The notes under the pieces: model-generated
What the model was told of the DNA's origin: nothing
The model's input: the letters and a program-made list of their open reading frames with translations, nothing else
The model's database searches: none
In this document: positions 1 to 64,000 of the stretch, piece by piece
Position numbering within the stretch: the stretch's first letter is position 1
How the letters are laid out: each line of letters starts with the position of its first letter
Program-made: the position numbers and the translations under genes
Source of the DNA: Inonotus obliquus
Lineage: Eukaryota > Basidiomycota > Agaricomycetes > Hymenochaetales > Hymenochaetaceae
Reading direction: 5' to 3'
Length of the DNA stretch: 64,000 bases
NCBI GenBank assembly: GCA_032164295.1
Contig: JAJHTX010000011.1
Location: 1,116,001 to 1,180,000, forward strand

Positions 1-229
1 GCATAAAGTCGTGTAGGTGAAATTCGTAATGTTCGCCTCGTCCAGTCAATGCAACAATGTACCAAGGGACATCCAGATACAAGTCGATGGCATCGAGCAT
101 ATCGTAAAATGGTCTGAGATTTGGGTCCATATCGAATCCCTCTTCTGGGAGTCCTGCTGCGAAAGAGAGAGGCCATGCACGTCTCCTCCCAGCCAAGATA
201 TTGAGAATCGCTCCCCTGTTGATTGCCAT
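1..229 (-). CDS. Unidentified ORF running off the left edge
   Basis: An open frame on the minus strand starts at an ATG at 229 and stays open to the window edge (76 codons). The frame is also open some 30 nt upstream of this ATG. The peptide has a natural composition (LAGRRRAWPLSF, LDVPWYIVALTGRG), so it may be an exon of a gene whose remainder lies outside the window. I do not recognise the family. Short minus-strand ORFs at 385-579 and 750-1016 could belong to the same, possibly broken, gene, but I could not join them with splice sites. Confidence 0.3.
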   Translation of the reverse strand, partial: MAINRGAILNILAGRRRAWPLSFAAGLPEEGFDMDPNLRPFYDMLDAIDLYLDVPWYIVALTGRGEHYEFHLHDFM

Positions 230-1095
230 AAGCTTTTCTTCCGACTTGTCGATACGCTTGTCTCGAGGCTACATTAAATTGAAAGCCGGGACGCAGAGGT
301 AAAAACTGACTCGGCGTCGTGAACCGCCCCATGCTTGAATGAGTCCTTGATTCTCGTTTCGTTCACCACGTTGGGTGAGATGCGCTACTCTAACTTAGTA
401 TAGTTTCTGTAGAACTCGTCCCAGATGCTCTTTTCGTTCCCACCCGCATATTTGACATGGGAACACTCAGAGGACCCTTTATGGTTAAGAAAGAATGTCA
501 TTTTCAGCATGGTGGCGGGCCCGAAATCTGGCATTTCTTCAGACAGTCGACACTGCAGAAAGTCATGAGCCATGAACATCAGTGTACCCTGTCCCGATGT
601 GTGAATACTATCTGGATAGTGCTTACTGTTGCATCTTTCAATTCATTGATATTGTCCACCCTTGGTTGCATGATCGAAGTCAGCTAGCGACACGCGGACC
701 TTCTAACAATGAGGCGCATGAGGAAGATTCACTTGAAAGCGCGACCGGCTCACTCATTCTCCTCGAATATATCAGACATGAAGCGATAGGTGTAAGGAAT
801 GCTTCGCTCCCTGTCCTTCCTCAACTCATCCCTACCTCGCGACTCTGCTTCGCACTGCTCGCAGCTTCTCAGCCCAACTGTTTTGCGAAACTCTGCCGTC
901 CGTATGAGGATGTTCCCCCAGTTAGCGTCTTGATATAGTATACTCTTCTCTTGGACGAGGTGGAACGCGCGCGCCGTTCGCCCACTGCCATGGCTGTCGC
1001 AGTGTTCTCGATCCAAACGTGTAGAAGTGGCGCTAGGTCGTGTACTGCTCCGCGCGCCGCGGTCTTAATGGCTCGGGGTGCTTAGCGCGCTGTAC
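230..1095. other. Stretch without a supported gene
   Basis: Several short overlapping ORFs occur on both strands but none shows a recognisable domain or a coherent exon chain. The minus-strand ORFs at 385-579 and 750-1016 have protein-like composition and may be remnants of the gene cut by the left edge. Confidence 0.4.
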
Positions 1096-3515
1096 CTTCG
1101 TACTTTCGCGCTGGGAGGTGCTCACTTTTGTTTAAATATTCTTTATATGTAGCTATAACAAGAATTCAGTGGTTTATCAGGTTTATAAGTGCACGTTGTG
1201 AGTGAATGTAAACCCTCCTCCTCAGGATACTTGCGACGTCTGAAGGGAGGATTCATCCTCCAGCATCGATATGGCCTTCCTAAGATTATCATCCGCATCT
1301 GTCTCCCATCCCCACCTCCTATTCTCCAAAAATTCATCTCCATAAGTTCTCAGTTCCATCATACTATCTTTAAATTCATCTGTATCCACGATGGTCCTAC
1401 CCGCCAAATGCGAAAAGCGAGGATCAGCGAACTCGTATAGGTGACCATGGATTTTCGAGCGTCGTTGAACTTCGTTCGCATGTCGCAAACAGACTGACTC
1501 GTATATTTTGAGCGCGTCTGCGAGCGTTGAGAGCGTTGTACGTGGGTGTGCTAGGAGTGCACCGAGGATGTAACCATCTTCAATCGCTACTCCTGCCCCG
1601 GCGCCTTGATGGGGTGTCATCGCGTGAGCCTATGAGCCACGTCAATTTGGAATGCTATCATTAACATCGGCATCGGATAAACGTACTGCATCTCCGATGA
1701 TCGCGACGTGATTATAAGTGCAAATGGGAAGACTATTTAGTGTGTGAATCGCCCAAGCCGATGGGTTGTCCATACACTATAAACTAAATGAGTGAGCTGC
1801 TGGAATGCGTCAGAGCTGCATTGACATGGTAATGATGCACCTGCACAAGTTGTTGCACCTCTGTCTCCCAACCCTCGTAGGCAGCAACCACTTCCGCTTT
1901 ATCCTTGTTGATAACCCAAGGACCATCGAAAGGAGTTCCTTCCCTGTCAGGTTGAGAAACGAATGCAACAACATTGACGAGCTTGCCAAGCATGATTGGA
2001 TAGACTATGAGATGCTAGTGTGAACACTCTCATTAGTTCCCACCGAACAGGAAAGAACAGCTATCTGAAACGAAGTCACTTTATTCTTCCCAGTATACTA
2101 AGGACCAGAAGTTAGAGAAGAGCAAGTTACAATCATGCGCATTGGTTACATACGTTCACCATTCTATTGAGAGTCCTGTGCTCTGGATTCAGCGCCTCGA
2201 GACGTTCGCGTGGGACAAGTGCTCGATAAGCTATCGATCCTGTCCAAATGGGATCACGCTTTCCAGGACACTGCAACGACTCCGCCAGCTGCTTCTCCTC
2301 TTCAGCTCTGGGATTTTCTAAATCCCGCGCAACGAGATCAAGCATAACGTGTCGTACTGTCGAGTGAATACCATCTGCTCCGACAAGCACGTCACATTGC
2401 GCTTCAGATCCGTCTTTGAACCTGAGCGTCATCCGGTTTGGAGAATTGTGATCCTCAGAGGGAGAAGGAAGGGTGAACCCTACGAGACGTTTGGAGAAGT
2501 GAACGTGAATGACGTTCTGATCGAGATGGCGGACGAGACATTGTTGAAAGTCGGCTCGGTGAAAGGTGATCGCGCCAACTGTATTCATGCAAAGTCTCAT
2601 CCTCAAACTTGCCAAATAATAGAAGAGTTAGAATACTCACAAGGTATCTTAGGATGATGGAACGTCACACCCTCCGCCTGATCCGCCTTGCGAGCCTCAA
2701 ACTTAGGCACTATAGTGCTCGGTTAGGATCTCTGGTTTCAATCGAGCACAAGCTAGCAACATACCCAAATCATCATCCGACTTCGGGACCTTAGTCAAAT
2801 TTCTCAATCCCTGTTCAAGCCCAAGAGCTTTCATAACCTTCCAAGTTCGCTTGTACATCCCAATACCCGCTCCGATTTCCGTGAAACTAGGTGCTGCTTC
2901 ATATAGATCGACTAGAATGTCACGTCGTTCGGCGGAAAAGTGGGATATCGCTAGTGCAGCAGCGAGACCGCCTACACCTCCTCCGCTGAGGTGACAAAAC
3001 ACGGAGTGCTGTAAGTAGAGAGGATATGGAGAGATTGAATGACCCGCACCAGATCGCGACAGTGAACTTGGTCGTCATCGTTCCACTTATCTTGTGTGGG
3101 ATTTCGGTTCAGCGCATTGTTAGCTTGAAAGGTCCACGGACCGCCTCTCAAGTGCGAACAAGCACGTATCACGCTGATAAGCCTTCCTTCCCAAACTATA
3201 TTTGTCATGGCAATAGAGTAGAAGAGATACTTAAAGCATTTCAAAGCGTCGCACGGTGTTCCTTTTGTCGCTGGTGTGGGTCACAAGCGTGTGGATGCCC
3301 ATATGCAGGTGGCGGACCGGTTGATCATTTAACAGATTGAACCTTCTTAAATCCAAAAGTAACCATGAGTCCATCCCAAAAGTGACACATTGGGTACGGA
3401 AGGAGGTTTAGCAAAAAAGCTCCGAGACCCGCAACTGACTGAAGAGACGGGGTTACCCAGTTAACCCAGAGTTCGCCTGATTTCAACCAGTACTTTTGTC
3501 ACTGTATGTTCAGCG
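1096..3515. repeat. Direct duplication, copy A (2.4 kb, FAD monooxygenase unit)
   Basis: This segment recurs at 5906-8314 in the same orientation with high identity through exons, introns and both flanks. The left boundary is at CTTCGTACTTTCGC, the right boundary at CACTGTATGTTCAGCG. Sequence outside these points is unrelated between the copies. In copy A the right boundary lies inside the IleRS fragment, so copy B carries the first bases of that fragment and then diverges. Confidence 0.9.
1222..3078 (-). CDS. FAD-dependent monooxygenase, salicylate hydroxylase-like (copy A)
   Basis: Predicted flavoprotein aromatic hydroxylase using NAD(P)H and O2. It belongs to the UbiH/salicylate 1-monooxygenase type, probably cytosolic and acting on phenolic acids. 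I resolve eight exons: 3078-3050, 2985-2765, 2709-2641, 2578-2150, 2064-2044, 2004-1841, 1776-1687 and 1629-1222. They give 476 codons with consistent phases. The N-terminal Rossmann motif GGGVGG lies across intron 1 (residues 11-16). The middle motif DVLVGADGIHSTVR and the C-terminal FAD motif GDAAHAMTPHQGAGAG (split by intron 7) are intact. The ATG at 3078 is chosen because its 29-nt exon supplies the strand leading into the glycine motif in phase. The weakest junction is the donor at 2149. It appears intact and is the older of two tandem copies by context. The substrate cannot be told from sequence. Confidence 0.85.
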
Positions 3516-3960
3516 AGTCGATGATATCGTCCTCGGGCCCGGTGATCTTGCCGTCCGGCCTTACATCGAGCTGCCGCCACAGGGACAATATGCATCCCTC
3601 ACCGATGGCGATGTCGCAATTAAGTTGGATATTGAGTTGCATCCGGAGTTGGTGATCGAATGGATGGCGCGCGAAATCATAAATCGTATCCAGAAACTTC
3701 GTAAGAAGGCCGGGCTTCAGGCTACGGATAACGTTGAGGTCTGCCTTCTGTTTGGAGGGAGTGGAGATGGGAAACTTCGGTATACAGGAAAGGAATTTGA
3801 GGAGCTCATCACAAGGACTACGGGAAGCACACAGGTTGTCATAGATGCTGAGCCAGCCGACAGAGTGACAGTGGAAAAGGAGTCGGAAATTGCTGGTGAA
3901 ACGTTCACAGCTTGTCTTCTGCAAGCTGCGGAGGTGTACCGCGATAAGTCGTCGATCTAG
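3496..3960 (+). pseudogene. Orphan C-terminal fragment of cytosolic isoleucyl-tRNA synthetase
   Basis: About 150 codons open to a TAG at 3958-3960 resemble the extreme C-terminal domain of eukaryotic cytosolic IleRS: strands with ELPPQGQYASLTDGD, then the helix LVIEWMAREIINRIQKLRKK. No ATG begins this frame (the first in-frame codon listed is TTG), and no catalytic domain (HIGH, KMSKS) or editing domain is found upstream. It is therefore a displaced fragment, not a gene. It abuts the right boundary of monooxygenase duplication A, whose end lies inside it. Function as a separate protein is unlikely. Confidence 0.75.
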
Positions 3961-4285
3961 GTTATCATCAAATCCTTTATCATACCATACATTAACACGT
4001 TGCACCACCATTTAAGAACGCTGCAATATGCGACGATACTTGCGGCTTCGAAATGGGTAGAAGGTACCGACCAGAAAATTCATTCAATCAGCAGCGAGGA
4101 TTCATTCCCTCAGTATACCTAGATTCGGAGGAGATGGTAGCGCTGGGCCACGGGGGCCACGGGAATTGGATACTGTCAACGCTCAGAAAAGGCAGTACAG
4201 GATGCCGATAAAACGACCCACGCGATGTCCGAGTACGATTGGTGCAGTCTGGCAATTGTGATTGATGTTCTCAGAGACGAGCATG
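3961..4285. other. Intergenic, nothing recognised
   Basis: About 325 bases between the IleRS fragment and the end of the GPI12 gene. No ORF with domain similarity and no repeat was seen. It probably holds the 3' UTR of GPI12. Confidence 0.5.
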
Positions 4286-5409
4286 TCATACGATGATCTC
4301 TTCCCATTCGTTGACCCACATATAACGCGAGAAAGTCACGTATAGCCAACGGAACCACACAAGCTGCGACTGGTGCTGGCGCATCGCAGATAATGCAGTT
4401 GTATATTCCGTCCATCCCGATATTAGTACTGCACGTTTACTCCGTCCCACTTCGTCGTACTTGGAGCAATCTAATATCCGCAACACACCCGGGAAACGCC
4501 AGGCTGATCCTACCGGGAAGGATCGTGTGAAATAGCTATTCGGGAGGTATGCGCAGAACGTCGGTTCGAGCTTTGCGAAGAGTGCTGCTCCTGCGCCGGT
4601 ATACTTTGGAACAAGAGCCACTGTCTTGAGACTGAATGCGCGGAGGTCCTTCCGTGGAGGATTAGCCAGGAGTACTCGAACGCCACGCTCGAGAGATATG
4701 TGGTTCGGATGTGAGGATATCCCTCGGTCGTCAAAGGTTAGAATCTACAATCGCAAGAGACCCGTTACAGAGTAATAGCGGTAGCGGATAGCCATGGGTG
4801 GTGGAGTATTCATCAGATTGTTCCGGGATGCTTTCAGGAATAAGACATACGATGTTTATTTCGTAGTTCTCAACATAAGATCTTACGTGCTTCGCAATGA
4901 GCTCTGCATCCCAGAACACCGTAATGTTGTCGTGGAATCTGAAGGTATGAGAAACTTAATATATTCGGTGGCACTCATTAGCATATCACTCACGGTTCAT
5001 CAAGCACCCAACGCCTTCCTTGCTTCACTCCCAGAAAATCAAGGCTTCCTTGTAGTTCGCGTTTTCGCGTTTCTCCAAGGCCATCTGCATCACCAGAAGA
5101 AAGGCACAGAACATACACGTCGGCAGGGGACGCGTCACGAGTTTGACCTTCTACATGGTCGAGTCCACCATCCCGTAAATCCCTAGCATGACTGAGAGCA
5201 AGCAATGTAGGAGCGAAGAACATGCATTCGTCATCCGGATGTGCCGTCAGCAGCAAAACGCGTTTATGTTCGCGATCGCCGACGTTGGCTGAGCTTCTCG
5301 ATTGAGATAAAGCGCCAGGATAGTAACGAGGGGACGATAAGACGAGAATCACGAGAGCAAAAAGCCAGCTCAATATCCATATTGCCAGTGCCCTGTTTGC
5401 CATGTACAT
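4286..5409 (-). CDS. GPI12: N-acetylglucosaminyl-phosphatidylinositol de-N-acetylase
   Basis: Catalyses the second step of GPI-anchor synthesis, removing acetate from GlcNAc-PI at the ER membrane (PIG-L/Gpi12 family). Three exons, 5409-4994, 4938-4851 and 4744-4286, are joined by introns of 55 and 106 nt with GT-AG ends. The N-terminus has one membrane segment (AIWILSWLFALVILVL). Next comes the metal-site motif LLLTAHPDDECMFF, with the conserved HPDD. Across intron 2 lies the second motif TFDDRGISSHPNH. The C-terminus carries the family signature QLVWFRWLYVTFSRYMW. All expected catalytic residues (His, Asp, Asp, and the SHPNH histidines) are present and the length of about 320 residues is normal. 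It is a single-copy housekeeping gene trapped between two copies of the monooxygenase duplication. Confidence 0.93.
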
Positions 5410-5498
5410 GATGTAGTAACCTGCAACTCAAGTCCCACAAAGTGAAAGTGACATGTGACAATCACATGATATTGATAATGTGACTCGTCACATAGACT

Positions 5499-5684
5499 TC
5501 AAGCCAAGCGTAGCCCTGCCCTGAACGTTGCCTCGTTGTAACGTCGCCTTGTTGTACCACCATGTTGTTTGCTCGCCAGATGCATAGCGTTTGCTTCCAG
5601 CTCGATGTCCCTCAAACGTCGTGAGCTTGGAGCAAGATGCTTTCCGTCAGGCGAGAAGGCGACGCGGGATATGGTAATAATCAA
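5499..5684 (-). pseudogene. Possible single WD40 repeat remnant
   Basis: The minus-strand frame reads ISRVAFSPDGKHLA followed by RLRDIELEA. This resembles one WD40 blade (the usual pattern is VAFSPDGxxLASGS...xxWD). There is no second repeat and no splice-compatible partner exon, so at most a relic is present. The match could be chance. Confidence 0.25.
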
Positions 5685-5905
5685 GCGACTCTTAATTGTA
5701 CATGTCCTCAGACACTAACATTGTTTCTGCAGCACGGAAACGCAGACAGTCACTTCTGTGAACTATTGGTTGCCTTATGGGCAACCCACGACCATCACAT
5801 CTGCCTGCTCGTTAGGTGATGGCTGATAGGGGCCATTTGACTTGTTGGGGTGATGCTGGTGTGGAATGTCGTTAGACAGAGGATGGATGTTGGATTCTGA
5901 TCTAA

Positions 5906-8314
5906 CTTCGTACTTTCGCGCTGGGAGGTGCCCACTTTTTTAAAAAACATTCTTTACATGTAGCGATAACAAGAATTCAGTGGATTTTGTCATGTTTAAG
6001 GTCACGTTGTGAATGAATGTGAACCCTCCACCTCAGGAAACTTGAGACGTCTGAAGGGGGGATTCATCCTCCAGCATCGATATGGCCTTCCTAAGATTAT
6101 CATCCGCATCTGTCTCCCATCCCCACCTCCTATTCTCCAAAAATTCATCTCCATAAGTTCTCAGTTCCATCATACTATCTTTAAATTCATCTGTATCCAC
6201 GATGGTCCTACCCGCCAAATGCGAAAAGCGAGGATCAGCGAACTCGTATAGGTGACCATGGATTTTCGAACGTCGTTGAACTTCGTCCGCATGCCGCAAA
6301 CAGACTGACTCGTATATTTTGAGCGCATCTGCGAGCGTTGAGAGCGTTGTACGTGGGTGTGCTAGGAGTGCGCCAAGGATGTAACCATCTTCAATCGCTA
6401 CTCCTGCCCCGGCGCCTTGATGGGGTGTCATCGCGTGAGCCTACGAGCCACGTCAATTTGGAATGCTATCATTAACATCGGCATCGGATAAACGTACTGC
6501 ATCTCCGATGATCGCGACGTGATTATAGGTGCAAATTGGAAGACTATTTAGTGTGTGAATCGCCCAAGCCGATGGGTTGTCCATACACTATAAACTGAAT
6601 GAGTGAGCGTCTGTAATGCGTCAGAGCTGCATTGACATGGTAATGATGCACCTGCACAAGTTGTTGCACCTCTGTCTCCCAACCCTCGTAGGCAGCAACC
6701 ACTTCCGCTTTATCTTTGTTGATAACCCAAGGACCATCGAAAGGAGTTCCTTCCCTGTCAGGTTGAGAAACGAATGCAACAACATTGACGAGCTTTCCGA
6801 GCATGATTGGATAGACTATGAGATGCTAGTGTGAACGCTCTCATTAGTTCCCACCGAACAGGAAAGAAAAGCCATCTGAAACGAAGTCACTTTATTCTTC
6901 CCAGTATACTAAGGACCAGAAGTTAGGGAAGAGCAAGTCACAATCATGCGCATTGGTTACATACGTTCACCATTCTATTGAGAGTCCTGTGCGAAGGATT
7001 CAGCGCCTCGAGACGTTCGCGTGGGATAAGTGCTCGATAAGCTATCGATCCTGTCCAAACAGGATCACGCTTTCCAGGACTCTGCAACGACTCCGCCAGC
7101 TTCTTCTCCTCTTCCGACTTCGGATTTTCCAAAGCCCGCACAACGAGATCAAGCATAACGTGTCGTACTGTCGAGTGAATACCATCTGCTCCGACAAGCA
7201 CGTCACATTGCGCTTCAGATCCGTCTTTGAACGTGAGCGTCATCCGGTTTGGAGAATTGTGATCCTCAGAGGGAGAAGGAAGGGTGAACCCTACGAGACG
7301 TTTGGAGAAGTGAACGTGAATGACGTTCTGATCGAGATGGCGGACGAGACATTGTTGAAAGTCGGCTCGGTGAAAGGTGATCACGCCAACTGTAATTCAT
7401 GCAAAATCTTATCCTCGCACCTGAGTTATAGCAGGGTCAAGATACTCACAGGGTATCTTAGGATAATGGAACGTCACACCCTCCGCCTGATCCGCCTTGC
7501 GAGCCTTATACGTTGGCACTACGGCGCTCGGTTAGGATCTCTGGTTTTAATCAAGCACAAGCAAGCAACATACCCAAGTCATCATCCGACTCCGGGACCT
7601 TAGCCAAACTTCTCAATCCCTGTTCAAGCCCAAGAGCTTTCATAACCGTCCAAGTTCGCTTGTGCATCGCAATACCCGCTCCGACTTCCGTGAAACTAGG
7701 TGCTGCTTCATATAGATCGACTAGAATATCCCTTCGTTCGGCGGAAAAGTGGGATATCGCTAGTGCAGCAGTGAGACCGCCTACACCTCCTCCGCTGAGG
7801 CGACAAAACACGGATTGGTGTAAGCAGAGAGGAAACGGAGAGGTCGAATGAGACGCACCAGATCGCAACAGTGAACTTGGCCGTCATCGTTTCACTTAAC
7901 TCGTGTGCGATTTCGGTTCAGCACATCGTCAGCTCAAAAGGTCCACGGACCGCCTCTCAAGTGCGAACAAGCACATATCACGCTGATAAGCCTTCCTTCA
8001 CAGCCTATATTTGTCATGGCAATAGAGTAGAAGAGATACTCATAGCATCTCGAAGCGTCGCGCGGTGTTCCTTTTGTCGCTGGTGTGGGTCACAAGCGTG
8101 TGGATGGCCATATGCAGGTGGCGGACCGGTTGATCTTTTAACAGATTGAACCTTCTTAAATTCAAAAGTAACCATGAGTCCATCCCGAAGATGACATATT
8201 GGGGGTTTTGCAACAAAGCTCCGGGACCCGCGACTGACTGAAGAGACGGGGTTACCCAGTTAACCCAGAATTCGCCTGATTACAACCAGTGCTTTTTTCA
8301 CTGTATGTTCAGCG
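5906..8314. repeat. Direct duplication, copy B (2.4 kb, FAD monooxygenase unit)
   Basis: Second copy of 1096-3515 in direct orientation, with scattered substitutions and small indels. After the shared CACTGTATGTTCAGCG the sequence departs from copy A, so none of the IleRS fragment beyond its first bases is included. Confidence 0.9.
6033..7887 (-). CDS. FAD-dependent monooxygenase, salicylate hydroxylase-like (copy B)
   Basis: Tandem paralogue of the gene at 1222-3078, with the same exon plan and splice sites at matching places. The start ATG at 7887 opens a 29-nt exon (MTAKFTVAI) leading across an intron into GGGVGG. The motifs DVLVGADGIHSTVR and MTPHQGAGAGVAIEDG are intact and I see no frameshift or stop. 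Differences are mostly conservative (for example SFTEVGAGIAMHKRT against SFTEIGAGIGMYKRT). The upstream 250 bases are also duplicated, so both copies probably keep the same promoter. Both may be expressed, giving dosage or substrate divergence. That is inference. Confidence 0.83.
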
Positions 8315-8516
8315 GGAGATTAGTGCGAGAGCGACCAGACAGGCTCCTCGAGGTGTCCCTTTGGAGAACGTGTCAAGTCCCAGTATTGATTACGCCTAAG
8401 ACTATGCGTAATTACAGGAACAGGATCCTAAGAATGCAGCGGTCGGAATCTATCCCTCATAATTTGCAAAAAAAACACGCACCATTTGTATCCAGAGTCA
8501 CAACTTAGTTTATGCA

Positions 8517-9028
8517 TTAGCTCTCCTTTCTATTTATCAACCCTAATCCCACTATAACACCGTCGGCGAGAATATCACCGGCTTTCTTGCCTTCCTTCGC
8601 CTCATGCTCGACCTTCTTAACGAAATGAGCCTTCACAGTCTTTGCTCGCTCAGTCTGAAGGATTGAAACGTGAGCAGCTGTCAAAGAAGATCAAAAGGCA
8701 GAAGCTCATACCTCCTTGGTGTGATGGAGGCATTCCAAGTAGTCTTCAGCTTGAAGCTTGCACTGCTGTGGGCTGTCCGCGTTCGCGTAGCACTAAGGAG
8801 TAAGCATCAGCTCGAGGAGAAGTTTAGTTACTTGGATGGTTAACATAGTGCACACCTTAGAAAATTCTTGCCAGTAGGCAAAGCAACGAGAAGGTCCTGA
8901 CAGCACGGTGAGCTGGTTAATAGCTAGCTTTGACGTGCTTACCTCCGGTGAAGCTATAGCCAGACTGAGGTCATAATTTTTGTCAGAAATGTTTCGATCT
9001 GGGAAGAGTTTGTCGTTCTTACCGCCAT
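8517..9028 (-). CDS. Complex I subunit NDUFS5 (15 kDa, CHCH type)
   Basis: Accessory subunit of mitochondrial NADH:ubiquinone oxidoreductase, at the intermembrane-space side of the membrane arm. Five exons, 9028-9023 (only ATGGCG), 8964-8943, 8896-8856, 8792-8712 and 8654-8517, give 95 residues. The N-terminus reads MASGYSFTGGPSRCFAYWQE. The four cysteines sit in the twin pattern expected for the family, (P)SRCF...SKCY and QQCKLQ...LECLHH. All introns have GT-AG ends and phases agree. The protein is too finely split to appear as one ORF. It is transcribed divergently from GET5; the 285 bases between the two starts must hold both promoters. Confidence 0.9.
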
Positions 9029-9313
9029 TGTATGTGGGACGTCTATAAAACGTTGTCAATGACAGTGCGTAGCAGCCAAACATATTCCGCGACCAGGAAC
9101 GAAAAATCACGGGACTGTGAGAATTATTAATGATTGCCGATCACTGATTGGCGCGTGTAGTCATCCCGATGACATGCATACCTTTTACACCGCCTCAATT
9201 CATTATTCTCCAAGCCGCAAGGTCACACTTGCGTTCAATTTCAAGCACCACTCCTCTCTTATCTTGTTCTGTAACCACCACCATCTCAATCAGGTCAAAA
9301 CTCGATTGCTCAA

Positions 9314-10381
9314 ATGGCGAACAGCAACGAATTAGCGTTCTTCAAGAGCCACCTAAATACCATCAGTTCACTGCCTGTACAGTACCAGAACGACTACCAG
9401 CAACCTCCGGATAACTCTCTCAAGAAACTACCCACTGTGCCGGTGAGCAATTGACAGGTGTTGATACTTGATGGCTTGGAGATGTATCTGACACGTCATT
9501 AGGTTGACCTTCCCTCGCCGCCTGAACGGAAATCCAAACAAGAATCGTCTACATCAGGCGAGTACATAATCCAGCCTACTGTTAGCCTCATTGCTAAATC
9601 TTCCTTCCTCCTCGTTCCCGTTCGCTAGAATCCATCGACTTAGTCTTTAAAGTTGTAAAGCCACCGCGTTCGTTCACCATTTCCGTCTTGCCCACCGACG
9701 CCATCTCTTCAATCAAGTCCCAACTTGCCTCTCAGGCCGGCGCGCCGCCCAAAGACGCACAGCGCCTCCTTTTACGTGGCAAAGCGCTTGCAGACAATAA
9801 GTTGCTCAAAGAGTATACAGTCAAGAGTGGCGACACTGTGAATCTAATGTTGAAGCCGGGCTTTGAATGGGATTGGAACGCCAACACCGATGCGAAGAAG
9901 GAAACACCATCTAAGCAGGATAATGATGGAGATGTTCATATGCCGCTGGACCCCGAACAGAATCGTAGGGGAAGACACAGTCGCATACCTTCTGTCGTCC
10001 TTTCGCCTTCTCCATCGCCATCTGCAAGGACAATTCCACTTGACAATCCACCGTCTCCGATCCCATTAACACTAGACACATCCATCATACCTTCACCGAC
10101 GGAAACGACTATCCTTGATGCCTACCAAAGGAAAATCAGCTCTCCTCAATTCTGGGAACGTCTATATGGTTTCTTAACGTTAGTACTTGCCATCTCGCCA
10201 CTTACCAATACTCAATGTTACCGATGCTGACATTATACGATTTAGGTCGGAATTCCAGAATCCGAAAGATGCTGACGAAGCTTTCGAGGCTTTCTTACTC
10301 GGAAGCAAAGGATCGCTCTCCGCAAGTGATGTTGCGAAGATTAGAGACGTGGTAGGCATCACAGGCATGAATGGAAGTTGA
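9314..10381 (+). CDS. GET5: Get5/UBL4A-like ubiquitin-like protein
   Basis: Adaptor of the GET pathway, which hands tail-anchored proteins from Sgt2 to Get3 in the cytosol. Exons 9314-9442, 9503-9557, 9629-10178 and 10246-10381 give 289 residues. The ubiquitin-like domain begins at IDLVFKVVKPPRSFTISV in exon 3 and runs to VKSGDTVNLMLKPG. A Ser/Pro-rich linker follows. The C-terminal helical dimerisation region is split by intron 3 (QFWERLYGFL, then EFQNPKDADEAFEAFLLG). Intron 2 starts with GC rather than GT (GCGAGT); the only nearby GT would break the frame. The N-terminal 60 residues are less conserved, matching the Get4-binding part of the family. Identification rests on domain order. Confidence 0.85.
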
Positions 10382-11566
10382 TGGCTTGGTTGTCCTGGTA
10401 GAGTGCCTCATCGTTCTTTCTCTTGATATTCTTCTGGTATCCCCTAAAGCAAAAAAAACCAATCTTTGCTTGTACTGAAGCACATTCCGTTATCCGTTCA
10501 ATGAGAAAAGGAATCTTGGCAGTACTGGAAACTTTTGTGCTCTCCCTCTCTTCCTCTTCCTCAACGTGTTCGTGTGCCCCGCGGGACAAGGACTGACAAG
10601 GACGATGCGCTGAAACGCCCGCTGTCAAGACGAGATTCTCGAGTTCTGAAACACTTCCTATCTGCCGAACCGAAGCGAACTATCTGTCTAGCGGCGGTGT
10701 AAAGGGAAAAGGGATTTTTTTCTAGCCATTTCGTCTAAGTAAACGAGCCCGAGCCGACCGAGAGACCGAAGAGTCTAGGCGTCTAGGCGCGCTTATTGAA
10801 CCTTTCCGAGTCAAACTGCTAGAATTGACTTGGACTTGGACTTGGACATTGACAAGGCTTTGTGAAACCGATCGAATTGAACATCCCATCCATCTGCTTG
10901 CTGTTGGTATTATACTTAGGGGATATGACTGGCAAAAAGCTACAAGAATCCTTCCAACGGCCCCGCCGATTCCGATAGCTTTTACAGCTTACAGCTTATA
11001 CGCTTTCATTAACCTTGACCGACTCCGCCGATCTGTGATTTTGTCCAACGCTCTTCAAGAATTCATATCCATGACATACTTAGATCCATAATATTAATGC
11101 GGTGGCTGCAGACGAATATTACATAATCATACTGCATACTGCACAGGTCTGGGCGATAGTCATCAAGACCATCAATGCCCCAATGTCTCATCCTTTTTCT
11201 GGATTTCTCTGGTTAATACGCTATCATTACCACTCGTTGGAATTCCGAGTCGATATCACTGGGTGGAAGAGTGCGGTGTGTACACATTGATCTAATTCTG
11301 GACTTTTCCGCGAGTACTTTCCATGAGAGGTTCTTGTTCATTATGATTTAAGGGCATAAGCTTTGGAGTGTACATACATACAGGCTACTCATGCTGTACA
11401 CTACCGACTCGGAGGTTCGGACTCGGAATTATATGTACATATATCTTAAGTGTTGTTGTTGTAATACGCATTGCATTGATAAAGCAGCCAGTCCCCCATG
11501 TATTAATATTGACCATCATGATAGTGTTCAGTGTCACTAGAACCAACCACATCCCCTATGTCCATA
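10382..11566. other. Gene-poor stretch
   Basis: No ORF with recognisable similarity. A short hexamer run of TTGGAC (about four units) lies near 10826-10848. The first few hundred bases are probably the GET5 3' UTR. The rest is AT-rich and unremarkable. Confidence 0.5.
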
Positions 11567-12236
11567 CAGGAAAATACCGTTCCTTTAAACACCAATTACA
11601 AACTCGCCCCCAGGTCTTTCCACACACAACTTTTCAGAAATTAAAATACATTTTCATGGAGTATACTATAGGAGACACATGCTGATTTTTTTCCAAGCCG
11701 GAAGGTGTGCTGGAAAAATAGATATGGACCTGGAAAGAAACAAGGGCCCCTGTCACGGAAAACGACTCCTTTGAACACCTTGTGACGTAATGTCACGCCA
11801 ATATCAATTACACTCCGGTTGTAATGAATTGCCGAGATATCTTATTTTGTCAGCACGCCGATCATTTTGACTATCACACTCTTGAGATTTTCTTACAATA
11901 TTAATTGATTGAGCAGCAGTTTCTCCCTGAAACTTGGAGTGAAAGTAGACTATGTAGCATACTTTTAGACTATCAGGTTATCTATACAGTTAAATAACAG
12001 GGGGAATTGCAGGAGGAATTGGTTTCGACTCAGGTCTGTGAATTTCACCAAATATCAGCACTGTATAAATTTTCCAGACTCAACAGCTTGCTCAAATTTC
12101 TTGTAAATTTGCAGACTCAGTGATACATACTATCCTTTGGTTCATGCATGTTTATGAGATGATAAGTGAAGAATTGAGTGAGAAAAGTCATGGTGTTCAA
12201 AGGAACGGTACTGTTTAAAGGACCGGTATTTTCCTG
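11567..12236. mobile_element. MITE, 670 bp, TA target duplication
   Basis: Terminal inverted repeats begin CAGGAAAATACCG and continue with TCCTTTAAACA at both ends, one mismatch in about 25 bases. TA lies immediately outside on each side (11565-11566 and 12237-12238). Subterminal copies of the motif CCTTTGAACACC occur at 11768 and, inverted, at 12192. There is no transposase ORF. TA duplication plus CAG ends fit a non-autonomous Tc1/mariner-type element. Confidence 0.75.
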
Positions 12237-14103
12237 TAATCCATTGGAATATTGTCCAACCGGTAAAGCGCCAGTCCGAGTCATCACAATAATTAAAACG
12301 CGGAGTTGTCTTTAAAGCCTAATATTATACAAACATCGAATATCGAATATTGAATGTCATTTTCGCATGGTAGCAAGTCAGCCGATTACGGTGCGGATCG
12401 AATGAAATGTGGCAATGCAGTACCGTGACAGGTAATAGGTATGAACTCACATTGTCTCTTCATTCGTCAGTAGATCCTTGTGTCCACCCCATACTTTTTT
12501 TTCGCGCCGATGAGGACTACACTGGGCAAAGTCGGCTTCTCAAAAAGTTGTGCCACAATACTTTTGTTGATGATTACAGTGCCATTAATTGATGATTACA
12601 GCCGCATGAAGTGACTGGTTGCTTTGCGGTCGTTGCATTAGTAGCAATATATCACGCAATGTATCAGAATTGAAAGGTACGTACAGAAATAGGGAGCTTG
12701 ATCTTTGGGGATCTGTGTAGTGATATCGACGCAGTAAGCATTGAATCTTTGGCGAGTTCGTCCATCTCGACAGTGATGAGATCTTACGCAGTTCAGCAAA
12801 TGACCAATTTTCGATAACTAAGTAACGGCGCGGGTGTAAACGTGGACGGCATATTCCTCATCCAGATGGATGCATGCCGAGATAAGTAGTGGAGTCGAGT
12901 CGGCGGAATTGCGGCTACTTAAGCTTGGCGATGGCATGATACCCAAGGTCGCCGGCGCCGTAATTATAAAGCTGCGGGAAGGCGAGGTCTATCAGTGTAT
13001 CACTCCAACGTGGTGTGAAACGCCAAGTCCTCCAATCTTCTAAAGCTTGGACGGGTCTTCTTTCCTCGCCTCGCAAAAACGTAAATTGCATGGTGTGAGA
13101 ATCCAGGCTGGAGTAGTGAATAGCAACATTAAGGCGTAAGACAGACAAGATTGTCTGAAGGACATGTTCAAGAACTATTCAAGAATTCCCAAGGATTTCA
13201 CAAGTAGGTTGAGACTCTTGTAGTTCCTCTCCAGACACTTAGAGCTTCAATCGTAAAGCTAACAAAAGGAGAATCCCTACCAAGAATATGCGATTCGGCA
13301 GAAGCATGCTAGTGGACCTTCTGGTGCTGGTGCGATACATTTCCGCCTTCAAGTTGCGTGTAAGACTATGTAAGACTGGAAACCGTTTGGAGTAACCGTT
13401 GCGGGCGCTCGTTGGCCGAGGCTCAAACCAAATGCGACAACATGAATGGATGATGGTGACGAAACGCCAAGATAGCGCCGCACGTGGCAGCGCTGATTGT
13501 TCAATCGAAGTGCTGAAAGGAACCGATAGATACGAGTAAGTTTCAAAATTACACCCTGCAAAGAGGAGGATTCTCATTCAGCTCGAGGACATGAAATATT
13601 CACCAATGCTTTAGAATTGCTACCGTTTGCGATGGCGATCCAGGGTTCAGGCGGTGTATCACCGCGACCTGGGCGCTTGACATACCTGAGGTGTGTGTAC
13701 CCAAATGGAAGCCAAGCAGATTGGAAGTTTTCAACATTGTGATGGAAGCTAGAGGCTTAGCAGTTACAAGTGAGACTCGCTGTGAAATGCCCGAGCTGCT
13801 ACATGAATGTTTAAAGTCGAGAAAATAGAGAATAAAGATTCGCTGAAAGAATGACGTCTGACGATCAGGTCAAAGTTTACTGTACCCGTGTGGGAAACGT
13901 GTCCGCCGCAGTAATGATTCCGAGGAGCCGGGGGCCGAAAAGAACCCAGACTACTGGATTAGAAGAAGCCATGATGCCGAACAGGATGCCGATCACTTTC
14001 CTTTCCTTTCAGGAACATTGACTCATCGGAGTTTGAATATGTATCATAGTTGTATAAGCCTTGGCTTAGTTGCTTGCTCACTCCCTTCATATCGTCACCG
14101 ACG
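12237..14103. other. Gene-poor stretch upstream of the large gene
   Basis: Minus-strand ORFs at 12915-13148 and 13239-13577 have no recognised domain and do not join to neighbours. The sequence just before 14104 should contain the promoter of the large disordered-protein gene. Nothing else is recognised. Confidence 0.45.
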
Positions 14104-17100
14104 ATGCCAGTCTCGTCCCCAGCGCCGCTCTCGTCGCGGTCGCAGTCATCCCACGCGCACACTCCGATGACCTACGAGAAGTTCAGGCCAAAGTTCCCTC
14201 TCGATCCCTTTGCTGCCGTCGACCAAGCATATGACACTCCTGCGCCCGCACGTGCGCCATGGACTCTCGACGTAGATGCACTCCCCCTCCCCTCGATCCT
14301 CCAACATGAACAACGTGTAATCCTCATCATCGGTCGTGAGTGCACAAACCTCTACTATTCTACAATCGTATTGTTGACCAGAAACTCTGCTTTGCAGAAC
14401 CAACTGCCGCTTCTTTGGCCCCTTTATTCGCCTCCGCACAACTAGCATATTCCCTTCTCATAATCGCGGGCCATCGTCCACCGGCGCTCCCTTTTGAAAC
14501 CTATCCATCCGTGTATACTCTCCGCTTGCGTGCGCCTCTCGCAGTCGCAGATGCCGGTGCTACTCGTCTCATCGGAGTTCTTGAATGGGCTTTGCAAGTT
14601 GCAAAGCTATGGCGTACTTCAGGCGGTCCGAAAAAACAGGAACTCATGGAGGAGGTGAGTCCGGGTTCCCAGAGCGTGCCAATAGGCCAGACGTTTGGTA
14701 GGCTGCGCTATAGTGCTATGCCAGAGTCTCAGCAAGATTATCCCTCCTCATCGGCCTTGTCTCCGGCTGCGTCAATGACCAGCCTTGCGCCCTCGACAGC
14801 AAGGAGATCAAGTAGATTTTCTCTCTTTAGACGCCAAAGCACCCTTTCTCTGGTTCCGGATCCTGCGAATGCGAGGCCGTTTGATGCGTTGTTACACTTC
14901 CTTCCTGCAGACGCGCCAGAGAAGGCTCGTCTCAAAGCTATGATCCTTGTGACTACGCTTACACGCCCATACCTCGCCGTACCCCCAATACGTGCGCGTT
15001 CTGCGCGTTTCTATTCCGATTCGAATATGAGATCGTCGAAATCAGGGAAACGTTGGAGCTTCTTCCGTAGTTCATCTAACTTGTCGACCTCAACAACAAC
15101 ACTCGGTGCGAACCTGTCGAGGAGCACTCTGGACCTCAACGAGGGATCCAGAACGGCGCATAGCTCATTGACGAATCTTGCCCTGCTGCGCGCGCGAAGG
15201 TCGCGGCTTCTCCACCTCATGCCCTCGGCCCCGGCAACCCTCAGGCCACCTTATTCCGGTTCTTCTCGGCTTCTTGCATCATATCCAACCGCTGCGCAAA
15301 CCCAGGCCCATTTAATAAGAAGCATCGAAGCATTTCTACTTTCATTCTGCTTTTCGGTTTCTCCCGAACTGCCCACCCCGATCGCTGGTTTTGCATCTAT
15401 CGATGGAGAGTGTCCAAAGGCGCGTCCTTATGTTCTCCCTGCGATGGCCTTGGGAGATGTCTTACAGGTAGAAATCGATGATGATGAAGAGGAAGAGGAA
15501 AATGAAGACGGGGATGCTGGGAAAAAGCGAAGAACCGAATGGACTCTTGCGGACCTCATACTCTCCGGCGCGTTGGAAAGCGAAGCCGAATCCGCTCGCT
15601 TGAGCGGGAGCTTACGATCGGGCAATGATATTCGCCTTATTCCAAGCGAAGGAGGTAAGGGTAAGGAGCGGGAGGTGGACGAGAAGGTGAAGGTGACCAA
15701 CTCGGAGTGGACAACATATCGTGCATGGATAGGGAGTGTGCGTGAGATTGTAGTCGTACAAGGTGCCTCGAAACAGATGGAAGAGGCGCATACAGCTCCT
15801 CTTAGATCGGCCTCACAGCCGTTATTACCATCTCAAGCCAATTCTCAGTCATATTCGCCCCCGTCACAAGGTTCTTCGCGTGCAGAGTCGTTCCAGTCTC
15901 GTCACACCTTGCATGCCAACTCTGGTCAGCTCCAGACAAACCGTTCACAAGATCAACCCTATTTCTCTCGTCAAACTGGCTCGAATCCAGCTGCGAATGC
16001 AACTTCTAAATTATATGTTGATACTAGACGAAGATCGAAGAAGACTGGGTATCAGTCTTTGGCGATTGAGAAGAGGCTTCCAACGCCACCGGAAGACGAG
16101 AACGAAGAGCTTGAAGGAATGGAGATTCTAGAGGCGTCCTCGACTATTTCAAACGCGACGAGCTGCACGCGCTCTCCTATTGACGACGGTGAAAGTGTGG
16201 AGGGAGGGCTGGTTGGAACTAGCAGAGCGGGAGCAGGGGATTATGGACTCGTAGAGGTGCCGTACAGACGGTCTTCTGAGAGGACTGGCCCCAGAGATGG
16301 TCTCCGCCAACAACTTGACTCGTATTCACGTCCTTCGCAACCTTCCTCCTCACAGTCCTACTATCAAGTAGTGGCATCCCCTCCTGCGTCGCCGTCCTCA
16401 ATCTCTACTGCTCGAGACAATCCATCTCGCCAACACTCTTCAAGGCACCAGAATCAATATACGGCAGGGCGATCTTTGCCTCGTCGACACGAGGAATACG
16501 AAATGGAGGTCGTCCCGGGGAGAGATGGGCGGTATGATGGGGTCGATGGGCAACAGCAGCAGTGCTTGGTGAACGGGAGTCTCCCTACTCCGCCTGACTC
16601 CGAAAGGGCTTCATTTGAGGGTATAGTATCTGACGCTGTTTCTCCGTCCTCCGCTTCTGCTTCACGGCCTCGGGAAAGCGAACGAGCAGGTGACAGTAAT
16701 GTGCCCTTGCCTCGTAGTGAAAGAGATAGAGGTAGAGAGGAGAGAAAGCGTGATCGGGTGAAGGACGCGCAGAAGTATGAGGGTGAGAACGTACGCCAAC
16801 GCGACCGAGAGCGAAGGAGACGATCTTACTCACAACCTTCGCGTCCTGAACCGGCTCTAGTTGTTGACGACCGCACTCCACCGAGAAGAGCAAAGACAAA
16901 GCCGAATGAACGTGGTTCGTCAAGAGATCGTGAACGGGATCGAGATGCGTCGGAGCGACGTACCTCAGACGTCGGCGATTTATTGAAGAAACCTCTACGA
17001 CCCGATTCCAGACGAAATCCTGCGAGTTCCAGTGAAGAACGCGATCGAGGAGAGCGTCGACAGTCAAAATTAGAGAAAACCCGCAACAGGCCAGACATGA

Positions 17101-17393
17101 AGAGGGACGGGAGCTCTTCTACTGAGGAACGTGAACGACGTAGGGGTGGTAATAGCTCAGGCGTTAAAAGAGTGCCTGTACCAGCAATAGAGGACGTTTT
17201 ACCGACGCTTCCGCGAGAGTCACGAATGAGCCGAAGTAAGATGGCTCAGGCCAATTCGCAGCCGAATAGTCGAACAGGTGGTCTTTCATCTAGCAAGGCC
17301 AAGGGCTTAGGTGCTGGTACTGGGCCTTCTCAACGCGATAATGCGAAGTGGAAGTTTTGGAAGGACGGAGCCAAATCCGTTTTACATGTGTGA
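14104..17393 (+). CDS. Large disordered Arg/Ser-rich protein, parent of the array fragments
   Basis: Two exons, 14104-14335 and 14398-17393, are joined by a GTGAGT...CAG intron and give 1075 residues. I do not recognise a named family. The first 250 residues look folded: TYEKFRPKFPLDPFAAVD, ATRLIGVLEWALQVAKLW, RPFDALLHFLPADAPEKARL. The rest is low complexity: an acidic run (DDDEEEEENEDGD), Ser/Gln/Pro-rich parts, and a C-terminal 300 residues dense in Arg, Glu, Asp and Ser, reminiscent of RS/RE-rich nuclear proteins. A nuclear role is inference from composition only. The 3' half (from about 15500) plus downstream sequence has been copied at 20156-21378, 24691-26271, 50740-51252 and 62429-63678. 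This is the only copy with exon 1 and an uninterrupted frame, so it is taken as the source gene. Confidence 0.75.
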
Positions 17394-18938
17394 GATGATT
17401 CTGGGATCATGAGGCTTGGATGGCACACCGAATACGTCTGTCGATAATCGAGGTCGGTCGAACCTCTTCTTATTTTCCCCTTCCTTTGTCGAGCTTTTTA
17501 TCCTTGTCGGACTCTTTACTGGTTCTCACCTTGCATTCACACACAGCCTCGCTCTTCTTGATCTCGAAGACTATTCTTACCCATTGATCGTCTTTCCTTA
17601 TATCGTTCTTCATTATTCCATTATTCTTGGCCAACGTCCCTTTCTCCATTTCCATTTCCACTTCCACTCATCACTTGATTTTGTGATCTCGACATTCTCA
17701 GGGTTAGATTGGTCATCTACATCATTACTAGGGAGGTTTTTGAACGGCTGTGCACGTTTTCCACATTCTTAAATCTTAATTATCCATCCACATTTCCCGA
17801 CATTTTCACCACTTCTTCACCATTTCTTTCTCTTGCTAGTTCGTCTTCACACGCACATCTTGGTATCGTATTATTTGACCACTCTTCACTTTCTTTATGC
17901 TCAAGAAACAAGCAGACCCTTTCTTTCGGTTCTCGCATTTGCATGATCTCGGTTTGAACCTTTGAACTATTACACTGGTAGCCGTTCGTTCTTTGCTTTG
18001 GCCATGGTCAATCGTGATCGTCATGGTTGCTTAGCGACTTAGCGAAACCGACGACCTTAACGCTTACTAGTAACTTCAACTTCTTCAGGTACTCGAATTT
18101 GTTCGTACATAATGTAATTAGTTGTTCCTACATAGTTCGCCTCTATTCCCTATTCCCTATTGCCTGTTCTCTGTTTTCTTTGGCTTTGGCTTTGGATAAC
18201 CGACAATATTATACCAGTCTAAAATCTGTTTATTTTGTGTGGGTATCGATTTGTTTGGTTTGGAATGTATTACTGCTCTTACCGTATGTGGAAAGTGATC
18301 GGCGATATAGGACGCTGAATCGAGTTTGGGCTCTTGCCCTTACCACGACACTCACATGGCACCAAGCTCCTCCTTGGATCCCACCAATCTTGTCACTCGT
18401 GAAGCTGAAGAGGTAGGGCTGCTTTTGGCACTTGCATTGACTCGCTCGTTATTACCAGGATTCCACTAGTACTAGTACTGACAGGAAGACTCGTAAGTTA
18501 TAAGTTATAATTTATGCTATCCTATTCAAAGGGGAGCAAATAAATATCCAGATACAGCAAGGATACTTAAATAAGAGAGAGAGTGGTAGGAATATCGGGC
18601 GTATGCATATGGAGAGAAGAAATAGAAATAGAAGAGAAAAAGAAAAAGAAAAGACGCTTGCGCCTTTCATGAGAAGAGAAGGTGCCAGTGGGTTGCCGTC
18701 AAGGGGACTCCCGAGGTCAATCTGCAGCTGCCTGCAGCTAGGCCGTTTCTTTACAAATGACTTGATCGACCTCAGTGTTCTCCGTCTACACTTGAGGCTA
18801 CTCCAGCTTAACCTAGCGGCATGGAAGAAAACGATGGAACGGGAACGAGCGAATAGGGGTGTCTTGGATTTGAAATAGATCTGAAGCGAAAACTGAAGGG
18901 ACGCAGTGGTGGTAAGAAACGGTATTCGCGGTGAAATA
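17394..18938. repeat. Convergent intergenic segment, first copy of the array flank
   Basis: Lies between two converging genes (large gene and coiled-coil copy A), so it holds both 3' UTRs. It includes pyrimidine-rich DNA, short runs of TATTCCC and TTTGGC hexamers (three units near 18180), and a TAGTACTAGTACTG stretch near 18470. A strongly conserved block TATGCTATCCTATTCAAAGG lies at 18513-18532. The whole segment recurs downstream of every other array copy. Confidence 0.7.
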
Positions 18939-19562
18939 TTATCCCGCATCACTTATTCTTGCTTCTCCGGTACGTAGGCCCATACTCCTGAGGTAATCAT
19001 CATCGAGGATCTTCCGCATTCCTTTTAATACTTTATTGTGAGTTTCCTCGAGTTCCTGCATTAGTTGTCTATCATTTTCGGTATGCCCACTTTTCTTTCC
19101 TAAAGCTTGCTTCAATTCGTCACTTTGAACAAATTTGAGATGGTCATTGCAAATATTGTATTCTTTTTCAGCTTGTTCCTTAGTTTGTTTCAACGTGGAT
19201 TCTCGAGTTTCAATATACTTTATAATGTCTGCAAATTCATCTTCAGTCCCCCAGAACTTGTTGCTACGTGTCTTTCCTTTATTTTCCCGGGTGACTTCCT
19301 TGAGTTTTGTACATGAATCTAAGACTTCTCCTATTACAATGCGTACGGCATTCAGTTCGTGTTTCATCAGAATTAGATATTCCTCTGTATGCCCCCGAAG
19401 CTGCACAAAATCAATCCCTTTCGAGTCCTCCGTTGGGGTTCCTGGTCTTGATCCGGATGCATTCCGGGGTTTCTTTCCTTTGGGTATTAATGGTGACGCT
19501 GCCCTCTTCTTTGATTCTTCCACCTGTTGTGAATGTGCCATAGGATCTTTAGGGGAAGGCAT
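18939..19562 (-). CDS. Coiled-coil family protein, array copy A (207 aa)
   Basis: Single-exon ORF from an ATG at 19562. The family is not recognised. The N-terminal 50 residues are basic and disordered (KKPRNASGSRPGTPTEDSKG). The remaining 150 are heptad-rich, highly charged helix. Motifs shared with copies C and D are LKFVQSDELKQAL and a C-terminal LDDDYLRSMGL. There is no signal peptide or membrane segment. A TATA box lies 85 bases upstream at 19647-19653 in a promoter shared by all array copies. It is convergent with the parent large gene. Between 19394 and 19473 the DNA is exactly identical to copy C (28241-28320), while sequence on either side is diverged. This suggests gene conversion. 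Confidence 0.7.
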   Translation of the reverse strand: MPSPKDPMAHSQQVEESKKRAASPLIPKGKKPRNASGSRPGTPTEDSKGIDFVQLRGHTEEYLILMKHELNAVRIVIGEVLDSCTKLKEVTRENKGKTRSNKFWGTEDEFADIIKYIETRESTLKQTKEQAEKEYNICNDHLKFVQSDELKQALGKKSGHTENDRQLMQELEETHNKVLKGMRKILDDDYLRSMGLRTGEARISDAG

Positions 19563-19700
19563 TCAAGTTCAAGTTGCTGACGGTGACTCCCAATTGTAGC
19601 TTGCAAAATATTACAGTGGCATTGAGGTCGAGAACCAGGGGCGCATTTTATATTGTTACGTTGTCCTCCATGTCGAAGTTTGCTTTTCTTTTCAGCTTTG
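19563..19700 (-). promoter_or_regulatory. Conserved core promoter and 5' UTR of copy A
   Basis: Minus-strand TATAAAA at 19647-19653 is followed by GCGCCCCTGG and, near the start codon, GGGAGTCACCGTCAGCAA. The same order and spacing (about 72-90 bases from TATA to ATG) recurs at copies B, C, D and F. An insertion of about ten bases just before the ATG is specific to copy A. Confidence 0.65.
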
Positions 19701-19786
19701 TTCTTGAACGATAGTCTGATAGCAACTACGTGTGACTAATTGAGCAATGAAGTAATAAGTATGTTATTATTACTCATAACTTCGCC

Positions 19787-19838
19787 ACAAATTCGTTCGC
19801 TATTGCCAAAGTTAGTCTCAGGCTGATTGTGGCGTAAC
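19787..19838. promoter_or_regulatory. Conserved upstream inverted repeat (candidate operator)
   Basis: Arms CGCCACAA and TTGTGGCG lie about 35 bases apart, roughly 230 bases upstream of copy A. The same pair occurs at 23345-23387 (copy B), 28911-28952 (copy C) and, with altered arms, 30893-30937 (copy D). It may be bound by a dimeric regulator or form a cruciform. That role is inference. Confidence 0.4.
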
Positions 19839-20155
19839 TTTGAAGTTTGGATGGAGGCGAGGTGCAAAATGACCACAGGAAGGGTTGAATGAGTTCTGTA
19901 TCTGGTGATGTCGTTCTCCGTTGCAACAGTCACAGTCATTTGCGTTAGTGACGATAGTGTGACACTCCCCTGATGGGGGAAGTGAGTAAGTAAGTGAGTA
20001 TGCGGCGCCACCCTTACTACATTTGGAGACTGATCGGCGGTAGATTTTTCCCACGTTGGATCGTCCGCTCACTCGTCAGCTTCCGAGTCCACGTCCTTAA
20101 ACATGACCCTAGTTCTGGTGGTATGTCGACATTTCCAGCATCGCGGAACTACCTT

Positions 20156-21378
20156 AAATGAAGACGGGGATGCTGGGAAAAAGCGAAGAACCGAATGGAC
20201 TCTTGCGGACCTCATACTCTCTGGCGCGTTGGAAAGCGAAGCCGAATCCGCTCGCTTGGGCGGGAGCCTACGATTGGCTTCACAGCCGTTATTACCAACT
20301 CAAGCCAATTCTCAATCATATTCGCCCCCGTCACAAGGTTCTTCGCGTCTTCACGCAGAGTCGTTCCAGTCTCGTCACACATTTCATCCCAACTCTGGTC
20401 AACTCCAGACGAACCGTTCGCAAGATCAGCCTTATTAATCTCGTCAAACTGGCTCGAATCCAGCTGCGAATGCGACGTCTAAATTATATGATGTCACTAA
20501 ACGAAGATCGAAGAAGACTGGGTATCAGTCTTTAGTGATTGAGAAGAGGCTTCCAACGCCACCGGAAGACGAGAACGAAGAGCTTGAAGGAATGGAGATA
20601 CCAGAGGCATCCTCGACTATATCAAACGCGACGAGCTGCACACGTTCTGCTATTGACGACAGTGAAAGTGCGGAGGGAGGGCTGGTTGGAACTAGCAGAG
20701 CGGGAGCAGGGGATTATGGACTCGTAGAGGTGCCGTACAGACGGTCTTCTGAGAGGACCGGCCCCAGAGATGGTCTCCGCCAACAACTTGACTCGCATTC
20801 ACGTCCTTCGCAACCTTCCTCCTCACTGTCCTACTATCAAGTAGTGGCATCCCCTCCTGCGTCGCCGTCCTCAATCTCTACTGCTCGAGACAATTCATCT
20901 CGCCACCACTCTTCAAGGCACCAGAATCAATACGCGGAAGAGCGATCTTCACCTCGTCGACACGAGGAATACGAAATGGAGGTCGTCCCGGGGAGAGACA
21001 GGCGGTATGATGGGATCGATGGGCAACAGCAGCAGTGCTTGGCGAACGGGAGTCTCCCTACTCCGCCTGACTCCGAAAGCGAACGAGTAGGTGACAGTAA
21101 TATGCCCTCGCCTCATAGTGAAAGGGGTAGAGGTAGAGAGGAGAGAAAGCGTGATCGGGTGAAGGACGCGCAGAAGTATGAGGGTGAAAACGTACGCCAA
21201 CGCGATCGAGAGCGAAGGAGACGATCTTATTCACAACCTTCGCGTCATGAACCGGCTCTAGTTGTTGACGACCGCACTCCACCGAGAAGATTAAAGACAA
21301 AGCCGAAAGAACGTGGTTTGTCAAGAGATGGTGAACGGGATCGAGTTGCGTCGGAGCGACATACCTCAGATGTCGGCG
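20156..21378 (+). pseudogene. Truncated copy of the large gene's 3' half (array unit 2)
   Basis: Begins at the equivalent of parent position about 15500 without exon 1 or a promoter. It matches the parent to about 16976, then jumps to sequence equivalent to 18028 in the flank. Parent bases 15621-15810 are missing; the deletion ends coincide with two GATCGG repeats. The 190-bp loss and further substitutions break the frame (an early stop follows RSQDQPY). The 282-codon ORF at 20535-21383 is only the leftover open part. Not a functional gene. Confidence 0.85.
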
Positions 21379-22405
21379 CTTAGCGACTTAGCGAAACCGA
21401 CGACCTTAACGCTCACTAGCAACTTCAACTTCTTCAGGTACTCGAATTTGTTCGTACATGAAGTAATTAGTTGGTCCTACATAATTCGCCTCTGTTCTCT
21501 GTTTTCTTTTCTCTGTTCTCTTTGGCTTTGGCTTTGGCTTTGGCTTTGGCTTTGGATAACCGACAATACTATTCCAGTCTAAACTATGTTTATTTTGTGT
21601 GATCGAGTTCGGGGTTGCCACCGCTTCTCACGCTGGTGGCATTTAGCTTCACCGACCTACCTTGACCATCAAATACTATAAATACTAGTACTGGACTACC
21701 GGTGAACTCGCTGGTGTCTTTGTTCTCTGCTCTGTTCTGTTTTGTCACTGACATGACCAAATCGTGAAATAGTTTAGGGGTTGGTGACCACTGCTAGTGA
21801 CGAGTCGGAACTGCTCACGACACTCACATGGAAGCAAGCTCCCTGTCCTTGGATCCCATTGCCACCCGTGAAGCTCGAGAGGTATGTCTGCTTTTTGCAC
21901 TTGCATTTACTCGCTCGCTATTACCAGGATTCCACCAGTACTAGTACTGGCAGGAAGACTCGTAAGTTATAATTTATAATTTATGCTATCCTATTCAAAG
22001 GGGAGCAAATAATACAGCAAGGATACTTAAATAATAGTGGTAGGAATATCGGGCATATGCATATGGAGAGAAGAAATGGAAATAGAAGAGAGAACGAGAG
22101 ACGCTTGCGCCTTTCATGAGAGGAGAAGATGGTTTGCCGCCGTCAAGGGGCGTCTCGAGGTCCGAGTCAATCTGCAGCTGGGCCATTGGCCCTATTATAC
22201 AAACACGCTTGAGGTTACTCCAGCTTAACCTAGTGGGATGAAATAAAATGATGAAATGGAACGAGTATATGGGATTTGAAATGGATTTGGAGATGAAGCT
22301 GAACGGGATGAGGATCGTGGTAAGAAGCGATGTTGATATCCGCGGGGGATGTAACCTTCGCGGTGAAAAATTATCCCTTATGGTTCAATGCATCGTTTCT
22401 TGCTT
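21379..22405. repeat. Array flank, unit 2
   Basis: Copy of the intergenic segment 18028-18938. It contains the longest TTTGGC hexamer run of the window (21521-21555, nearly six units), the TAGTACTAGTACTGG stretch, and the conserved TATGCTATCCTATTCAAAGG block near 21983. Confidence 0.75.
21521..21555 (+). repeat. TTTGGC hexamer microsatellite
   Basis: Five full TTTGGC units plus a partial one. The corresponding sites have three units near 18180, a degraded run near 27050 and four complementary units at 61630-61653, so the run length varies between array copies. Confidence 0.9.
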
Positions 22406-23176
22406 TCAATTTATTTTTGCTAAAAATCTAGAGAGATAATCTTTATCAAAACACATCAGTAAATAATCACGTGCTTGTGTATAGATCTCCCTGTCCTTTT
22501 TGGCTGCTTCAACAAGGTTCAGGAAATAGTTGTACTCTTGTCTAACTTCCGTATCAATCCTGTCAAGTTCCTTGATGGCCTCTGTACTAATTTCGGATTG
22601 AAGCTTGCTAGTGATCTTCTCAATTTCATCCCAGTTCTTCTTCAGTCGTTGGCGCTTTGGCAACGAATCTTGTCCTCTATTAATCGCTTCCCTGAATTCT
22701 GTAGCTTGTCTTAGGAGGTTTCTTGTGTGACACATTTGTTCGAACAGTCTTTCTTTTATCTCGATTAGATAAACCGAAGTCAACCACTCAAGGTCTCCAA
22801 CCTGAGAAGGTGACTTGCGCAGTTCATCATCAGGATTGGGTTCATTTTTGATTGGTGGTCCCCTGCGAATATTTGAAGTCGAGCGTTGGACACTTCTTTC
22901 ATAATGACCTGGCCTGGAACGTCTCGATGGTTCGTTCCCTCGTGGTGCTCGCTGGACTTCTTTGCCGCCGGTTCTTCTATTCGGCTCACCGACTCTTTGC
23001 TTGAATGGCACTAGTGCTCCATCATCCTTAACACTAGCAACACTAGTACTATTATCCGAATCCGAATCAGAAACGTCATGGGCCCTGCCGCGGAGTGGTT
23101 TATGCCCTCCCTTCTCTGGTCCTCGTCCTCTTTTCCAACTCCCCAGCCCGCGTGGAGAATCTCTTCTGGAAGACAT
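22406..23176 (-). CDS. Coiled-coil family protein, array copy B (256 aa)
   Basis: Single-exon ORF from an ATG at 23176, in the conserved promoter context (TATA at 23248-23254). The N-terminal 120 residues are basic, Gly/Arg/Ser-rich and disordered, with a DSDSDNST acidic patch also seen in copies C and F. The C-terminal 130 residues are charged helix. It ends FDKDYLSRFL, the copy-B version of the family C-terminal motif, but lacks the FVQS/KLKQAL motif of A, C and D. Coding sequence hardly aligns with neighbours although the upstream 300 bases are nearly identical to those of copy C. No known domain was recognised and the function is unknown. Confidence 0.68.
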   Translation of the reverse strand: MSSRRDSPRGLGSWKRGRGPEKGGHKPLRGRAHDVSDSDSDNSTSVASVKDDGALVPFKQRVGEPNRRTGGKEVQRAPRGNEPSRRSRPGHYERSVQRSTSNIRRGPPIKNEPNPDDELRKSPSQVGDLEWLTSVYLIEIKERLFEQMCHTRNLLRQATEFREAINRGQDSLPKRQRLKKNWDEIEKITSKLQSEISTEAIKELDRIDTEVRQEYNYFLNLVEAAKKDREIYTQARDYLLMCFDKDYLSRFLAKIN

Positions 23177-23474
23177 TGCTGACGGTGACTCCCAATTGCA
23201 ACTTGCAAGATATTATAGCGGCATTGAAGTCGAGGACCAGGGGCACATTTTATACTGTTACTTTGCTCTCCAAGTCCAGCTTTGCATTTCTTTCCACCTT
23301 TGATAGTGACAGTCTGACAAGCGTGACTGATTGAGTAACCATTACGCCACAAATTCGTTCGCTATTGCCAAAGTTAGTCTGATTGTGGCGTCACTTTGAC
23401 GTAGACCACAGAATGGGTTCTGTATTTGGTGATGTCGGTCTCCTGTGCAATAGCCGTTTGCATTGGTGACGATA
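23177..23474 (-). promoter_or_regulatory. Conserved promoter region of copy B
   Basis: TATA at 23248-23254, the 5' UTR motif GGGAGTCACCGTCAGCAATG, and the CGCCACAA/TTGTGGCG inverted repeat at 23345-23387. It is almost identical to the region upstream of copy C apart from one indel. The MITE at 23475 splits it from its distal part (24137 onward). Confidence 0.65.
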
Positions 23475-24134
23475 CTGTTGCAATCTGTACGGGTGCAACC
23501 AAGGGGTCTGCGTTACAGCGACGAAACAGGCAACCGGTCCGTGTTTTCGCGTTACTTGACTGGTTACATGCAACCAAGCTACCCACAAATAGGTGCAAGA
23601 ATGTTACATACATTGTTAGATTTACTTGAGATTCAGATCTTATCATCAGAACATAGAAACTCTTCACTATTTTCTATTCTAATAGATGTTCTTTCATCCT
23701 AAATATTGAGACACAAAATCAATGTAAATTCTTGTCATTGAGAATATCTTCTAATTGGTCTTTCAGTCGACTCACACCCCTAAACTTGGCGCTTTAGACA
23801 GTAGTTCAAATGCTCAAGAATGCATACAGAAGTAACCCCCACTTCCTTCAGCAGCTCTTTGTACGTACCATAACTCATTCCTACTTCCAGTGAGGAAGAT
23901 CTCTTTGCATATGATGAGCATGGCAAGGCCTGGGTGAAGGTAATTTGCCTGGACTAATTGATGACCAGAAGGATAATTGTTTTCGATTTTTCCCCATTTT
24001 TTCAAGTACAAGTAATAATATACATTGTAACGCCTAATATAGGAAGCAACCTGATACCCGCGTTACACGTTACCCTATGCAACGCAACTTTCTCTGCGTT
24101 ACCGTTACAGTTGCACCCGTACAGATCGCGACAG
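23475..24134. mobile_element. MITE, 660 bp, inserted in the promoter region of copy B
   Basis: Inverted termini are CTGTTGCAATCTGTACGGG and its near-complement, both continuing with TGCAAC (22 of 25 bases match). TA flanks both ends (23473-23474 and 24135-24136). The uninserted sequence GTGACGATAGTGTGACACTC survives at 19951-19970 upstream of copy A, proving the insertion and its boundaries. There is no ORF of note. Probably a Tc1/mariner-type non-autonomous element. Confidence 0.88.
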
Positions 24135-24136
24135 TA

Positions 24137-24690
24137 GTGTGACACTCTCCTGATGGGGAAGAGTATGCGGCGCCACTCTTACTACATTTGGAGACTGATC
24201 GGCGGTGAATATTTCCCACGCTGAATCGTACCCCGGTCCACTTGATCCTAGTTCTGGTGGCATGTCGACACTTTCAGCTTCGCAGACCTACCTCGAACAT
24301 AGTATACTGGACGACCAGTGGACTCGCTGAGTCCTTGGTCACCGTACGCGTTTCTACCCTCTGTTTCAAAAGAAGCTGGTTGACGGTCAGTGACAAACTG
24401 ATCTCTACACCAAGCTCCTTGGATTCTGTCTCGCGTGACACTCAAGAGGTTCGGCTACTTTCTGCATATCGAATGACGGTGACTCACTGACTCGAGCAAA
24501 CTCGTAATTTATGCTATCCTGTTCACAGGGGAGCTAATAAATGCACCAAGGCTACGAACGTTGGGCCTATGGAGGGAATACATAGAAGAGAGACCGAATG
24601 ACGCCTGCGTCCTATACAGGAAGATGCACAATTTTTATATCCCGGGTTTAATCTAGCGGCACGAAAGAAAACGATGGAACGGGAACGAGT
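24137..24690. repeat. Distal promoter of copy B joined to an orphan coiled-coil 3' flank
   Basis: 24137-24300 continues the copy B upstream region. 24480-24690 matches the 3' flank of copy D (29350-29583), including a version of TATGCTATCCTATTCA and GGAACGGGAACGAGTG, but no coiled-coil ORF lies beside it. At 24691 it is fused directly to large-gene sequence (parent 15521). A coiled-coil gene was therefore lost here by recombination. Confidence 0.7.
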
Positions 24691-26271
24691 GAAAAAGCGA
24701 AGAACCGACGGGACTCTTGCGGAACTCATACTTTCTGGCGCGTTGGAAAGCGAAGCCGAATCCGCTCGCTTGAACGGGAGTTTACGATCGGCTTCACATC
24801 CGTTATTACCATCTCAAGCCAATTCTCAATCATATTCGCCCCCGTCACAAGGTTCTTCGCGTCCTCGCGCAGAGTCGTTCCAGTCTCGTCACACATTGCA
24901 TCCCAACTCTGGTCAGTCCCAGACGAACCGTTCGCAAGATCAACCTTATTTATCTCGTCAAACTGCGAATGCAACGTCTAAATTATATGTTGACACTGAA
25001 CGAAGATCGAAGAAGACTGGGTATCAGTCTTTAACGATTGAGAAGCACTGGAAGATGAGAACGAAGAGCTTGAAGGGAGGGAGATTCTAGAGGCATCCTC
25101 GACTATTTCAAACGCGACGAGCTGCACACGTTCTCCTATTGACGACAGTGAAAGTGTGGAGGGAGGGCTGGTTGGAACTAGCAGAGCGGGAGCAGGGGAT
25201 TATGGACTCGTAGAGGTGCCGTACAGACGGTCTTTCTGAGAGGACTGGCCCCAGAGATGGTCTCCGCCAACAACTTGACTCGTATTCACGTCCTTCGCAA
25301 CCCTCCTCCTCACAGTCCTACTATCAAGTAGTGGCATCTCCTCCTGCGTCGCCGTCCTCACCCTCTACTTCTCGAGACAATTCATCTCGACACCACTCTT
25401 CAAGGCACCGGAATCAATACGCGGAAGAGCGATCTTTGCCTCGTCACGAGGAACACGAAACTGAGGTCGTCCCAGGGAGAGACGGGCGGTATGATGGGAT
25501 CGATGGGCAACAGCAGCAGTGCTTGACGAACGGGAGTCTCCCTACTCCGCCTGACAGTAATATGCCCTCGCCTCGTAGTGAAAGGGGTAGAGGTAGAGAG
25601 GAGAGAAAGCGTGATCGGGTGAAGGACGCACAGAAGTATGAGGGTGAGAACGTACGCCAACACGATCGAGAGCGAAGGAGACGATCCTATTCACAACCTT
25701 CGCGTCATTAACCGGCTCTAACTGTTGGCGACCGCGCTCCACCGAGAAGATCAAAGACAAAGCCGAATGAATGTGGTTCGTCAAGAGATCGTGAACGGGA
25801 TTGAGTTGCGTCGGAGCGACATACCTCAGACGTTGGCGATTTATTGAAGAACCTCTACGGCCCGATCACAAACTCAATCCTGCTCGTTCCAGTGGAGAAT
25901 GCGATCGAGGAGAGCGTCGACAGTCAAGATTAGAGAAAATCTCAACAGGCCAGAGATGAAGAGGAACGGGAGCTCTTCTACCGAGGAACATGAACGATGT
26001 ACAGATGGTAATAGCCCATGCATTAAAAGAGTGCCTGTACCAGCAATAGAGGACGTTTTATCGACGCTTCCGCGAGAGTCACGAATGAGCGGAAGTAAGT
26101 TGGGTCAGGCCAATCCGCAGCCGAATAGTCGAACAGGTGGTCTTTCATCTAGCAGGGCCAAGGGCTCTGTGCTGGTACTGGACCTTCTCAACGAGGTGGA
26201 AAGGAATGCGATCGTGTGAAGTGAAGTGGAAGTTTTGGAAGGACGGAGCCAAATCCGTTTTGCATGTGTGA
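24691..26271 (+). pseudogene. Broken copy of the large gene's 3' half (array unit 3)
   Basis: Collinear with parent 15521-17396, with the same 190-bp GATCGG-flanked deletion as the unit 2 fragment and several private frameshifts and stops (for example near 25080, 25233 and 25709). The parent 3' UTR follows it. The breaks rule out a product equivalent to the parent. Short leftover ORFs within it are not genes. Confidence 0.87.
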
Positions 26272-27809
26272 GATGATTCTGGGTTCATGAGGCTATGATC
26301 GAAGTCAGTCGAACCTCGTCTTATTTTCCCCTTCCTTTGTCGAGCTTTTTATCCTTGTCGGACTCTTTACTGGTTCTCACCTTACATTCGCACACAGCCT
26401 TCGCTCTTCTTGATCTCGAAGACTATTCTTACCCATTGATCGTCTTTTCTTATATCGTTCTTCATTATTCTTGGACAACGTCCCTTTCTCCGTTTCCATT
26501 TCTATTTCCACTTCCACTCATCACTTGATTTTGTGATCTCGACATTCTCAGGGTTAGATTGGTCATCTACATCATTATTAGGGAGGTTTTTGAACGGCTG
26601 TACACGTTTTCCACATTCTTACATCTTAATTTTCCATCCACATTTCCCGACATTCATATTCTTCACCACTTCTTTCTCTTGCTAGTTCGACTTCACACGC
26701 ACATCTTGGTATCGTATCATTTGACCACTCTTCACTTTCTTTTTCATGCTCAAGAAACAAGCAGACCCTTTTTTTCGGCTCTCGTATTTGCATGATTTCG
26801 GTTTGAACCTTTGAACTATTACACTGGTAGCCGTTCGTTCTTTGCTTTGGTCATGGTCAATCGTGATCATCATGGCTTAGCGAAACCGACAACCTTAACG
26901 CTCACTAGCAACTTCAGCTTCTTCAGGTACTCGAATCTGTGTGTACAATTAGTTGTTTCTACATTTCTACATAATTCGCCTCTATTCCCTATTCTCTGTT
27001 CTCTGTTCTCTGATCGCTGTTCTCTGATCTCTGATCTCTTTTTTCTTTGGCTTGGCTTTGGCGTTGGATTTTAGCTTCACCGACCTACCTTGGCCATCGT
27101 ATACTATAAATACTAGTACTGGACTACCGGTGAACTCGATGGTGTCTTTTTTCTCTGCTCTGTTCTGTTTGGTCACTGACATGACCTAATCGTGAAATAG
27201 CTTGGCGGTTGGTGACCACTGCTAGTGACACGATTCGGAACTGTTCACGGCAGTCACATGGCACCAAGCTCCTTGTCCTTGGAACCGAGAGGTATGGCTG
27301 CATCTTGTACTTCCATTGACTCGCTCGCTATTACCAGGATTCCACTAGCACTGGTACTGGCAGGAAGACTCGTAAGTTATAAGTTATAATTTATGCTATC
27401 CTATTCAAAGGGGAGCAAATAAATACAGCAAGGATACTTAAATAAGAGAGAGTGGCAGGAATATCGGGAATATGCATATGGAGAGAAGAAATGGAAATAG
27501 AAGAGAAAAAGAAAAAGAAAAGACGCTTGCGCCTTTCATGAGAGGAGAAGGTGGTTTGCCGCCGTCAAGGGGCGTCTCGAGGTCCGAGTCAATCTGCAGC
27601 TGGGCCATTGGCCCTATTTTACAAACACGCTTGAGGTTACTCCAGCTTAACCTAGTGGGATGAAATAAAATGATGAAATGGAACGAGTGAATGGGATTTG
27701 AAATGGATTTGGAGATGAAGCTGAACGGGATGGGGATGGTGGTAAGAAACGATGTTGATATCCGTGGTTGTAATCTTCGCAATGAAAGACTCCCAACAGG
27801 TTGAATCTC
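26272..27809. repeat. Array flank, unit 3
   Basis: Near-complete copy of 17394-18938: large-gene 3' UTR, pyrimidine-rich DNA, simple repeats of TCTGTTC and TGATCTC type near 27000-27050, the TAGTACTGG stretch, and the TATGCTATCCTATTCAAAGG block near 27393. Confidence 0.8.
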
Positions 27810-28754
27810 TCATTCTTCCTCCTTTATTTGTATGCCACGTTTTCTGAGGAATTTATCATCGAGCATGCCCCGCATATCTGCAATTGTTTCATTGTGAATT
27901 CCCTCGAGTCTACTCTTCAAGTTTTTGGTAAGCCCACTTTCGTTTATTAAAGCTTGCTTCAATTTCCTACTTTGAACAAATTTGAGTTTATTCTCAAAAT
28001 CAGAGCATTCATCTGAAGCGAGTTCCTTGAATCGTTCATACTCGCCTTGTTGAAATTTTACATCACCTATCATTTGTGAAAGTAGATGTTCAGTATCCCA
28101 CGTCTTGTTGGTCTGTGTCATTCCTTTTATTTTCTTGAAAGATTCATTGAATGCAATACACGAATTCATGGCTGATCCTGAAACAATGATTGTCGTTTTC
28201 ACTTGGCTTATTAGCAGGAGTAGGTATCTCTCTGTCTCCTCCCGAAGCTGCACAAAATCAATCCCTTTCGAGTCCTCCGTTGGGGTTCCTGGTCTTGATC
28301 CGGATGCATTCCGGGGTTTCCTTTCGAGTATTCTTGGTGAAAATGTCCTTTCCTTTGCCCTTGAATTCAAGCCAGGTCCGACTCTTACATGAGGTCGTCC
28401 GTCGTCGTGGTGTGGCTTCTTCTTTGAAGTCGAGCCTGGGACAGGTCCGACTCTTACATGAGGTCGCCCGTTGTCACGGTGTGGTCCCGGTGATTCTCCG
28501 TTGATATTACTAGTAGTTGAATCCAAGTCATGTATTCCGCCTCCCAAGTTGGATGACATGAATGGACTTGGTGATCTTCCCCTACCATCTGAATCCGAAC
28601 CAGCAACGTCATCCACACCGGGTTGATGCCGTCCTTGTTCTCCTCCTCGTCTCTGTCCCTGCCAGTACCAACTCTGTTGTGAATGATTCTGACCCCGGGC
28701 CTGACCTCTTGAAAGATTAGGATGTATTGGTTTCTGACGTCTACTTTTAGTCAT
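27810..28754 (-). CDS. Coiled-coil family protein, array copy C (314 aa)
   Basis: Single-exon ORF from an ATG at 28754 with the conserved promoter (TATA at 28827-28833). The N-terminal 150 residues are disordered and Gly/His/Arg-rich. They include a small internal duplication, GRPHVRVGP, occurring twice about 22 residues apart. The middle KPRNASGSRPGTPTEDSKG is identical in DNA to copy A. The C-terminal half is helical, with LKFVQSRKLKQAL and the terminal LDDKFLRKRGI, ending in Glu residues as copy D does. No known domain. Function is unknown; the helical half suggests oligomerisation. Confidence 0.7.
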   Translation of the reverse strand: MTKSRRQKPIHPNLSRGQARGQNHSQQSWYWQGQRRGGEQGRHQPGVDDVAGSDSDGRGRSPSPFMSSNLGGGIHDLDSTTSNINGESPGPHRDNGRPHVRVGPVPGSTSKKKPHHDDGRPHVRVGPGLNSRAKERTFSPRILERKPRNASGSRPGTPTEDSKGIDFVQLREETERYLLLLISQVKTTIIVSGSAMNSCIAFNESFKKIKGMTQTNKTWDTEHLLSQMIGDVKFQQGEYERFKELASDECSDFENKLKFVQSRKLKQALINESGLTKNLKSRLEGIHNETIADMRGMLDDKFLRKRGIQIKEEE

Positions 28755-29150
28755 TGCTGGCGGTGACTCCCAATTGCAACTTGCAAGATATTATAGCGGC
28801 ATTGAAGTCGAGGACCAGGGGCGCATTTTATACTGTGACATAGCTCTCCAAGTCACCTTTGATAGTGACAGTCTGACAAGCGTGACTGATTGAGTAACCA
28901 TTACGCCACAAATTCGTTCGCTATTGCCAAAGTTAGTCTGATTGTGGCGTCACTTTGACGTAGACCACAGAATGGGTTGAATGAGTTCCGTATTTGGTGA
29001 GATCGGTCTCCTTTGCAACAGCCGTTTGCATTGGTGACGATGGTGTGACACTCCCCTGATGGGGAAGTGAGTATGCGGCACTCTTACTACATTTGGAGAC
29101 TGATCGACAGTAAATATTTCCCACGCTGAATCGTGCTCGTCACACCCTAG
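28755..29150 (-). promoter_or_regulatory. Conserved promoter region of copy C
   Basis: TATA at 28827-28833, the CGCCACAA/TTGTGGCG inverted repeat at 28911-28952, and the intact (MITE-free) stretch around 29035 corresponding to the insertion site in unit 2. The CCCCTGATGGGG palindrome lies near 29053. Confidence 0.6.
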
Positions 29151-29696
29151 TTCTGTCGACACTTTCAGCTTCGCAGACCTACCCCGAACATAGTATACTG
29201 GACGATTAGTGGACTCGCCGAGTCGTTGGTCACCGTACGCGTTTCTCTCCTCTGTTTCGAAAGAAGCTGGGTGATCTCCACACCAAGCTCCTTGGATTCT
29301 GTCTCGCGCGACGCTCAAGAGGTTCGGCTACTTTCTGCGTTATCGAATGACGATCACTGACTCGAGCAAAACTCGTGGTTTATGCTATCCTATTCAAAGG
29401 GGAGCAAATAAATACACCAAGGCTACTTAACTAATAAAGAATGCTAAGAACATCGGGCCTATGGAGGGAAGAAATAGAAGAGAAAACGAAGGACGCCTGC
29501 GTCCTACACAGGAAGATGCACAACTTTAATAGCCCGGGTTCAACCTAGAGGCACGAAAGAAAACGATGGAACGGGAACGAGTGAATAAGGATATCTTGCC
29601 TTGAAATGGACTTGAAGCTAAAGTGAAGCTGAGCACGTATATCAACATCCGTGGTTGTAAACTCCGCAGTGAGATACTCCCACCAGGTTGCATCTC
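29151..29696. repeat. 3' flank of copy D and array junction
   Basis: Holds the shared TATGCTATCCTATTCAAAGG block (near 29382) and GGAACGGGAACGAGTG (29568-29583). In other units this last motif is the point of fusion to large-gene sequence. No ORF. Confidence 0.65.
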
Positions 29697-30692
29697 TCAT
29701 TCTTCCTCCCGTATTTCTCTGCCTATGCCAAGACGTTCGAGGAAATTGGGATCATCTTGGAAGTTTTTCATTAAGTATTTCAATACGTTGCTGTGTAATT
29801 CTTCAAGGTCCAACACCAGTTGTTTATCTTCGCTGGTACGACTTTTTCGTCGTAAAGCATTCTGCAGTTTATCACTTCTAACAAAGTCGAGGTCTTTTTG
29901 GCAACGATTGAATTGTTTTCCAGCCTCTGTCTGCACTCCTTCCCACACGGTTTTCTGGTCTCCAAGCACATCTAGAAATCCTTCCATTTTCCCTCCGACA
30001 TCCCAAATCCTGTTGGCATATGAGCAATCATCGGAGTTCTTCCATTTCTTTATCTCTTCTTTTATCCCATTTCTGAATTGATTACAGTGTTCTGTGAATG
30101 ATCCAGCAGTTGATTTTGTGTGACTCAATTCTTGTATTAGCACTTGTAGCCATTCCTTTGTCTTCATACGAATATCCTCTTCCTCCCCTGAGTCAGTTGG
30201 AACTGTTGTGGGTGTTTGGGGCCTCTTTGACTTACTTCGACATGGGTTTCTAATGGGGTCTCTTGGTTGATGCTGTCCTTGTTCCATTTGTGGGATCCGT
30301 CGGGGTGCTGGTAGTCTATTATCTGAATACGAGCCATGTTCTCCCGCAGACCGGGCATGGTTATGCTGCTGTTCTCGTCCGAGTTGTCTATGGTCTGGCG
30401 CCGTACGCATGTGTTGTACTGATGATTGTACTAGTGGACGTTCCCGGCCTAACCCGACATCTCCACGTACTTGTACATACTCAGGACGCCGGGCATTTAT
30501 ACTGCCATGACGCAGGTGTGGTCCTTGTCCTCCATCGATTAGCGTGTAGTATTCTATTCGCGGATGTCCGTCTTCATCTTGTTGCTGTCGTTGTTGTCGT
30601 TGCTGTTGTCGTCGTCGTTCCTGTCGATGCGTTTCATGCTGCTGACTCGTTGGCATACGGTAATATCCAGATCTTTCATCTCCATAAGACAT
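29697..30692 (-). CDS. Coiled-coil family protein, array copy D (331 aa)
   Basis: Single-exon ORF from an ATG at 30692, outermost member of the direct array. The N-terminal 170 residues are disordered and Arg/Gln/His-rich, with a QQQRQQRQQQ run from CAA/CGA-type triplets. The C-terminal 160 residues are helical, with LDFVRSDKLQNAL and a terminal DDPNFLERLGI. It ends in REEE like copy C. The 5' UTR has a weaker TATA (near 30780-30786) and a diverged UTR. It is followed upstream by the single-copy GT25 gene, so the array ends here. Confidence 0.7.
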   Translation of the reverse strand: MSYGDERSGYYRMPTSQQHETHRQERRRQQQRQQRQQQDEDGHPRIEYYTLIDGGQGPHLRHGSINARRPEYVQVRGDVGLGRERPLVQSSVQHMRTAPDHRQLGREQQHNHARSAGEHGSYSDNRLPAPRRIPQMEQGQHQPRDPIRNPCRSKSKRPQTPTTVPTDSGEEEDIRMKTKEWLQVLIQELSHTKSTAGSFTEHCNQFRNGIKEEIKKWKNSDDCSYANRIWDVGGKMEGFLDVLGDQKTVWEGVQTEAGKQFNRCQKDLDFVRSDKLQNALRRKSRTSEDKQLVLDLEELHSNVLKYLMKNFQDDPNFLERLGIGREIREEE

Positions 30693-31050
30693 TTCTGATG
30701 GTGATTTCCAATTGCACCTTGAAAAATATTTTAGCCCAAGAGTTGCGTTAACATCGAGAAATCAGGCCGGGGGACGCACTTTATATTGTTACGATGTCAT
30801 CCAAGTCGAAGTTTGCCTTTCTTTTTAGCTTTGCTCTTGAACTAGCAACCAAGTGACAGTCTGATAGCGTGACTGATTGAGCAATACAATTACGCCACAT
30901 ACTCGTTCGCTATTTTCAAAGTAGTCTGATGGTGGCGTAACTTTGAAATTTGGATGGAAATGAGGTGCAAACTGACCACAAAATGAGTTGAATGAGTTCT
31001 GTGACTGGTGACGTTGTTCTCCTTTTGTTAAACAACTAAGAAAACCACTC
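30693..31050 (-). promoter_or_regulatory. Promoter region of copy D, more diverged
   Basis: Recognisable as the shared promoter but with more substitutions than B or C. The inverted-repeat arms at 30893-30937 are changed on both sides (CGCCACAT and GGTGGCG), so part of the pairing is retained. Confidence 0.5.
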
Positions 31051-31265
31051 ACCTATTGGACATACTTCTGCCCACTTCAATAGGCCGACTCTCGAGTCAG
31101 CCACGGTCGCAAAGTGTAAGGTAAGGAACGCTCTGGGTCTGACTACAATTGGCAATGATCGACGATCTACGAAACGATCATACTTTCTACATTTGGAAGG
31201 ACCGTCGACATCCTCCACCTTTCCTGTTCGTGTTCGTTGCCTTACCGTACTGTAATGCTGTAGCC

Positions 31266-32768
31266 ATGTCTCTATTTTGCAGACCTGCTCTAAGCACCAA
31301 AACGTTCAACATCAGAATACTGGCTATCTTCCTGGTGCTCTCCACTTCTGCTCTGTTGCTTCTCACCCTTGGCGTACTCCTTATCCCTCGCAGTCTGATC
31401 AAATATCGCGTTTGCTCCATGTCCTTATCACGGTCGCTCCAGAGCTCACTTTTCTCCGATGTCTGCTTGAGCTCAAACTCTGATAGCGCCTTACATAGAG
31501 CTGTTTCAGGCATACGACCTCTCGATTTGGAAATACCGGAAGAAGCGAACTATGCGGGGGTGGATATAACTCGACTAGGTTCCACTTCGATTCATGTCGT
31601 GTCTCTTGCTAGGCGGACTGATAGGAGGAGGATAATGGACATGCTAAAAGGAGTGTTGGACATCGATTGGACATATTTCGATGCTCTTGACAAGAACGAT
31701 CCCCTCGTTGACGGGATCATGAACTGGGTAGCGAAACAGCGAGCAGACGCATCGGATGTGTTCGTTTGGCCTGATATGCTGGATGAAGATCGGTTAGATG
31801 ACCTTGGCGTGTACCTCGCACCTCAAACTCATATCGCAGCTCACGGATCATTGTCTGGCTTTGAGGCTTTGTCTGGCACCTCGAAACTCGGAAATTCTAG
31901 TAGTTCAGTCTCCAACTCCGCCACACCTCTGGTCTGCGCTACAGGAGACGACTCAATACCGTCCTACGCAAATGTGTCTTCAATTCCGTTCCATATGCGA
32001 TTATCAAGAGGGATGATTGCTTGTTGGTACTCTCATGTTCGGCTGATAGCAGACATCGTCAGACGTACAGCGCTCATTAGTACTACTAATACCACTGATA
32101 CTAGCGCGATCACCACTGGCAATGGAGAAGAGGAAGTGTGGAATGGATTGGATGGGGTGACGATCGTGTTTGAGGATGATGTTGATGTGGAATGGGACTT
32201 GAAAGAACGAATTGCGAGGATGTGGGTGGACTTACCAAAGGCATGGGATATCATCATGCTCGGTGCGTACATATATCGACCTCCTTTTTACGAAGCGGTT
32301 CTGAATTCCATTAACATCGCAGGTCATTGCTGGTCAAACGAATCAACCTATCCTGCAATTACACCAACATCCCCTCTCCATCCCTCCCATAAACCCAAAT
32401 GCACGCATGGATATATTTTGTCTCCCTCCGGCGCTCGGCGCCTTCTCCAACATCTAACGTATCCACCATTTGCATTCAGCCGTGCGCTGGATCAGGCTAT
32501 CGCTCATCTCGTGCAGACAGGGAGAATTAGGAGTTTTAGCGTTGTTCCGAGTATAGTCGTGCAACGCAGGTGTCCTCCTCAAACCAAAATCGTGGATGGA
32601 GTTGGTGATGGAAACATGACTAGAGACGAATGTCGGTATTTCGATAGTGCGGATGGAGACTCAGATATCTGGGTGAACGGGGGTAGGAAGGGAAGTCGGT
32701 GGAGGGATTCGTTGGCGGATGGTGCCCTTGGACGGGTATGGAAGGGTCAAATGCAATTGCTGAATTGA
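31266..32768 (+). CDS. Family 25-type glycosyltransferase, type II membrane protein
   Basis: Intronless, 500 residues from the ATG at 31266. An in-frame ATG at 31155 would add 37 residues, but the later start puts the single membrane segment (ILAIFLVLSTSALLLLTLGVL) at the usual distance from the N-terminus. The luminal domain opens with IHVVSLARRTDRRRIMDML, the GT25 nucleotide-sugar-binding strand. It carries VTIVFEDDVDVEWDL, the metal-binding acidic motif, and continues with DIIMLGAYIYRPPF and HGYILSPSGARRLL. This fits a Golgi enzyme modifying glycoproteins or glycolipids. Donor and acceptor are unknown. The nine or so N-glycosylation-type Asn-X-Ser/Thr sites in the middle fit a luminal location. 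Confidence 0.82.
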   Translation: MSLFCRPALSTKTFNIRILAIFLVLSTSALLLLTLGVLLIPRSLIKYRVCSMSLSRSLQSSLFSDVCLSSNSDSALHRAVSGIRPLDLEIPEEANYAGVDITRLGSTSIHVVSLARRTDRRRIMDMLKGVLDIDWTYFDALDKNDPLVDGIMNWVAKQRADASDVFVWPDMLDEDRLDDLGVYLAPQTHIAAHGSLSGFEALSGTSKLGNSSSSVSNSATPLVCATGDDSIPSYANVSSIPFHMRLSRGMIACWYSHVRLIADIVRRTALISTTNTTDTSAITTGNGEEEVWNGLDGVTIVFEDDVDVEWDLKERIARMWVDLPKAWDIIMLGAYIYRPPFYEAVLNSINIAGHCWSNESTYPAITPTSPLHPSHKPKCTHGYILSPSGARRLLQHLTYPPFAFSRALDQAIAHLVQTGRIRSFSVVPSIVVQRRCPPQTKIVDGVGDGNMTRDECRYFDSADGDSDIWVNGGRKGSRWRDSLADGALGRVWKGQMQLLN

Positions 32769-33787
32769 CAACTGACAAGGAGAAGAGGTGTAGTCGAACG
32801 CACCCTTTCTCTGTTCCTTTCTTAGTCTTGCTTGACTATACCGCAAACAATGCATTGGAACAAGTGAAGATGGCACGACAGCCCCGGACTGAGCAATAAT
32901 CCGCAAAACGGCGAGTGCAAATAGTGCTTATGGCTAAACAGAAGAGCTAGCAGAGCAGGAAGCAAGAAAAAGCACCAGTGAAACGCCTGATGGACTGTGC
33001 GAACGTGTAACTGAATTTTTACGCAAGTGACAGTGGTCCAGCGCAGAATCTTACTTGCTTTGTTGCCATTGCCTAGAACCAAGTTTACAAGTCGCATCGG
33101 CATCGGCATCATCACATGCGCAGTATCTTCTGGTTCTACATGAGTCGATTGAACTCCTACTATGTGTTCCTGGCACTCTACGCGTCCCCGGCATGGGGCA
33201 TCAAGTCAGAACTACGGTTTTCTTTCCGTCCCGATGTCCATGAAGGGTTGTTTTTTCCCCTGGATCGCATCTCATTGTTCTTCAGATAATGTCAACGAGA
33301 TGAGAAAAACGGAGCGATGCCGTCTTAATCATTCAATCTTTTCTCTGTCCACCGTCGGAAACTATCATATGGACTCCGCGACAGAGCAGTTCATGGTCAT
33401 GTTATTGCTCTGACCCTGGGGGTATGTCTCTCAGGAACGCAACGTCTCACTTCCCAATGTTTATTCTGTAGGACACGTGAAAATCGCTTCCCAAAGATAG
33501 TTCGCCAGCATCCTGTCCAAGCGACTATTATTGCTGCATACACCGTGACCGTGGCTGAGAGGGTAGTCAAAGAAGTTGACTCCTTGTTCGTCCCCCCCCC
33601 TCGGGGACCCATCCTTTCCGGGGATGAAGCCGACTTGAAGAAACAGATTGGGTGTGTTGGCCCCCAGGTCGATCTCGAAAATCACTGTTGACATCCTTGA
33701 TCCAATGCACTAACAGGATCACCTCCCTTGAAACGTGTCCAGACCCTTTGGACCACAGCCTATCCAACAAGAGCTATGTCGTGGAAT
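32769..33787. other. Intergenic, nothing recognised
   Basis: About 1 kb between GT25 and the hAT-type MITE. Short ORFs on both strands (for example 33461-33694 minus) carry no domain I recognise. The last eight bases (33780-33787) are the target duplication of the MITE. Confidence 0.45.
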
Positions 33788-34413
33788 TAGGGATCGGCAG
33801 CGAACGTATACGGGTACGCGCGTAAAGTCAAGACCTACTACGGCATACGAGCGTACTGTACGACACCGTATTCCTCATTTTCAAAAAGGGTACGGATACG
33901 CAGCGGGCGTATACAGAATACGGTCGTACGTACGGTAGCAAGAAGAATGAAGAAAGAATGAAGAAAGATAGATACATCAAGAATAATTGATCGGGGATGG
34001 TCTTGTGTCGCTCCGAGACGCTTGGTATGCTTGCCCGAGAGAATGGATGGGATCCTCACCGATTTCAATGGTATGTCTGCCAGAAACTTTCGTGCATTCA
34101 AGTTGCCGGGGCCGGGTGATGCCGGTATACGGGATGACTCATACGCCATTGCACGTTTGGATGTCGGGTCCAAGAAAGAAAGAGTTATGGATATGCTCCT
34201 CAACTCGGACGAACGTCCGAACAAGCCGTAAACTGCCAAATGAAGTAAACATCTCTCGTGATCATCCTCTCATGACTGTATGCCGTATTTGCCGTATTCG
34301 GCCGTTTACGCCTAAATTTGGATTTTCGTGATGCGGTCCATACAATACAGATCCGTAAAGTAAGTCCACATACGAGTACGGCACGTATCCGTGCATTACG
34401 GTGCCGATCCCTA
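33788..34413. mobile_element. hAT-type MITE, 626 bp, 8-bp target duplication
   Basis: Ends are inverted: TAGGGATCGGCA at the left and its complement TGCCGATCCCTA at the right. Imperfect inverted similarity continues inward (tracts of CGTATACGG / CCGTATACG type). A perfect direct duplication CGTGGAAT flanks it (33780-33787 and 34414-34421). The 8-bp duplication and TAGGG-like ends are typical of hAT elements. No transposase is encoded. Confidence 0.88.
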
Positions 34414-34421
34414 CGTGGAAT

Positions 34422-35524
34422 ATAAGAAGCTAACGGTCAGTTTCGAGTCTGCACAATTGATCATCCTTGATATGTGTACACATAATAGCCTCATTGACCC
34501 GGTGCAAGGCCTATACGTCATAGGTATTCCTTTACAGCTTATAAGGTCGACTAATGGACATTCCGTTCCCATCTATGCTCTCGAAGCACGGGTGGTTCCT
34601 GCGGAGCTCGTTTTGTTTGGCCCTAGGATGGTAAGGCTTGTAGACGTATACTCTATACTCTAGGTTCAAAGCAAAGGGCTCGCTGATTGGTCTTATAGAC
34701 TAACACGAGGGCGGAGGGCAAGCTCAAGACGATACCTGGTCTTCCTCCCATGTATGACCATGAATTGATGCCTCAAAAGGTACGATTTCTTCAAAATAGA
34801 TGTCATATACGTTAGACATTAGCTTACCGAGTTGCACGACTGGCCTCTTCTTCCAAAACTAGCTTATCGTGCCTATGTTTGATCGTATCATGAAATGAGC
34901 AGTGAGTACTCATTTCACCTGCGTCGCCTTGAATGACTTTACATATAATCCACACCCAGCCAGCTTCACCAAAGAATGCGATGACATGCGACGGGCAGAA
35001 TAAAACCTACGAAAGGCGAAAGGACGGATTGAAAATATGGTGGCACTTATCAAGACCGTCATGTCCGAGTCGATCAGCATGCCCGGTGGCATAGAGAGTA
35101 GTAGCGCAATTACGAACAGCGAACAAGGAGTCACTCGCTGAGCTATGAGACGGTATCGGTATCATGGGATGGGCGGAGTCCAGCCCAAGAGTTGTGAAAT
35201 AGTCATTTCTTCCGTAACCTCGCTATATTTATTTGTACGTGTTGGTACTTTCTACAGATTTGGACGTTCGAGTCACCCACTCCCCAATCAAATCGACTGA
35301 CTGTAACGGGAACAAGGAGATAGAAGACAGGGGGAATGTCAAATAACAAAACTGCTTGCATTGAGTAATAATCTACATGATGTGCCCGAGGTAGTAAAAC
35401 TAAAGGTAAAGGGATACATTTTTCTTGGTCCCAATTAGATTAGCTTGATGTGCGAACAAAACGTATATTTCAAGACCAAGTAGAGGGGAGGGGGAGGGGA
35501 AGGAACGGAGGTAGGAAGCGGGTA
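34422..35524. other. Intergenic between MITE and TFA1
   Basis: An ORF at about 34391-34663 overlaps the MITE end and is probably chance. The last 200 bases should hold the TFA1 3' UTR. A GGGAGGGGGAGGGG purine tract lies near 35487. Nothing else is recognised. Confidence 0.45.
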
Positions 35525-37441
35525 TTACGACTGCGCCATGAGAAGTTCATACCATGCCGTATATTCTTCCGCTGACATCTTCTCATCAGCTATCTCCTGT
35601 GTCACTTTCGAGAATGGCATCGGTTGTCCACCAACTATATCACCAACATTCAGTTCAATTTCCACAGAAACAAGAGGCGAGGGAGGGAGGAAGTCTACTT
35701 ACCCATAACGATAGGCTCATCAGCCAAACTCTCGTCACCGTTCTCCGTAATGTCAATGCCATTGTTATTCTCTCCGTCCATCAACACTGACGAAGGTGGG
35801 TGAGGCGGTCCAGGTTCGGAATAGGGTGAAAACGGCGCGGGACTGTTGACCGTGCTCGAAACATTAGACTGTGAAAACACAGGTGTGCCCAAATTCGATC
35901 GCATTGCCTTTGTGTTTCCTATGCGATCACTATCTTCGTCAATTGATCTGGACCGCTTCCGGATGGATGAAGAGGTCGAGGACGATGCAATCAGCATGTC
36001 ACGATCTAATTTGATGATATCAGGCTTTCGGTCTTCTTCATCTACCCCAAAGTCCCCTAGGACGGAGGTGACTTGGGGAGTTTGAGAAGTAGACCGAGCT
36101 GCTTCGAGAGAGGCGTAGTATTGGTCATAGACTGCCAACGTGTTACAATCAGATTCGCATCAGTCAATTCATAGCAGAAAAGATGAGTCGACTTACAATC
36201 CGCGGTCTGATCTGTAGCCGGCTTCACATCTTTCCCCACAGGACTCGTCAGACTAGGCTCAGTTTTCGGCTGCGATGATTTAATCTTTCCCAGTCCACGA
36301 AGGACATCACCATTGGAAGTTGATCCATTTCCAAGACTCGAAAGAATCGCTTCGTTTCCCGTCAACTTCCCATTCGTTTGTTGATGCACTGCTTGTACGC
36401 CTAACGCGGTCAGGTCATTCGAGATCGTACTCTTTAAATGCCATGACGGCATAGCGTTCTGCTGCCTCTTCGCATCTGCTTCCGCCTCCCTCTCTCGTCT
36501 TCGAGTGGCCTCATCCTTATCTACAGACATCATCACACTAATAGCAGTGTCTTCCTTCTTCCCATCCGCTCCAGCAATTTTTAATCCACCATTCTGCGCC
36601 TGCCTCTGCCGATCCGACTCCAAAACATTATTCTTCACCCAAATTGCCACATCGAACGCGGGGAGAGTCATCTGCTCGCTCTTTCGTAAACCTTCGCGAA
36701 TGAATTTGGTTTGATAGTTGAAGCGCTCCATCCTATCGTTACTCCCACGCACGGTTTCTTCATCTTCGTTTGGTACTAGTTCGTGTGGACCTCCCGGAGA
36801 AGTTGTGCATTGATCACAAAGAAACGCACCTCGTGCGTAGTCCATGAGTCTATCCACTTCAAGTGGTTGGAATGTCGCTTTGCAGTTTGGACAGACGTAA
36901 CCCTTGTTGTCGAGCTCCTATTGTCGATGTCAGACAAGGTCCCTGAACATTAAGAATGAAGTAGACGCACATTTCGGAGCGTCGAGTCTATTAATCGTCG
37001 CATCTCAGCTACACGCCACTTGACGACATTGCAGAAGTGTCGGTAGTCAATGAAGTAGTATTGCTTCCCAATAGACCGCTGAGCGCCTTCTTTCAACTCG
37101 TTCTGCCGATGTCTGAAAGTAAAAGTTGCGGTTAATTATCACGTTCCTGACCTTAAAGCTATCAAAGAACGTACACTTGGACGAGTCGATCGTTTAACAA
37201 TACCGCCATGAGCTTATTGAGCTCCTTCGCTTGGAGCCCAATCCTCCCGGCCAGGTCATCGTCTTTCAAGCTAAACACGCACCTATAGCATTCAGAGTGC
37301 TCCTAAATGTGGCCTGAGTGATACTCACACAGGATGCCGCGAGAGTTGGTCCATAATAATCACAAACTTTGGCTCGTAGAAGGCTCGTGAAACATGTTGC
37401 ACGAGGAGGCGGAGGGTTTCTTGGTCGTCTTTTGTAGCCAT
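35525..37441 (-). CDS. TFA1: Transcription initiation factor TFIIE alpha subunit
   Basis: General RNA polymerase II factor that recruits and regulates TFIIH at promoters (nuclear). The gene starts MATKDDQETLRLLVQHVSR at 37441 and is split by six short introns. The winged-helix domain covers exons 1-3 (DDLAGRIGLQAKELNKLM, VQVHRQNELKEG, YYFIDYRHFCNVVKWRV). The zinc ribbon follows, with both cysteine pairs visible (YVCPNCKATFQPLEVDRLMD and GAFLCDQCTTSP). A long helix comes next, then acidic and Ser-rich linkers. The last exon (35525-35633) ends VTQEIADEKMSAEEYTAWYE, the conserved C-terminal element. All splice phases agree where checked. Single copy, intact. Confidence 0.92.
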
Positions 37442-38818
37442 TCCTGCGAAAGGCGAATTAGGCGGTGTTCAGCTCATAAGGAGCTGAGCCCCAAGTGCCT
37501 TCGTTTGAATGTGCACTGCGTGGCTTGCGTGGCTTTTGATGGTGGTTTGTGTGGAAGGATTTGACTCAGTTACGGAGGCCTCGAAGGTGAGAGTCGGCGC
37601 TTGGATTAGGCGATACGTTCCCACGATTACACTCCGAGGTTTTACCGGAGTCCGTCATTGCCTGAGCCTCAGTGGTCTTTCTTCCTCTGCTTCATTCCCT
37701 GCAGTGCATCAGGACAATGTATCAGGACTTTATTGGTTATTGAATGGTCTCAAGAAACGGTCAAGATTAAATAGTAGCTGGCTGTATTCTGAGAAGGACT
37801 GCGTCGAGAGGGTGAGGTGTCCCTGTAGATTAGATTACTCTGAGCAGACACCGATCTTGTCCACTTCCACGGGACCACAATCACAAGCCTGTCACATTTT
37901 CTTGGTCACTCTTGCAACTTTCTTGATACATTTTGAAATACGAGAGTAACAAAGCACCCCAAAATTTAAATCACGGTTCTAATGCCGATTCTCATGTGTG
38001 CGCTCCCCCGTACTTTACGGAAGATATCGATTGAATGGCTCAAAGAGTCTCAAAAGCAGGATTGTTACATGGCGATTGAACGAATGAAGACATGTAAATA
38101 AGCACCCGCAGTGTTTCACAACATTCATGAGGTTTGAGAGGATAAAGTGGCAAGTAGCGGGATGACTAAATGGTGAGTTGTCCTATTGCCAAATGCGGGT
38201 ATTCTTGATCGGCACATCGGGGTGGTGTCACGGGGAAGAATAGCATCGAAGCAGGCGGACATCTAATGTACAGATGCCGGATAGTCCAGATACTTCAACC
38301 CTCCCACCTTTCCCTTTGCTCAAATCCCTCACTTTCACTCCCATCTCCTTGCTCATCGTACCCCCCGTCAGTTTCGACTTGTGAAAAATCCCTATACGGG
38401 TTGCACACCGTCAACACCGACACATTGAACACTACCAAGTTAGTTTATAGACCTAGCTTCTTAATCGTCATCCGTCCACAAACTATTGCAAAATCCTCAG
38501 TCCACTCGGTGACAAGCCTTTTCATTGCTTATCGGAATGAATTTCTGATTCTAGTTCTTCCTGAAAACGTGCCAGTCGTCGAGCAAGTAAGATCCAGGTC
38601 GACAATTTTAGTTCGCGGTGGCACACCAGCCTGTCGACTGTGACGTCTCAGAAATCGTGTCTCGGGAATTTAAATTTCGAACTTTCTGTGTCCCTGTCTT
38701 ATAACTAGGAGCTCTGTAATCGTAAGTGAAGTTTCGTGTTCATCGAGAGGCAAGCGTTTTATTTTTGTCCTGAAGCAGCAAGTTACCCGATCTACTCTAG
38801 CCCACCCTCTGTAACAAC
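37442..38818. other. Bidirectional intergenic region
   Basis: Lies between the divergent starts of TFA1 and the hypothetical gene at 38819, so it should contain both promoters. A pyrimidine-rich tract (38290-38350) is a typical fungal initiator environment. ORFs at 37509-37949 and 38266-38643 have no homology I recognise and are not called. Confidence 0.5.
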
Positions 38819-39841
38819 ATGCCTCTGACACTCCTTCCGCCGATCAACCTGTCGTCTGCTCGTGAGATGGTGGAATTCGAAGTCACCTGCACGGGCCAAC
38901 CTGTCCAATCACGACCGCCACTCCTCTCCCGCGTTTCATCATCTTCTTCGGCATCTACAGAAGGATCTGTATCTTCATCCTCACGTAAGAATCGGCCCAG
39001 TCTGTCGCCAGAGGCTCTTCTTATACACGCATTTGGACCCACGGCGCTCAATAGACTTTCGACCCCTGCAATATCCGATTCCACTACCGAAAGAACCAGC
39101 TCCGGGCGCTCGTCCGTTTCTTCCGCACTTTCCAAATCATCTCGTGTACCGTCTAGATCGTCCAAAAGTGGGCGCAAAGAAAGGCACGATTATCATCCAC
39201 CACCACCGCCTCTTGGAACCTTCCGTTCGGTCCCAAAGTCTGCGAAGCCGCTGTATCGCTCTGAGGGGAAGCTTCCACTCGCTGAATTGATGCCATTCAG
39301 TTCCCAGCCCAACGAATCGCAGGATCAAGTTAAGGGAATCAAGCCATCTTGTAAATGCGAGCGAAATTCGGAGCGAGAGCCGCCGATGTCACTAGATATA
39401 TGGCGCGAAAAGGTGGAAGAACGTCGCCAATGGCGCAGACTGCTTCATTTGAAAACTCCAATGGACGAATTACACACTATACCCCTAGACATTGATTGTC
39501 GACCCTTGGAAGGTTCCATGCCTGTTCCTCCTCGCACCGAGGGGATACCTGGTCGAAGCAAGCGAAACTACTCTTCCCCTGCTCTGTCGGACCCAGAATC
39601 GGACCCGGAAAACGGTATTTTGAAGGAGCGCGAAGAACGTTTGATAGAGAAAAGAAATAAGCCTTCGGATCGAGGGGAACTATCACCTAGGCGGCGAAAC
39701 TCGATGGTGGAAATGCAGGAGATCGGAGACTTGATAAAGCAGTGCAACTCTATTTGTCTGGAGAATGCCTCAGAAACTTTGACAAGATCGATTCTACTCT
39801 CTCATGAAATGTCGACTTGTTCGTACATGAACGGTTCTTGA
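38819..39841 (+). CDS. Hypothetical Ser/Arg-rich disordered protein (340 aa)
   Basis: Single-exon ORF from an ATG at 38819 preceded by AACA. No domain is recognised. The first 130 residues are Ser-rich, a HHPPPPP-like stretch (HDYHPPPPPLG) follows, then charged segments (WREKVEERRQWRRLL) and a helical end (MVEMQEIGDLIKQCNSICLEN). No signal peptide or membrane helix is visible. Composition suggests a regulatory or scaffold protein with many phosphorylatable sites, but this is weak. Codon use and third-position choice resemble those of the neighbouring true genes. Confidence 0.6.
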   Translation: MPLTLLPPINLSSAREMVEFEVTCTGQPVQSRPPLLSRVSSSSSASTEGSVSSSSRKNRPSLSPEALLIHAFGPTALNRLSTPAISDSTTERTSSGRSSVSSALSKSSRVPSRSSKSGRKERHDYHPPPPPLGTFRSVPKSAKPLYRSEGKLPLAELMPFSSQPNESQDQVKGIKPSCKCERNSEREPPMSLDIWREKVEERRQWRRLLHLKTPMDELHTIPLDIDCRPLEGSMPVPPRTEGIPGRSKRNYSSPALSDPESDPENGILKEREERLIEKRNKPSDRGELSPRRRNSMVEMQEIGDLIKQCNSICLENASETLTRSILLSHEMSTCSYMNGS

Positions 39842-40681
39842 TCTTCCCGCGTCTGACTTCCGGAGTCTTGAGATGAAACCCACCACTTCTTTCCTTCGCA
39901 TCTGTTTCGGGCCTGTCGATTCATGCAAACACGGAATCATAATTTATTTCTGTCAATGTCTTCCTTTCTTCTCGCTTGTGCCTGGTCTTGCTGCCAGGTT
40001 TATACCGATATCCAGGCGGATGGTCTTGTGCGTAACCCCCTCCCCTTATGAAACACTCCTGCAATCTCCTCGTTTCCGTCGATCCACGGGTTTACAGTTC
40101 GACGTCATAAGTGAACCCCTTTCCTGCAACTCCCTTTTACGCAACTTGCAGTTTATGCGCCTACTCATGACCACTGAATTGACTCCGAAATGTTCTGATT
40201 TTGTCTGGCCATTGCAGCACGTCGCGTCCACATACCGTATGCTTATTAGAGCACTTTGTGTTTTGGGCTCTGAAGGTTTGTTAACAGGAAACAAAAAGGT
40301 TTATGTATGGTAATTATTGGCCTGTGTAATACTAGCAAGCACTAGTGTCTAACTTTCTGACATCGTTCGGAATAGCTTACTCAGGCCGTGGGAGCTTCAT
40401 GGCACGAAAAGGAAGGAGAAATAAGGTTGCGGGGGGATCGACGGGGGACATCATTGGACGTCAGCGGGTCAGCTAACTGTATGCTGCTTTGTCATTCTCC
40501 TCTCAGCTGCACGGCACTCATAGTCAGACTCCGCTATCGGGACTCTATTAGCAAGATCTCGCACACTTTGTCCTATAAGAACAGTCCAAGTTCACCACGT
40601 TTACCCATCGTGTTTCTCCTTCCAAGTAGTTCAAGCAGACTCTTTTCGAGTACTAGCATCAATAACGTCGGCGGCACGGCT
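39842..40681. other. Intergenic / 5' region of the GST gene
   Basis: Contains the 3' UTR of the hypothetical gene and the GST promoter. An in-frame extension upstream of the GST start, from a possible ATG at 40481, would encode a basic, Ser-rich leader ending RLFSSTSINN, compatible with a mitochondrial presequence. Confidence 0.5.
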
Positions 40682-42105
40682 ATGGCTGAATCGCAATCGC
40701 AGCCTGAGACGTCAAAGAGGGATGTTAGCCACCAGACGGATATTGCGCGTATGAAGCCTGACGGGGACGGAACGTTTCAGAGGAAACCGTCGACGTTTAG
40801 GAATTGGATTGAGAAGGGTGGGAAGTTTGAACCTGAGAGGGGTATGCGGATTGCGTTATTTTGTTGAGGGATGTGCTAATTCAATAAATAACGGGCATGG
40901 TTTTTAGATAGGTATCATCTTTATGTTTCTTATGCGTGTCGTGAGTGTTGGGTTTCTCGATGGGGTATATATGTCGCAGCTTGACTGGGACTTTGATAGC
41001 ATGGGCACATAGGACGTTGATCACACGTAAGCTCAAGGGACTCGAAGAAATAATCCGTACGTTTCCCTCCTGCCTCATTATGTTAATCCCACTCATATGC
41101 CAACCTTAACCTTACCAGCATTCACCGTCGTCTCACCCCGAATGGGTCAACACGGTTGGCCATTCGCCAACATCGATCCATTCCCCGCATCAGGCGTCGA
41201 CCCTAACAACCCCGGCGTCGAACACATAAAAGACCTCTACCTCAAAGCCGACTCTAATTACGAAGGAAGGTTTACCGTACCCGTTTTATGGGATAAGAAA
41301 CTCAAAACGATTGTGAATAACGAGTCGAGTGAGATTATTAGGATTTTGAATGGGGTTTTTGATGAGTTGTTGGGAGAGAGAGGGAGGAAGGAGGTGGATA
41401 TTTATCCGGAGAAGTGGAGGAAGGAGATTGATGAGGTTAATGAGTGGGTGTATGATGGGATTAACAGCAAGTCTTTCTTTCATTGACTGAGTACTTCAGC
41501 GGTAGACTAACTATATGCGCATTGAAACTCCTTTCCCGACGCCGATAGATGGAGTATACAAGACGGGTTTCGCAACAACCCAAGCAGCGTACGAAAAAGC
41601 CGTGACACAAGTTTTCGAATCTCTCGACCGTATCGAAAAGATGCTTGAAGGACAAAAAGATTACCTTATTGGCGATCAACTCACCGAAGCTGATATCCGC
41701 TTATTTGTGACTATTGTACGGTTTGATCCTGTGTATGTGGGACATTTCAAGTGCAATTTCCGGACGATTAGAGGAGGGTATACGAATGTCCACCAGTGCG
41801 TCGTTTCTTTCCCTTCTCAAAGTTGCCCCTGAGGAAGAGAGGACAATGCTGATTGATTGCTTGCCACGTCTTTGGTAGTTGGCTGAGGAAACTGTATTGG
41901 ACGAACCCTGCGTTTAGCACGACGACGAATTTTGATCACATCAAGACGCATTATTATTGGTCTCATCCACAAGTACGTTTGTGCACAGTCTCGCATGGGT
42001 AACTGGTGATATTGATTCATAATTGGCTGGTTGTACCTGCAGGTGAACCCGACGAGGATTGTCCCTCTCGGACCTGTTCCGAATATCGAGCCTCTTCATG
42101 AGTAA
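40682..42105 (+). CDS. Ecm4-type glutathione transferase (S-glutathionyl-hydroquinone reductase)
   Basis: Xi/omega-like GST that reduces glutathionyl-(hydro)quinones with glutathione, relevant to quinone and lignin-derived aromatic detoxification. Seven exons: 40682-40841, 40908-40940, 41000-41056, 41120-41466, 41549-41795, 41879-41972 and 42043-42105. The catalytic cysteine lies in YVSYACPWAHRTLI, assembled across introns 1 and 2. The thioredoxin-fold end VPVLWDKKLKTIVNNESSEI and the all-helical C-terminal domain (QLTEADIRLFVTIVRFDPVY, then HHWLRKLYW) are complete. Intron 4 uses a GC donor (GCAAGT), required by frame. The start could instead be at 40481, adding a possible mitochondrial leader. 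A paralogue begins at 63893. Confidence 0.9.
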
Positions 42106-42756
42106 TGAGTAGTAAGCTCTATTCATGAGGGAAAAGAAAGCGTCCGAGATCGATACGCTACGGATTATGTGTCGAAGTTATTGTGTTCCGTAATCGATAA
42201 TACATGGATAGATGTTGTAACTTATCGGGTGTCCGGTTGTCGCGTCGGGTATCTGGGAGGGTACTCGAAAAATTGGTAGGGATTATTGAACTTTCGAGTT
42301 TACCGTATGTCTAAGAGAAGCGTAATCGATGCAACAATGAAAATTAGGTGCTGCTTCGATAAGTCCATCTTGATATCCATATCCTAGAAGGAATCCCGAA
42401 AACAGAGATTTCAACAGAGCATCGGAACAGAGTACGAGTGAGGGCGGCGCATGGGGCATGGATGATCTGAGATGAGAAGAAACGGGGATTGTTAGCGATA
42501 CCTTGTTTTCTTGCGAGTTTCGTGGTTAGGTTGCAGTTGTTGCGGTCGTGGTAGGCGTAATTGATTCATTGTATGATCAGATGATCAAATGATTGTCACG
42601 AGGCGGGGCCTAGAGAGTTTTATTGGAATATGATGAGCGTCACCGTCTCCAGCGTATTCCACGGGTATAAAAAGCCCACAGCCTACTCTTCGCTAACACC
42701 TAACACGCGTGTCCCTTCTTCCCTCCTTCCCCTCTTCCTTTTTTCCTTTTACGTTC
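42106..42756. other. Intergenic, promoter of the small secreted-protein gene
   Basis: Ends in a TATAAAA-like element (GGGTATAAAAAGCCC, 42663-42677) and a pyrimidine-rich tract just before the ATG at 42757, a standard fungal promoter arrangement. No other feature. Confidence 0.55.
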
Positions 42757-43550
42757 ATGAATATCATCTCGGTGACGGTGATCCTTGTTCTTCTGACATT
42801 ATCCTCTGTGTCATTTGCATCTGCATCACGAGGAAATCGTCGGACGCCAAGTTTTGGTCTTTCGAACCGGACGTTGTTTTACGCAAGAATTAGTAATGGG
42901 TTTGATTTCGGGGTAGAAGAAGATGGAAGGGAGTCAGGGTTGACGAGGAGATTATCTGATAACAATTTGGATCCGGAATCGGCGGGTGAGTTATTTATCA
43001 TTCTCAGCAGTGGTTTTTTGTACGTCAGGAGAATATCAGAAGTCGCCAGTCCCACCCCCCTTGCCGACTTCCTCTTCATTTCAATTCACCTTCGTTTCGG
43101 TTTTTCTGTTCTTCTGGTTCGGTTCGGAGATAACGAGTGAAAGAAAGAACACTTGGAGAGCTGACTGAAGATTCTTGTAAAGGAGTACTAGTACCAATAC
43201 CGGTGCGATGGGAGGAAGCTGAAGCTTTCAATGCGGAACATCCTGATTCCGACGCGAACGCCAAGTTGAAATCCGTTAACGTTATTGTCGTTCCGCCACG
43301 TTCGCGAAGACGAAGAAGTCCAGGAGGACTCGAGGATGACAAGAATCACGACGAGGACACTCTAAAGTCGAAACGAGGACCGAAATGCGTACCGAAAGTA
43401 CCCGTCGTTTCACCCTCCGTACTATCCTCTCCAACAACTCCGGCCGACGCGCAGACCACATCAAGTGCAAAGAGTGAATTGTGGAGGAAGGAAGTGAAGA
43501 AGTGGATGAAAGTTGTCTTGGTTGTCTATTTATTAGTTATTATAACGTAA
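42757..43550 (+). CDS. Small secreted or GPI/membrane-anchored protein (213 aa)
   Basis: Two exons, 42757-42985 and 43138-43550, are joined by a GTGAGT intron ending ACGAG; phases agree. The N-terminus is a clear signal peptide (MNIISVTVILVLLTLSSVSF, cleavage after ASA). The middle is charged and polar, with a basic PPRSRRRRSPGG stretch. The C-terminus is a short hydrophobic segment (MKVVLVVYLLVIIT), which could be a GPI-attachment signal or membrane anchor. No family recognised. A TATA element lies about 90 bases upstream. Function unknown; likely at the cell surface. Confidence 0.65.
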
Positions 43551-43747
43551 TAGATACGAATGTGACAGTGACACTACGTGACGAGTAACTGATATCGTTT
43601 GAGTTGGGTGATTTGAAATTCCCGATCGATTCAATAAGTACTGCGCTCATACTAATTAGATAGGCGCCCCCCTCTTCTCCTTGTCAAGTTCGTCTACTTA
43701 CTGCCATCACTACACTATCAGCGTTGACGACGACGTTGGAAAGGATC

Positions 43748-45844
43748 ATGTCGACTTCTTCCAGTAGGACAATCACTCATGTCCGTCGAACCTCCGCGCC
43801 TCGCGTATCTCTCTTGTCTCGCGCCCATCTGGACTTGCAGGAGAAACACCTCACGTCTACATCAGGTACGTACAATTCACCATTGTACCTACTACCATAA
43901 CTTCGCCACTAATGTTATTGTGTTCCTTGTCTCCCCCGGTATAGGCGCAGAGCAAATCATATCTGCCATCAAGTCCCGCAAAAACGTTACGAAACTCTTC
44001 CTTGGGTATAACCCTCTCGGCGATGACGGTACACAAATGCTTTTTCGTTATTTATGCTCGGAAGCGGGGAGACGTTATCGTATTGCTGATATTATAATGA
44101 GCGGGTGTGATATTGGGAATAAGGGTCTTGAAGCTATCGCGGAGTATTTGACAGGAAATGAGAGTTTGAGGGAGTTGTATTTACAGCATGTGAGTGGTAT
44201 TCCTCGCTTTCGCTGTTGATGCTTTTCGGTATTGACTTGGACTTTGTTGTAGAATTCCTTTCAAGTTCGTTCATACTACAGTTCTTAATGCGCCATCTTG
44301 ATACTCATACCTTGCTCATTCAGGGGAACGCAGAAATCGCACTCAAGCTGAGCACGGCAATCAACGCCTCAAAACTCGAGCGGTTCTCCATCGCGCAAAA
44401 CGAACACCTCACAGACACATTCTTCATCCCCTTCATATCTTCTCTCAACTCTGCGACGTTGCGCGAGTTACAAGTCACCATAATCGGACTTTCTCGACTC
44501 TCCGTACCAGCACTCTCAGAATTCTTGGCGTCCCCTCGTTGTTATGCATTGGAGATTCTGAAATGCAATGCGAACTCTCTAGGAGCACGTGCTGTGAGGA
44601 AACTCGTAACGAATTTGAGACCGACGAATTTCACGTTGTTGAAGTTTGAGGTGTATGCTAATGCTATTCCCGGAGAGTCTGAGGAGGAGGAGGGTGAGGA
44701 AGGTGGAGGTGGAGATGGTGGGAGGAGAGAAGAGAGTGTGGAGGAAGCACGTGCGAAATGGGCGGCTTGTGAACAGGAGTTGAAAAAGTTGCTTGTGAGG
44801 AATGAGCTGTTGAGGAGGACAGTTCATGGGGAAGCGTTGGCGCTGTTTACGTATGCTCGAACTCTGTTGTGTTTCTCAGCGAAGCGACAGGTGTCGGAGA
44901 TGGCTCAGGTGCAAGTGCGGTCCGGGAGTATTGGAGTAGGGCATACACCCAGTACTTTGAGTCAAGAAGCCTCTTCGGATCGTCAACAAATCAATACCAC
45001 CTCTGGCACATCAACCGTATCTTCAAGGCCCTTCTTCCCCTTCCGTTCCCTGCCCACCGAACTCCAACACTACACCCTCGCACTCCTCGCACCATCCCTC
45101 TCCGCCTCACAACGCGCTCGAATATTCGCATTTGCAACCGATCCAAATACACTTCAACCCCTTCTACCTTCACTCCGACCTAGTTGGGCTAATTCCAATT
45201 CGAAAGGATGTATTCCTGATCCTGCGAGTTTGCCTTTTGGAAGTAGCGGTCCCTCTGGTTCGACTCCTGGAGCAGTGGGGGGGGGCTCACTTGTGAATGG
45301 ATTTGTGATTGGGTCAGGGATAGGATTGGGATCGACGAGTCCTATATCGGATCCAGGACTGTTAGACTCTCCTCAAACTCGAACTCAATCACCATCACCA
45401 TCACCATCAAAGTCCACTCCAGGCTCTCTTCCAAGTCCAACTTCCTCTCCCGATCTCATCCCATTCACATCTTCCTCCACCCCTCTCACATTCTCATCCC
45501 CCCCTCGCAATTTCAATCCGAGCGCAGATCCAAACTGCCAACTAGACCTCCGAACGCTAAGCTCCAGACAACACAGTAACCTAAATCTGGAATTCTATCG
45601 ACCATCAGCTTCAATGTGTGCAGGTGGGAAATGTATGGGTGCTGGTGGGAGTGTTTTATGTCATCGTGTGGAGACTAGGATGAGATGGCTTGCTGAAGTT
45701 GGGTGTGATAGGTTTGATCCGGAGGGATTTGGGTTTCATTTTGATCGTGGCGCGGGGATGGGGAGGAGGGATAGAGATAGAGAGAGGAAGGTGTTGGAGT
45801 TGATTGGTGGGGATGAGGTTGTTGGGAAGTCGGTTATGGCATAG
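43748..45844 (+). CDS. Leucine-rich-repeat (RNI-like) protein with disordered C-terminus
   Basis: Four exons, 43748-43865, 43945-44189, 44253-44264 and 44324-45844, give 631 residues. LRR units of the ribonuclease-inhibitor type are visible: NVTKLFLGYNPLGDDGTQML, DIIMSGCDIGNKGLEAIAEY, SLRELYLQHNSF and LERFSIAQNEHLTDTFFIPF. Exon 3 is a 12-nt micro-exon (AATTCCTTTCAA) that completes the LxLxxN consensus. An acidic loop follows (GESEEEEGEEGGG). Next comes an F-box-adjacent-like PFRSLPTELQHYTLALLAPS segment with a Ser/Pro-rich tail, and a cysteine-containing end (CAGGKCMGAGGSVLCHRVE). Likely a protein-interaction scaffold; partner unknown. Confidence 0.75.
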
Positions 45845-46878
45845 TGTTGAAACCCGAGGATGAGAGGGATAAGAAGGGGGTGAGAAAGGGAAGGTTCGAT
45901 GACTACAAGCATGACGACTACAACGGATGGACCTTTGGACGTGGACTCAGAACCCGGACTCGGGTATCACATCATGAATTCGAATCTTCGTCACTAAAAC
46001 TGGAAACCGGAATTGAACGATACCCACAGGAATAAGAACGTGCTCATCTGTTTACTGTATGTACGATGCTATCTGTATCCTGTATCCTGAATGATTCTCT
46101 CATATCTCATCCACCATTTTCACCTACTCTCTTACTCTCTCAACCTGTATGTATATGTGTTTGTACTTATGTATGTAATCCCAGGACAGTCCTCAACGAG
46201 AAATGCTAGCCACCTAACTGTTAGCTACCAATCACACACAGAACACCCAAACCTCGAGCTAACTTTGCGGGTGCAACGCCCTTGTTTGCTTTGCTTGTAT
46301 GGCGTATATCACATGATTCTGATTCTGCAATGACTTTGCAACAAGCAAGCAACAGCCTGAGAGTCACAGTACAAATTGACGAGATACCTCCCCGGCACCT
46401 GTAATTGGTCTTTCTTTCCCACGGATGCTCTTGTACTCTCATAAACGGATCTCTTCGTCTTTCTCACCGGAAAAATCTGTACCTCTATTGCCTTTTGCCT
46501 TTGAAGACCTTTTTGGAATGGCTAGTACTCTTGGATAATTTTGCTATGCTACTCCCCGTTTCAAATCTGACGCAAGGTGCGATGCGCGTTACGCGTAACA
46601 GCACCCAACCCAGCAAGCGCAACTTTGCACCAGTACCAGCGTTACCGTTATGGTCGCGCCATGTCAGATTGCGACAATACACGGTATAAATGCAAAGGGC
46701 CAGTCACGGTGTCACTGGTGTGGCGAACGAGGAATCGAGAAGAGCAATCTTGCTTCACGAATGTGATTGTGCCACAGTGCCAAGGAGCAAAGGAGCAAAC
46801 TTGAAACTTGGAGGTGAAACAGTGTAAAAATATATCGTCAGCTCACTAACTTGCAGCCTCAGGTCTACAACTCACAAA
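45845..46878. other. Intergenic with a decayed MITE-like stretch
   Basis: 46580-46680 resembles the ends of the MITE at 23475-24134 (shared GCGTTACCGTTA, GCAACTTT and ATTGCGACA motifs) but boundaries are lost. A TATAAATGCAAAGG motif at 46685-46698, upstream of coiled-coil copy E, recalls the family TATA element. The remainder is unremarkable. Confidence 0.45.
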
Positions 46879-47652
46879 TTGCGAAGTGCAAGTTTCAACG
46901 ATGGATCCAAGGGGCCAGGACGTTCGAGTTCTCAAGTATATGTACCAGGACGCAATAAACAAACCAACAGTGCTAGAGCCGGTGAAGGAGGGCACCAAGC
47001 CGATAGAGGTACAAGTCGAAGGCCCGCTTCCCCAAGTGGCCAACAAACTCGGGCTAAGTGTCACATTCATGTTGCCAATTTATTCTCGCAATGCGTACTA
47101 GAAGGGTTGGTGCGCACTTTCAAAGATACACCTTATGGAGTCATACAGCCTAAAGCATGGGGTCTTCAATCGGCTATAGAAGAGACATTCTCCATGCTTG
47201 AAAAAGAAGAAGATGCTTTTAATATTTCGGAAACGTTGCAAGGAATGAGGCCTAAAACTGATGGATGCGCAATCCATTATGGGTATTTGGAGTTAGAAAA
47301 ACGAAATTTAACGTTCTTGATAAGTGATATTCAAAAAACAGAAGAATGTTGCAAGAACACTGTAGAGCTTCTTGAAGAAGAAGCCAAAGCGTTTTCACCT
47401 AGTGATGGAGAAGAGGAGAAAAGACGTGACAAACTTCGGCGCCTAAGCGCGCAATGGCAGAAGGTTCAAGAAAATGTCAACAAGCAAATAAATCTTTTCA
47501 CAAGACAACTTGCATCTGTTGAAAGTATGATAAAAGATGCTAATATTTCAGAAAAGCGGGTAGGCGTCTCATTAATGAATAAGCAGGTCGTGAAGGATGT
47601 CAAGACGATTTACAATGATATTGGGAGGTGGATAAGGGGGAATATTCGCTGA
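46879..47652 (+). CDS. Dispersed coiled-coil family member, copy E (up to 257 aa)
   Basis: An open frame of 257 codons has the family layout: a Gly/Arg/Ser-rich disordered N-terminus (GRSSSQVYVPGRNKQTNSAR), then about 180 residues of charged helix (LEKEEDAFNISETLQGM, EEEKRRDKLRRLSAQWQKV). The frame has no ATG near its 5' end (the first codon is TTG). The nearest ATG (46901) is in another frame, and the first in-frame ATG is deep in the helical part (47194). It may need an unseen upstream exon, or be decaying. It lacks the conserved flanks and the C-terminal FLRxLGI motif. Family assignment rests on layout only. Confidence 0.45.
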   Translation: MRSASFNDGSKGPGRSSSQVYVPGRNKQTNSARAGEGGHQADRGTSRRPASPSGQQTRAKCHIHVANLFSQCVLEGLVRTFKDTPYGVIQPKAWGLQSAIEETFSMLEKEEDAFNISETLQGMRPKTDGCAIHYGYLELEKRNLTFLISDIQKTEECCKNTVELLEEEAKAFSPSDGEEEKRRDKLRRLSAQWQKVQENVNKQINLFTRQLASVESMIKDANISEKRVGVSLMNKQVVKDVKTIYNDIGRWIRGNIR

Positions 47653-48115
47653 TTTAGCGAAGTATCGGGAAACTTGGAGAGTTTGCTTGCACGTATTTAT
47701 ATTTGTATATACATATTTATATACATATAGTTTTCTTTGGTTCCCCGCGCGGTCTTCTTTCACCCTTACTCTCACGTCGATAATACCTCGTAACTTTTCT
47801 CAGGAAGGGAAAAAATGGTAAATATGACGAGACGGTGCCAATTCGTGTAGGTGGCTAGCGGCCCGCGGACCTAGAAGGAGGTGTTCATGTTAAAAATAGA
47901 CACGATCACGGTCCATTGTCTCCGGGGACACCTGGCGAAATATGGTCTTCTATCTGAGTATCTTGTGTCCTGCTGGACCTCTACGAAGTATCTCCTCGGT
48001 GTTGGTGATGTTTGTAAATGTCACATGAGCATCAACTGGTTTCATAAAATGTCGGTGCTGTAGTCAATGCGCACGGTCAGTTGCGACTCGATTGGTCTTC
48101 TCACTCGTGGATAAC
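47653..48115. other. Intergenic, nothing recognised
   Basis: About 460 bases containing an ATTTATATTTG-type AT-rich tract near 47695 and, toward 48115, the GH20 promoter. No ORF is supported. Confidence 0.5.
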
Positions 48116-50538
48116 ATGAGCAATATCTTGCGCGATTTTTTCGGTACTTGCTTCGTACTCCTCGTGCTCGCTCTGGATGCATATGCAATATGGCCTCGTC
48201 CACGCTCGATGACATCCGGGACACACGCACTCCGCCTCTCCGAACACTTCACTATCACTCCATCCTTCGACTCAAAATCCGCTCCGGATATTGCTTCAGC
48301 CATCTCACGTACGGAGTCTCTCATCAAGGACGACAAACTAGGGAGGCTTGTGGTTGGAAGAGGATCATCGGATGTATCGGCAGTTCATTCTGCAGAGGAG
48401 TTGGGGAGATTGGAACTCTTTTTGGCGGGAAAGAATTCAGGTTTGTCAGGGTCGGTTTCGAGTATAACGTTGGAAGCGCAAAAGCCGCCTTCGGAACGGG
48501 ATGAGAGTTATATACTTGATATCCCAGCCAACGGTTCTCCCGCTCGACTTTCTGCGAATACCTCTTTAGGCCTGTTTAGAGGCCTAACAACGTTTAGTCA
48601 AATCTGGTATGACGTTGATGGTATAACGTACACGTTGAATACACCGGTTACTATTGAAGACGCTCCTGCTTTCGTGAGTGCATCGGCTACGTACCTGTAA
48701 GGATCGTCTGATGATAGCAACGAGAAATAGCCGTATCGTGGATTCATGCTGGATACTGCTCGGAATTTGTGGGTCTTCTTCAGCTCTTCATTCATGATAC
48801 TAACGCCAACTCTCCTTCAAGCTTCCCGGTTCCTGTCCTTAAGCGAACATTGGATGCAATGAGCTGGGTTAAGGTCCGTCAGATCGGAACTGGATTACGC
48901 AGCGCGTCGCTGTCGAATATACTTACCGCTCTGAATCTAGCTCAACACATTCCATTGGCACGTCACCGACAGTCAAAGTTTTCCTATCCAGATCCCAGGT
49001 TTTCTGGAGCTTTCCGCTGCAGGGGCATACTCTAACGCATCGATTTATACACTAAGCGATGTGCAGGATATTGTGAACTTTGCTGGCGAGGTGCGTTCGG
49101 AGTAAATAAGATTTTACTGAGCTACATTGATCACGGTTCTTTGCCACTGTGCAGAGAGGAATCGACGTTTTGGTGGTTAGTTACCTCTTTACATCATCGA
49201 GGAACCTCCTCTTACTGTGTCATGAAGGAAATCGATTCTCCAGGTCACTCGTCAGCCATTGGCGAGTCCCATCCCGAAAATATCGCATGCTTCCATGCTT
49301 CACCCTGGTCAGCTTATGCAGGAGGTACGTCCTCATTTTCCTCATCTTCAAACCTGACGGTCATCGCAGAGCCTCCATCAGGACAATTACGAATCACTTC
49401 ACCAGACACTACAAACTTCTCGGCATCTCTTTTCTCTGCCGTGGCATCTATATTTCCATCCTCGCTTTTGAGCACGGGAGGTGATGAGATAAATATTCCT
49501 TGTTATGATTCGGATCCGGAGACTCAGGCGACTCTTAATGCTACTGGGATGACTATCGAGCAGGCATTGAGTAACTTTACTCAGGCGACACATGGAGCGT
49601 TGAAATTTGCCGGGAAGTCACCGGTCGTGTGGGAAGGTTAGTCTTTTCTTTATTACACCGACAAGCATCCGATGTTCATCATAATCATCAATAATTATAG
49701 AAATGGTTCTGGAGCACAATGTGACTTTATCAAATGATACAGTTGTCATGTACGTTCTTATACCTCGCCTATGCGCTGTTCTGATTGTATCCTTCAATTA
49801 GGGTGTGGATATCCTCACAGCATGCCGCGGATGTTGCGTCGAGGGGATTCCGCCTCGTACACGGACCTTCAGATTATTTCTATCTTGTTCGTGTTGACCT
49901 TTCCCTCGTGCGAAGGCATATGAAAGTTTCATATTGTTATAGGATTGTGGCGCCGGTGAATGGCTTGGTAACGACATCAACGGGTAAGGTTCCAGTCCTG
50001 TCGAGGGTCTAGTACGCTCTTATCTTCCCGTTCTCAGAAATAGCTGGTGTGATCCCTTCAAGACGTGGCAAAAGGTGCGTCATTCAGTCTTCTCGATGAA
50101 CTTGTGTTGAGCTCTCTCCGCAAAAATGATCTCTGCCTTGCTCATTTCGGCATATACAACAGGCGTACTCCTTTGACCCATATGCGAACCTGACAATGGA
50201 ACAGCGGAACCTCGTTCTTGGTGGTACGTTCTTCTGACAAATCGACTCTCCAGTTCATAATTCTAACCTCAAGTTATTTTTCTCAAAATTCAGGTCAACA
50301 ACTTCTCTGGACAGAACAAAGCGCTCCACAAAACCTTGATAGTATCATTTGGCCACGCGCAGCAGCATCCGCTGAGGTCTTCTGGACAGGGGGTACTGTT
50401 GCGGATGGAGGTCTGAATGTTTCGGAGGCATTATCTCGTTTGCATGAGATGAGGTTCCGGATGGTTCAGAGGGACGTCTCTGCCATTCCTCTTCAGCCGG
50501 AGTGGTGTGCGTTGAGACCCGGGGAGTGTGATGGGTGA
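48116..50538 (+). CDS. Glycoside hydrolase family 20 beta-N-acetylhexosaminidase
   Basis: Secreted enzyme removing terminal GlcNAc/GalNAc, acting on chitin oligomers in wall turnover and nutrition. I resolve 13 exons with consistent phases, the first 48116-48673 and the last 50294-50538. The signal peptide ends at ALDAYA before IWPRP. The zincin-like N-domain lies in exon 1. The catalytic barrel begins PYRGFMLDTARNFFPVPVLK and includes LNTFHWHVTDSQSFPIQIPG, VEIDSPGHSSAIGESHPENI, the catalytic Asp-Glu in LLSTGGDEINIPCYDSD, VVWEEMVLEH, DCGAGEWLGNDING and QLLWTEQSAPQNLDSIIWPR. All active-site motifs are intact. The start ATG at 48116 is preferred over an upstream TTG because the signal peptide begins there. 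Confidence 0.92.
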
Positions 50539-50739
50539 AAATTTGGGAAGGGCTGGAAGAGAATGAGAAGAGGTATGCCAAGTTATGGCGCCGGGAATAA
50601 GTTCATCTTATGAGGGTGTCTCGGTGATTGACAAGATGATATGCAATATATACAACAGATAACCTTCATCTACTCTATTAATATTGTCTGTCTATCAGTG
50701 AGTGAGAGAGATGACGGATTATTCATTGCGCCGACTCAG

Positions 50740-51252
50740 TGATGCCCAGTCTTCCTCAATCTTCGTTTGGTGTCAACATACTATTTAGACGTTGCATTCG
50801 CAATTTGACGAGATAAATAAGGTTGATCTTGCGAACGGTTCGTCTGAAGCTGACCAGAGGTGGGATGCAAGGTGTGACGAGACTGGAACGACTCTGCGTG
50901 AGGACGCGAAGAACCTTGTGACGGGGGTGAATATGATCGAGAATTGGCCTGAGATGGTAATAACGGCTGTGAGGCCGATCGAAGAGGAGATGTATGCGCC
51001 TCTTCCATCTGTTTCGAGGCACCTTGTACGACTACAATCTCACGCACATTCCCTATCCATGCACGATATGATATGTTGTCCACTCCGAGTTGGTCACCTT
51101 CACCTTCTCGTCCACCTCCCGCTCCTTACCCTTACCTCCTTCAATTGATATCATTGCACGATCGTAAGTTCCCGCACAAGCGAGCGGATTCGGCTTCGCT
51201 TTCCAACGCGCCAGAGAGTATGAGGTCAGCAAATTCGGTTCTTCGCTTTTTC
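50740..51252 (-). pseudogene. Large-gene fragment (parent 15521-16054)
   Basis: Minus-strand copy of the parent coding region from the acidic/GKKRRTEW part to GRRSKKTG-equivalent sequence. It retains most of the 190-bp segment deleted in the two direct copies (a GATCGTGCAATGATATCA stretch is present) but has its own small deletions and frame breaks. No start and no promoter. Confidence 0.8.
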
Positions 51253-51839
51253 ACTCGTTCCCGTTCCATCGCTTTCTTTCGTGCCGCTAGCTTAAACCCG
51301 GGCTTTTAAAGTTGTGCATCTTCCTGTATAGGACGCAGGCGTCATTCGTTTTCTCTTCTACTTCTTCTCTCCATAGGCCGGAAGTTCCTAGCACTCTTTA
51401 TTAGTAGCCTTGGTGTATTTATTTGCTCCCCTATGAATAGGATATCATAAATTACGAGTTTTCCTCAAGTCAGTGAGTCACCGTCATTCGATAACGCAGA
51501 AAGTAGCCAACCTTTTGAGCGTCACGCGAGACAGAACCCAAGGAGCTTGTGTAGAGATCAGTTTGTCACTCGCCGCCACCCAGCTTCTTTCGAAACAGAG
51601 GAAAGAAACGCGTATGGTGACCAACGACTCGGCGAGTCCACTAATCGTCCAGTATACTATGTTTCAACCGTATTCAAGGTAGGTCTGCGAAGCTGAAAGT
51701 GTCGACATGCCACCAGATACCAGTGAGCTGGACGATTCAACGTGGGAAATGTCTATCGCCGATCAGTCTCCAAATGTAGTGTAGTAAGAGTACTAGTGGC
51801 GCCGCCCGAATAATAGTATAGTACATGATATGATATAAG
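51253..51839 (-). repeat. Copy D-type 3' flank and distal promoter of copy F
   Basis: Minus-strand equivalent of 24200-24690 and 29150-29583, with an altered form of the TATCCTATTCA block near 51440. Near 51790-51839 it reaches the distal promoter segment in which the 650-bp MITE is inserted. Confidence 0.65.
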
Positions 51840-52489
51840 GTAGGGGAAGTATAAACTCGACTAGGTGTGACGCGCGTCATGCGACCCTGACTTGGCCTGA
51901 CTTGCCTCATCTGGTGACTCTGGACCCTTTCTTAACTGCAACTTCCACACAACACAAACTCGATATTGGCTCTCATAGATCTCTTCTAATAAAAATTACA
52001 AGCAGATGTATGTTTTTAAAATTAAAAAATATGGACCCCTGACCTTCCGATTAAGGGATGAACCTTTTTTGTGTCAAATGGCTCAGAATTCATTTTCCAG
52101 CATTCTGGTAAGCTTTTCGTAAATTTCGAAAATTTCGACCGCAGAATTTTTGCCGCTCTTGGCAGGCACAAGATGACAAATATGGTCCAAATATAGTAAT
52201 TCACTTATGACTCATATCTATTACTAATATTTGACTAATACATATTTATAACACATATCCTGATGGCTGAGGGAGGTTCAGGAGAGCTGGCTATTGGTGA
52301 AACAAGCTTTGTTTTGATGCTTTGTTGAAGTACAAATGGGATTCTGGCTGCTCTTCTGCTGGCTACCACTGTCCTGAAATCCGACCTTGAGATTTTCGCC
52401 TCAGGGTCCTTCCAAATCGGGTAAGCTCGGGGTGCTCAGGGTCATCAGTCACATTGTGACACCTAGTCGAGTTTATACTTCCCCTACCT
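51840..52489. mobile_element. MITE, 650 bp, perfect 31-bp inverted termini, TA duplication
   Basis: Both ends start AGGTAGGGGAAGTATAAACT and continue CGACTAGGTGT without mismatch, in inverted orientation. TA flanks each side (51838-51839, 52490-52491). The equivalent uninserted site (CATACTCACTTCCC, minus-strand reading of 19977-20001 and 29058-29075) lacks it. No transposase ORF. Perfect termini indicate a fairly recent insertion. Confidence 0.88.
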
Positions 52490-52491
52490 TA

Positions 52492-52845
52492 CTCACTTCC
52501 CCCATCAGGAGTGTCACACCATCGTCACCAATGCAAACGGCTGTTGCAAAAGGAGACTGACATCACCAAATACAGAACTCATTCAACCCATTCTGTGGTC
52601 ATTTTGCACCTCATTTCCATCCATACTTCAAAGTGACGCCACAATCAGACTGGATTTGGCGTAATGGTAATATACTGTATTGCTCAATCAGTCACGCTTG
52701 TCAGACTGTCACTATCGAGCGAAGGTGAAAAGAAATGCAAACTTGGACTTGGAGAGCAATGTAACAGTATAAAATGCGCCCCTCGTCCTCAACTTCAATG
52801 CCGCTATAATATTTTGCAAGCTACAAAAGGGAGTCACAGTCAGCA
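52492..52845 (+). promoter_or_regulatory. Conserved promoter region of copy F
   Basis: TATAAAA at 52768-52774, then GCGCCCCTCG and GGGAGTCACAGTCAGCA directly before the ATG at 52846, matching copies B and C. The palindrome arms near 52635-52665 are rearranged (GACGCCACAATC and TTTGGCGTAATGG). Confidence 0.65.
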
Positions 52846-53591
52846 ATGTCTTCAGGTCAGAACCGGAATAAGGAACGAGGACGAGAAATGCATCCATCAG
52901 ACTATGAAGTAGTACCCGGTATCGCGGACTCAAAGGCCACTGGGGCCGCTCCAGAAGTCCCGCATCGCCCGGCTAAAGGTATGTAATTCATGGCAAATAT
53001 GCCTGGGGCAGAGATGCATCTGACTCGGATTCAGCTAGTAGTAGGGGAGGATCACCAAAATCGACGGAACCAGGAGCTCGAGGACGTGTCCAACAAGACT
53101 TGGGTTCAGGGATTTCGCCCAGTCGCCACGTGACACCTGAGGAATCTCATGAGGTGCTTTGGAAAAAGACAAAGGATCAGCTAGATCAACTAAGATTAAA
53201 TCTGCTTCGGACAAAATTGATTGCAGGACACCTTAAAAAACGCTGTCTTGATGAACCCAGTATGAGCGAATTCAAACGTGACGTCAAAAACAATTGTGCC
53301 ATCTTGAACTTGAAGATATGGTCCCGTCTAAAGGTGATAAGGAACGACTTTGAGAAGGAACTGGAAAGAATTGAAGTCGAAGCTGGAATACAATGCGAAC
53401 ATTACACACATGAATACAAGAATATTGGCTCTCTAAAAACGGTGAGTGGCGAATCTATGCAGAAACTCGAGGAGATTAGCATGGAAGTAGAGGAAGTCTT
53501 AAAGAGTGACTTCGGATATGATCGTGAATTTCTTAGAAAGCTCGGCATAGAAGTTGGACCTTGGACAGTGACATTAAGAGGTGCAACCTGA
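52846..53591 (+). CDS. Coiled-coil family protein, copy F (236 aa, inverted unit)
   Basis: The ATG at 52846 sits exactly where the conserved 5' UTR predicts. Exon 1 (52846-52978) and exon 2 (53014-53591) are joined by a 35-nt GTATGT...AG intron. This gives KDASDSDSASS, matching the DVSDSDSD of copy B. Without splicing, a stop follows at once. The N-terminal 95 residues are disordered, then helix (LWKKTKDQLDQLRLNLLRTK) to the family C-terminal motif GYDREFLRKLGIEVG. The intron is unusually short, so the 35 bases could instead be a frame-breaking insertion. Upstream and 3' flanks match copies B and C closely although the protein does not. Confidence 0.6.
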
Positions 53592-54161
53592 TGGGATCAC
53601 AGATGGATATCAACATCGTCCCTCACCAGAATCCTCTTCCCGTTCAACTTACGCTTCAAATCTATTCACTCGTTCCCGTTCCATTGTTTTCTTTCATGCC
53701 GCTAGGTTAAGCTGGATTAGCCTCAAGTGTAGATGTAGATGGAGAGCACTGAGGTCGATCAAGTCGTTTGTAAAGTAAAGTTAAGAATCGGCCCAGCTGC
53801 AGGCGGCTGCAGGTTGACTTCGGGAGTACCCTTGACGGCGGCAAACCACCCTCTCCTCTCACGAAAGGCGCAAGCGTCTCTCATTCTCTCTTCTATTTCC
53901 ATTTCTTCTCCCCATATGAATTTGCCCGATATTCCTACCACTCTCTATTATTTAAGTATCATTGCTGTATTTATTTGCTCCCCTTTGAATAGTATAGCAT
54001 AAATTATAAATTATAACTTACGAGTCTTCCTGCCAGTACTAGTACTCGTACTCGTACTAGTGGAATCCTGGTAATAGCGAGTGAGTCAATGGAAGTACAA
54101 AAAGCAGCTCTACCTCTTGAGCTTCACGAGTGACAAAATTAATGGGATCCAAGGAGCTTGG
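53592..54161 (-). repeat. 3' flank of copy F
   Basis: Minus-strand equivalent of 27240-27790, with the TATGCTATACTATTCAAAGG-like block near 53981-54000 and an expanded ACTAGTACTCGTACTCG stretch near 54040. Interrupted at 54162 by the Tc1 element. Confidence 0.75.
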
Positions 54162-54163
54162 TA

Positions 54164-55397
54164 CAGTCACATGACAAAAGTTTTGTCGCATCACATTTTT
54201 CACTTTGTACCGTAGACTTTTGAATAGCATTACTCCACAACAAAATAAAAATTTATCTAATTAGTATTTAGTAGATGCTCCCCTGACCTCCACCAACTGT
54301 TCAACACGTCTAGGCATACTATCTATGAGTTTATTAATTACTTTAATGTCAATCTTTTCCCACTCCTCCAAAAGTGCCCTCTTCAACTCCTCCTCATTCC
54401 TAGGCCTAACTGGCCTCTTGTTAATTGCAATTTTCATCAGATACCAAACATGTTCAATAGGGTTCATGTCTGGTGACTGAGCTGGGTGGGGGAACCTCTC
54501 CATTGAGTTGATATCCCTAAACTCTTGTGCCACCTTGCATCTGTGAACTGATGCCCCATCTTCCATCACCTTTGCAACCCCCCTCTCCTCATACAGCTCC
54601 ACATAAAAGTCCCAGAGGGGTCCTGCCATAACCAAATCAACATAATCCACACCCTTCCTCCTATCCTTGGGGATAAATATGAGTGGGCCCTTCTTGTTAT
54701 ACGCAATACATCCCCAAACCATGACACTCGTCCTTCCTGACTTGAAAGTGGCTGCCAGGCACTTCTTGTCAAATGCCTCTTCGGTGCGACGCCATACCAG
54801 AGGGGCCTTTGAGTGCTTTCCAAGCTCAACTGAGGATTCATCTGTCCAGATCACCCTATGCCACTCCTCCTCCCCATGATCAATTACAGCCTCCCCCCAC
54901 TCCAGCCTCCTCTCCTTGTGTTTGTCAGTTAGAAATGGTTTCTTGTGTGCATGGCGTGAGAACATCCCCAAATCACGATGTAAGGACCTCTGGACAGTCC
55001 TGGGGGCAATGGGTTTGAGTGCACCAGCATTAAGATTTCGGGTGATGTCGGCAAGTGTTTGACGTCTGTTGCCATCAAGGGAGCGCTGCAGATAACGTAA
55101 CCCCCTGTCACCAATCTTGTGTGGACGTCCGCTCCTGGGTAGATCATCAACATGGCCTTGCTCAGCATGGTTCTTGAGAATGCGCTGTATGGTACAAACA
55201 GTGCAATTGAAGGCTTTTGCAATTTCCTCACGAGGGAGTTGAGTTTGGCAAAGATTAAGTATAGCAGCATGTTGAGCAGGAGTAGTGTTAGAGGATCCAA
55301 GTTGTTTGGGCATGATTGAGTCAGTGGTTGTGGTGGTATAAGGTAAAGAGTGGTTGTATTGTGACGTGGACGTGACAAAACTTTTGTCATGTGACTG
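54164..55397 (-). mobile_element. Tc1/mariner transposon, 1234 bp, apparently intact
   Basis: Perfect inverted ends CAGTCACATGACAAAAGTTT (continuing TGTC), with TA duplications at 54162-54163 and 55398-55399. Joining the flanks restores CCAAGGAGCTTGG-TA-CCATG, which matches the uninserted sister sequence at 18356-18376 (minus-strand reading, TG in place of TA). It encodes one full-length transposase. Perfect ends plus an open frame indicate a young, possibly active copy. Confidence 0.93.
54261..55313 (-). CDS. Tc1/mariner transposase (350 aa, DD34E)
   Basis: Cut-and-paste transposase. The ATG at 55313 (MPKQLGSSNTTPAQHAAILN) gives the normal Tc1 length; the open frame extends upstream only because it runs through the terminal repeat into the neighbouring LINE. 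Two N-terminal helix-turn-helix units (LPREEIAKAFNCTVCTIQRI and TLADITRNLNAG...RTVQRSL) flank a GRPHKIG AT-hook-like motif. Catalytic residues are visible: Asp in VIWTDESS, Asp in VMEDGASVH and Glu in DMNPIEHVW. Exactly 34 residues separate the last two, so this is the DD34E class. No stop or frameshift. Confidence 0.93.
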   Translation of the reverse strand: MPKQLGSSNTTPAQHAAILNLCQTQLPREEIAKAFNCTVCTIQRILKNHAEQGHVDDLPRSGRPHKIGDRGLRYLQRSLDGNRRQTLADITRNLNAGALKPIAPRTVQRSLHRDLGMFSRHAHKKPFLTDKHKERRLEWGEAVIDHGEEEWHRVIWTDESSVELGKHSKAPLVWRRTEEAFDKKCLAATFKSGRTSVMVWGCIAYNKKGPLIFIPKDRRKGVDYVDLVMAGPLWDFYVELYEERGVAKVMEDGASVHRCKVAQEFRDINSMERFPHPAQSPDMNPIEHVWYLMKIAINKRPVRPRNEEELKRALLEEWEKIDIKVINKLIDSMPRRVEQLVEVRGASTKY

Positions 55398-55408
55398 TAC
55401 CATGCGAG

Positions 55409-55419
55409 TGTCGTCAGCA
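55409..55419. repeat. LINE target-site duplication, left copy
   Basis: TGTCGTCAGCA here is repeated at 61450-61460, on either side of the LINE. The sister array sequence (minus-strand reading near 21805-21825) shows this site once, without an insertion. Confidence 0.85.
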
Positions 55420-55437
55420 CTTCTCTCTTTTACCACC

Positions 55438-57711
55438 ATGAGTGATAACGGCGAGACACGTAGCTTACGATCGGTTACTCGTGGAGGAGTGAAACGTATA
55501 CAGGAGGCTTTGTCCGGCAAGGCGGCACCTCCTGCGCCACCCAAACCTGCCATCGGGCACGCGTCGATGTCGGTGGGGGCATCGTCTTTTATCCCAGACC
55601 CCCAGTTGGTCAGGTCCCGGATGTCTGCGGTGTCACTTGAAGACTTGCGAGCACGCACGGCCGACTCAGGCTGGGACGTCCCGTCCAACCAGCGTGTTGA
55701 TACTCCGGTGGTCGAGATACTGGAGAAACGACTGGGCAAGCGCAAGGCGTCCAAGGAGGCGACTAAGGAGACGACTGCGCCAGAGAAGAAATCGTGGGAT
55801 GATCAGATGGAGGTGGAGAGCCTTAACGACGCACGGACCATAGAGGCTGCTTACGCCCAGATGTATGACTTTATCGGGGACGTTTTTGACCGGATTGAGA
55901 AGGAGCTCCAAATCCCAGAGGTAGTAGCTGACTCACCTGGCTCTCAGCCGGGTTCGGCAGCGCACAACTACGAGCAGATGGGCTATACGCTCGGCAAGGT
56001 CTCGGCCATGCTTTTTTCAGCCATCTCTCAGTCACACGAGGATGGGCCCTTTGCTGACAATGATGTCATGGACCGCCTCACATGGGGATTCGCGAACGGC
56101 TATGACAAAGAGTCCCTCCACCCAGGGTCCTTCTCAGACGGTCTCCGGCACTTGGCCAACGACTGCGCTCTCACACCGGCTGTCTACCCGACGCATGGCA
56201 AGGATGTGGACCTGCAAATGTACGTGGTTTTGGACCGACTCAAGTTAATGGGCGAGGAGCAGATCATTCAGAACCGTCGGGCGCGGGAGGAGGCATTGGA
56301 GACTAGCAAACAGCTGGCCGTCATAGGAGAAAGGTTGAAGAAGGTAGAGCAGGGACGTCTGCCGAGTCCCGTCCACCAGACGGCTACAGGGGGTCAAGGA
56401 CTCCAAGCGTCTAGGTGGGCACAACCCCCCGCAGTGCAGGGTGCTGCCCCGGGTGGTGGACAGCATAAAGCACCCCAGAATGCGACCGATAGTCGACGAC
56501 CGGGCATGCAGGTAGTAGCCCCCGGTGTGCAGGTCACGCATAATACTACCCTCCAAGCGGTTGCTCCCCCTCAGCCCGTTAAAGGCAAGAGCAGGCAGGC
56601 CCCGCAGAATAGGTCGGTTGAGGTCATCGATGTAGATGCGATCAACTCGGCTAATGAGTCTCACGACATCCCGGACCGATACATCTGCTATGTCCCGGCC
56701 CCGGCGGCGCAACCTTTTGTCCCAGTGACAAAGCGGAATGCGGCTTCTCACTCCTACGCCCAGGCGGCTCAGCACCCCGCGGGAAAGAAAGCTCCCCCGA
56801 AAAAGAAACCCATCACGATCAACCAAGCTCGTCAGAATAAAGCTAAGGTTGCGTCTATGTTGGGCTTTAGTATCAAGCCCCGCCCGACTTTGTCCCGGGA
56901 GGAGATGTACATCGCCGCTCGATCCTCGAAACCCACGCCGAACAAAGGTGGCGCGATCATCCTGCGCAAAGGCCAGTGGAACTTGAAGGGCGATTTCACG
57001 GTTGAAGTGGACACGCGTCCGGATATTGCGGAATACGGACCGTTATGGGCCGAGGAGCTCCAAAAGAAGCTTCGCATCACTTCGGATGCTATGACATCAG
57101 TGGAGTTTGTCCCGTTTGTGGAAAACTTCCAATTCATCGTTCCGGGTTTCCCTATCATAAACCCTTCGACCCGACAGATTCACACCCCTCTGGAAATCGC
57201 CGGGGAGCTTCACTTATCCAACCCGGTTTTCATTGAGTTCCCGTTTACAGAAGCACCTCGGTTTTCGGGGACGGAAGCTTTCCTGAAAAGTCTAGTCGCC
57301 AAGAACCCAAGAGCTACCGCATCGTTAATAGTCGCGGTTTCTCACCCGCTCAAAGCCAGGGACGCGATCTTTCATAACAACGGGATCGTCAAGCGTGCCA
57401 TCAGGTATTATGGATGATATCAATACGCGGTGGAGCAACGGATCAGATCAGGCCCAATGCAGTGCCGGAAATGCTGGCGGTTCCGTCATAGCGACCAAGA
57501 CTGCATCGAAGACTATCGGTGCGCGCGGTGTGCGGAGCCTCACCAAACGGAGCTTTGCGAGAAGAAGTGCGATGCCTGCCCGGACGCGAACGCTTGCAAA
57601 CACGTTGTGAAATGCGCTAACTGCCAGGGTCCGCATAGAGCTAACGATTCGCGCTGCCCGAGGCGCCCCCCGAGTAACGCCCCGCGTTCTGGCTCCCCAC
57701 CCTCGTATTAA
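55438..57711 (+). pseudogene. LINE ORF1 (gag-like RNA-binding protein), one in-frame stop
   Basis: Starts at the first ATG of the element (MSDNGETRSLRS). 659 codons are open to a TGA at 57415-57417. The same frame then continues for 97 codons to a TAA at 57709-57711. The part after the TGA carries the three zinc-knuckle-like motifs expected at the end of ORF1 (CRKCWRFRHSDQDC, CARCAEPHQTELC, CANCQGPHRANDSRC). The TGA is therefore more likely a recent nonsense change than the true end. The N-terminal half has a basic region and a helical segment. The protein would package element RNA. Confidence 0.85.
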
Positions 57712-60700
57712 TGAAGGGTGAACTACGATTTATATCTTATAACGCTGGTCGTTCGCACTTGGCCTTATTTATGGCTCAACATAAGCTTCAACAGCAAGTA
57801 TTTTCAGCTTGGGATCTGGATATCTGGAGCATACAGGAAGTTCCTTTTTCTACGGTGGGCGTGGCTAGGAACACGGGCGAACATGAAGTTTGGGACATGG
57901 GAGCTCCCCTCTTTAGCGGACATAGGATCGTAATGGCTATGGGGAATGACCCATGGGTCACCATAGCGATCCCAAATGGTGTTCGATGGTCTCAGCACAC
58001 TGACGTCCCGCCATCTACGATGGTTCACGTCGAACTTCATCTGGACAGGGGAGACATCCATGTCTTCTCGGTGTACTGCCCGCACGTGACGCATGCAACG
58101 ACTTGGAATGCTACGGCTCTACGGTTTCAGCAGGGCTTTCCGGCCCGCTCGGTCATTGGAGCGGACGTCAATGCTGCAGGAAGATGGTCTGACGTTCATG
58201 CGAGCAGAACCATAAATGATCGGGAGCGCTCGCTTTTCTTCGAATCCTGGCTGGATGATTTCCCGGATTTCGTTTGCGCTGATGACCCTGGGGTCGTTAC
58301 ATGCCACGGAGCACGTCGGGGGGAAGGATCTCACCCGGACGTCATGTTCTTCACCCCGAACACTCTGCCTGATTTGCGACAATCATGGCGCGCTGTCAGG
58401 AACACTGGAGCCTACTTACAACACAAGGTTCTGGTGGCGGATTTCACTGGTGTGTTTAATAGAGCCAGTCTAGTACGCATGGGTATCCCCAACGACAAGG
58501 CGGAGGCTTGGGCGGCGGAATTAGAATACATCGTTCCGGCTGCCTTCTGGGAGGAAGACTTCTACACGCAGGAGGCGGTTCTTGCTTGGACGTCTCGCTT
58601 TTGGACCAGTACCCAATAAGCAACAAATGCCCTCACGTACGAGACGACTTCGCAGAGGAAGGAGAGGTGGTGGGACGAGGAGTGCGACCAGCGGGTGGCA
58701 GAGAATGCGCCTGACCTTCTGTTCTGGCTTCGGAACCAACGGGAGACATGGTATCGTAAACGACGCGAGGAAGCGGGCAACGCATCCCCGTGGGCCTTTC
58801 ATAGAACAGGACTACCACGAAGAAAAGTCAACATCCCATCACTGGTTGCCCCGTTTAGGGCGGTCAGACATGTCGAGATCACTCAGGCATTCCGTCAACA
58901 CTACTTCCCGGCAAGAAGAGATCCTCCAGAGGAGGTGCCCCTTCGATCGGTTGGAAGACAGAGGAACATAACGGAAAGTGAGGTGCTCATCGCTATGAGA
59001 GGCATGCCAACCAACAGTGCGCCAGGCCCTTCCGGAATGACATACCACGCACTGGAGCGGGTCATCAGTCGACACATTGGTTGTTTCACCCGGCTCTTTA
59101 ACGGGATGATACAGACGGGGTGCTATCCCACAGAACTCAAAAAGTCGGTGGTTGCGATGGTACGTAAACCCAAACCATACCCGCTCGACATACCAAGGGC
59201 CTACCGCCCTATCTGCGTCGAAGAGGTCTTGGCGAAAGTCTTCGAGAGGGTCATCGCGTCACGATTGCAAGGGATGCTCCACAACAGTCCCCTCTTTGAT
59301 AAACGACAGTTCGGAGGCAGGAGAGGCGCATCAGTCATGACCGCATGGCATGCGCTCTTAGAAGCATCTCAGGACGAAGAAGAGATCTATACAATGGTAG
59401 GCTTTGACATCCAGGGTTTCTTCGACACGGTTCGGCCGGAGGTTCTACGGAGAGGTCTCGATGAACTAGGCGTCCCGCAATCGTGGACCAACATGGTTGC
59501 GCGCTTTGCAGAGGATAGGCAAATCGCCTTCTCTTTCAATGGACAGCGTTCGCAATGGTTCGTTAAACCGAATGTAGGCGTCCCCCAAGGTTCTCCCATG
59601 TCGCCAGTCCTGGCAAACATAGCGGCAAACCTAGCGATCAGACATCTAGAACAGACCCTTTTCTTTTACATGGATGACGGTCTACTCCTGACCAAGGGAA
59701 GAAATGCTTTCGAACTCCTACGTTCCACCCAGGAGGGCTTGAGGAGGGTTCAGGAAGCTCTAACAGGTATAGGGCTACACATTGATCCAGCGTCTATTAA
59801 AGGTATCGCCAAGGGAAGACACAGAGTCACCTTGAGCGCCCCTCTAAACCTGAACGGTTTGCAGGTGGAATGGTATGGGGAGGTGTTGAAGTGGCTGGGC
59901 ATTGAAATGTCAGGCACAGGTAGTTTTGTTCCCCACATCGCGTCAAGGATCAACTCGGCCAAGCATACGTGGAACGCGCTGCGATGGATGACAAGCCGTT
60001 CTGGCGGCGCAAGACTTAAGGCAATGCGCCGATACTACCAAAATATACTGGTCCCGGTTATGGCGTGGGGAGCGCCTATCTGGATGACTAAGCAACCAGA
60101 TTTGGCGGCAAAGTTCGAACCGATCCACAGGCGCGCGCTTCTGGATATGGGCGCTTGGCTCCCGCATACGAAGACGGACATTATGGAGGTACTTGCGGGT
60201 CTTCCCCCTGTTGTCCTTATCATGGCACGTACGGCGGAAACGCAGAATGCTAGGATTGAGGCGAGTCGCCTAGGATCCCCGCCGATTCACATGGCATATT
60301 GGCGAAGCATCGTCCGACGACCTATGCTCCCTATTACGCATTTCCCGAGCCCGGAACATCGCTCCTCATGGCATAGGGTTACGGCCAACGTTGTGGAACA
60401 TCTTCGCAGAGAACAAGGCCCTACAGTATGGGTTTACATGACAGAGAGACCAAGGCGGGCGGAGGTTTGGTCGGACAGTGGTGATGGCCTGCTAGAAAAG
60501 CAGGTCACATATAGTGCAGCCGAAGACTTGGATTCCTTTTCTTTAGTTCTGGTTTCTTTGGTTAAATTTATGTCTCAGTTTCTGTTGCGTCCGTTTACTT
60601 ATGTTCACGCAATCCCCATTCGAATTTTTATTCCAGTAGCCTTCCGGTCGGACCTGTTGTCCCCGGATCCCGCGGTTCAGGCGATCATCGAGCAGTTTAC

Positions 60701-61235
60701 TAGCGCGATGGGTCAGTCTAGGGCCCTGTTCTCTATCCGAGTTTACTCTTCTCGTTCTTTTCCCGTCAAACCTCCTCTGGAGGACGACGAATACGTTTTG
60801 TTCCCAGCCGCTTCTATCGAAGGGGTTAAGACTTCATCCCGCTTGGACATGGTGACGGCATGGAAGGAGCTTCTTACGACAGCACGGACGGCGCTGTACT
60901 ACACTATAGAAACACCTTCTCAGAGGCAAATAATCTATAATCCGCGCCCTATCCCCATTCATATCACGCATGCTACGTTGCCGCGAGTGGGGGAAACCAC
61001 TGCTCTTCGACTCCTGGCTGGAGTCCCTGCAGTTGGAGAGTTTTTATCGCGCTTTTGCGACGTTAATGCGGACTGTCCGGACTGCGAGGTCTTGGACACG
61101 GCTGCACACCGCCTCTTGGAGTGCCCGCACTATAGGGGTTTTTTCCCCCAAGCTCAGACATTGGATTGGTTTCACCGTTTCAACAACATTCTCGCTTCCA
61201 TCACTCGTTTGATCGAAGTTTTCAAACCGCCATGA
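57711..61235 (+). pseudogene. LINE ORF2 (APE endonuclease and reverse transcriptase), one in-frame stop
   Basis: The ATG at 57711 overlaps the ORF1 stop as TAATG. Residues 1-230 are the APE-like endonuclease (FISYNAGRS, DIWSIQEVPF, SVIGADVNAAG, GSHPDVMFF). A TAA at 58617-58619 interrupts, and the same frame resumes with TTSQRKERWWDEECDQRV. The reverse transcriptase follows: APGPSGMTYHAL, AYRPICVEEVLAKVFERV, the catalytic VGFDIQGFFDTV, GVPQGSPMSPVLANIAANL, and FYMDDGLLL (YMDD rather than the usual YADD), then LKWLGIEM. The C-terminus carries the Cys/His motif CPDCEVLDTAAHRLLECPHY. No convincing RNase H was seen. One nonsense codon makes this copy defective. Confidence 0.88.
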
Positions 61236-61449
61236 AAGGGATTTGGGTTTTACATCCTTTCGGGGGTGATGTTTTCCTTTTCTCTTCTTCAGTTTAGGTG
61301 TCGAATAGGATGGAAGGGCCGCTCTGCCAGGTTTCTCTTTTGAAATATGGGGGGTTTCTTTTCATATTCTATTTAAGTAGTTTTCCTAGTTTGGTTTAGT
61401 TTGTATATGGCCGCATGCCATTATTATTACTTCAAATGATATATTGTTA

Positions 61450-61460
61450 TGTCGTCAGCA
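61450..61460. repeat. LINE target-site duplication, right copy
   Basis: TGTCGTCAGCA, identical to 55409-55419. After it the array sequence resumes (GTTCCGACTCGTCACTAGCA), matching the minus strand of 21791-21815. Confidence 0.85.
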
Positions 61461-62428
61461 GTTCCGACTCGTCACTAGCAGTGGTCACCAACCCAAGCTA
61501 TTTCACGATTACGCCATGTCAGTGACAAAACAGAGCAGAACAGAGAACAAAGACACTGGCGAGTTCACCGGTAGTCCAGTACTAGTATTTATAGTATACG
61601 ATGGTCAAGGTAGGTCGGTGAAGCTAGAAGCCAAAGCCAAAGCCAAAGCCAAAGAAAACAGAGATCAGAGATCAGAGAACAGCGATGAGAGATGAGAGAA
61701 CAGAGAATAGGGAATAGGGAATAGAGGCGAACTATGTAGGAACAACTAATTACATCATGTACGAACAAATTCGAGTTCCTGAAGAAGTTGAAGTTGCCAG
61801 TGAGCGTTAAGGTCGTCGGTTTCGCTAAGTCGCTAAGCAACCATGACGATCACGATTGACCGTGACCAAAGCAAAGAACGACCGGCTACCAGTCTAATAG
61901 ATCAAAGGTTCAAACCGAGATCATGCAAATGCGAGAGCCAAAAGAAAGGGTCTGCTTGTTTCTTGAGCATGAAAAAGAAAGTGAAGAGTGTTCAAATAAT
62001 ACGATACCACGTGAAGACGATATAGCAAGAGAAAGAAGTGGTGAAGAAGTGGTGAAGAACATGAATGTCGGGAAATGTGGATGGATAATGAAGATTTAAG
62101 AATGTGGAAAACGTGTACAGCCGTTCAAAAGCCTCCCTAGTAATGATGTAGATGACCAATCTAATCCTGAGCCTGAGAATGTCAAGATCACAAAATCAAC
62201 TGACGAGTAGAAACGGAAATGGAGAAAGGGACGTTGGCCAAGAATAATGAAGAGCGATATCAGGAAAGACAATCAATGGGTAAGAATAGTCTTCGAGATC
62301 AACTGTGTGCGAATGCAAGGTGAGAACCAGTAAAGAGCCCGACAAAAGAAGGGGAAAATAAAAAGAGGTTCGACTGACCTCGACTATCGACAGACGTGAT
62401 CGGTGTACCATCCAAACCTCATGAACCC
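61461..62428 (-). repeat. Array flank of the inverted unit (continuation)
   Basis: Minus-strand equivalent of 26272-27240: large-gene 3' UTR, the GCCAAA hexamer run (61630-61653), AGAGATCAGAGAT-type simple repeats, and the AGCTTCACCGACCTACC segment. No gene. Confidence 0.8.
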
Positions 62429-63678
62429 TCACACAAGTAAAACGGATTTGGCTCCGTCCTTCCAAAACTTCCACTTCGCATGATCGCGTTCCTTTCCGAC
62501 TCGTTGAGAAGGCCCAGTACCAGCACCTGAGCCCTTGGCCTTGCTAGATGAATGACCACCTGTTCGACTATTCGGCTGCGAATTGGCCTGAGCCAACTTA
62601 CTTCGGCTCGTTCGTGACTCTCGCGGAAGCGTCGGTAAAACGTCCTCTATTGCTGGTACTGGCACTCTTTTAACGCCTGAGCTATTACCACCTCTACGTC
62701 GTTCACGTTCCTCAGTAGAAGAGCTCCCGTTCCTCTTCATCTCTGGCCTGTTGCGGGATTTCTCTAATCTTGACTGTCAACGCTCTCCTCGATCGCCTTC
62801 TCCACTGGAAAGAGCAGGATTGAGTTTGGAACCGGTCGTAGAGGTTTCTTCAATAAAGCGCAGACGTCTGAGGTATGTCGCTCCGACGCAACTCGATCCC
62901 GTTAAGATCTCTTGACGAACCACGTTCATTCGGCTTTGTCTTTGATCTTCTCGGTGGAGTGCGGTCGTCAACAGCTAGAGCCGGTTCATGACGCGAAGGT
63001 TGTGAATAAGATCGTCTCTTTCGCTCTCGGTCGCGCCGACGTACGTTCTCACCCTCATACTTCTGCGCGTCCTTCACCCGATCACGCTTTCTCTCCTCTC
63101 TACCTCTACCCCTTTCACTATGAGGCGAGGGCATATTACTGTCAGGCGGAGTAGGGAGACTTCCGTTCGCCAAGCACTGCTGCTGTTGCCCATCGATCCC
63201 ATCATACCGCCCGTCTCTCCCTGGGACGACCTCCATTTCGTATTCCTCGTGTCGACGAGGCAAAGATCGCCCTGCCGTATATTGATTCTGGTGCCTTGAG
63301 AGTGGAGGCGAAATGAATTGTCTCGAGCAGTAGAGATTGAGGATGGCGACACGGGAGGAGATGCCACTACTTGACAGTAGGACTGTGAGGAGGAAGGTTG
63401 CGAAGGACGTGAATACGAAGTACTAGTCATGTTGGCGGAGAAAATCTCTGGGGCCGGTCCTCTCAGAAGACCATCTGTACGGGACCTCTACAAGGCTATA
63501 ATCCCCCTGCTCCCGCTCCAACCAGCCCTCCCTCCGCACCGTCACTGTCGTCAATAGGAGAGCGCGTGCAGCTCGTCGCATTTGATATAGTCGTGGATGC
63601 CTCTAGAATCTCCATCCCTTCAAGCTCTTCGTCCTCATCTTCCGGAGGCACTGGAAGCCTCTTCTCAATCGCTAAAGA
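62429..63678 (-). pseudogene. Large-gene 3' half (parent 16056-17393) in the inverted unit
   Basis: Collinear with the parent from PTPPEDE to the stop codon at 62429, including the ERDRGREERKRDRVKDAQKY region and the AKWKFWKDGAKS C-terminus. It has several frame breaks and small deletions (for example near 62760-62850 and 63420-63480). It is complementary in extent to the fragment at 50740-51252; together they cover the parent from 15521 to its end. Confidence 0.83.
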
Positions 63679-63892
63679 TATGGTCTCGGGCTCGGGTCTC
63701 GATTATTGATGCTGTTATATAAGCTGCTGAGTAACGAATGTCGCGTCATTCAAGCTTCCGATCACTAATTCGACATCCACCACCGCATACATATACAGTA
63801 ACTTAAGCCTTTGGGATGTTCACACCGGCAAGGCGTGAGTTTCTCTTCTCTCTCAGCAGCCACATCTACCACCAAAGCTCTAGTCTGCAGCC

Positions 63893-64000
63893 ATGTCTAA
63901 CGACCAAGGAACGGGTGATCAAGCCGACATGAGCAATTTGCCAAGAGAAAAAGACGGGTCCTTCAAGCGACAAGTATCCTCTTTCCGTGATACAATAGAG
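63893..64000 (+). CDS. Second Ecm4-type glutathione transferase, 5' part only
   Basis: Starts at an ATG at 63893 and runs off the window after 36 codons. The peptide segment LPREKDGSFKRQVSSFRDTI aligns with MKPDGDGTFQRKPSTFRNWI near the N-terminus of the GST gene at 40682, so it is a paralogue of the same family. No catalytic residues are visible yet. It lies 215 bases beyond the end of the inverted array unit. A short pyrimidine-rich tract (TTCTCTTCTCTCTC) precedes the start. Confidence 0.75.
   Translation, partial: MSNDQGTGDQADMSNLPREKDGSFKRQVSSFRDTIE

Follow-up and report, generated by a model that had tools for sequence, protein, structure and literature searches.

Analysis of a 64,000-nucleotide stretch of Inonotus obliquus DNA (contig JAJHTX010000011.1; hereafter, the window) revealed a cluster of genes encoding coiled-coil proteins (Table 1). 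Five ORFs (A, B, C, D, and F) lie where a first-pass annotation of the same DNA had placed them, the first four as single ORFs and F by way of a predicted 56-nt intron. Another frame, E, was absent from that annotation and is, judged by its sequence, a probable sixth, diverged member of the family. Its first in-frame ATG is at 47194, and none is found at the conserved start site. E may be decayed or may have an unseen 5' exon; because it lacks the conserved start codon, some members of the family may be decaying. Every copy found in the one genome searched sits in this one cluster. Transposon frames are present inside the cluster, and inserted elements interrupt the units. A glycosyltransferase-25 gene lies at 31155-32768 of the window.

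Table 1. Features of the gene cluster (positions within the window)
Feature	Position	Strand	Remark
Neighbouring gene P; one large open exon (1017 codons between stops)	14340..17393	+	3' part copied with cassettes
3' flank of A	18344..18938	-	
Gene A, coiled-coil ORF, 207 aa	18939..19562	-	N-half shortest of family
5' flank (promoter) of A	19563..20155	-	
Inverted repeat ACGCCACA...TGTGGCG upstream of A	19783..19835	.	
P fragment, head of B unit	20156..21601	+	
3' flank of B	21816..22405	-	
Gene B, 256 aa	22406..23176	-	Flanks almost as in C; C-half cannot be aligned with C
5' flank of B	23177..23478	-	
Inverted repeat ACGCCACA...TGTGGCG upstream of B	23344..23391	.	
P fragment, head of C unit	24691..27012	+	
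3' flank of C	27288..27809	-	
Gene C, 314 aa	27810..28754	-	Near-identical block common to A (A residues about 33-56)
5' flank of C	28755..29134	-	
Inverted repeat ACGCCACA...TGTGGCG upstream of C	28903..28950	.	
3' flank of D, another type	29135..29696	-	Gene-less look-alikes at about 24230-24697 and 51250-51730
Gene D, 331 aa	29697..30692	-	Second slot of C unit; 3' flank of different type
5' flank of D	30693..31027	-	
E, probable sixth member, diverged	46828..47652	+	274 codons open stop to stop
P fragment, other end of inverted F unit	50740..51252	-	End = P position 16054
5' flank of F	52488..52845	+	
Gene F, 229 aa once spliced	52846..53591	+	Predicted intron 52979-53034
3' flank of F	53592..54162	+	
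P fragment of inverted F unit	61695..63678	-	Start = P position 16056

Properties of the encoded proteins

All five proteins have a basic N-half (net charge, +4 to +13) and a neutral to acidic C-half (0 to -6), in agreement with the basic N terminus and charged C terminus described previously. For A, structure prediction gave a helical C-half, with 90 of 207 residues at a pLDDT of 90 or more, and an N-half of low confidence. Resemblance to a BAR-like fold (a dimeric three-helix crescent) is suggestive only. Because the model of B was poor (pLDDT, 56.6; pTM, 0.28), sharing of the fold by B could not be shown.

The proteins had been said to align only at short motifs. This does not hold for A, C, and D, which are homologous along the helical half (z, 13.7 to 36.5); the C-half of B gave no match to the others (z, -0.2 to 1.4). 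Further C-half comparisons gave z values of 9.3 for D-F, 2.9 for C-F, and 2.1 for A-F, and the N-half of B reached 2.0 to 2.5 against C and F; phmmer from C to B returned 6.1 bits. The two motifs named for the family proved to be shared in part. FVxSxKLxxAL is exact in C and D, carries E in place of K in A, and is absent from B and F, whereas C and F contain the C-terminal D-x-x-FLR-x-x-GI pattern exactly and the other three proteins (A, D, and B) contain changed forms of it.

Searching Pfam with A, B, C, D, and the second exon of F revealed no family at an E value of 0.001 and only weak unrelated matches at an E value of 10 (best E, 0.021). The best match of a sequence search of solved structures had an E value of 0.6. 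The same Pfam searches gave no HET, NACHT/NB-ARC, or HeLo match, the domains that mark HET/NLR/HeLo incompatibility genes, and no homeodomain or pheromone-receptor match, the marks of basidiomycete mating-type genes. The usual membrane-helix hydropathy cutoff is 1.6. Top 19-residue hydropathy values in the five proteins were 0.13 to 1.54, with only C near the cutoff, in a single stretch at residue 178. By hydropathy, none of the five is a multi-pass membrane protein or has a strongly hydrophobic N terminus.

A protein database search with the five-sequence alignment found no homologue at an E value of 0.001 among 6576 word-sharing candidates, and A alone found none at an E value of 1 among 56 candidates. 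The database includes Hymenochaetales proteins, and the matches of one gene point to this order; since the search requires shared 5-residue words, relatives that evolve fast may escape it. Viral and prokaryote contigs, where fungal DNA is not expected, contained no exact match to the leader pattern. No account of the family was found in the literature (titles and abstract openings among the matches listed, in a set without subscription papers and preprints).

The copied unit

The family genes are carried on a unit of ~4.5 kb together with a fragment of the neighbouring gene P, and the ORF variants occupy one and the same slot of this copied unit. The F copy is a single unit, inverted and circularly permuted. 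Its two ends are adjacent in the donor (P positions 16054 and 16056 in the blastn alignments, and to within a few bases on visual inspection), and between them lie the P end, the cassette, and the P start. This order of segments suggests that the F unit is a reinserted circle. Duplication through extrachromosomal circular DNA, with the order of the copied segment permuted at the new site, is described for human cases, with cattle and yeast cases cited, in the available part of PMC7188851. The permuted order of the F unit resembles what that excerpt reports; unlike the cases given there, a whole tandem-repeat period with its gene cassette was copied here, inverted and near its source.

Comparison of flanks and ORFs

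The first-pass annotation had proposed pairwise alignment of flanks and ORFs with rate estimates as a check, and the ORFs were the more diverged in every one of the 10 pairs that the five genes form. Median identity in 50-nt windows was 0.74 to 0.96 in the flanks versus 0.42 to 0.66 in the ORFs (one-sided Mann-Whitney P, 3.5e-6 to 9.2e-3 across the 10 pairs); the flanks in this test were trimmed to blastn-aligned stretches, which biases it in their favour. Less-trimmed unit alignments, covering 8 of the 10 pairs, gave the same profile, with likeness limited to the inner flank in two of the eight, pairs with D. The boundary of likeness lies at the ATG and is sharp in the six pairs without D. 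Identity over the 60 nt 5' of the ATG was 0.87 to 0.98 in these six pairs and 0.58 to 0.63 in the other four, which include D, with an overall mean of 0.78; the stretch compared for A stops 12 nt short of its ATG, where the homology of A ends. Over the first 60 nt 3' of the ATG, mean identity was 0.48, and shuffles gave 0.46. The contrast between flank and ORF is weak for D because the flanks of D are themselves strongly diverged (3' K, 0.41 to 0.57).

By eye, the promoters of B and C had appeared almost identical up to the ATG, with similarity collapsing in the coding region and returning at the 3' flank. Alignment confirmed this profile, with flank windows mostly at 87 to 100% and the C-halves at chance. 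The 5' flanks of B and C are 87.5% identical over 312 aligned columns and 95 to 100% identical in three inner windows. Flank divergence between B and C is 0.045 to 0.073, while their C-halves are unalignable. The exact pattern of the inverted repeat ACGCCACA...TGTGGCG was found genome-wide only upstream of A, B, and C.

Conflicting genealogies and amino-acid change

Distance quartets with 1000 bootstraps were calculated for A, B, C, and F; D was excluded on account of its different type of 3' flank. The grouping AF|BC was obtained for the 5' flanks (916/1000) and the 3' flanks (1000/1000), and AC|BF was obtained for the ORFs (1000/1000). The quartet of the P fragments was not decisive (653/310/37 of 1000). 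Because the flanks pair B with C and the ORFs pair A with C, the history of the cluster is reticulate, and the difference between the two genealogies indicates that unequal exchange or gene conversion brought variants together with new flanks.

Between A and C, dN (0.465) exceeds dS (0.295) and also the flank K (0.19). The bootstrap fraction of dN-dS at or below zero was 0.011 (Fisher P, 0.031); removal of the near-identical block common to both weakened the signal (bootstrap, 0.041; Fisher P, 0.081). These values argue with moderate strength for excess amino-acid change in A-C, one pair of ten, the other nine being too diverged to test. All 4 indels in the A-C ORF alignment are multiples of 3, compared with 25 of 82 in the flanks. 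For A-D and C-D, dS is about 1.0 versus a flank K of 0.24 to 0.48. The dS of pairs with B means little because the C-half of B is not alignable. The observation that the ORFs are diverged and the flanks are not, which the first-pass annotation had read as the reverse of neutral tandem duplicates, is upheld, and it is extended by conflicting trees and, in A-C, by dN above dS and frame-keeping indels.

Interpretation

Alike control regions combined with very different proteins are often the trace of recognition or conflict genes, which are valued for their mutual difference. From this one genome, we infer that a recognition or conflict function of the family is likely. The cluster would somewhat probably be a recognition or conflict locus, with a lineage-restricted intracellular coiled-coil family selected for mutual difference. 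Nonself recognition and poison-antidote conflict, taken together, are favoured, with slightly more belief than doubt, over parasite defence, plain fast divergence, and a relic state. The diversity would initially have existed as long-standing alleles at a locus of one or a few copies, or else as ancient paralogues, and recombination in the flanks would have stayed free and kept them alike. Exchange between unlike haplotypes would then have lined up the variants in tandem, and one unit would have travelled as a circle and reinserted upside down. The helical C-half might dimerise or bind a partner with variant specificity, and the basic disordered tail might bind the acidic surface of a membrane, a nucleic acid, or a partner. 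A cost would follow when nuclei that fuse or mate, or spores, carry variants that do not match.

Basidiomycete idiomorphs and multi-allelic mating-type genes present unlike coding sequence between common flanks. The cluster shares with such idiomorphs the dissimilar coding sequence and the common flanks; unlike them, it holds its variants side by side, whereas idiomorphs occur one per haplotype. In mushrooms and bracket fungi, to our knowledge, few of the genes that cause somatic incompatibility or spore killing have been identified. It is possible, if doubtful, that the family represents a class of basidiomycete genes for nonself recognition or spore killing that has not been described before, with orphan helical, basic-tailed proteins that are kept unlike each other, exchange of whole-ORF cassettes between conserved promoter and terminator flanks, and local spread by circles. 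Being compact and bearing the genomic footprint of a recognition or conflict family, the cluster offers a candidate that can be tested, and alleles of other strains could be recovered with its near-invariant flanks as bait. The cluster is also a natural case of ORFs with a history unlike that of the surrounding sequence and of a gene unit that seems to have moved in circular form. In Neurospora, hypervariable HET-domain genes have multiple alleles and haplogroups that diverged long ago, which is interpreted as balancing selection in the accessible text of PMC10197012; multiallelism and old haplogroups of the kind given in that text would account for ORFs older than their flanks in the present cluster (PMC10197012).

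As a sub-case of a recognition or conflict locus, the genes could act as spore killers or suppressors of the poison-antidote type, with every ORF variant either driving or rescuing, which we consider rather unlikely. Since only new specificities would spread, exchange and amino-acid change would be selected. The wtf proteins are multi-pass membrane proteins, and wtf drivers have long antidote and short poison isoforms made from two transcription starts. Membership of the family in wtf was rejected, as by hydropathy no protein is a multi-pass membrane protein and PY motifs occur in 0 of 5; both absences also argue against spore killers. The N-terminal tail of wtf proteins carries PY motifs (L/P-P-x-Y), and wtf recombination yields new poison-antidote pairs, according to the available portion of PMC13160552. 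The wtf genes of Schizosaccharomyces pombe vary in copy number and undergo nonallelic gene conversion that also takes in promoters, according to the part of PMC6526906 at hand. As far as these two excerpts go, the present family is like wtf in its fast evolution, inter-copy exchange including promoters, and variable copy number (PMC6526906, PMC13160552), and its pattern resembles the reported gene conversion, copy number variation, and formation of new pairs, which favours spore killers. Exchange among paralogues, as in wtf, is found here in the conflict of flank and ORF trees and in the near-identical block of A and C. Selfish spread also fits mobile tandem cassettes. Unlike wtf, the family forms one cluster, with flanks near-identical to each other up to the ATG and the entire ORF diverged.

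An arms race with parasites is unlikely; in it, the family would bind proteins of mycoviruses, transposons, or competitors or serve as decoys for them. Arms races typically show dN above dS and extreme divergence, and both the A-C values and the extent of divergence agree with one, as do the transposon frames within the cluster; no known Pfam domain was found in the proteins, however, and tree conflict is not specifically predicted.

In venom phospholipase A2 and conotoxin genes, the non-coding parts are more alike than the coding parts, as in the present cluster, and synonymous divergence is expected to match non-coding divergence. Ordinary fast divergence after tandem duplication, as in venom phospholipases, would involve no exchange, and the flanks would give the true age of the copies. 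The A-C dS of 0.30, close to the flank K of 0.19 and exceeded by dN, agrees with this explanation, which is nevertheless improbable: unlike in the venom genes, the A-D and C-D dS of about 1 is well over the flank K and the trees conflict, the flank and ORF quartets being opposite and both strongly supported, and the C-halves of B and C are unalignable at a flank divergence of just 0.045 to 0.073.

By codon scores, the coding frame was the best of six in A, B, C, and D but not in F; the family scored low, with five of six training genes above all five members and D below zero. These scores, the loss of the conserved start in E, and the inserted elements that break up units would suit non-functional remnants open by chance, with flank likeness due to gene conversion in a repeat array, but such a relic is improbable given four uninterrupted frames and one spliced frame of 207 to 331 codons, A-C ORF indels that all keep the frame, best scores in the coding frame in A, B, C, and D, and C-halves still homologous at a dS near 1.

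Conserved flanks and diverged ORFs

The first-pass annotation described five coiled-coil ORFs (A, B, C, D and F) as hypervariable within near-identical promoters and 3' flanks. A to D were found at the positions it assigned, and a single predicted intron makes F fit the family (see the table). The claimed profile of conserved flanks around a diverged ORF was present in alignments of the copied segments (units, ~4.5 kb) for 8 of 10 pairs. In the B-C unit alignment, flank windows were mostly 87-100% identical and ORF windows 32-62%; flank identity was lower towards the outer end and in windows spanning an ORF boundary. In 50-nt windows, the ORFs were more diverged than the flanks in all ten pairs (median identity, 0.74-0.96 for flanks versus 0.42-0.66 for ORFs; one-sided P, 3.5e-6 to 9.2e-3), the flanks being restricted to blastn-aligned stretches, which biases the test in their favour. 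Identity over the 60 nt 5' of the ATG was 0.87-0.98 for the six D-free pairs and 0.58-0.63 for the four that include D. Over the first 60 nt downstream, within the ORF, mean identity was 0.48, compared with 0.46 for shuffled sequence. The pattern is real and exceeds what was originally claimed. A direct duplicate of 2.4 kb, used for comparison, was 0.85-0.99 identical throughout (150-nt windows, not split into coding and non-coding). Its copies are 93.5% identical overall, and their frames may encode an FAD monooxygenase.

For A-C, the Nei-Gojobori method gave dN 0.465 and dS 0.295 across 198 codons; the fraction of bootstraps that fell to zero or lower was 0.011, and Fisher P was 0.031. Removal of a block shared by both ORFs gave 0.562 and 0.374 (bootstrap fraction, 0.041; Fisher P, 0.081). 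The flank divergence (K) of this pair was 0.19, 5' and 3' alike; non-synonymous sites have thus accumulated over twice the change of the flanking DNA. For the remaining nine pairs, dS ranged from 0.99 to saturation (pairwise alignments) and flank K from 0.08 to 0.57. Homology is certain for the dS of A-D (~1.0 versus 5'/3' flank K of 0.24/0.41) and C-D (~1.0 versus 0.35/0.48); the dS of B-containing pairs is not meaningful.

Kinship and coding potential

Local alignment against 500 shuffles revealed clear homology among the charged helical C-terminal halves of A, C and D (z of 36.5, 21.0 and 13.7 for the three pairs), and likewise between those of D and F (z 9.3). Matches were weak for C-F (z 2.9) and A-F (z 2.1), and by the same procedure the C-terminal half of B matched none of the other four (z -0.2 to 1.4). 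For the basic disordered N-terminal half of B, z was 2.0 against C and 2.5 against F; phmmer scored 6.1 bits from C to B and -4.2 from B to C. B was counted as a member because of its slot, flanks, architecture and a C-terminal DKDYLSRFLA resembling the motif of the others.

When frames were scored with a codon model derived from six neighbouring ORFs, the coding frame ranked first of six in A, B, C and D but not in F; relative to base-shuffled sequence, z was 2.3-5.0. Family scores were low, -0.011 to 0.078 versus 0.118-0.185 in five of the six training ORFs, which counts against coding. All four A-C ORF indels were multiples of three, compared with 25 of 82 flank indels (twelve non-independent comparisons). 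In the predicted model of A, the C-terminal half is helical and pLDDT reaches at least 90 at 90 of 207 residues; the N-terminal half lies below 50.

Conflicting genealogies

Quartet trees were built for A, B, C and F, leaving out D, from gap-free columns with 1000 bootstraps. Both flanks supported AF|BC, the 5' flank in 916/1000 (informative sites, 6 versus 1 and 0) and the 3' flank in 1000/1000 (28 versus 4 and 3). The ORFs supported AC|BF in 1000/1000 (42 versus 11 and 9), a signal that reflects A-C likeness, with B and F near saturation. No single tree is compatible with both topologies, which indicates that ORFs and flanks were re-paired. The A-C shared block (A residues ~33-56) has almost zero synonymous difference while the rest of the ORFs diverged, as expected from exchange. 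The C unit's fragment of P, a neighbouring gene, is nearest to P itself (0.075), whereas the C flanks are nearest to B; this is an added sign of mosaic history, the P quartet overall not being decisive.

The copied unit and its inverted copy

The flanks belong to a larger copied segment. On the + strand, the unit comprises, in order, the 3' part of P with downstream DNA, the 3' flank, the ORF (-), the 5' flank and the next P fragment; a search of the rest of the genome revealed no further P copy. A, B, C and F occupy one common slot, and D a second slot beside C. D-type 3' flanks without a D gene occur at two sites.

Features of the window
Feature	Coordinates	Strand	Remarks
P	14340-17393	+	3' part copied
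A	18939-19562		
B	22406-23176		
C	27810-28754		
D	29697-30692	-	
F	52846-53591	+	
F intron (predicted)	52979-53034		56 nt, GTATGT...TTCAG
E	46828-47652	+	probable sixth member
P fragments	20156-21601; 24691-27012; 61695-63678; 50740-51252		
D-type 3' flanks without D	~24230-24697; 51250-51730		
F unit	50740-63678		inverted, circularly permuted at P 16054/16056
Insert in F unit	51781-52487		707 bp
Element by F promoter	~51835-52492		~660 bp; terminal inverted repeats up to 37 bp (up to 2 mismatches)
Tc1-like element	54159-55402		in F 3' flank; transposase Pfam matches; inverted repeats ~34 bp (up to 2 mismatches)
Frames ending in reverse transcriptase (RVT_1)	55402-61235		in F 3' flank, after Tc1-like element
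Element in B 5' flank	23473-24136		~660 bp; terminal inverted repeats ~27 bp (up to 2 mismatches)
Direct duplicate	1093-3515; 5903-8314		
Glycosyltransferase-25 gene	31155-32768		

On the - strand, the F unit runs from P position 16056 (window 63678) via the P end, 3' flank, F, 5' flank and D-type flank to P position 16054 (window 50740); these are blastn ends, accurate by eye to a few bases. Its pieces total 4948 bases, whereas the period is 4472 for A and 4498 for B (including a ~0.66-kb insert), so it is one period by content and not by exact length. Judged from its sequence, the permuted unit is a sign that a circular copy was reinserted, since a circle from a tandem array would end where it began and a random linear piece would not. 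Equivalent permutation is described in PMC7188851 for human cases interpreted as circle-mediated. The unit also holds two inserts. The smaller (707 bp) has terminal inverted repeats of up to 37 bp at ~51835-52492, and the larger (7284 bp) carries frames for a Tc1-like transposase and a reverse transcriptase. The break point lies within a short inverted repeat, AAGACT...AGTCTT (window 16040-16060).

A probable sixth member

E, missing from the initial list, is probably a sixth member on sequence grounds. Its promoter aligned with those of F (z 9.7), D (5.2), B (4.9) and A (3.6) and not with that of C (0.5); its protein aligned with D, C and A (z 5.4, 4.6 and 3.7) and not with B or F (1.0 and 0.0). 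hhalign against the family profile gave P 0.004, yet a probability of just 8.4%. The open frame has 274 codons, with no ATG at the conserved start site, and the 3' flank is unlike those of all five other members. E could be in decay, or its first exon could be unseen.

Control regions and possible function

In the genome (36.07 Mb, 30 contigs; the window is on contig 11), the leader GGGAGTCACCGTCAGCAA had four close matches (0-1 mismatch), the A, B, C and F leaders, and 12 further matches, all at 3 mismatches; the backward control gave 9. The inverted repeat ACGCCACA...TGTGGCG (spacer, 20-48 nt) was found upstream of A, B and C only, with 0 control matches. A TATAAA motif occupies an equal position in 5/5 members. 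A role in recognition or conflict is favoured, because selection for difference, whole-ORF exchange and intact shared control regions co-occur in families of this kind; a single genome does not allow drive, allorecognition and defence to be distinguished. Identity with wtf genes, drivers initially named as an analogy, was rejected on the wtf features tested.

The five best database matches of the glycosyltransferase-25 gene (48-54% identity) came from Sanghuangporus (two species), Fomitiporia, Phellopilus and Coniferiporia, all Hymenochaetaceae (Hymenochaetales); on the evidence of this single gene, a basidiomycete host in the Hymenochaetales is most likely. Four of the five leaders (A, B, C and F) contain a three-codon upstream frame, ATG-Pro-Leu-stop, ~50 nt 5' of the ATG (60 in A); it is absent from the D leader, and A carries two changes in it, both synonymous.
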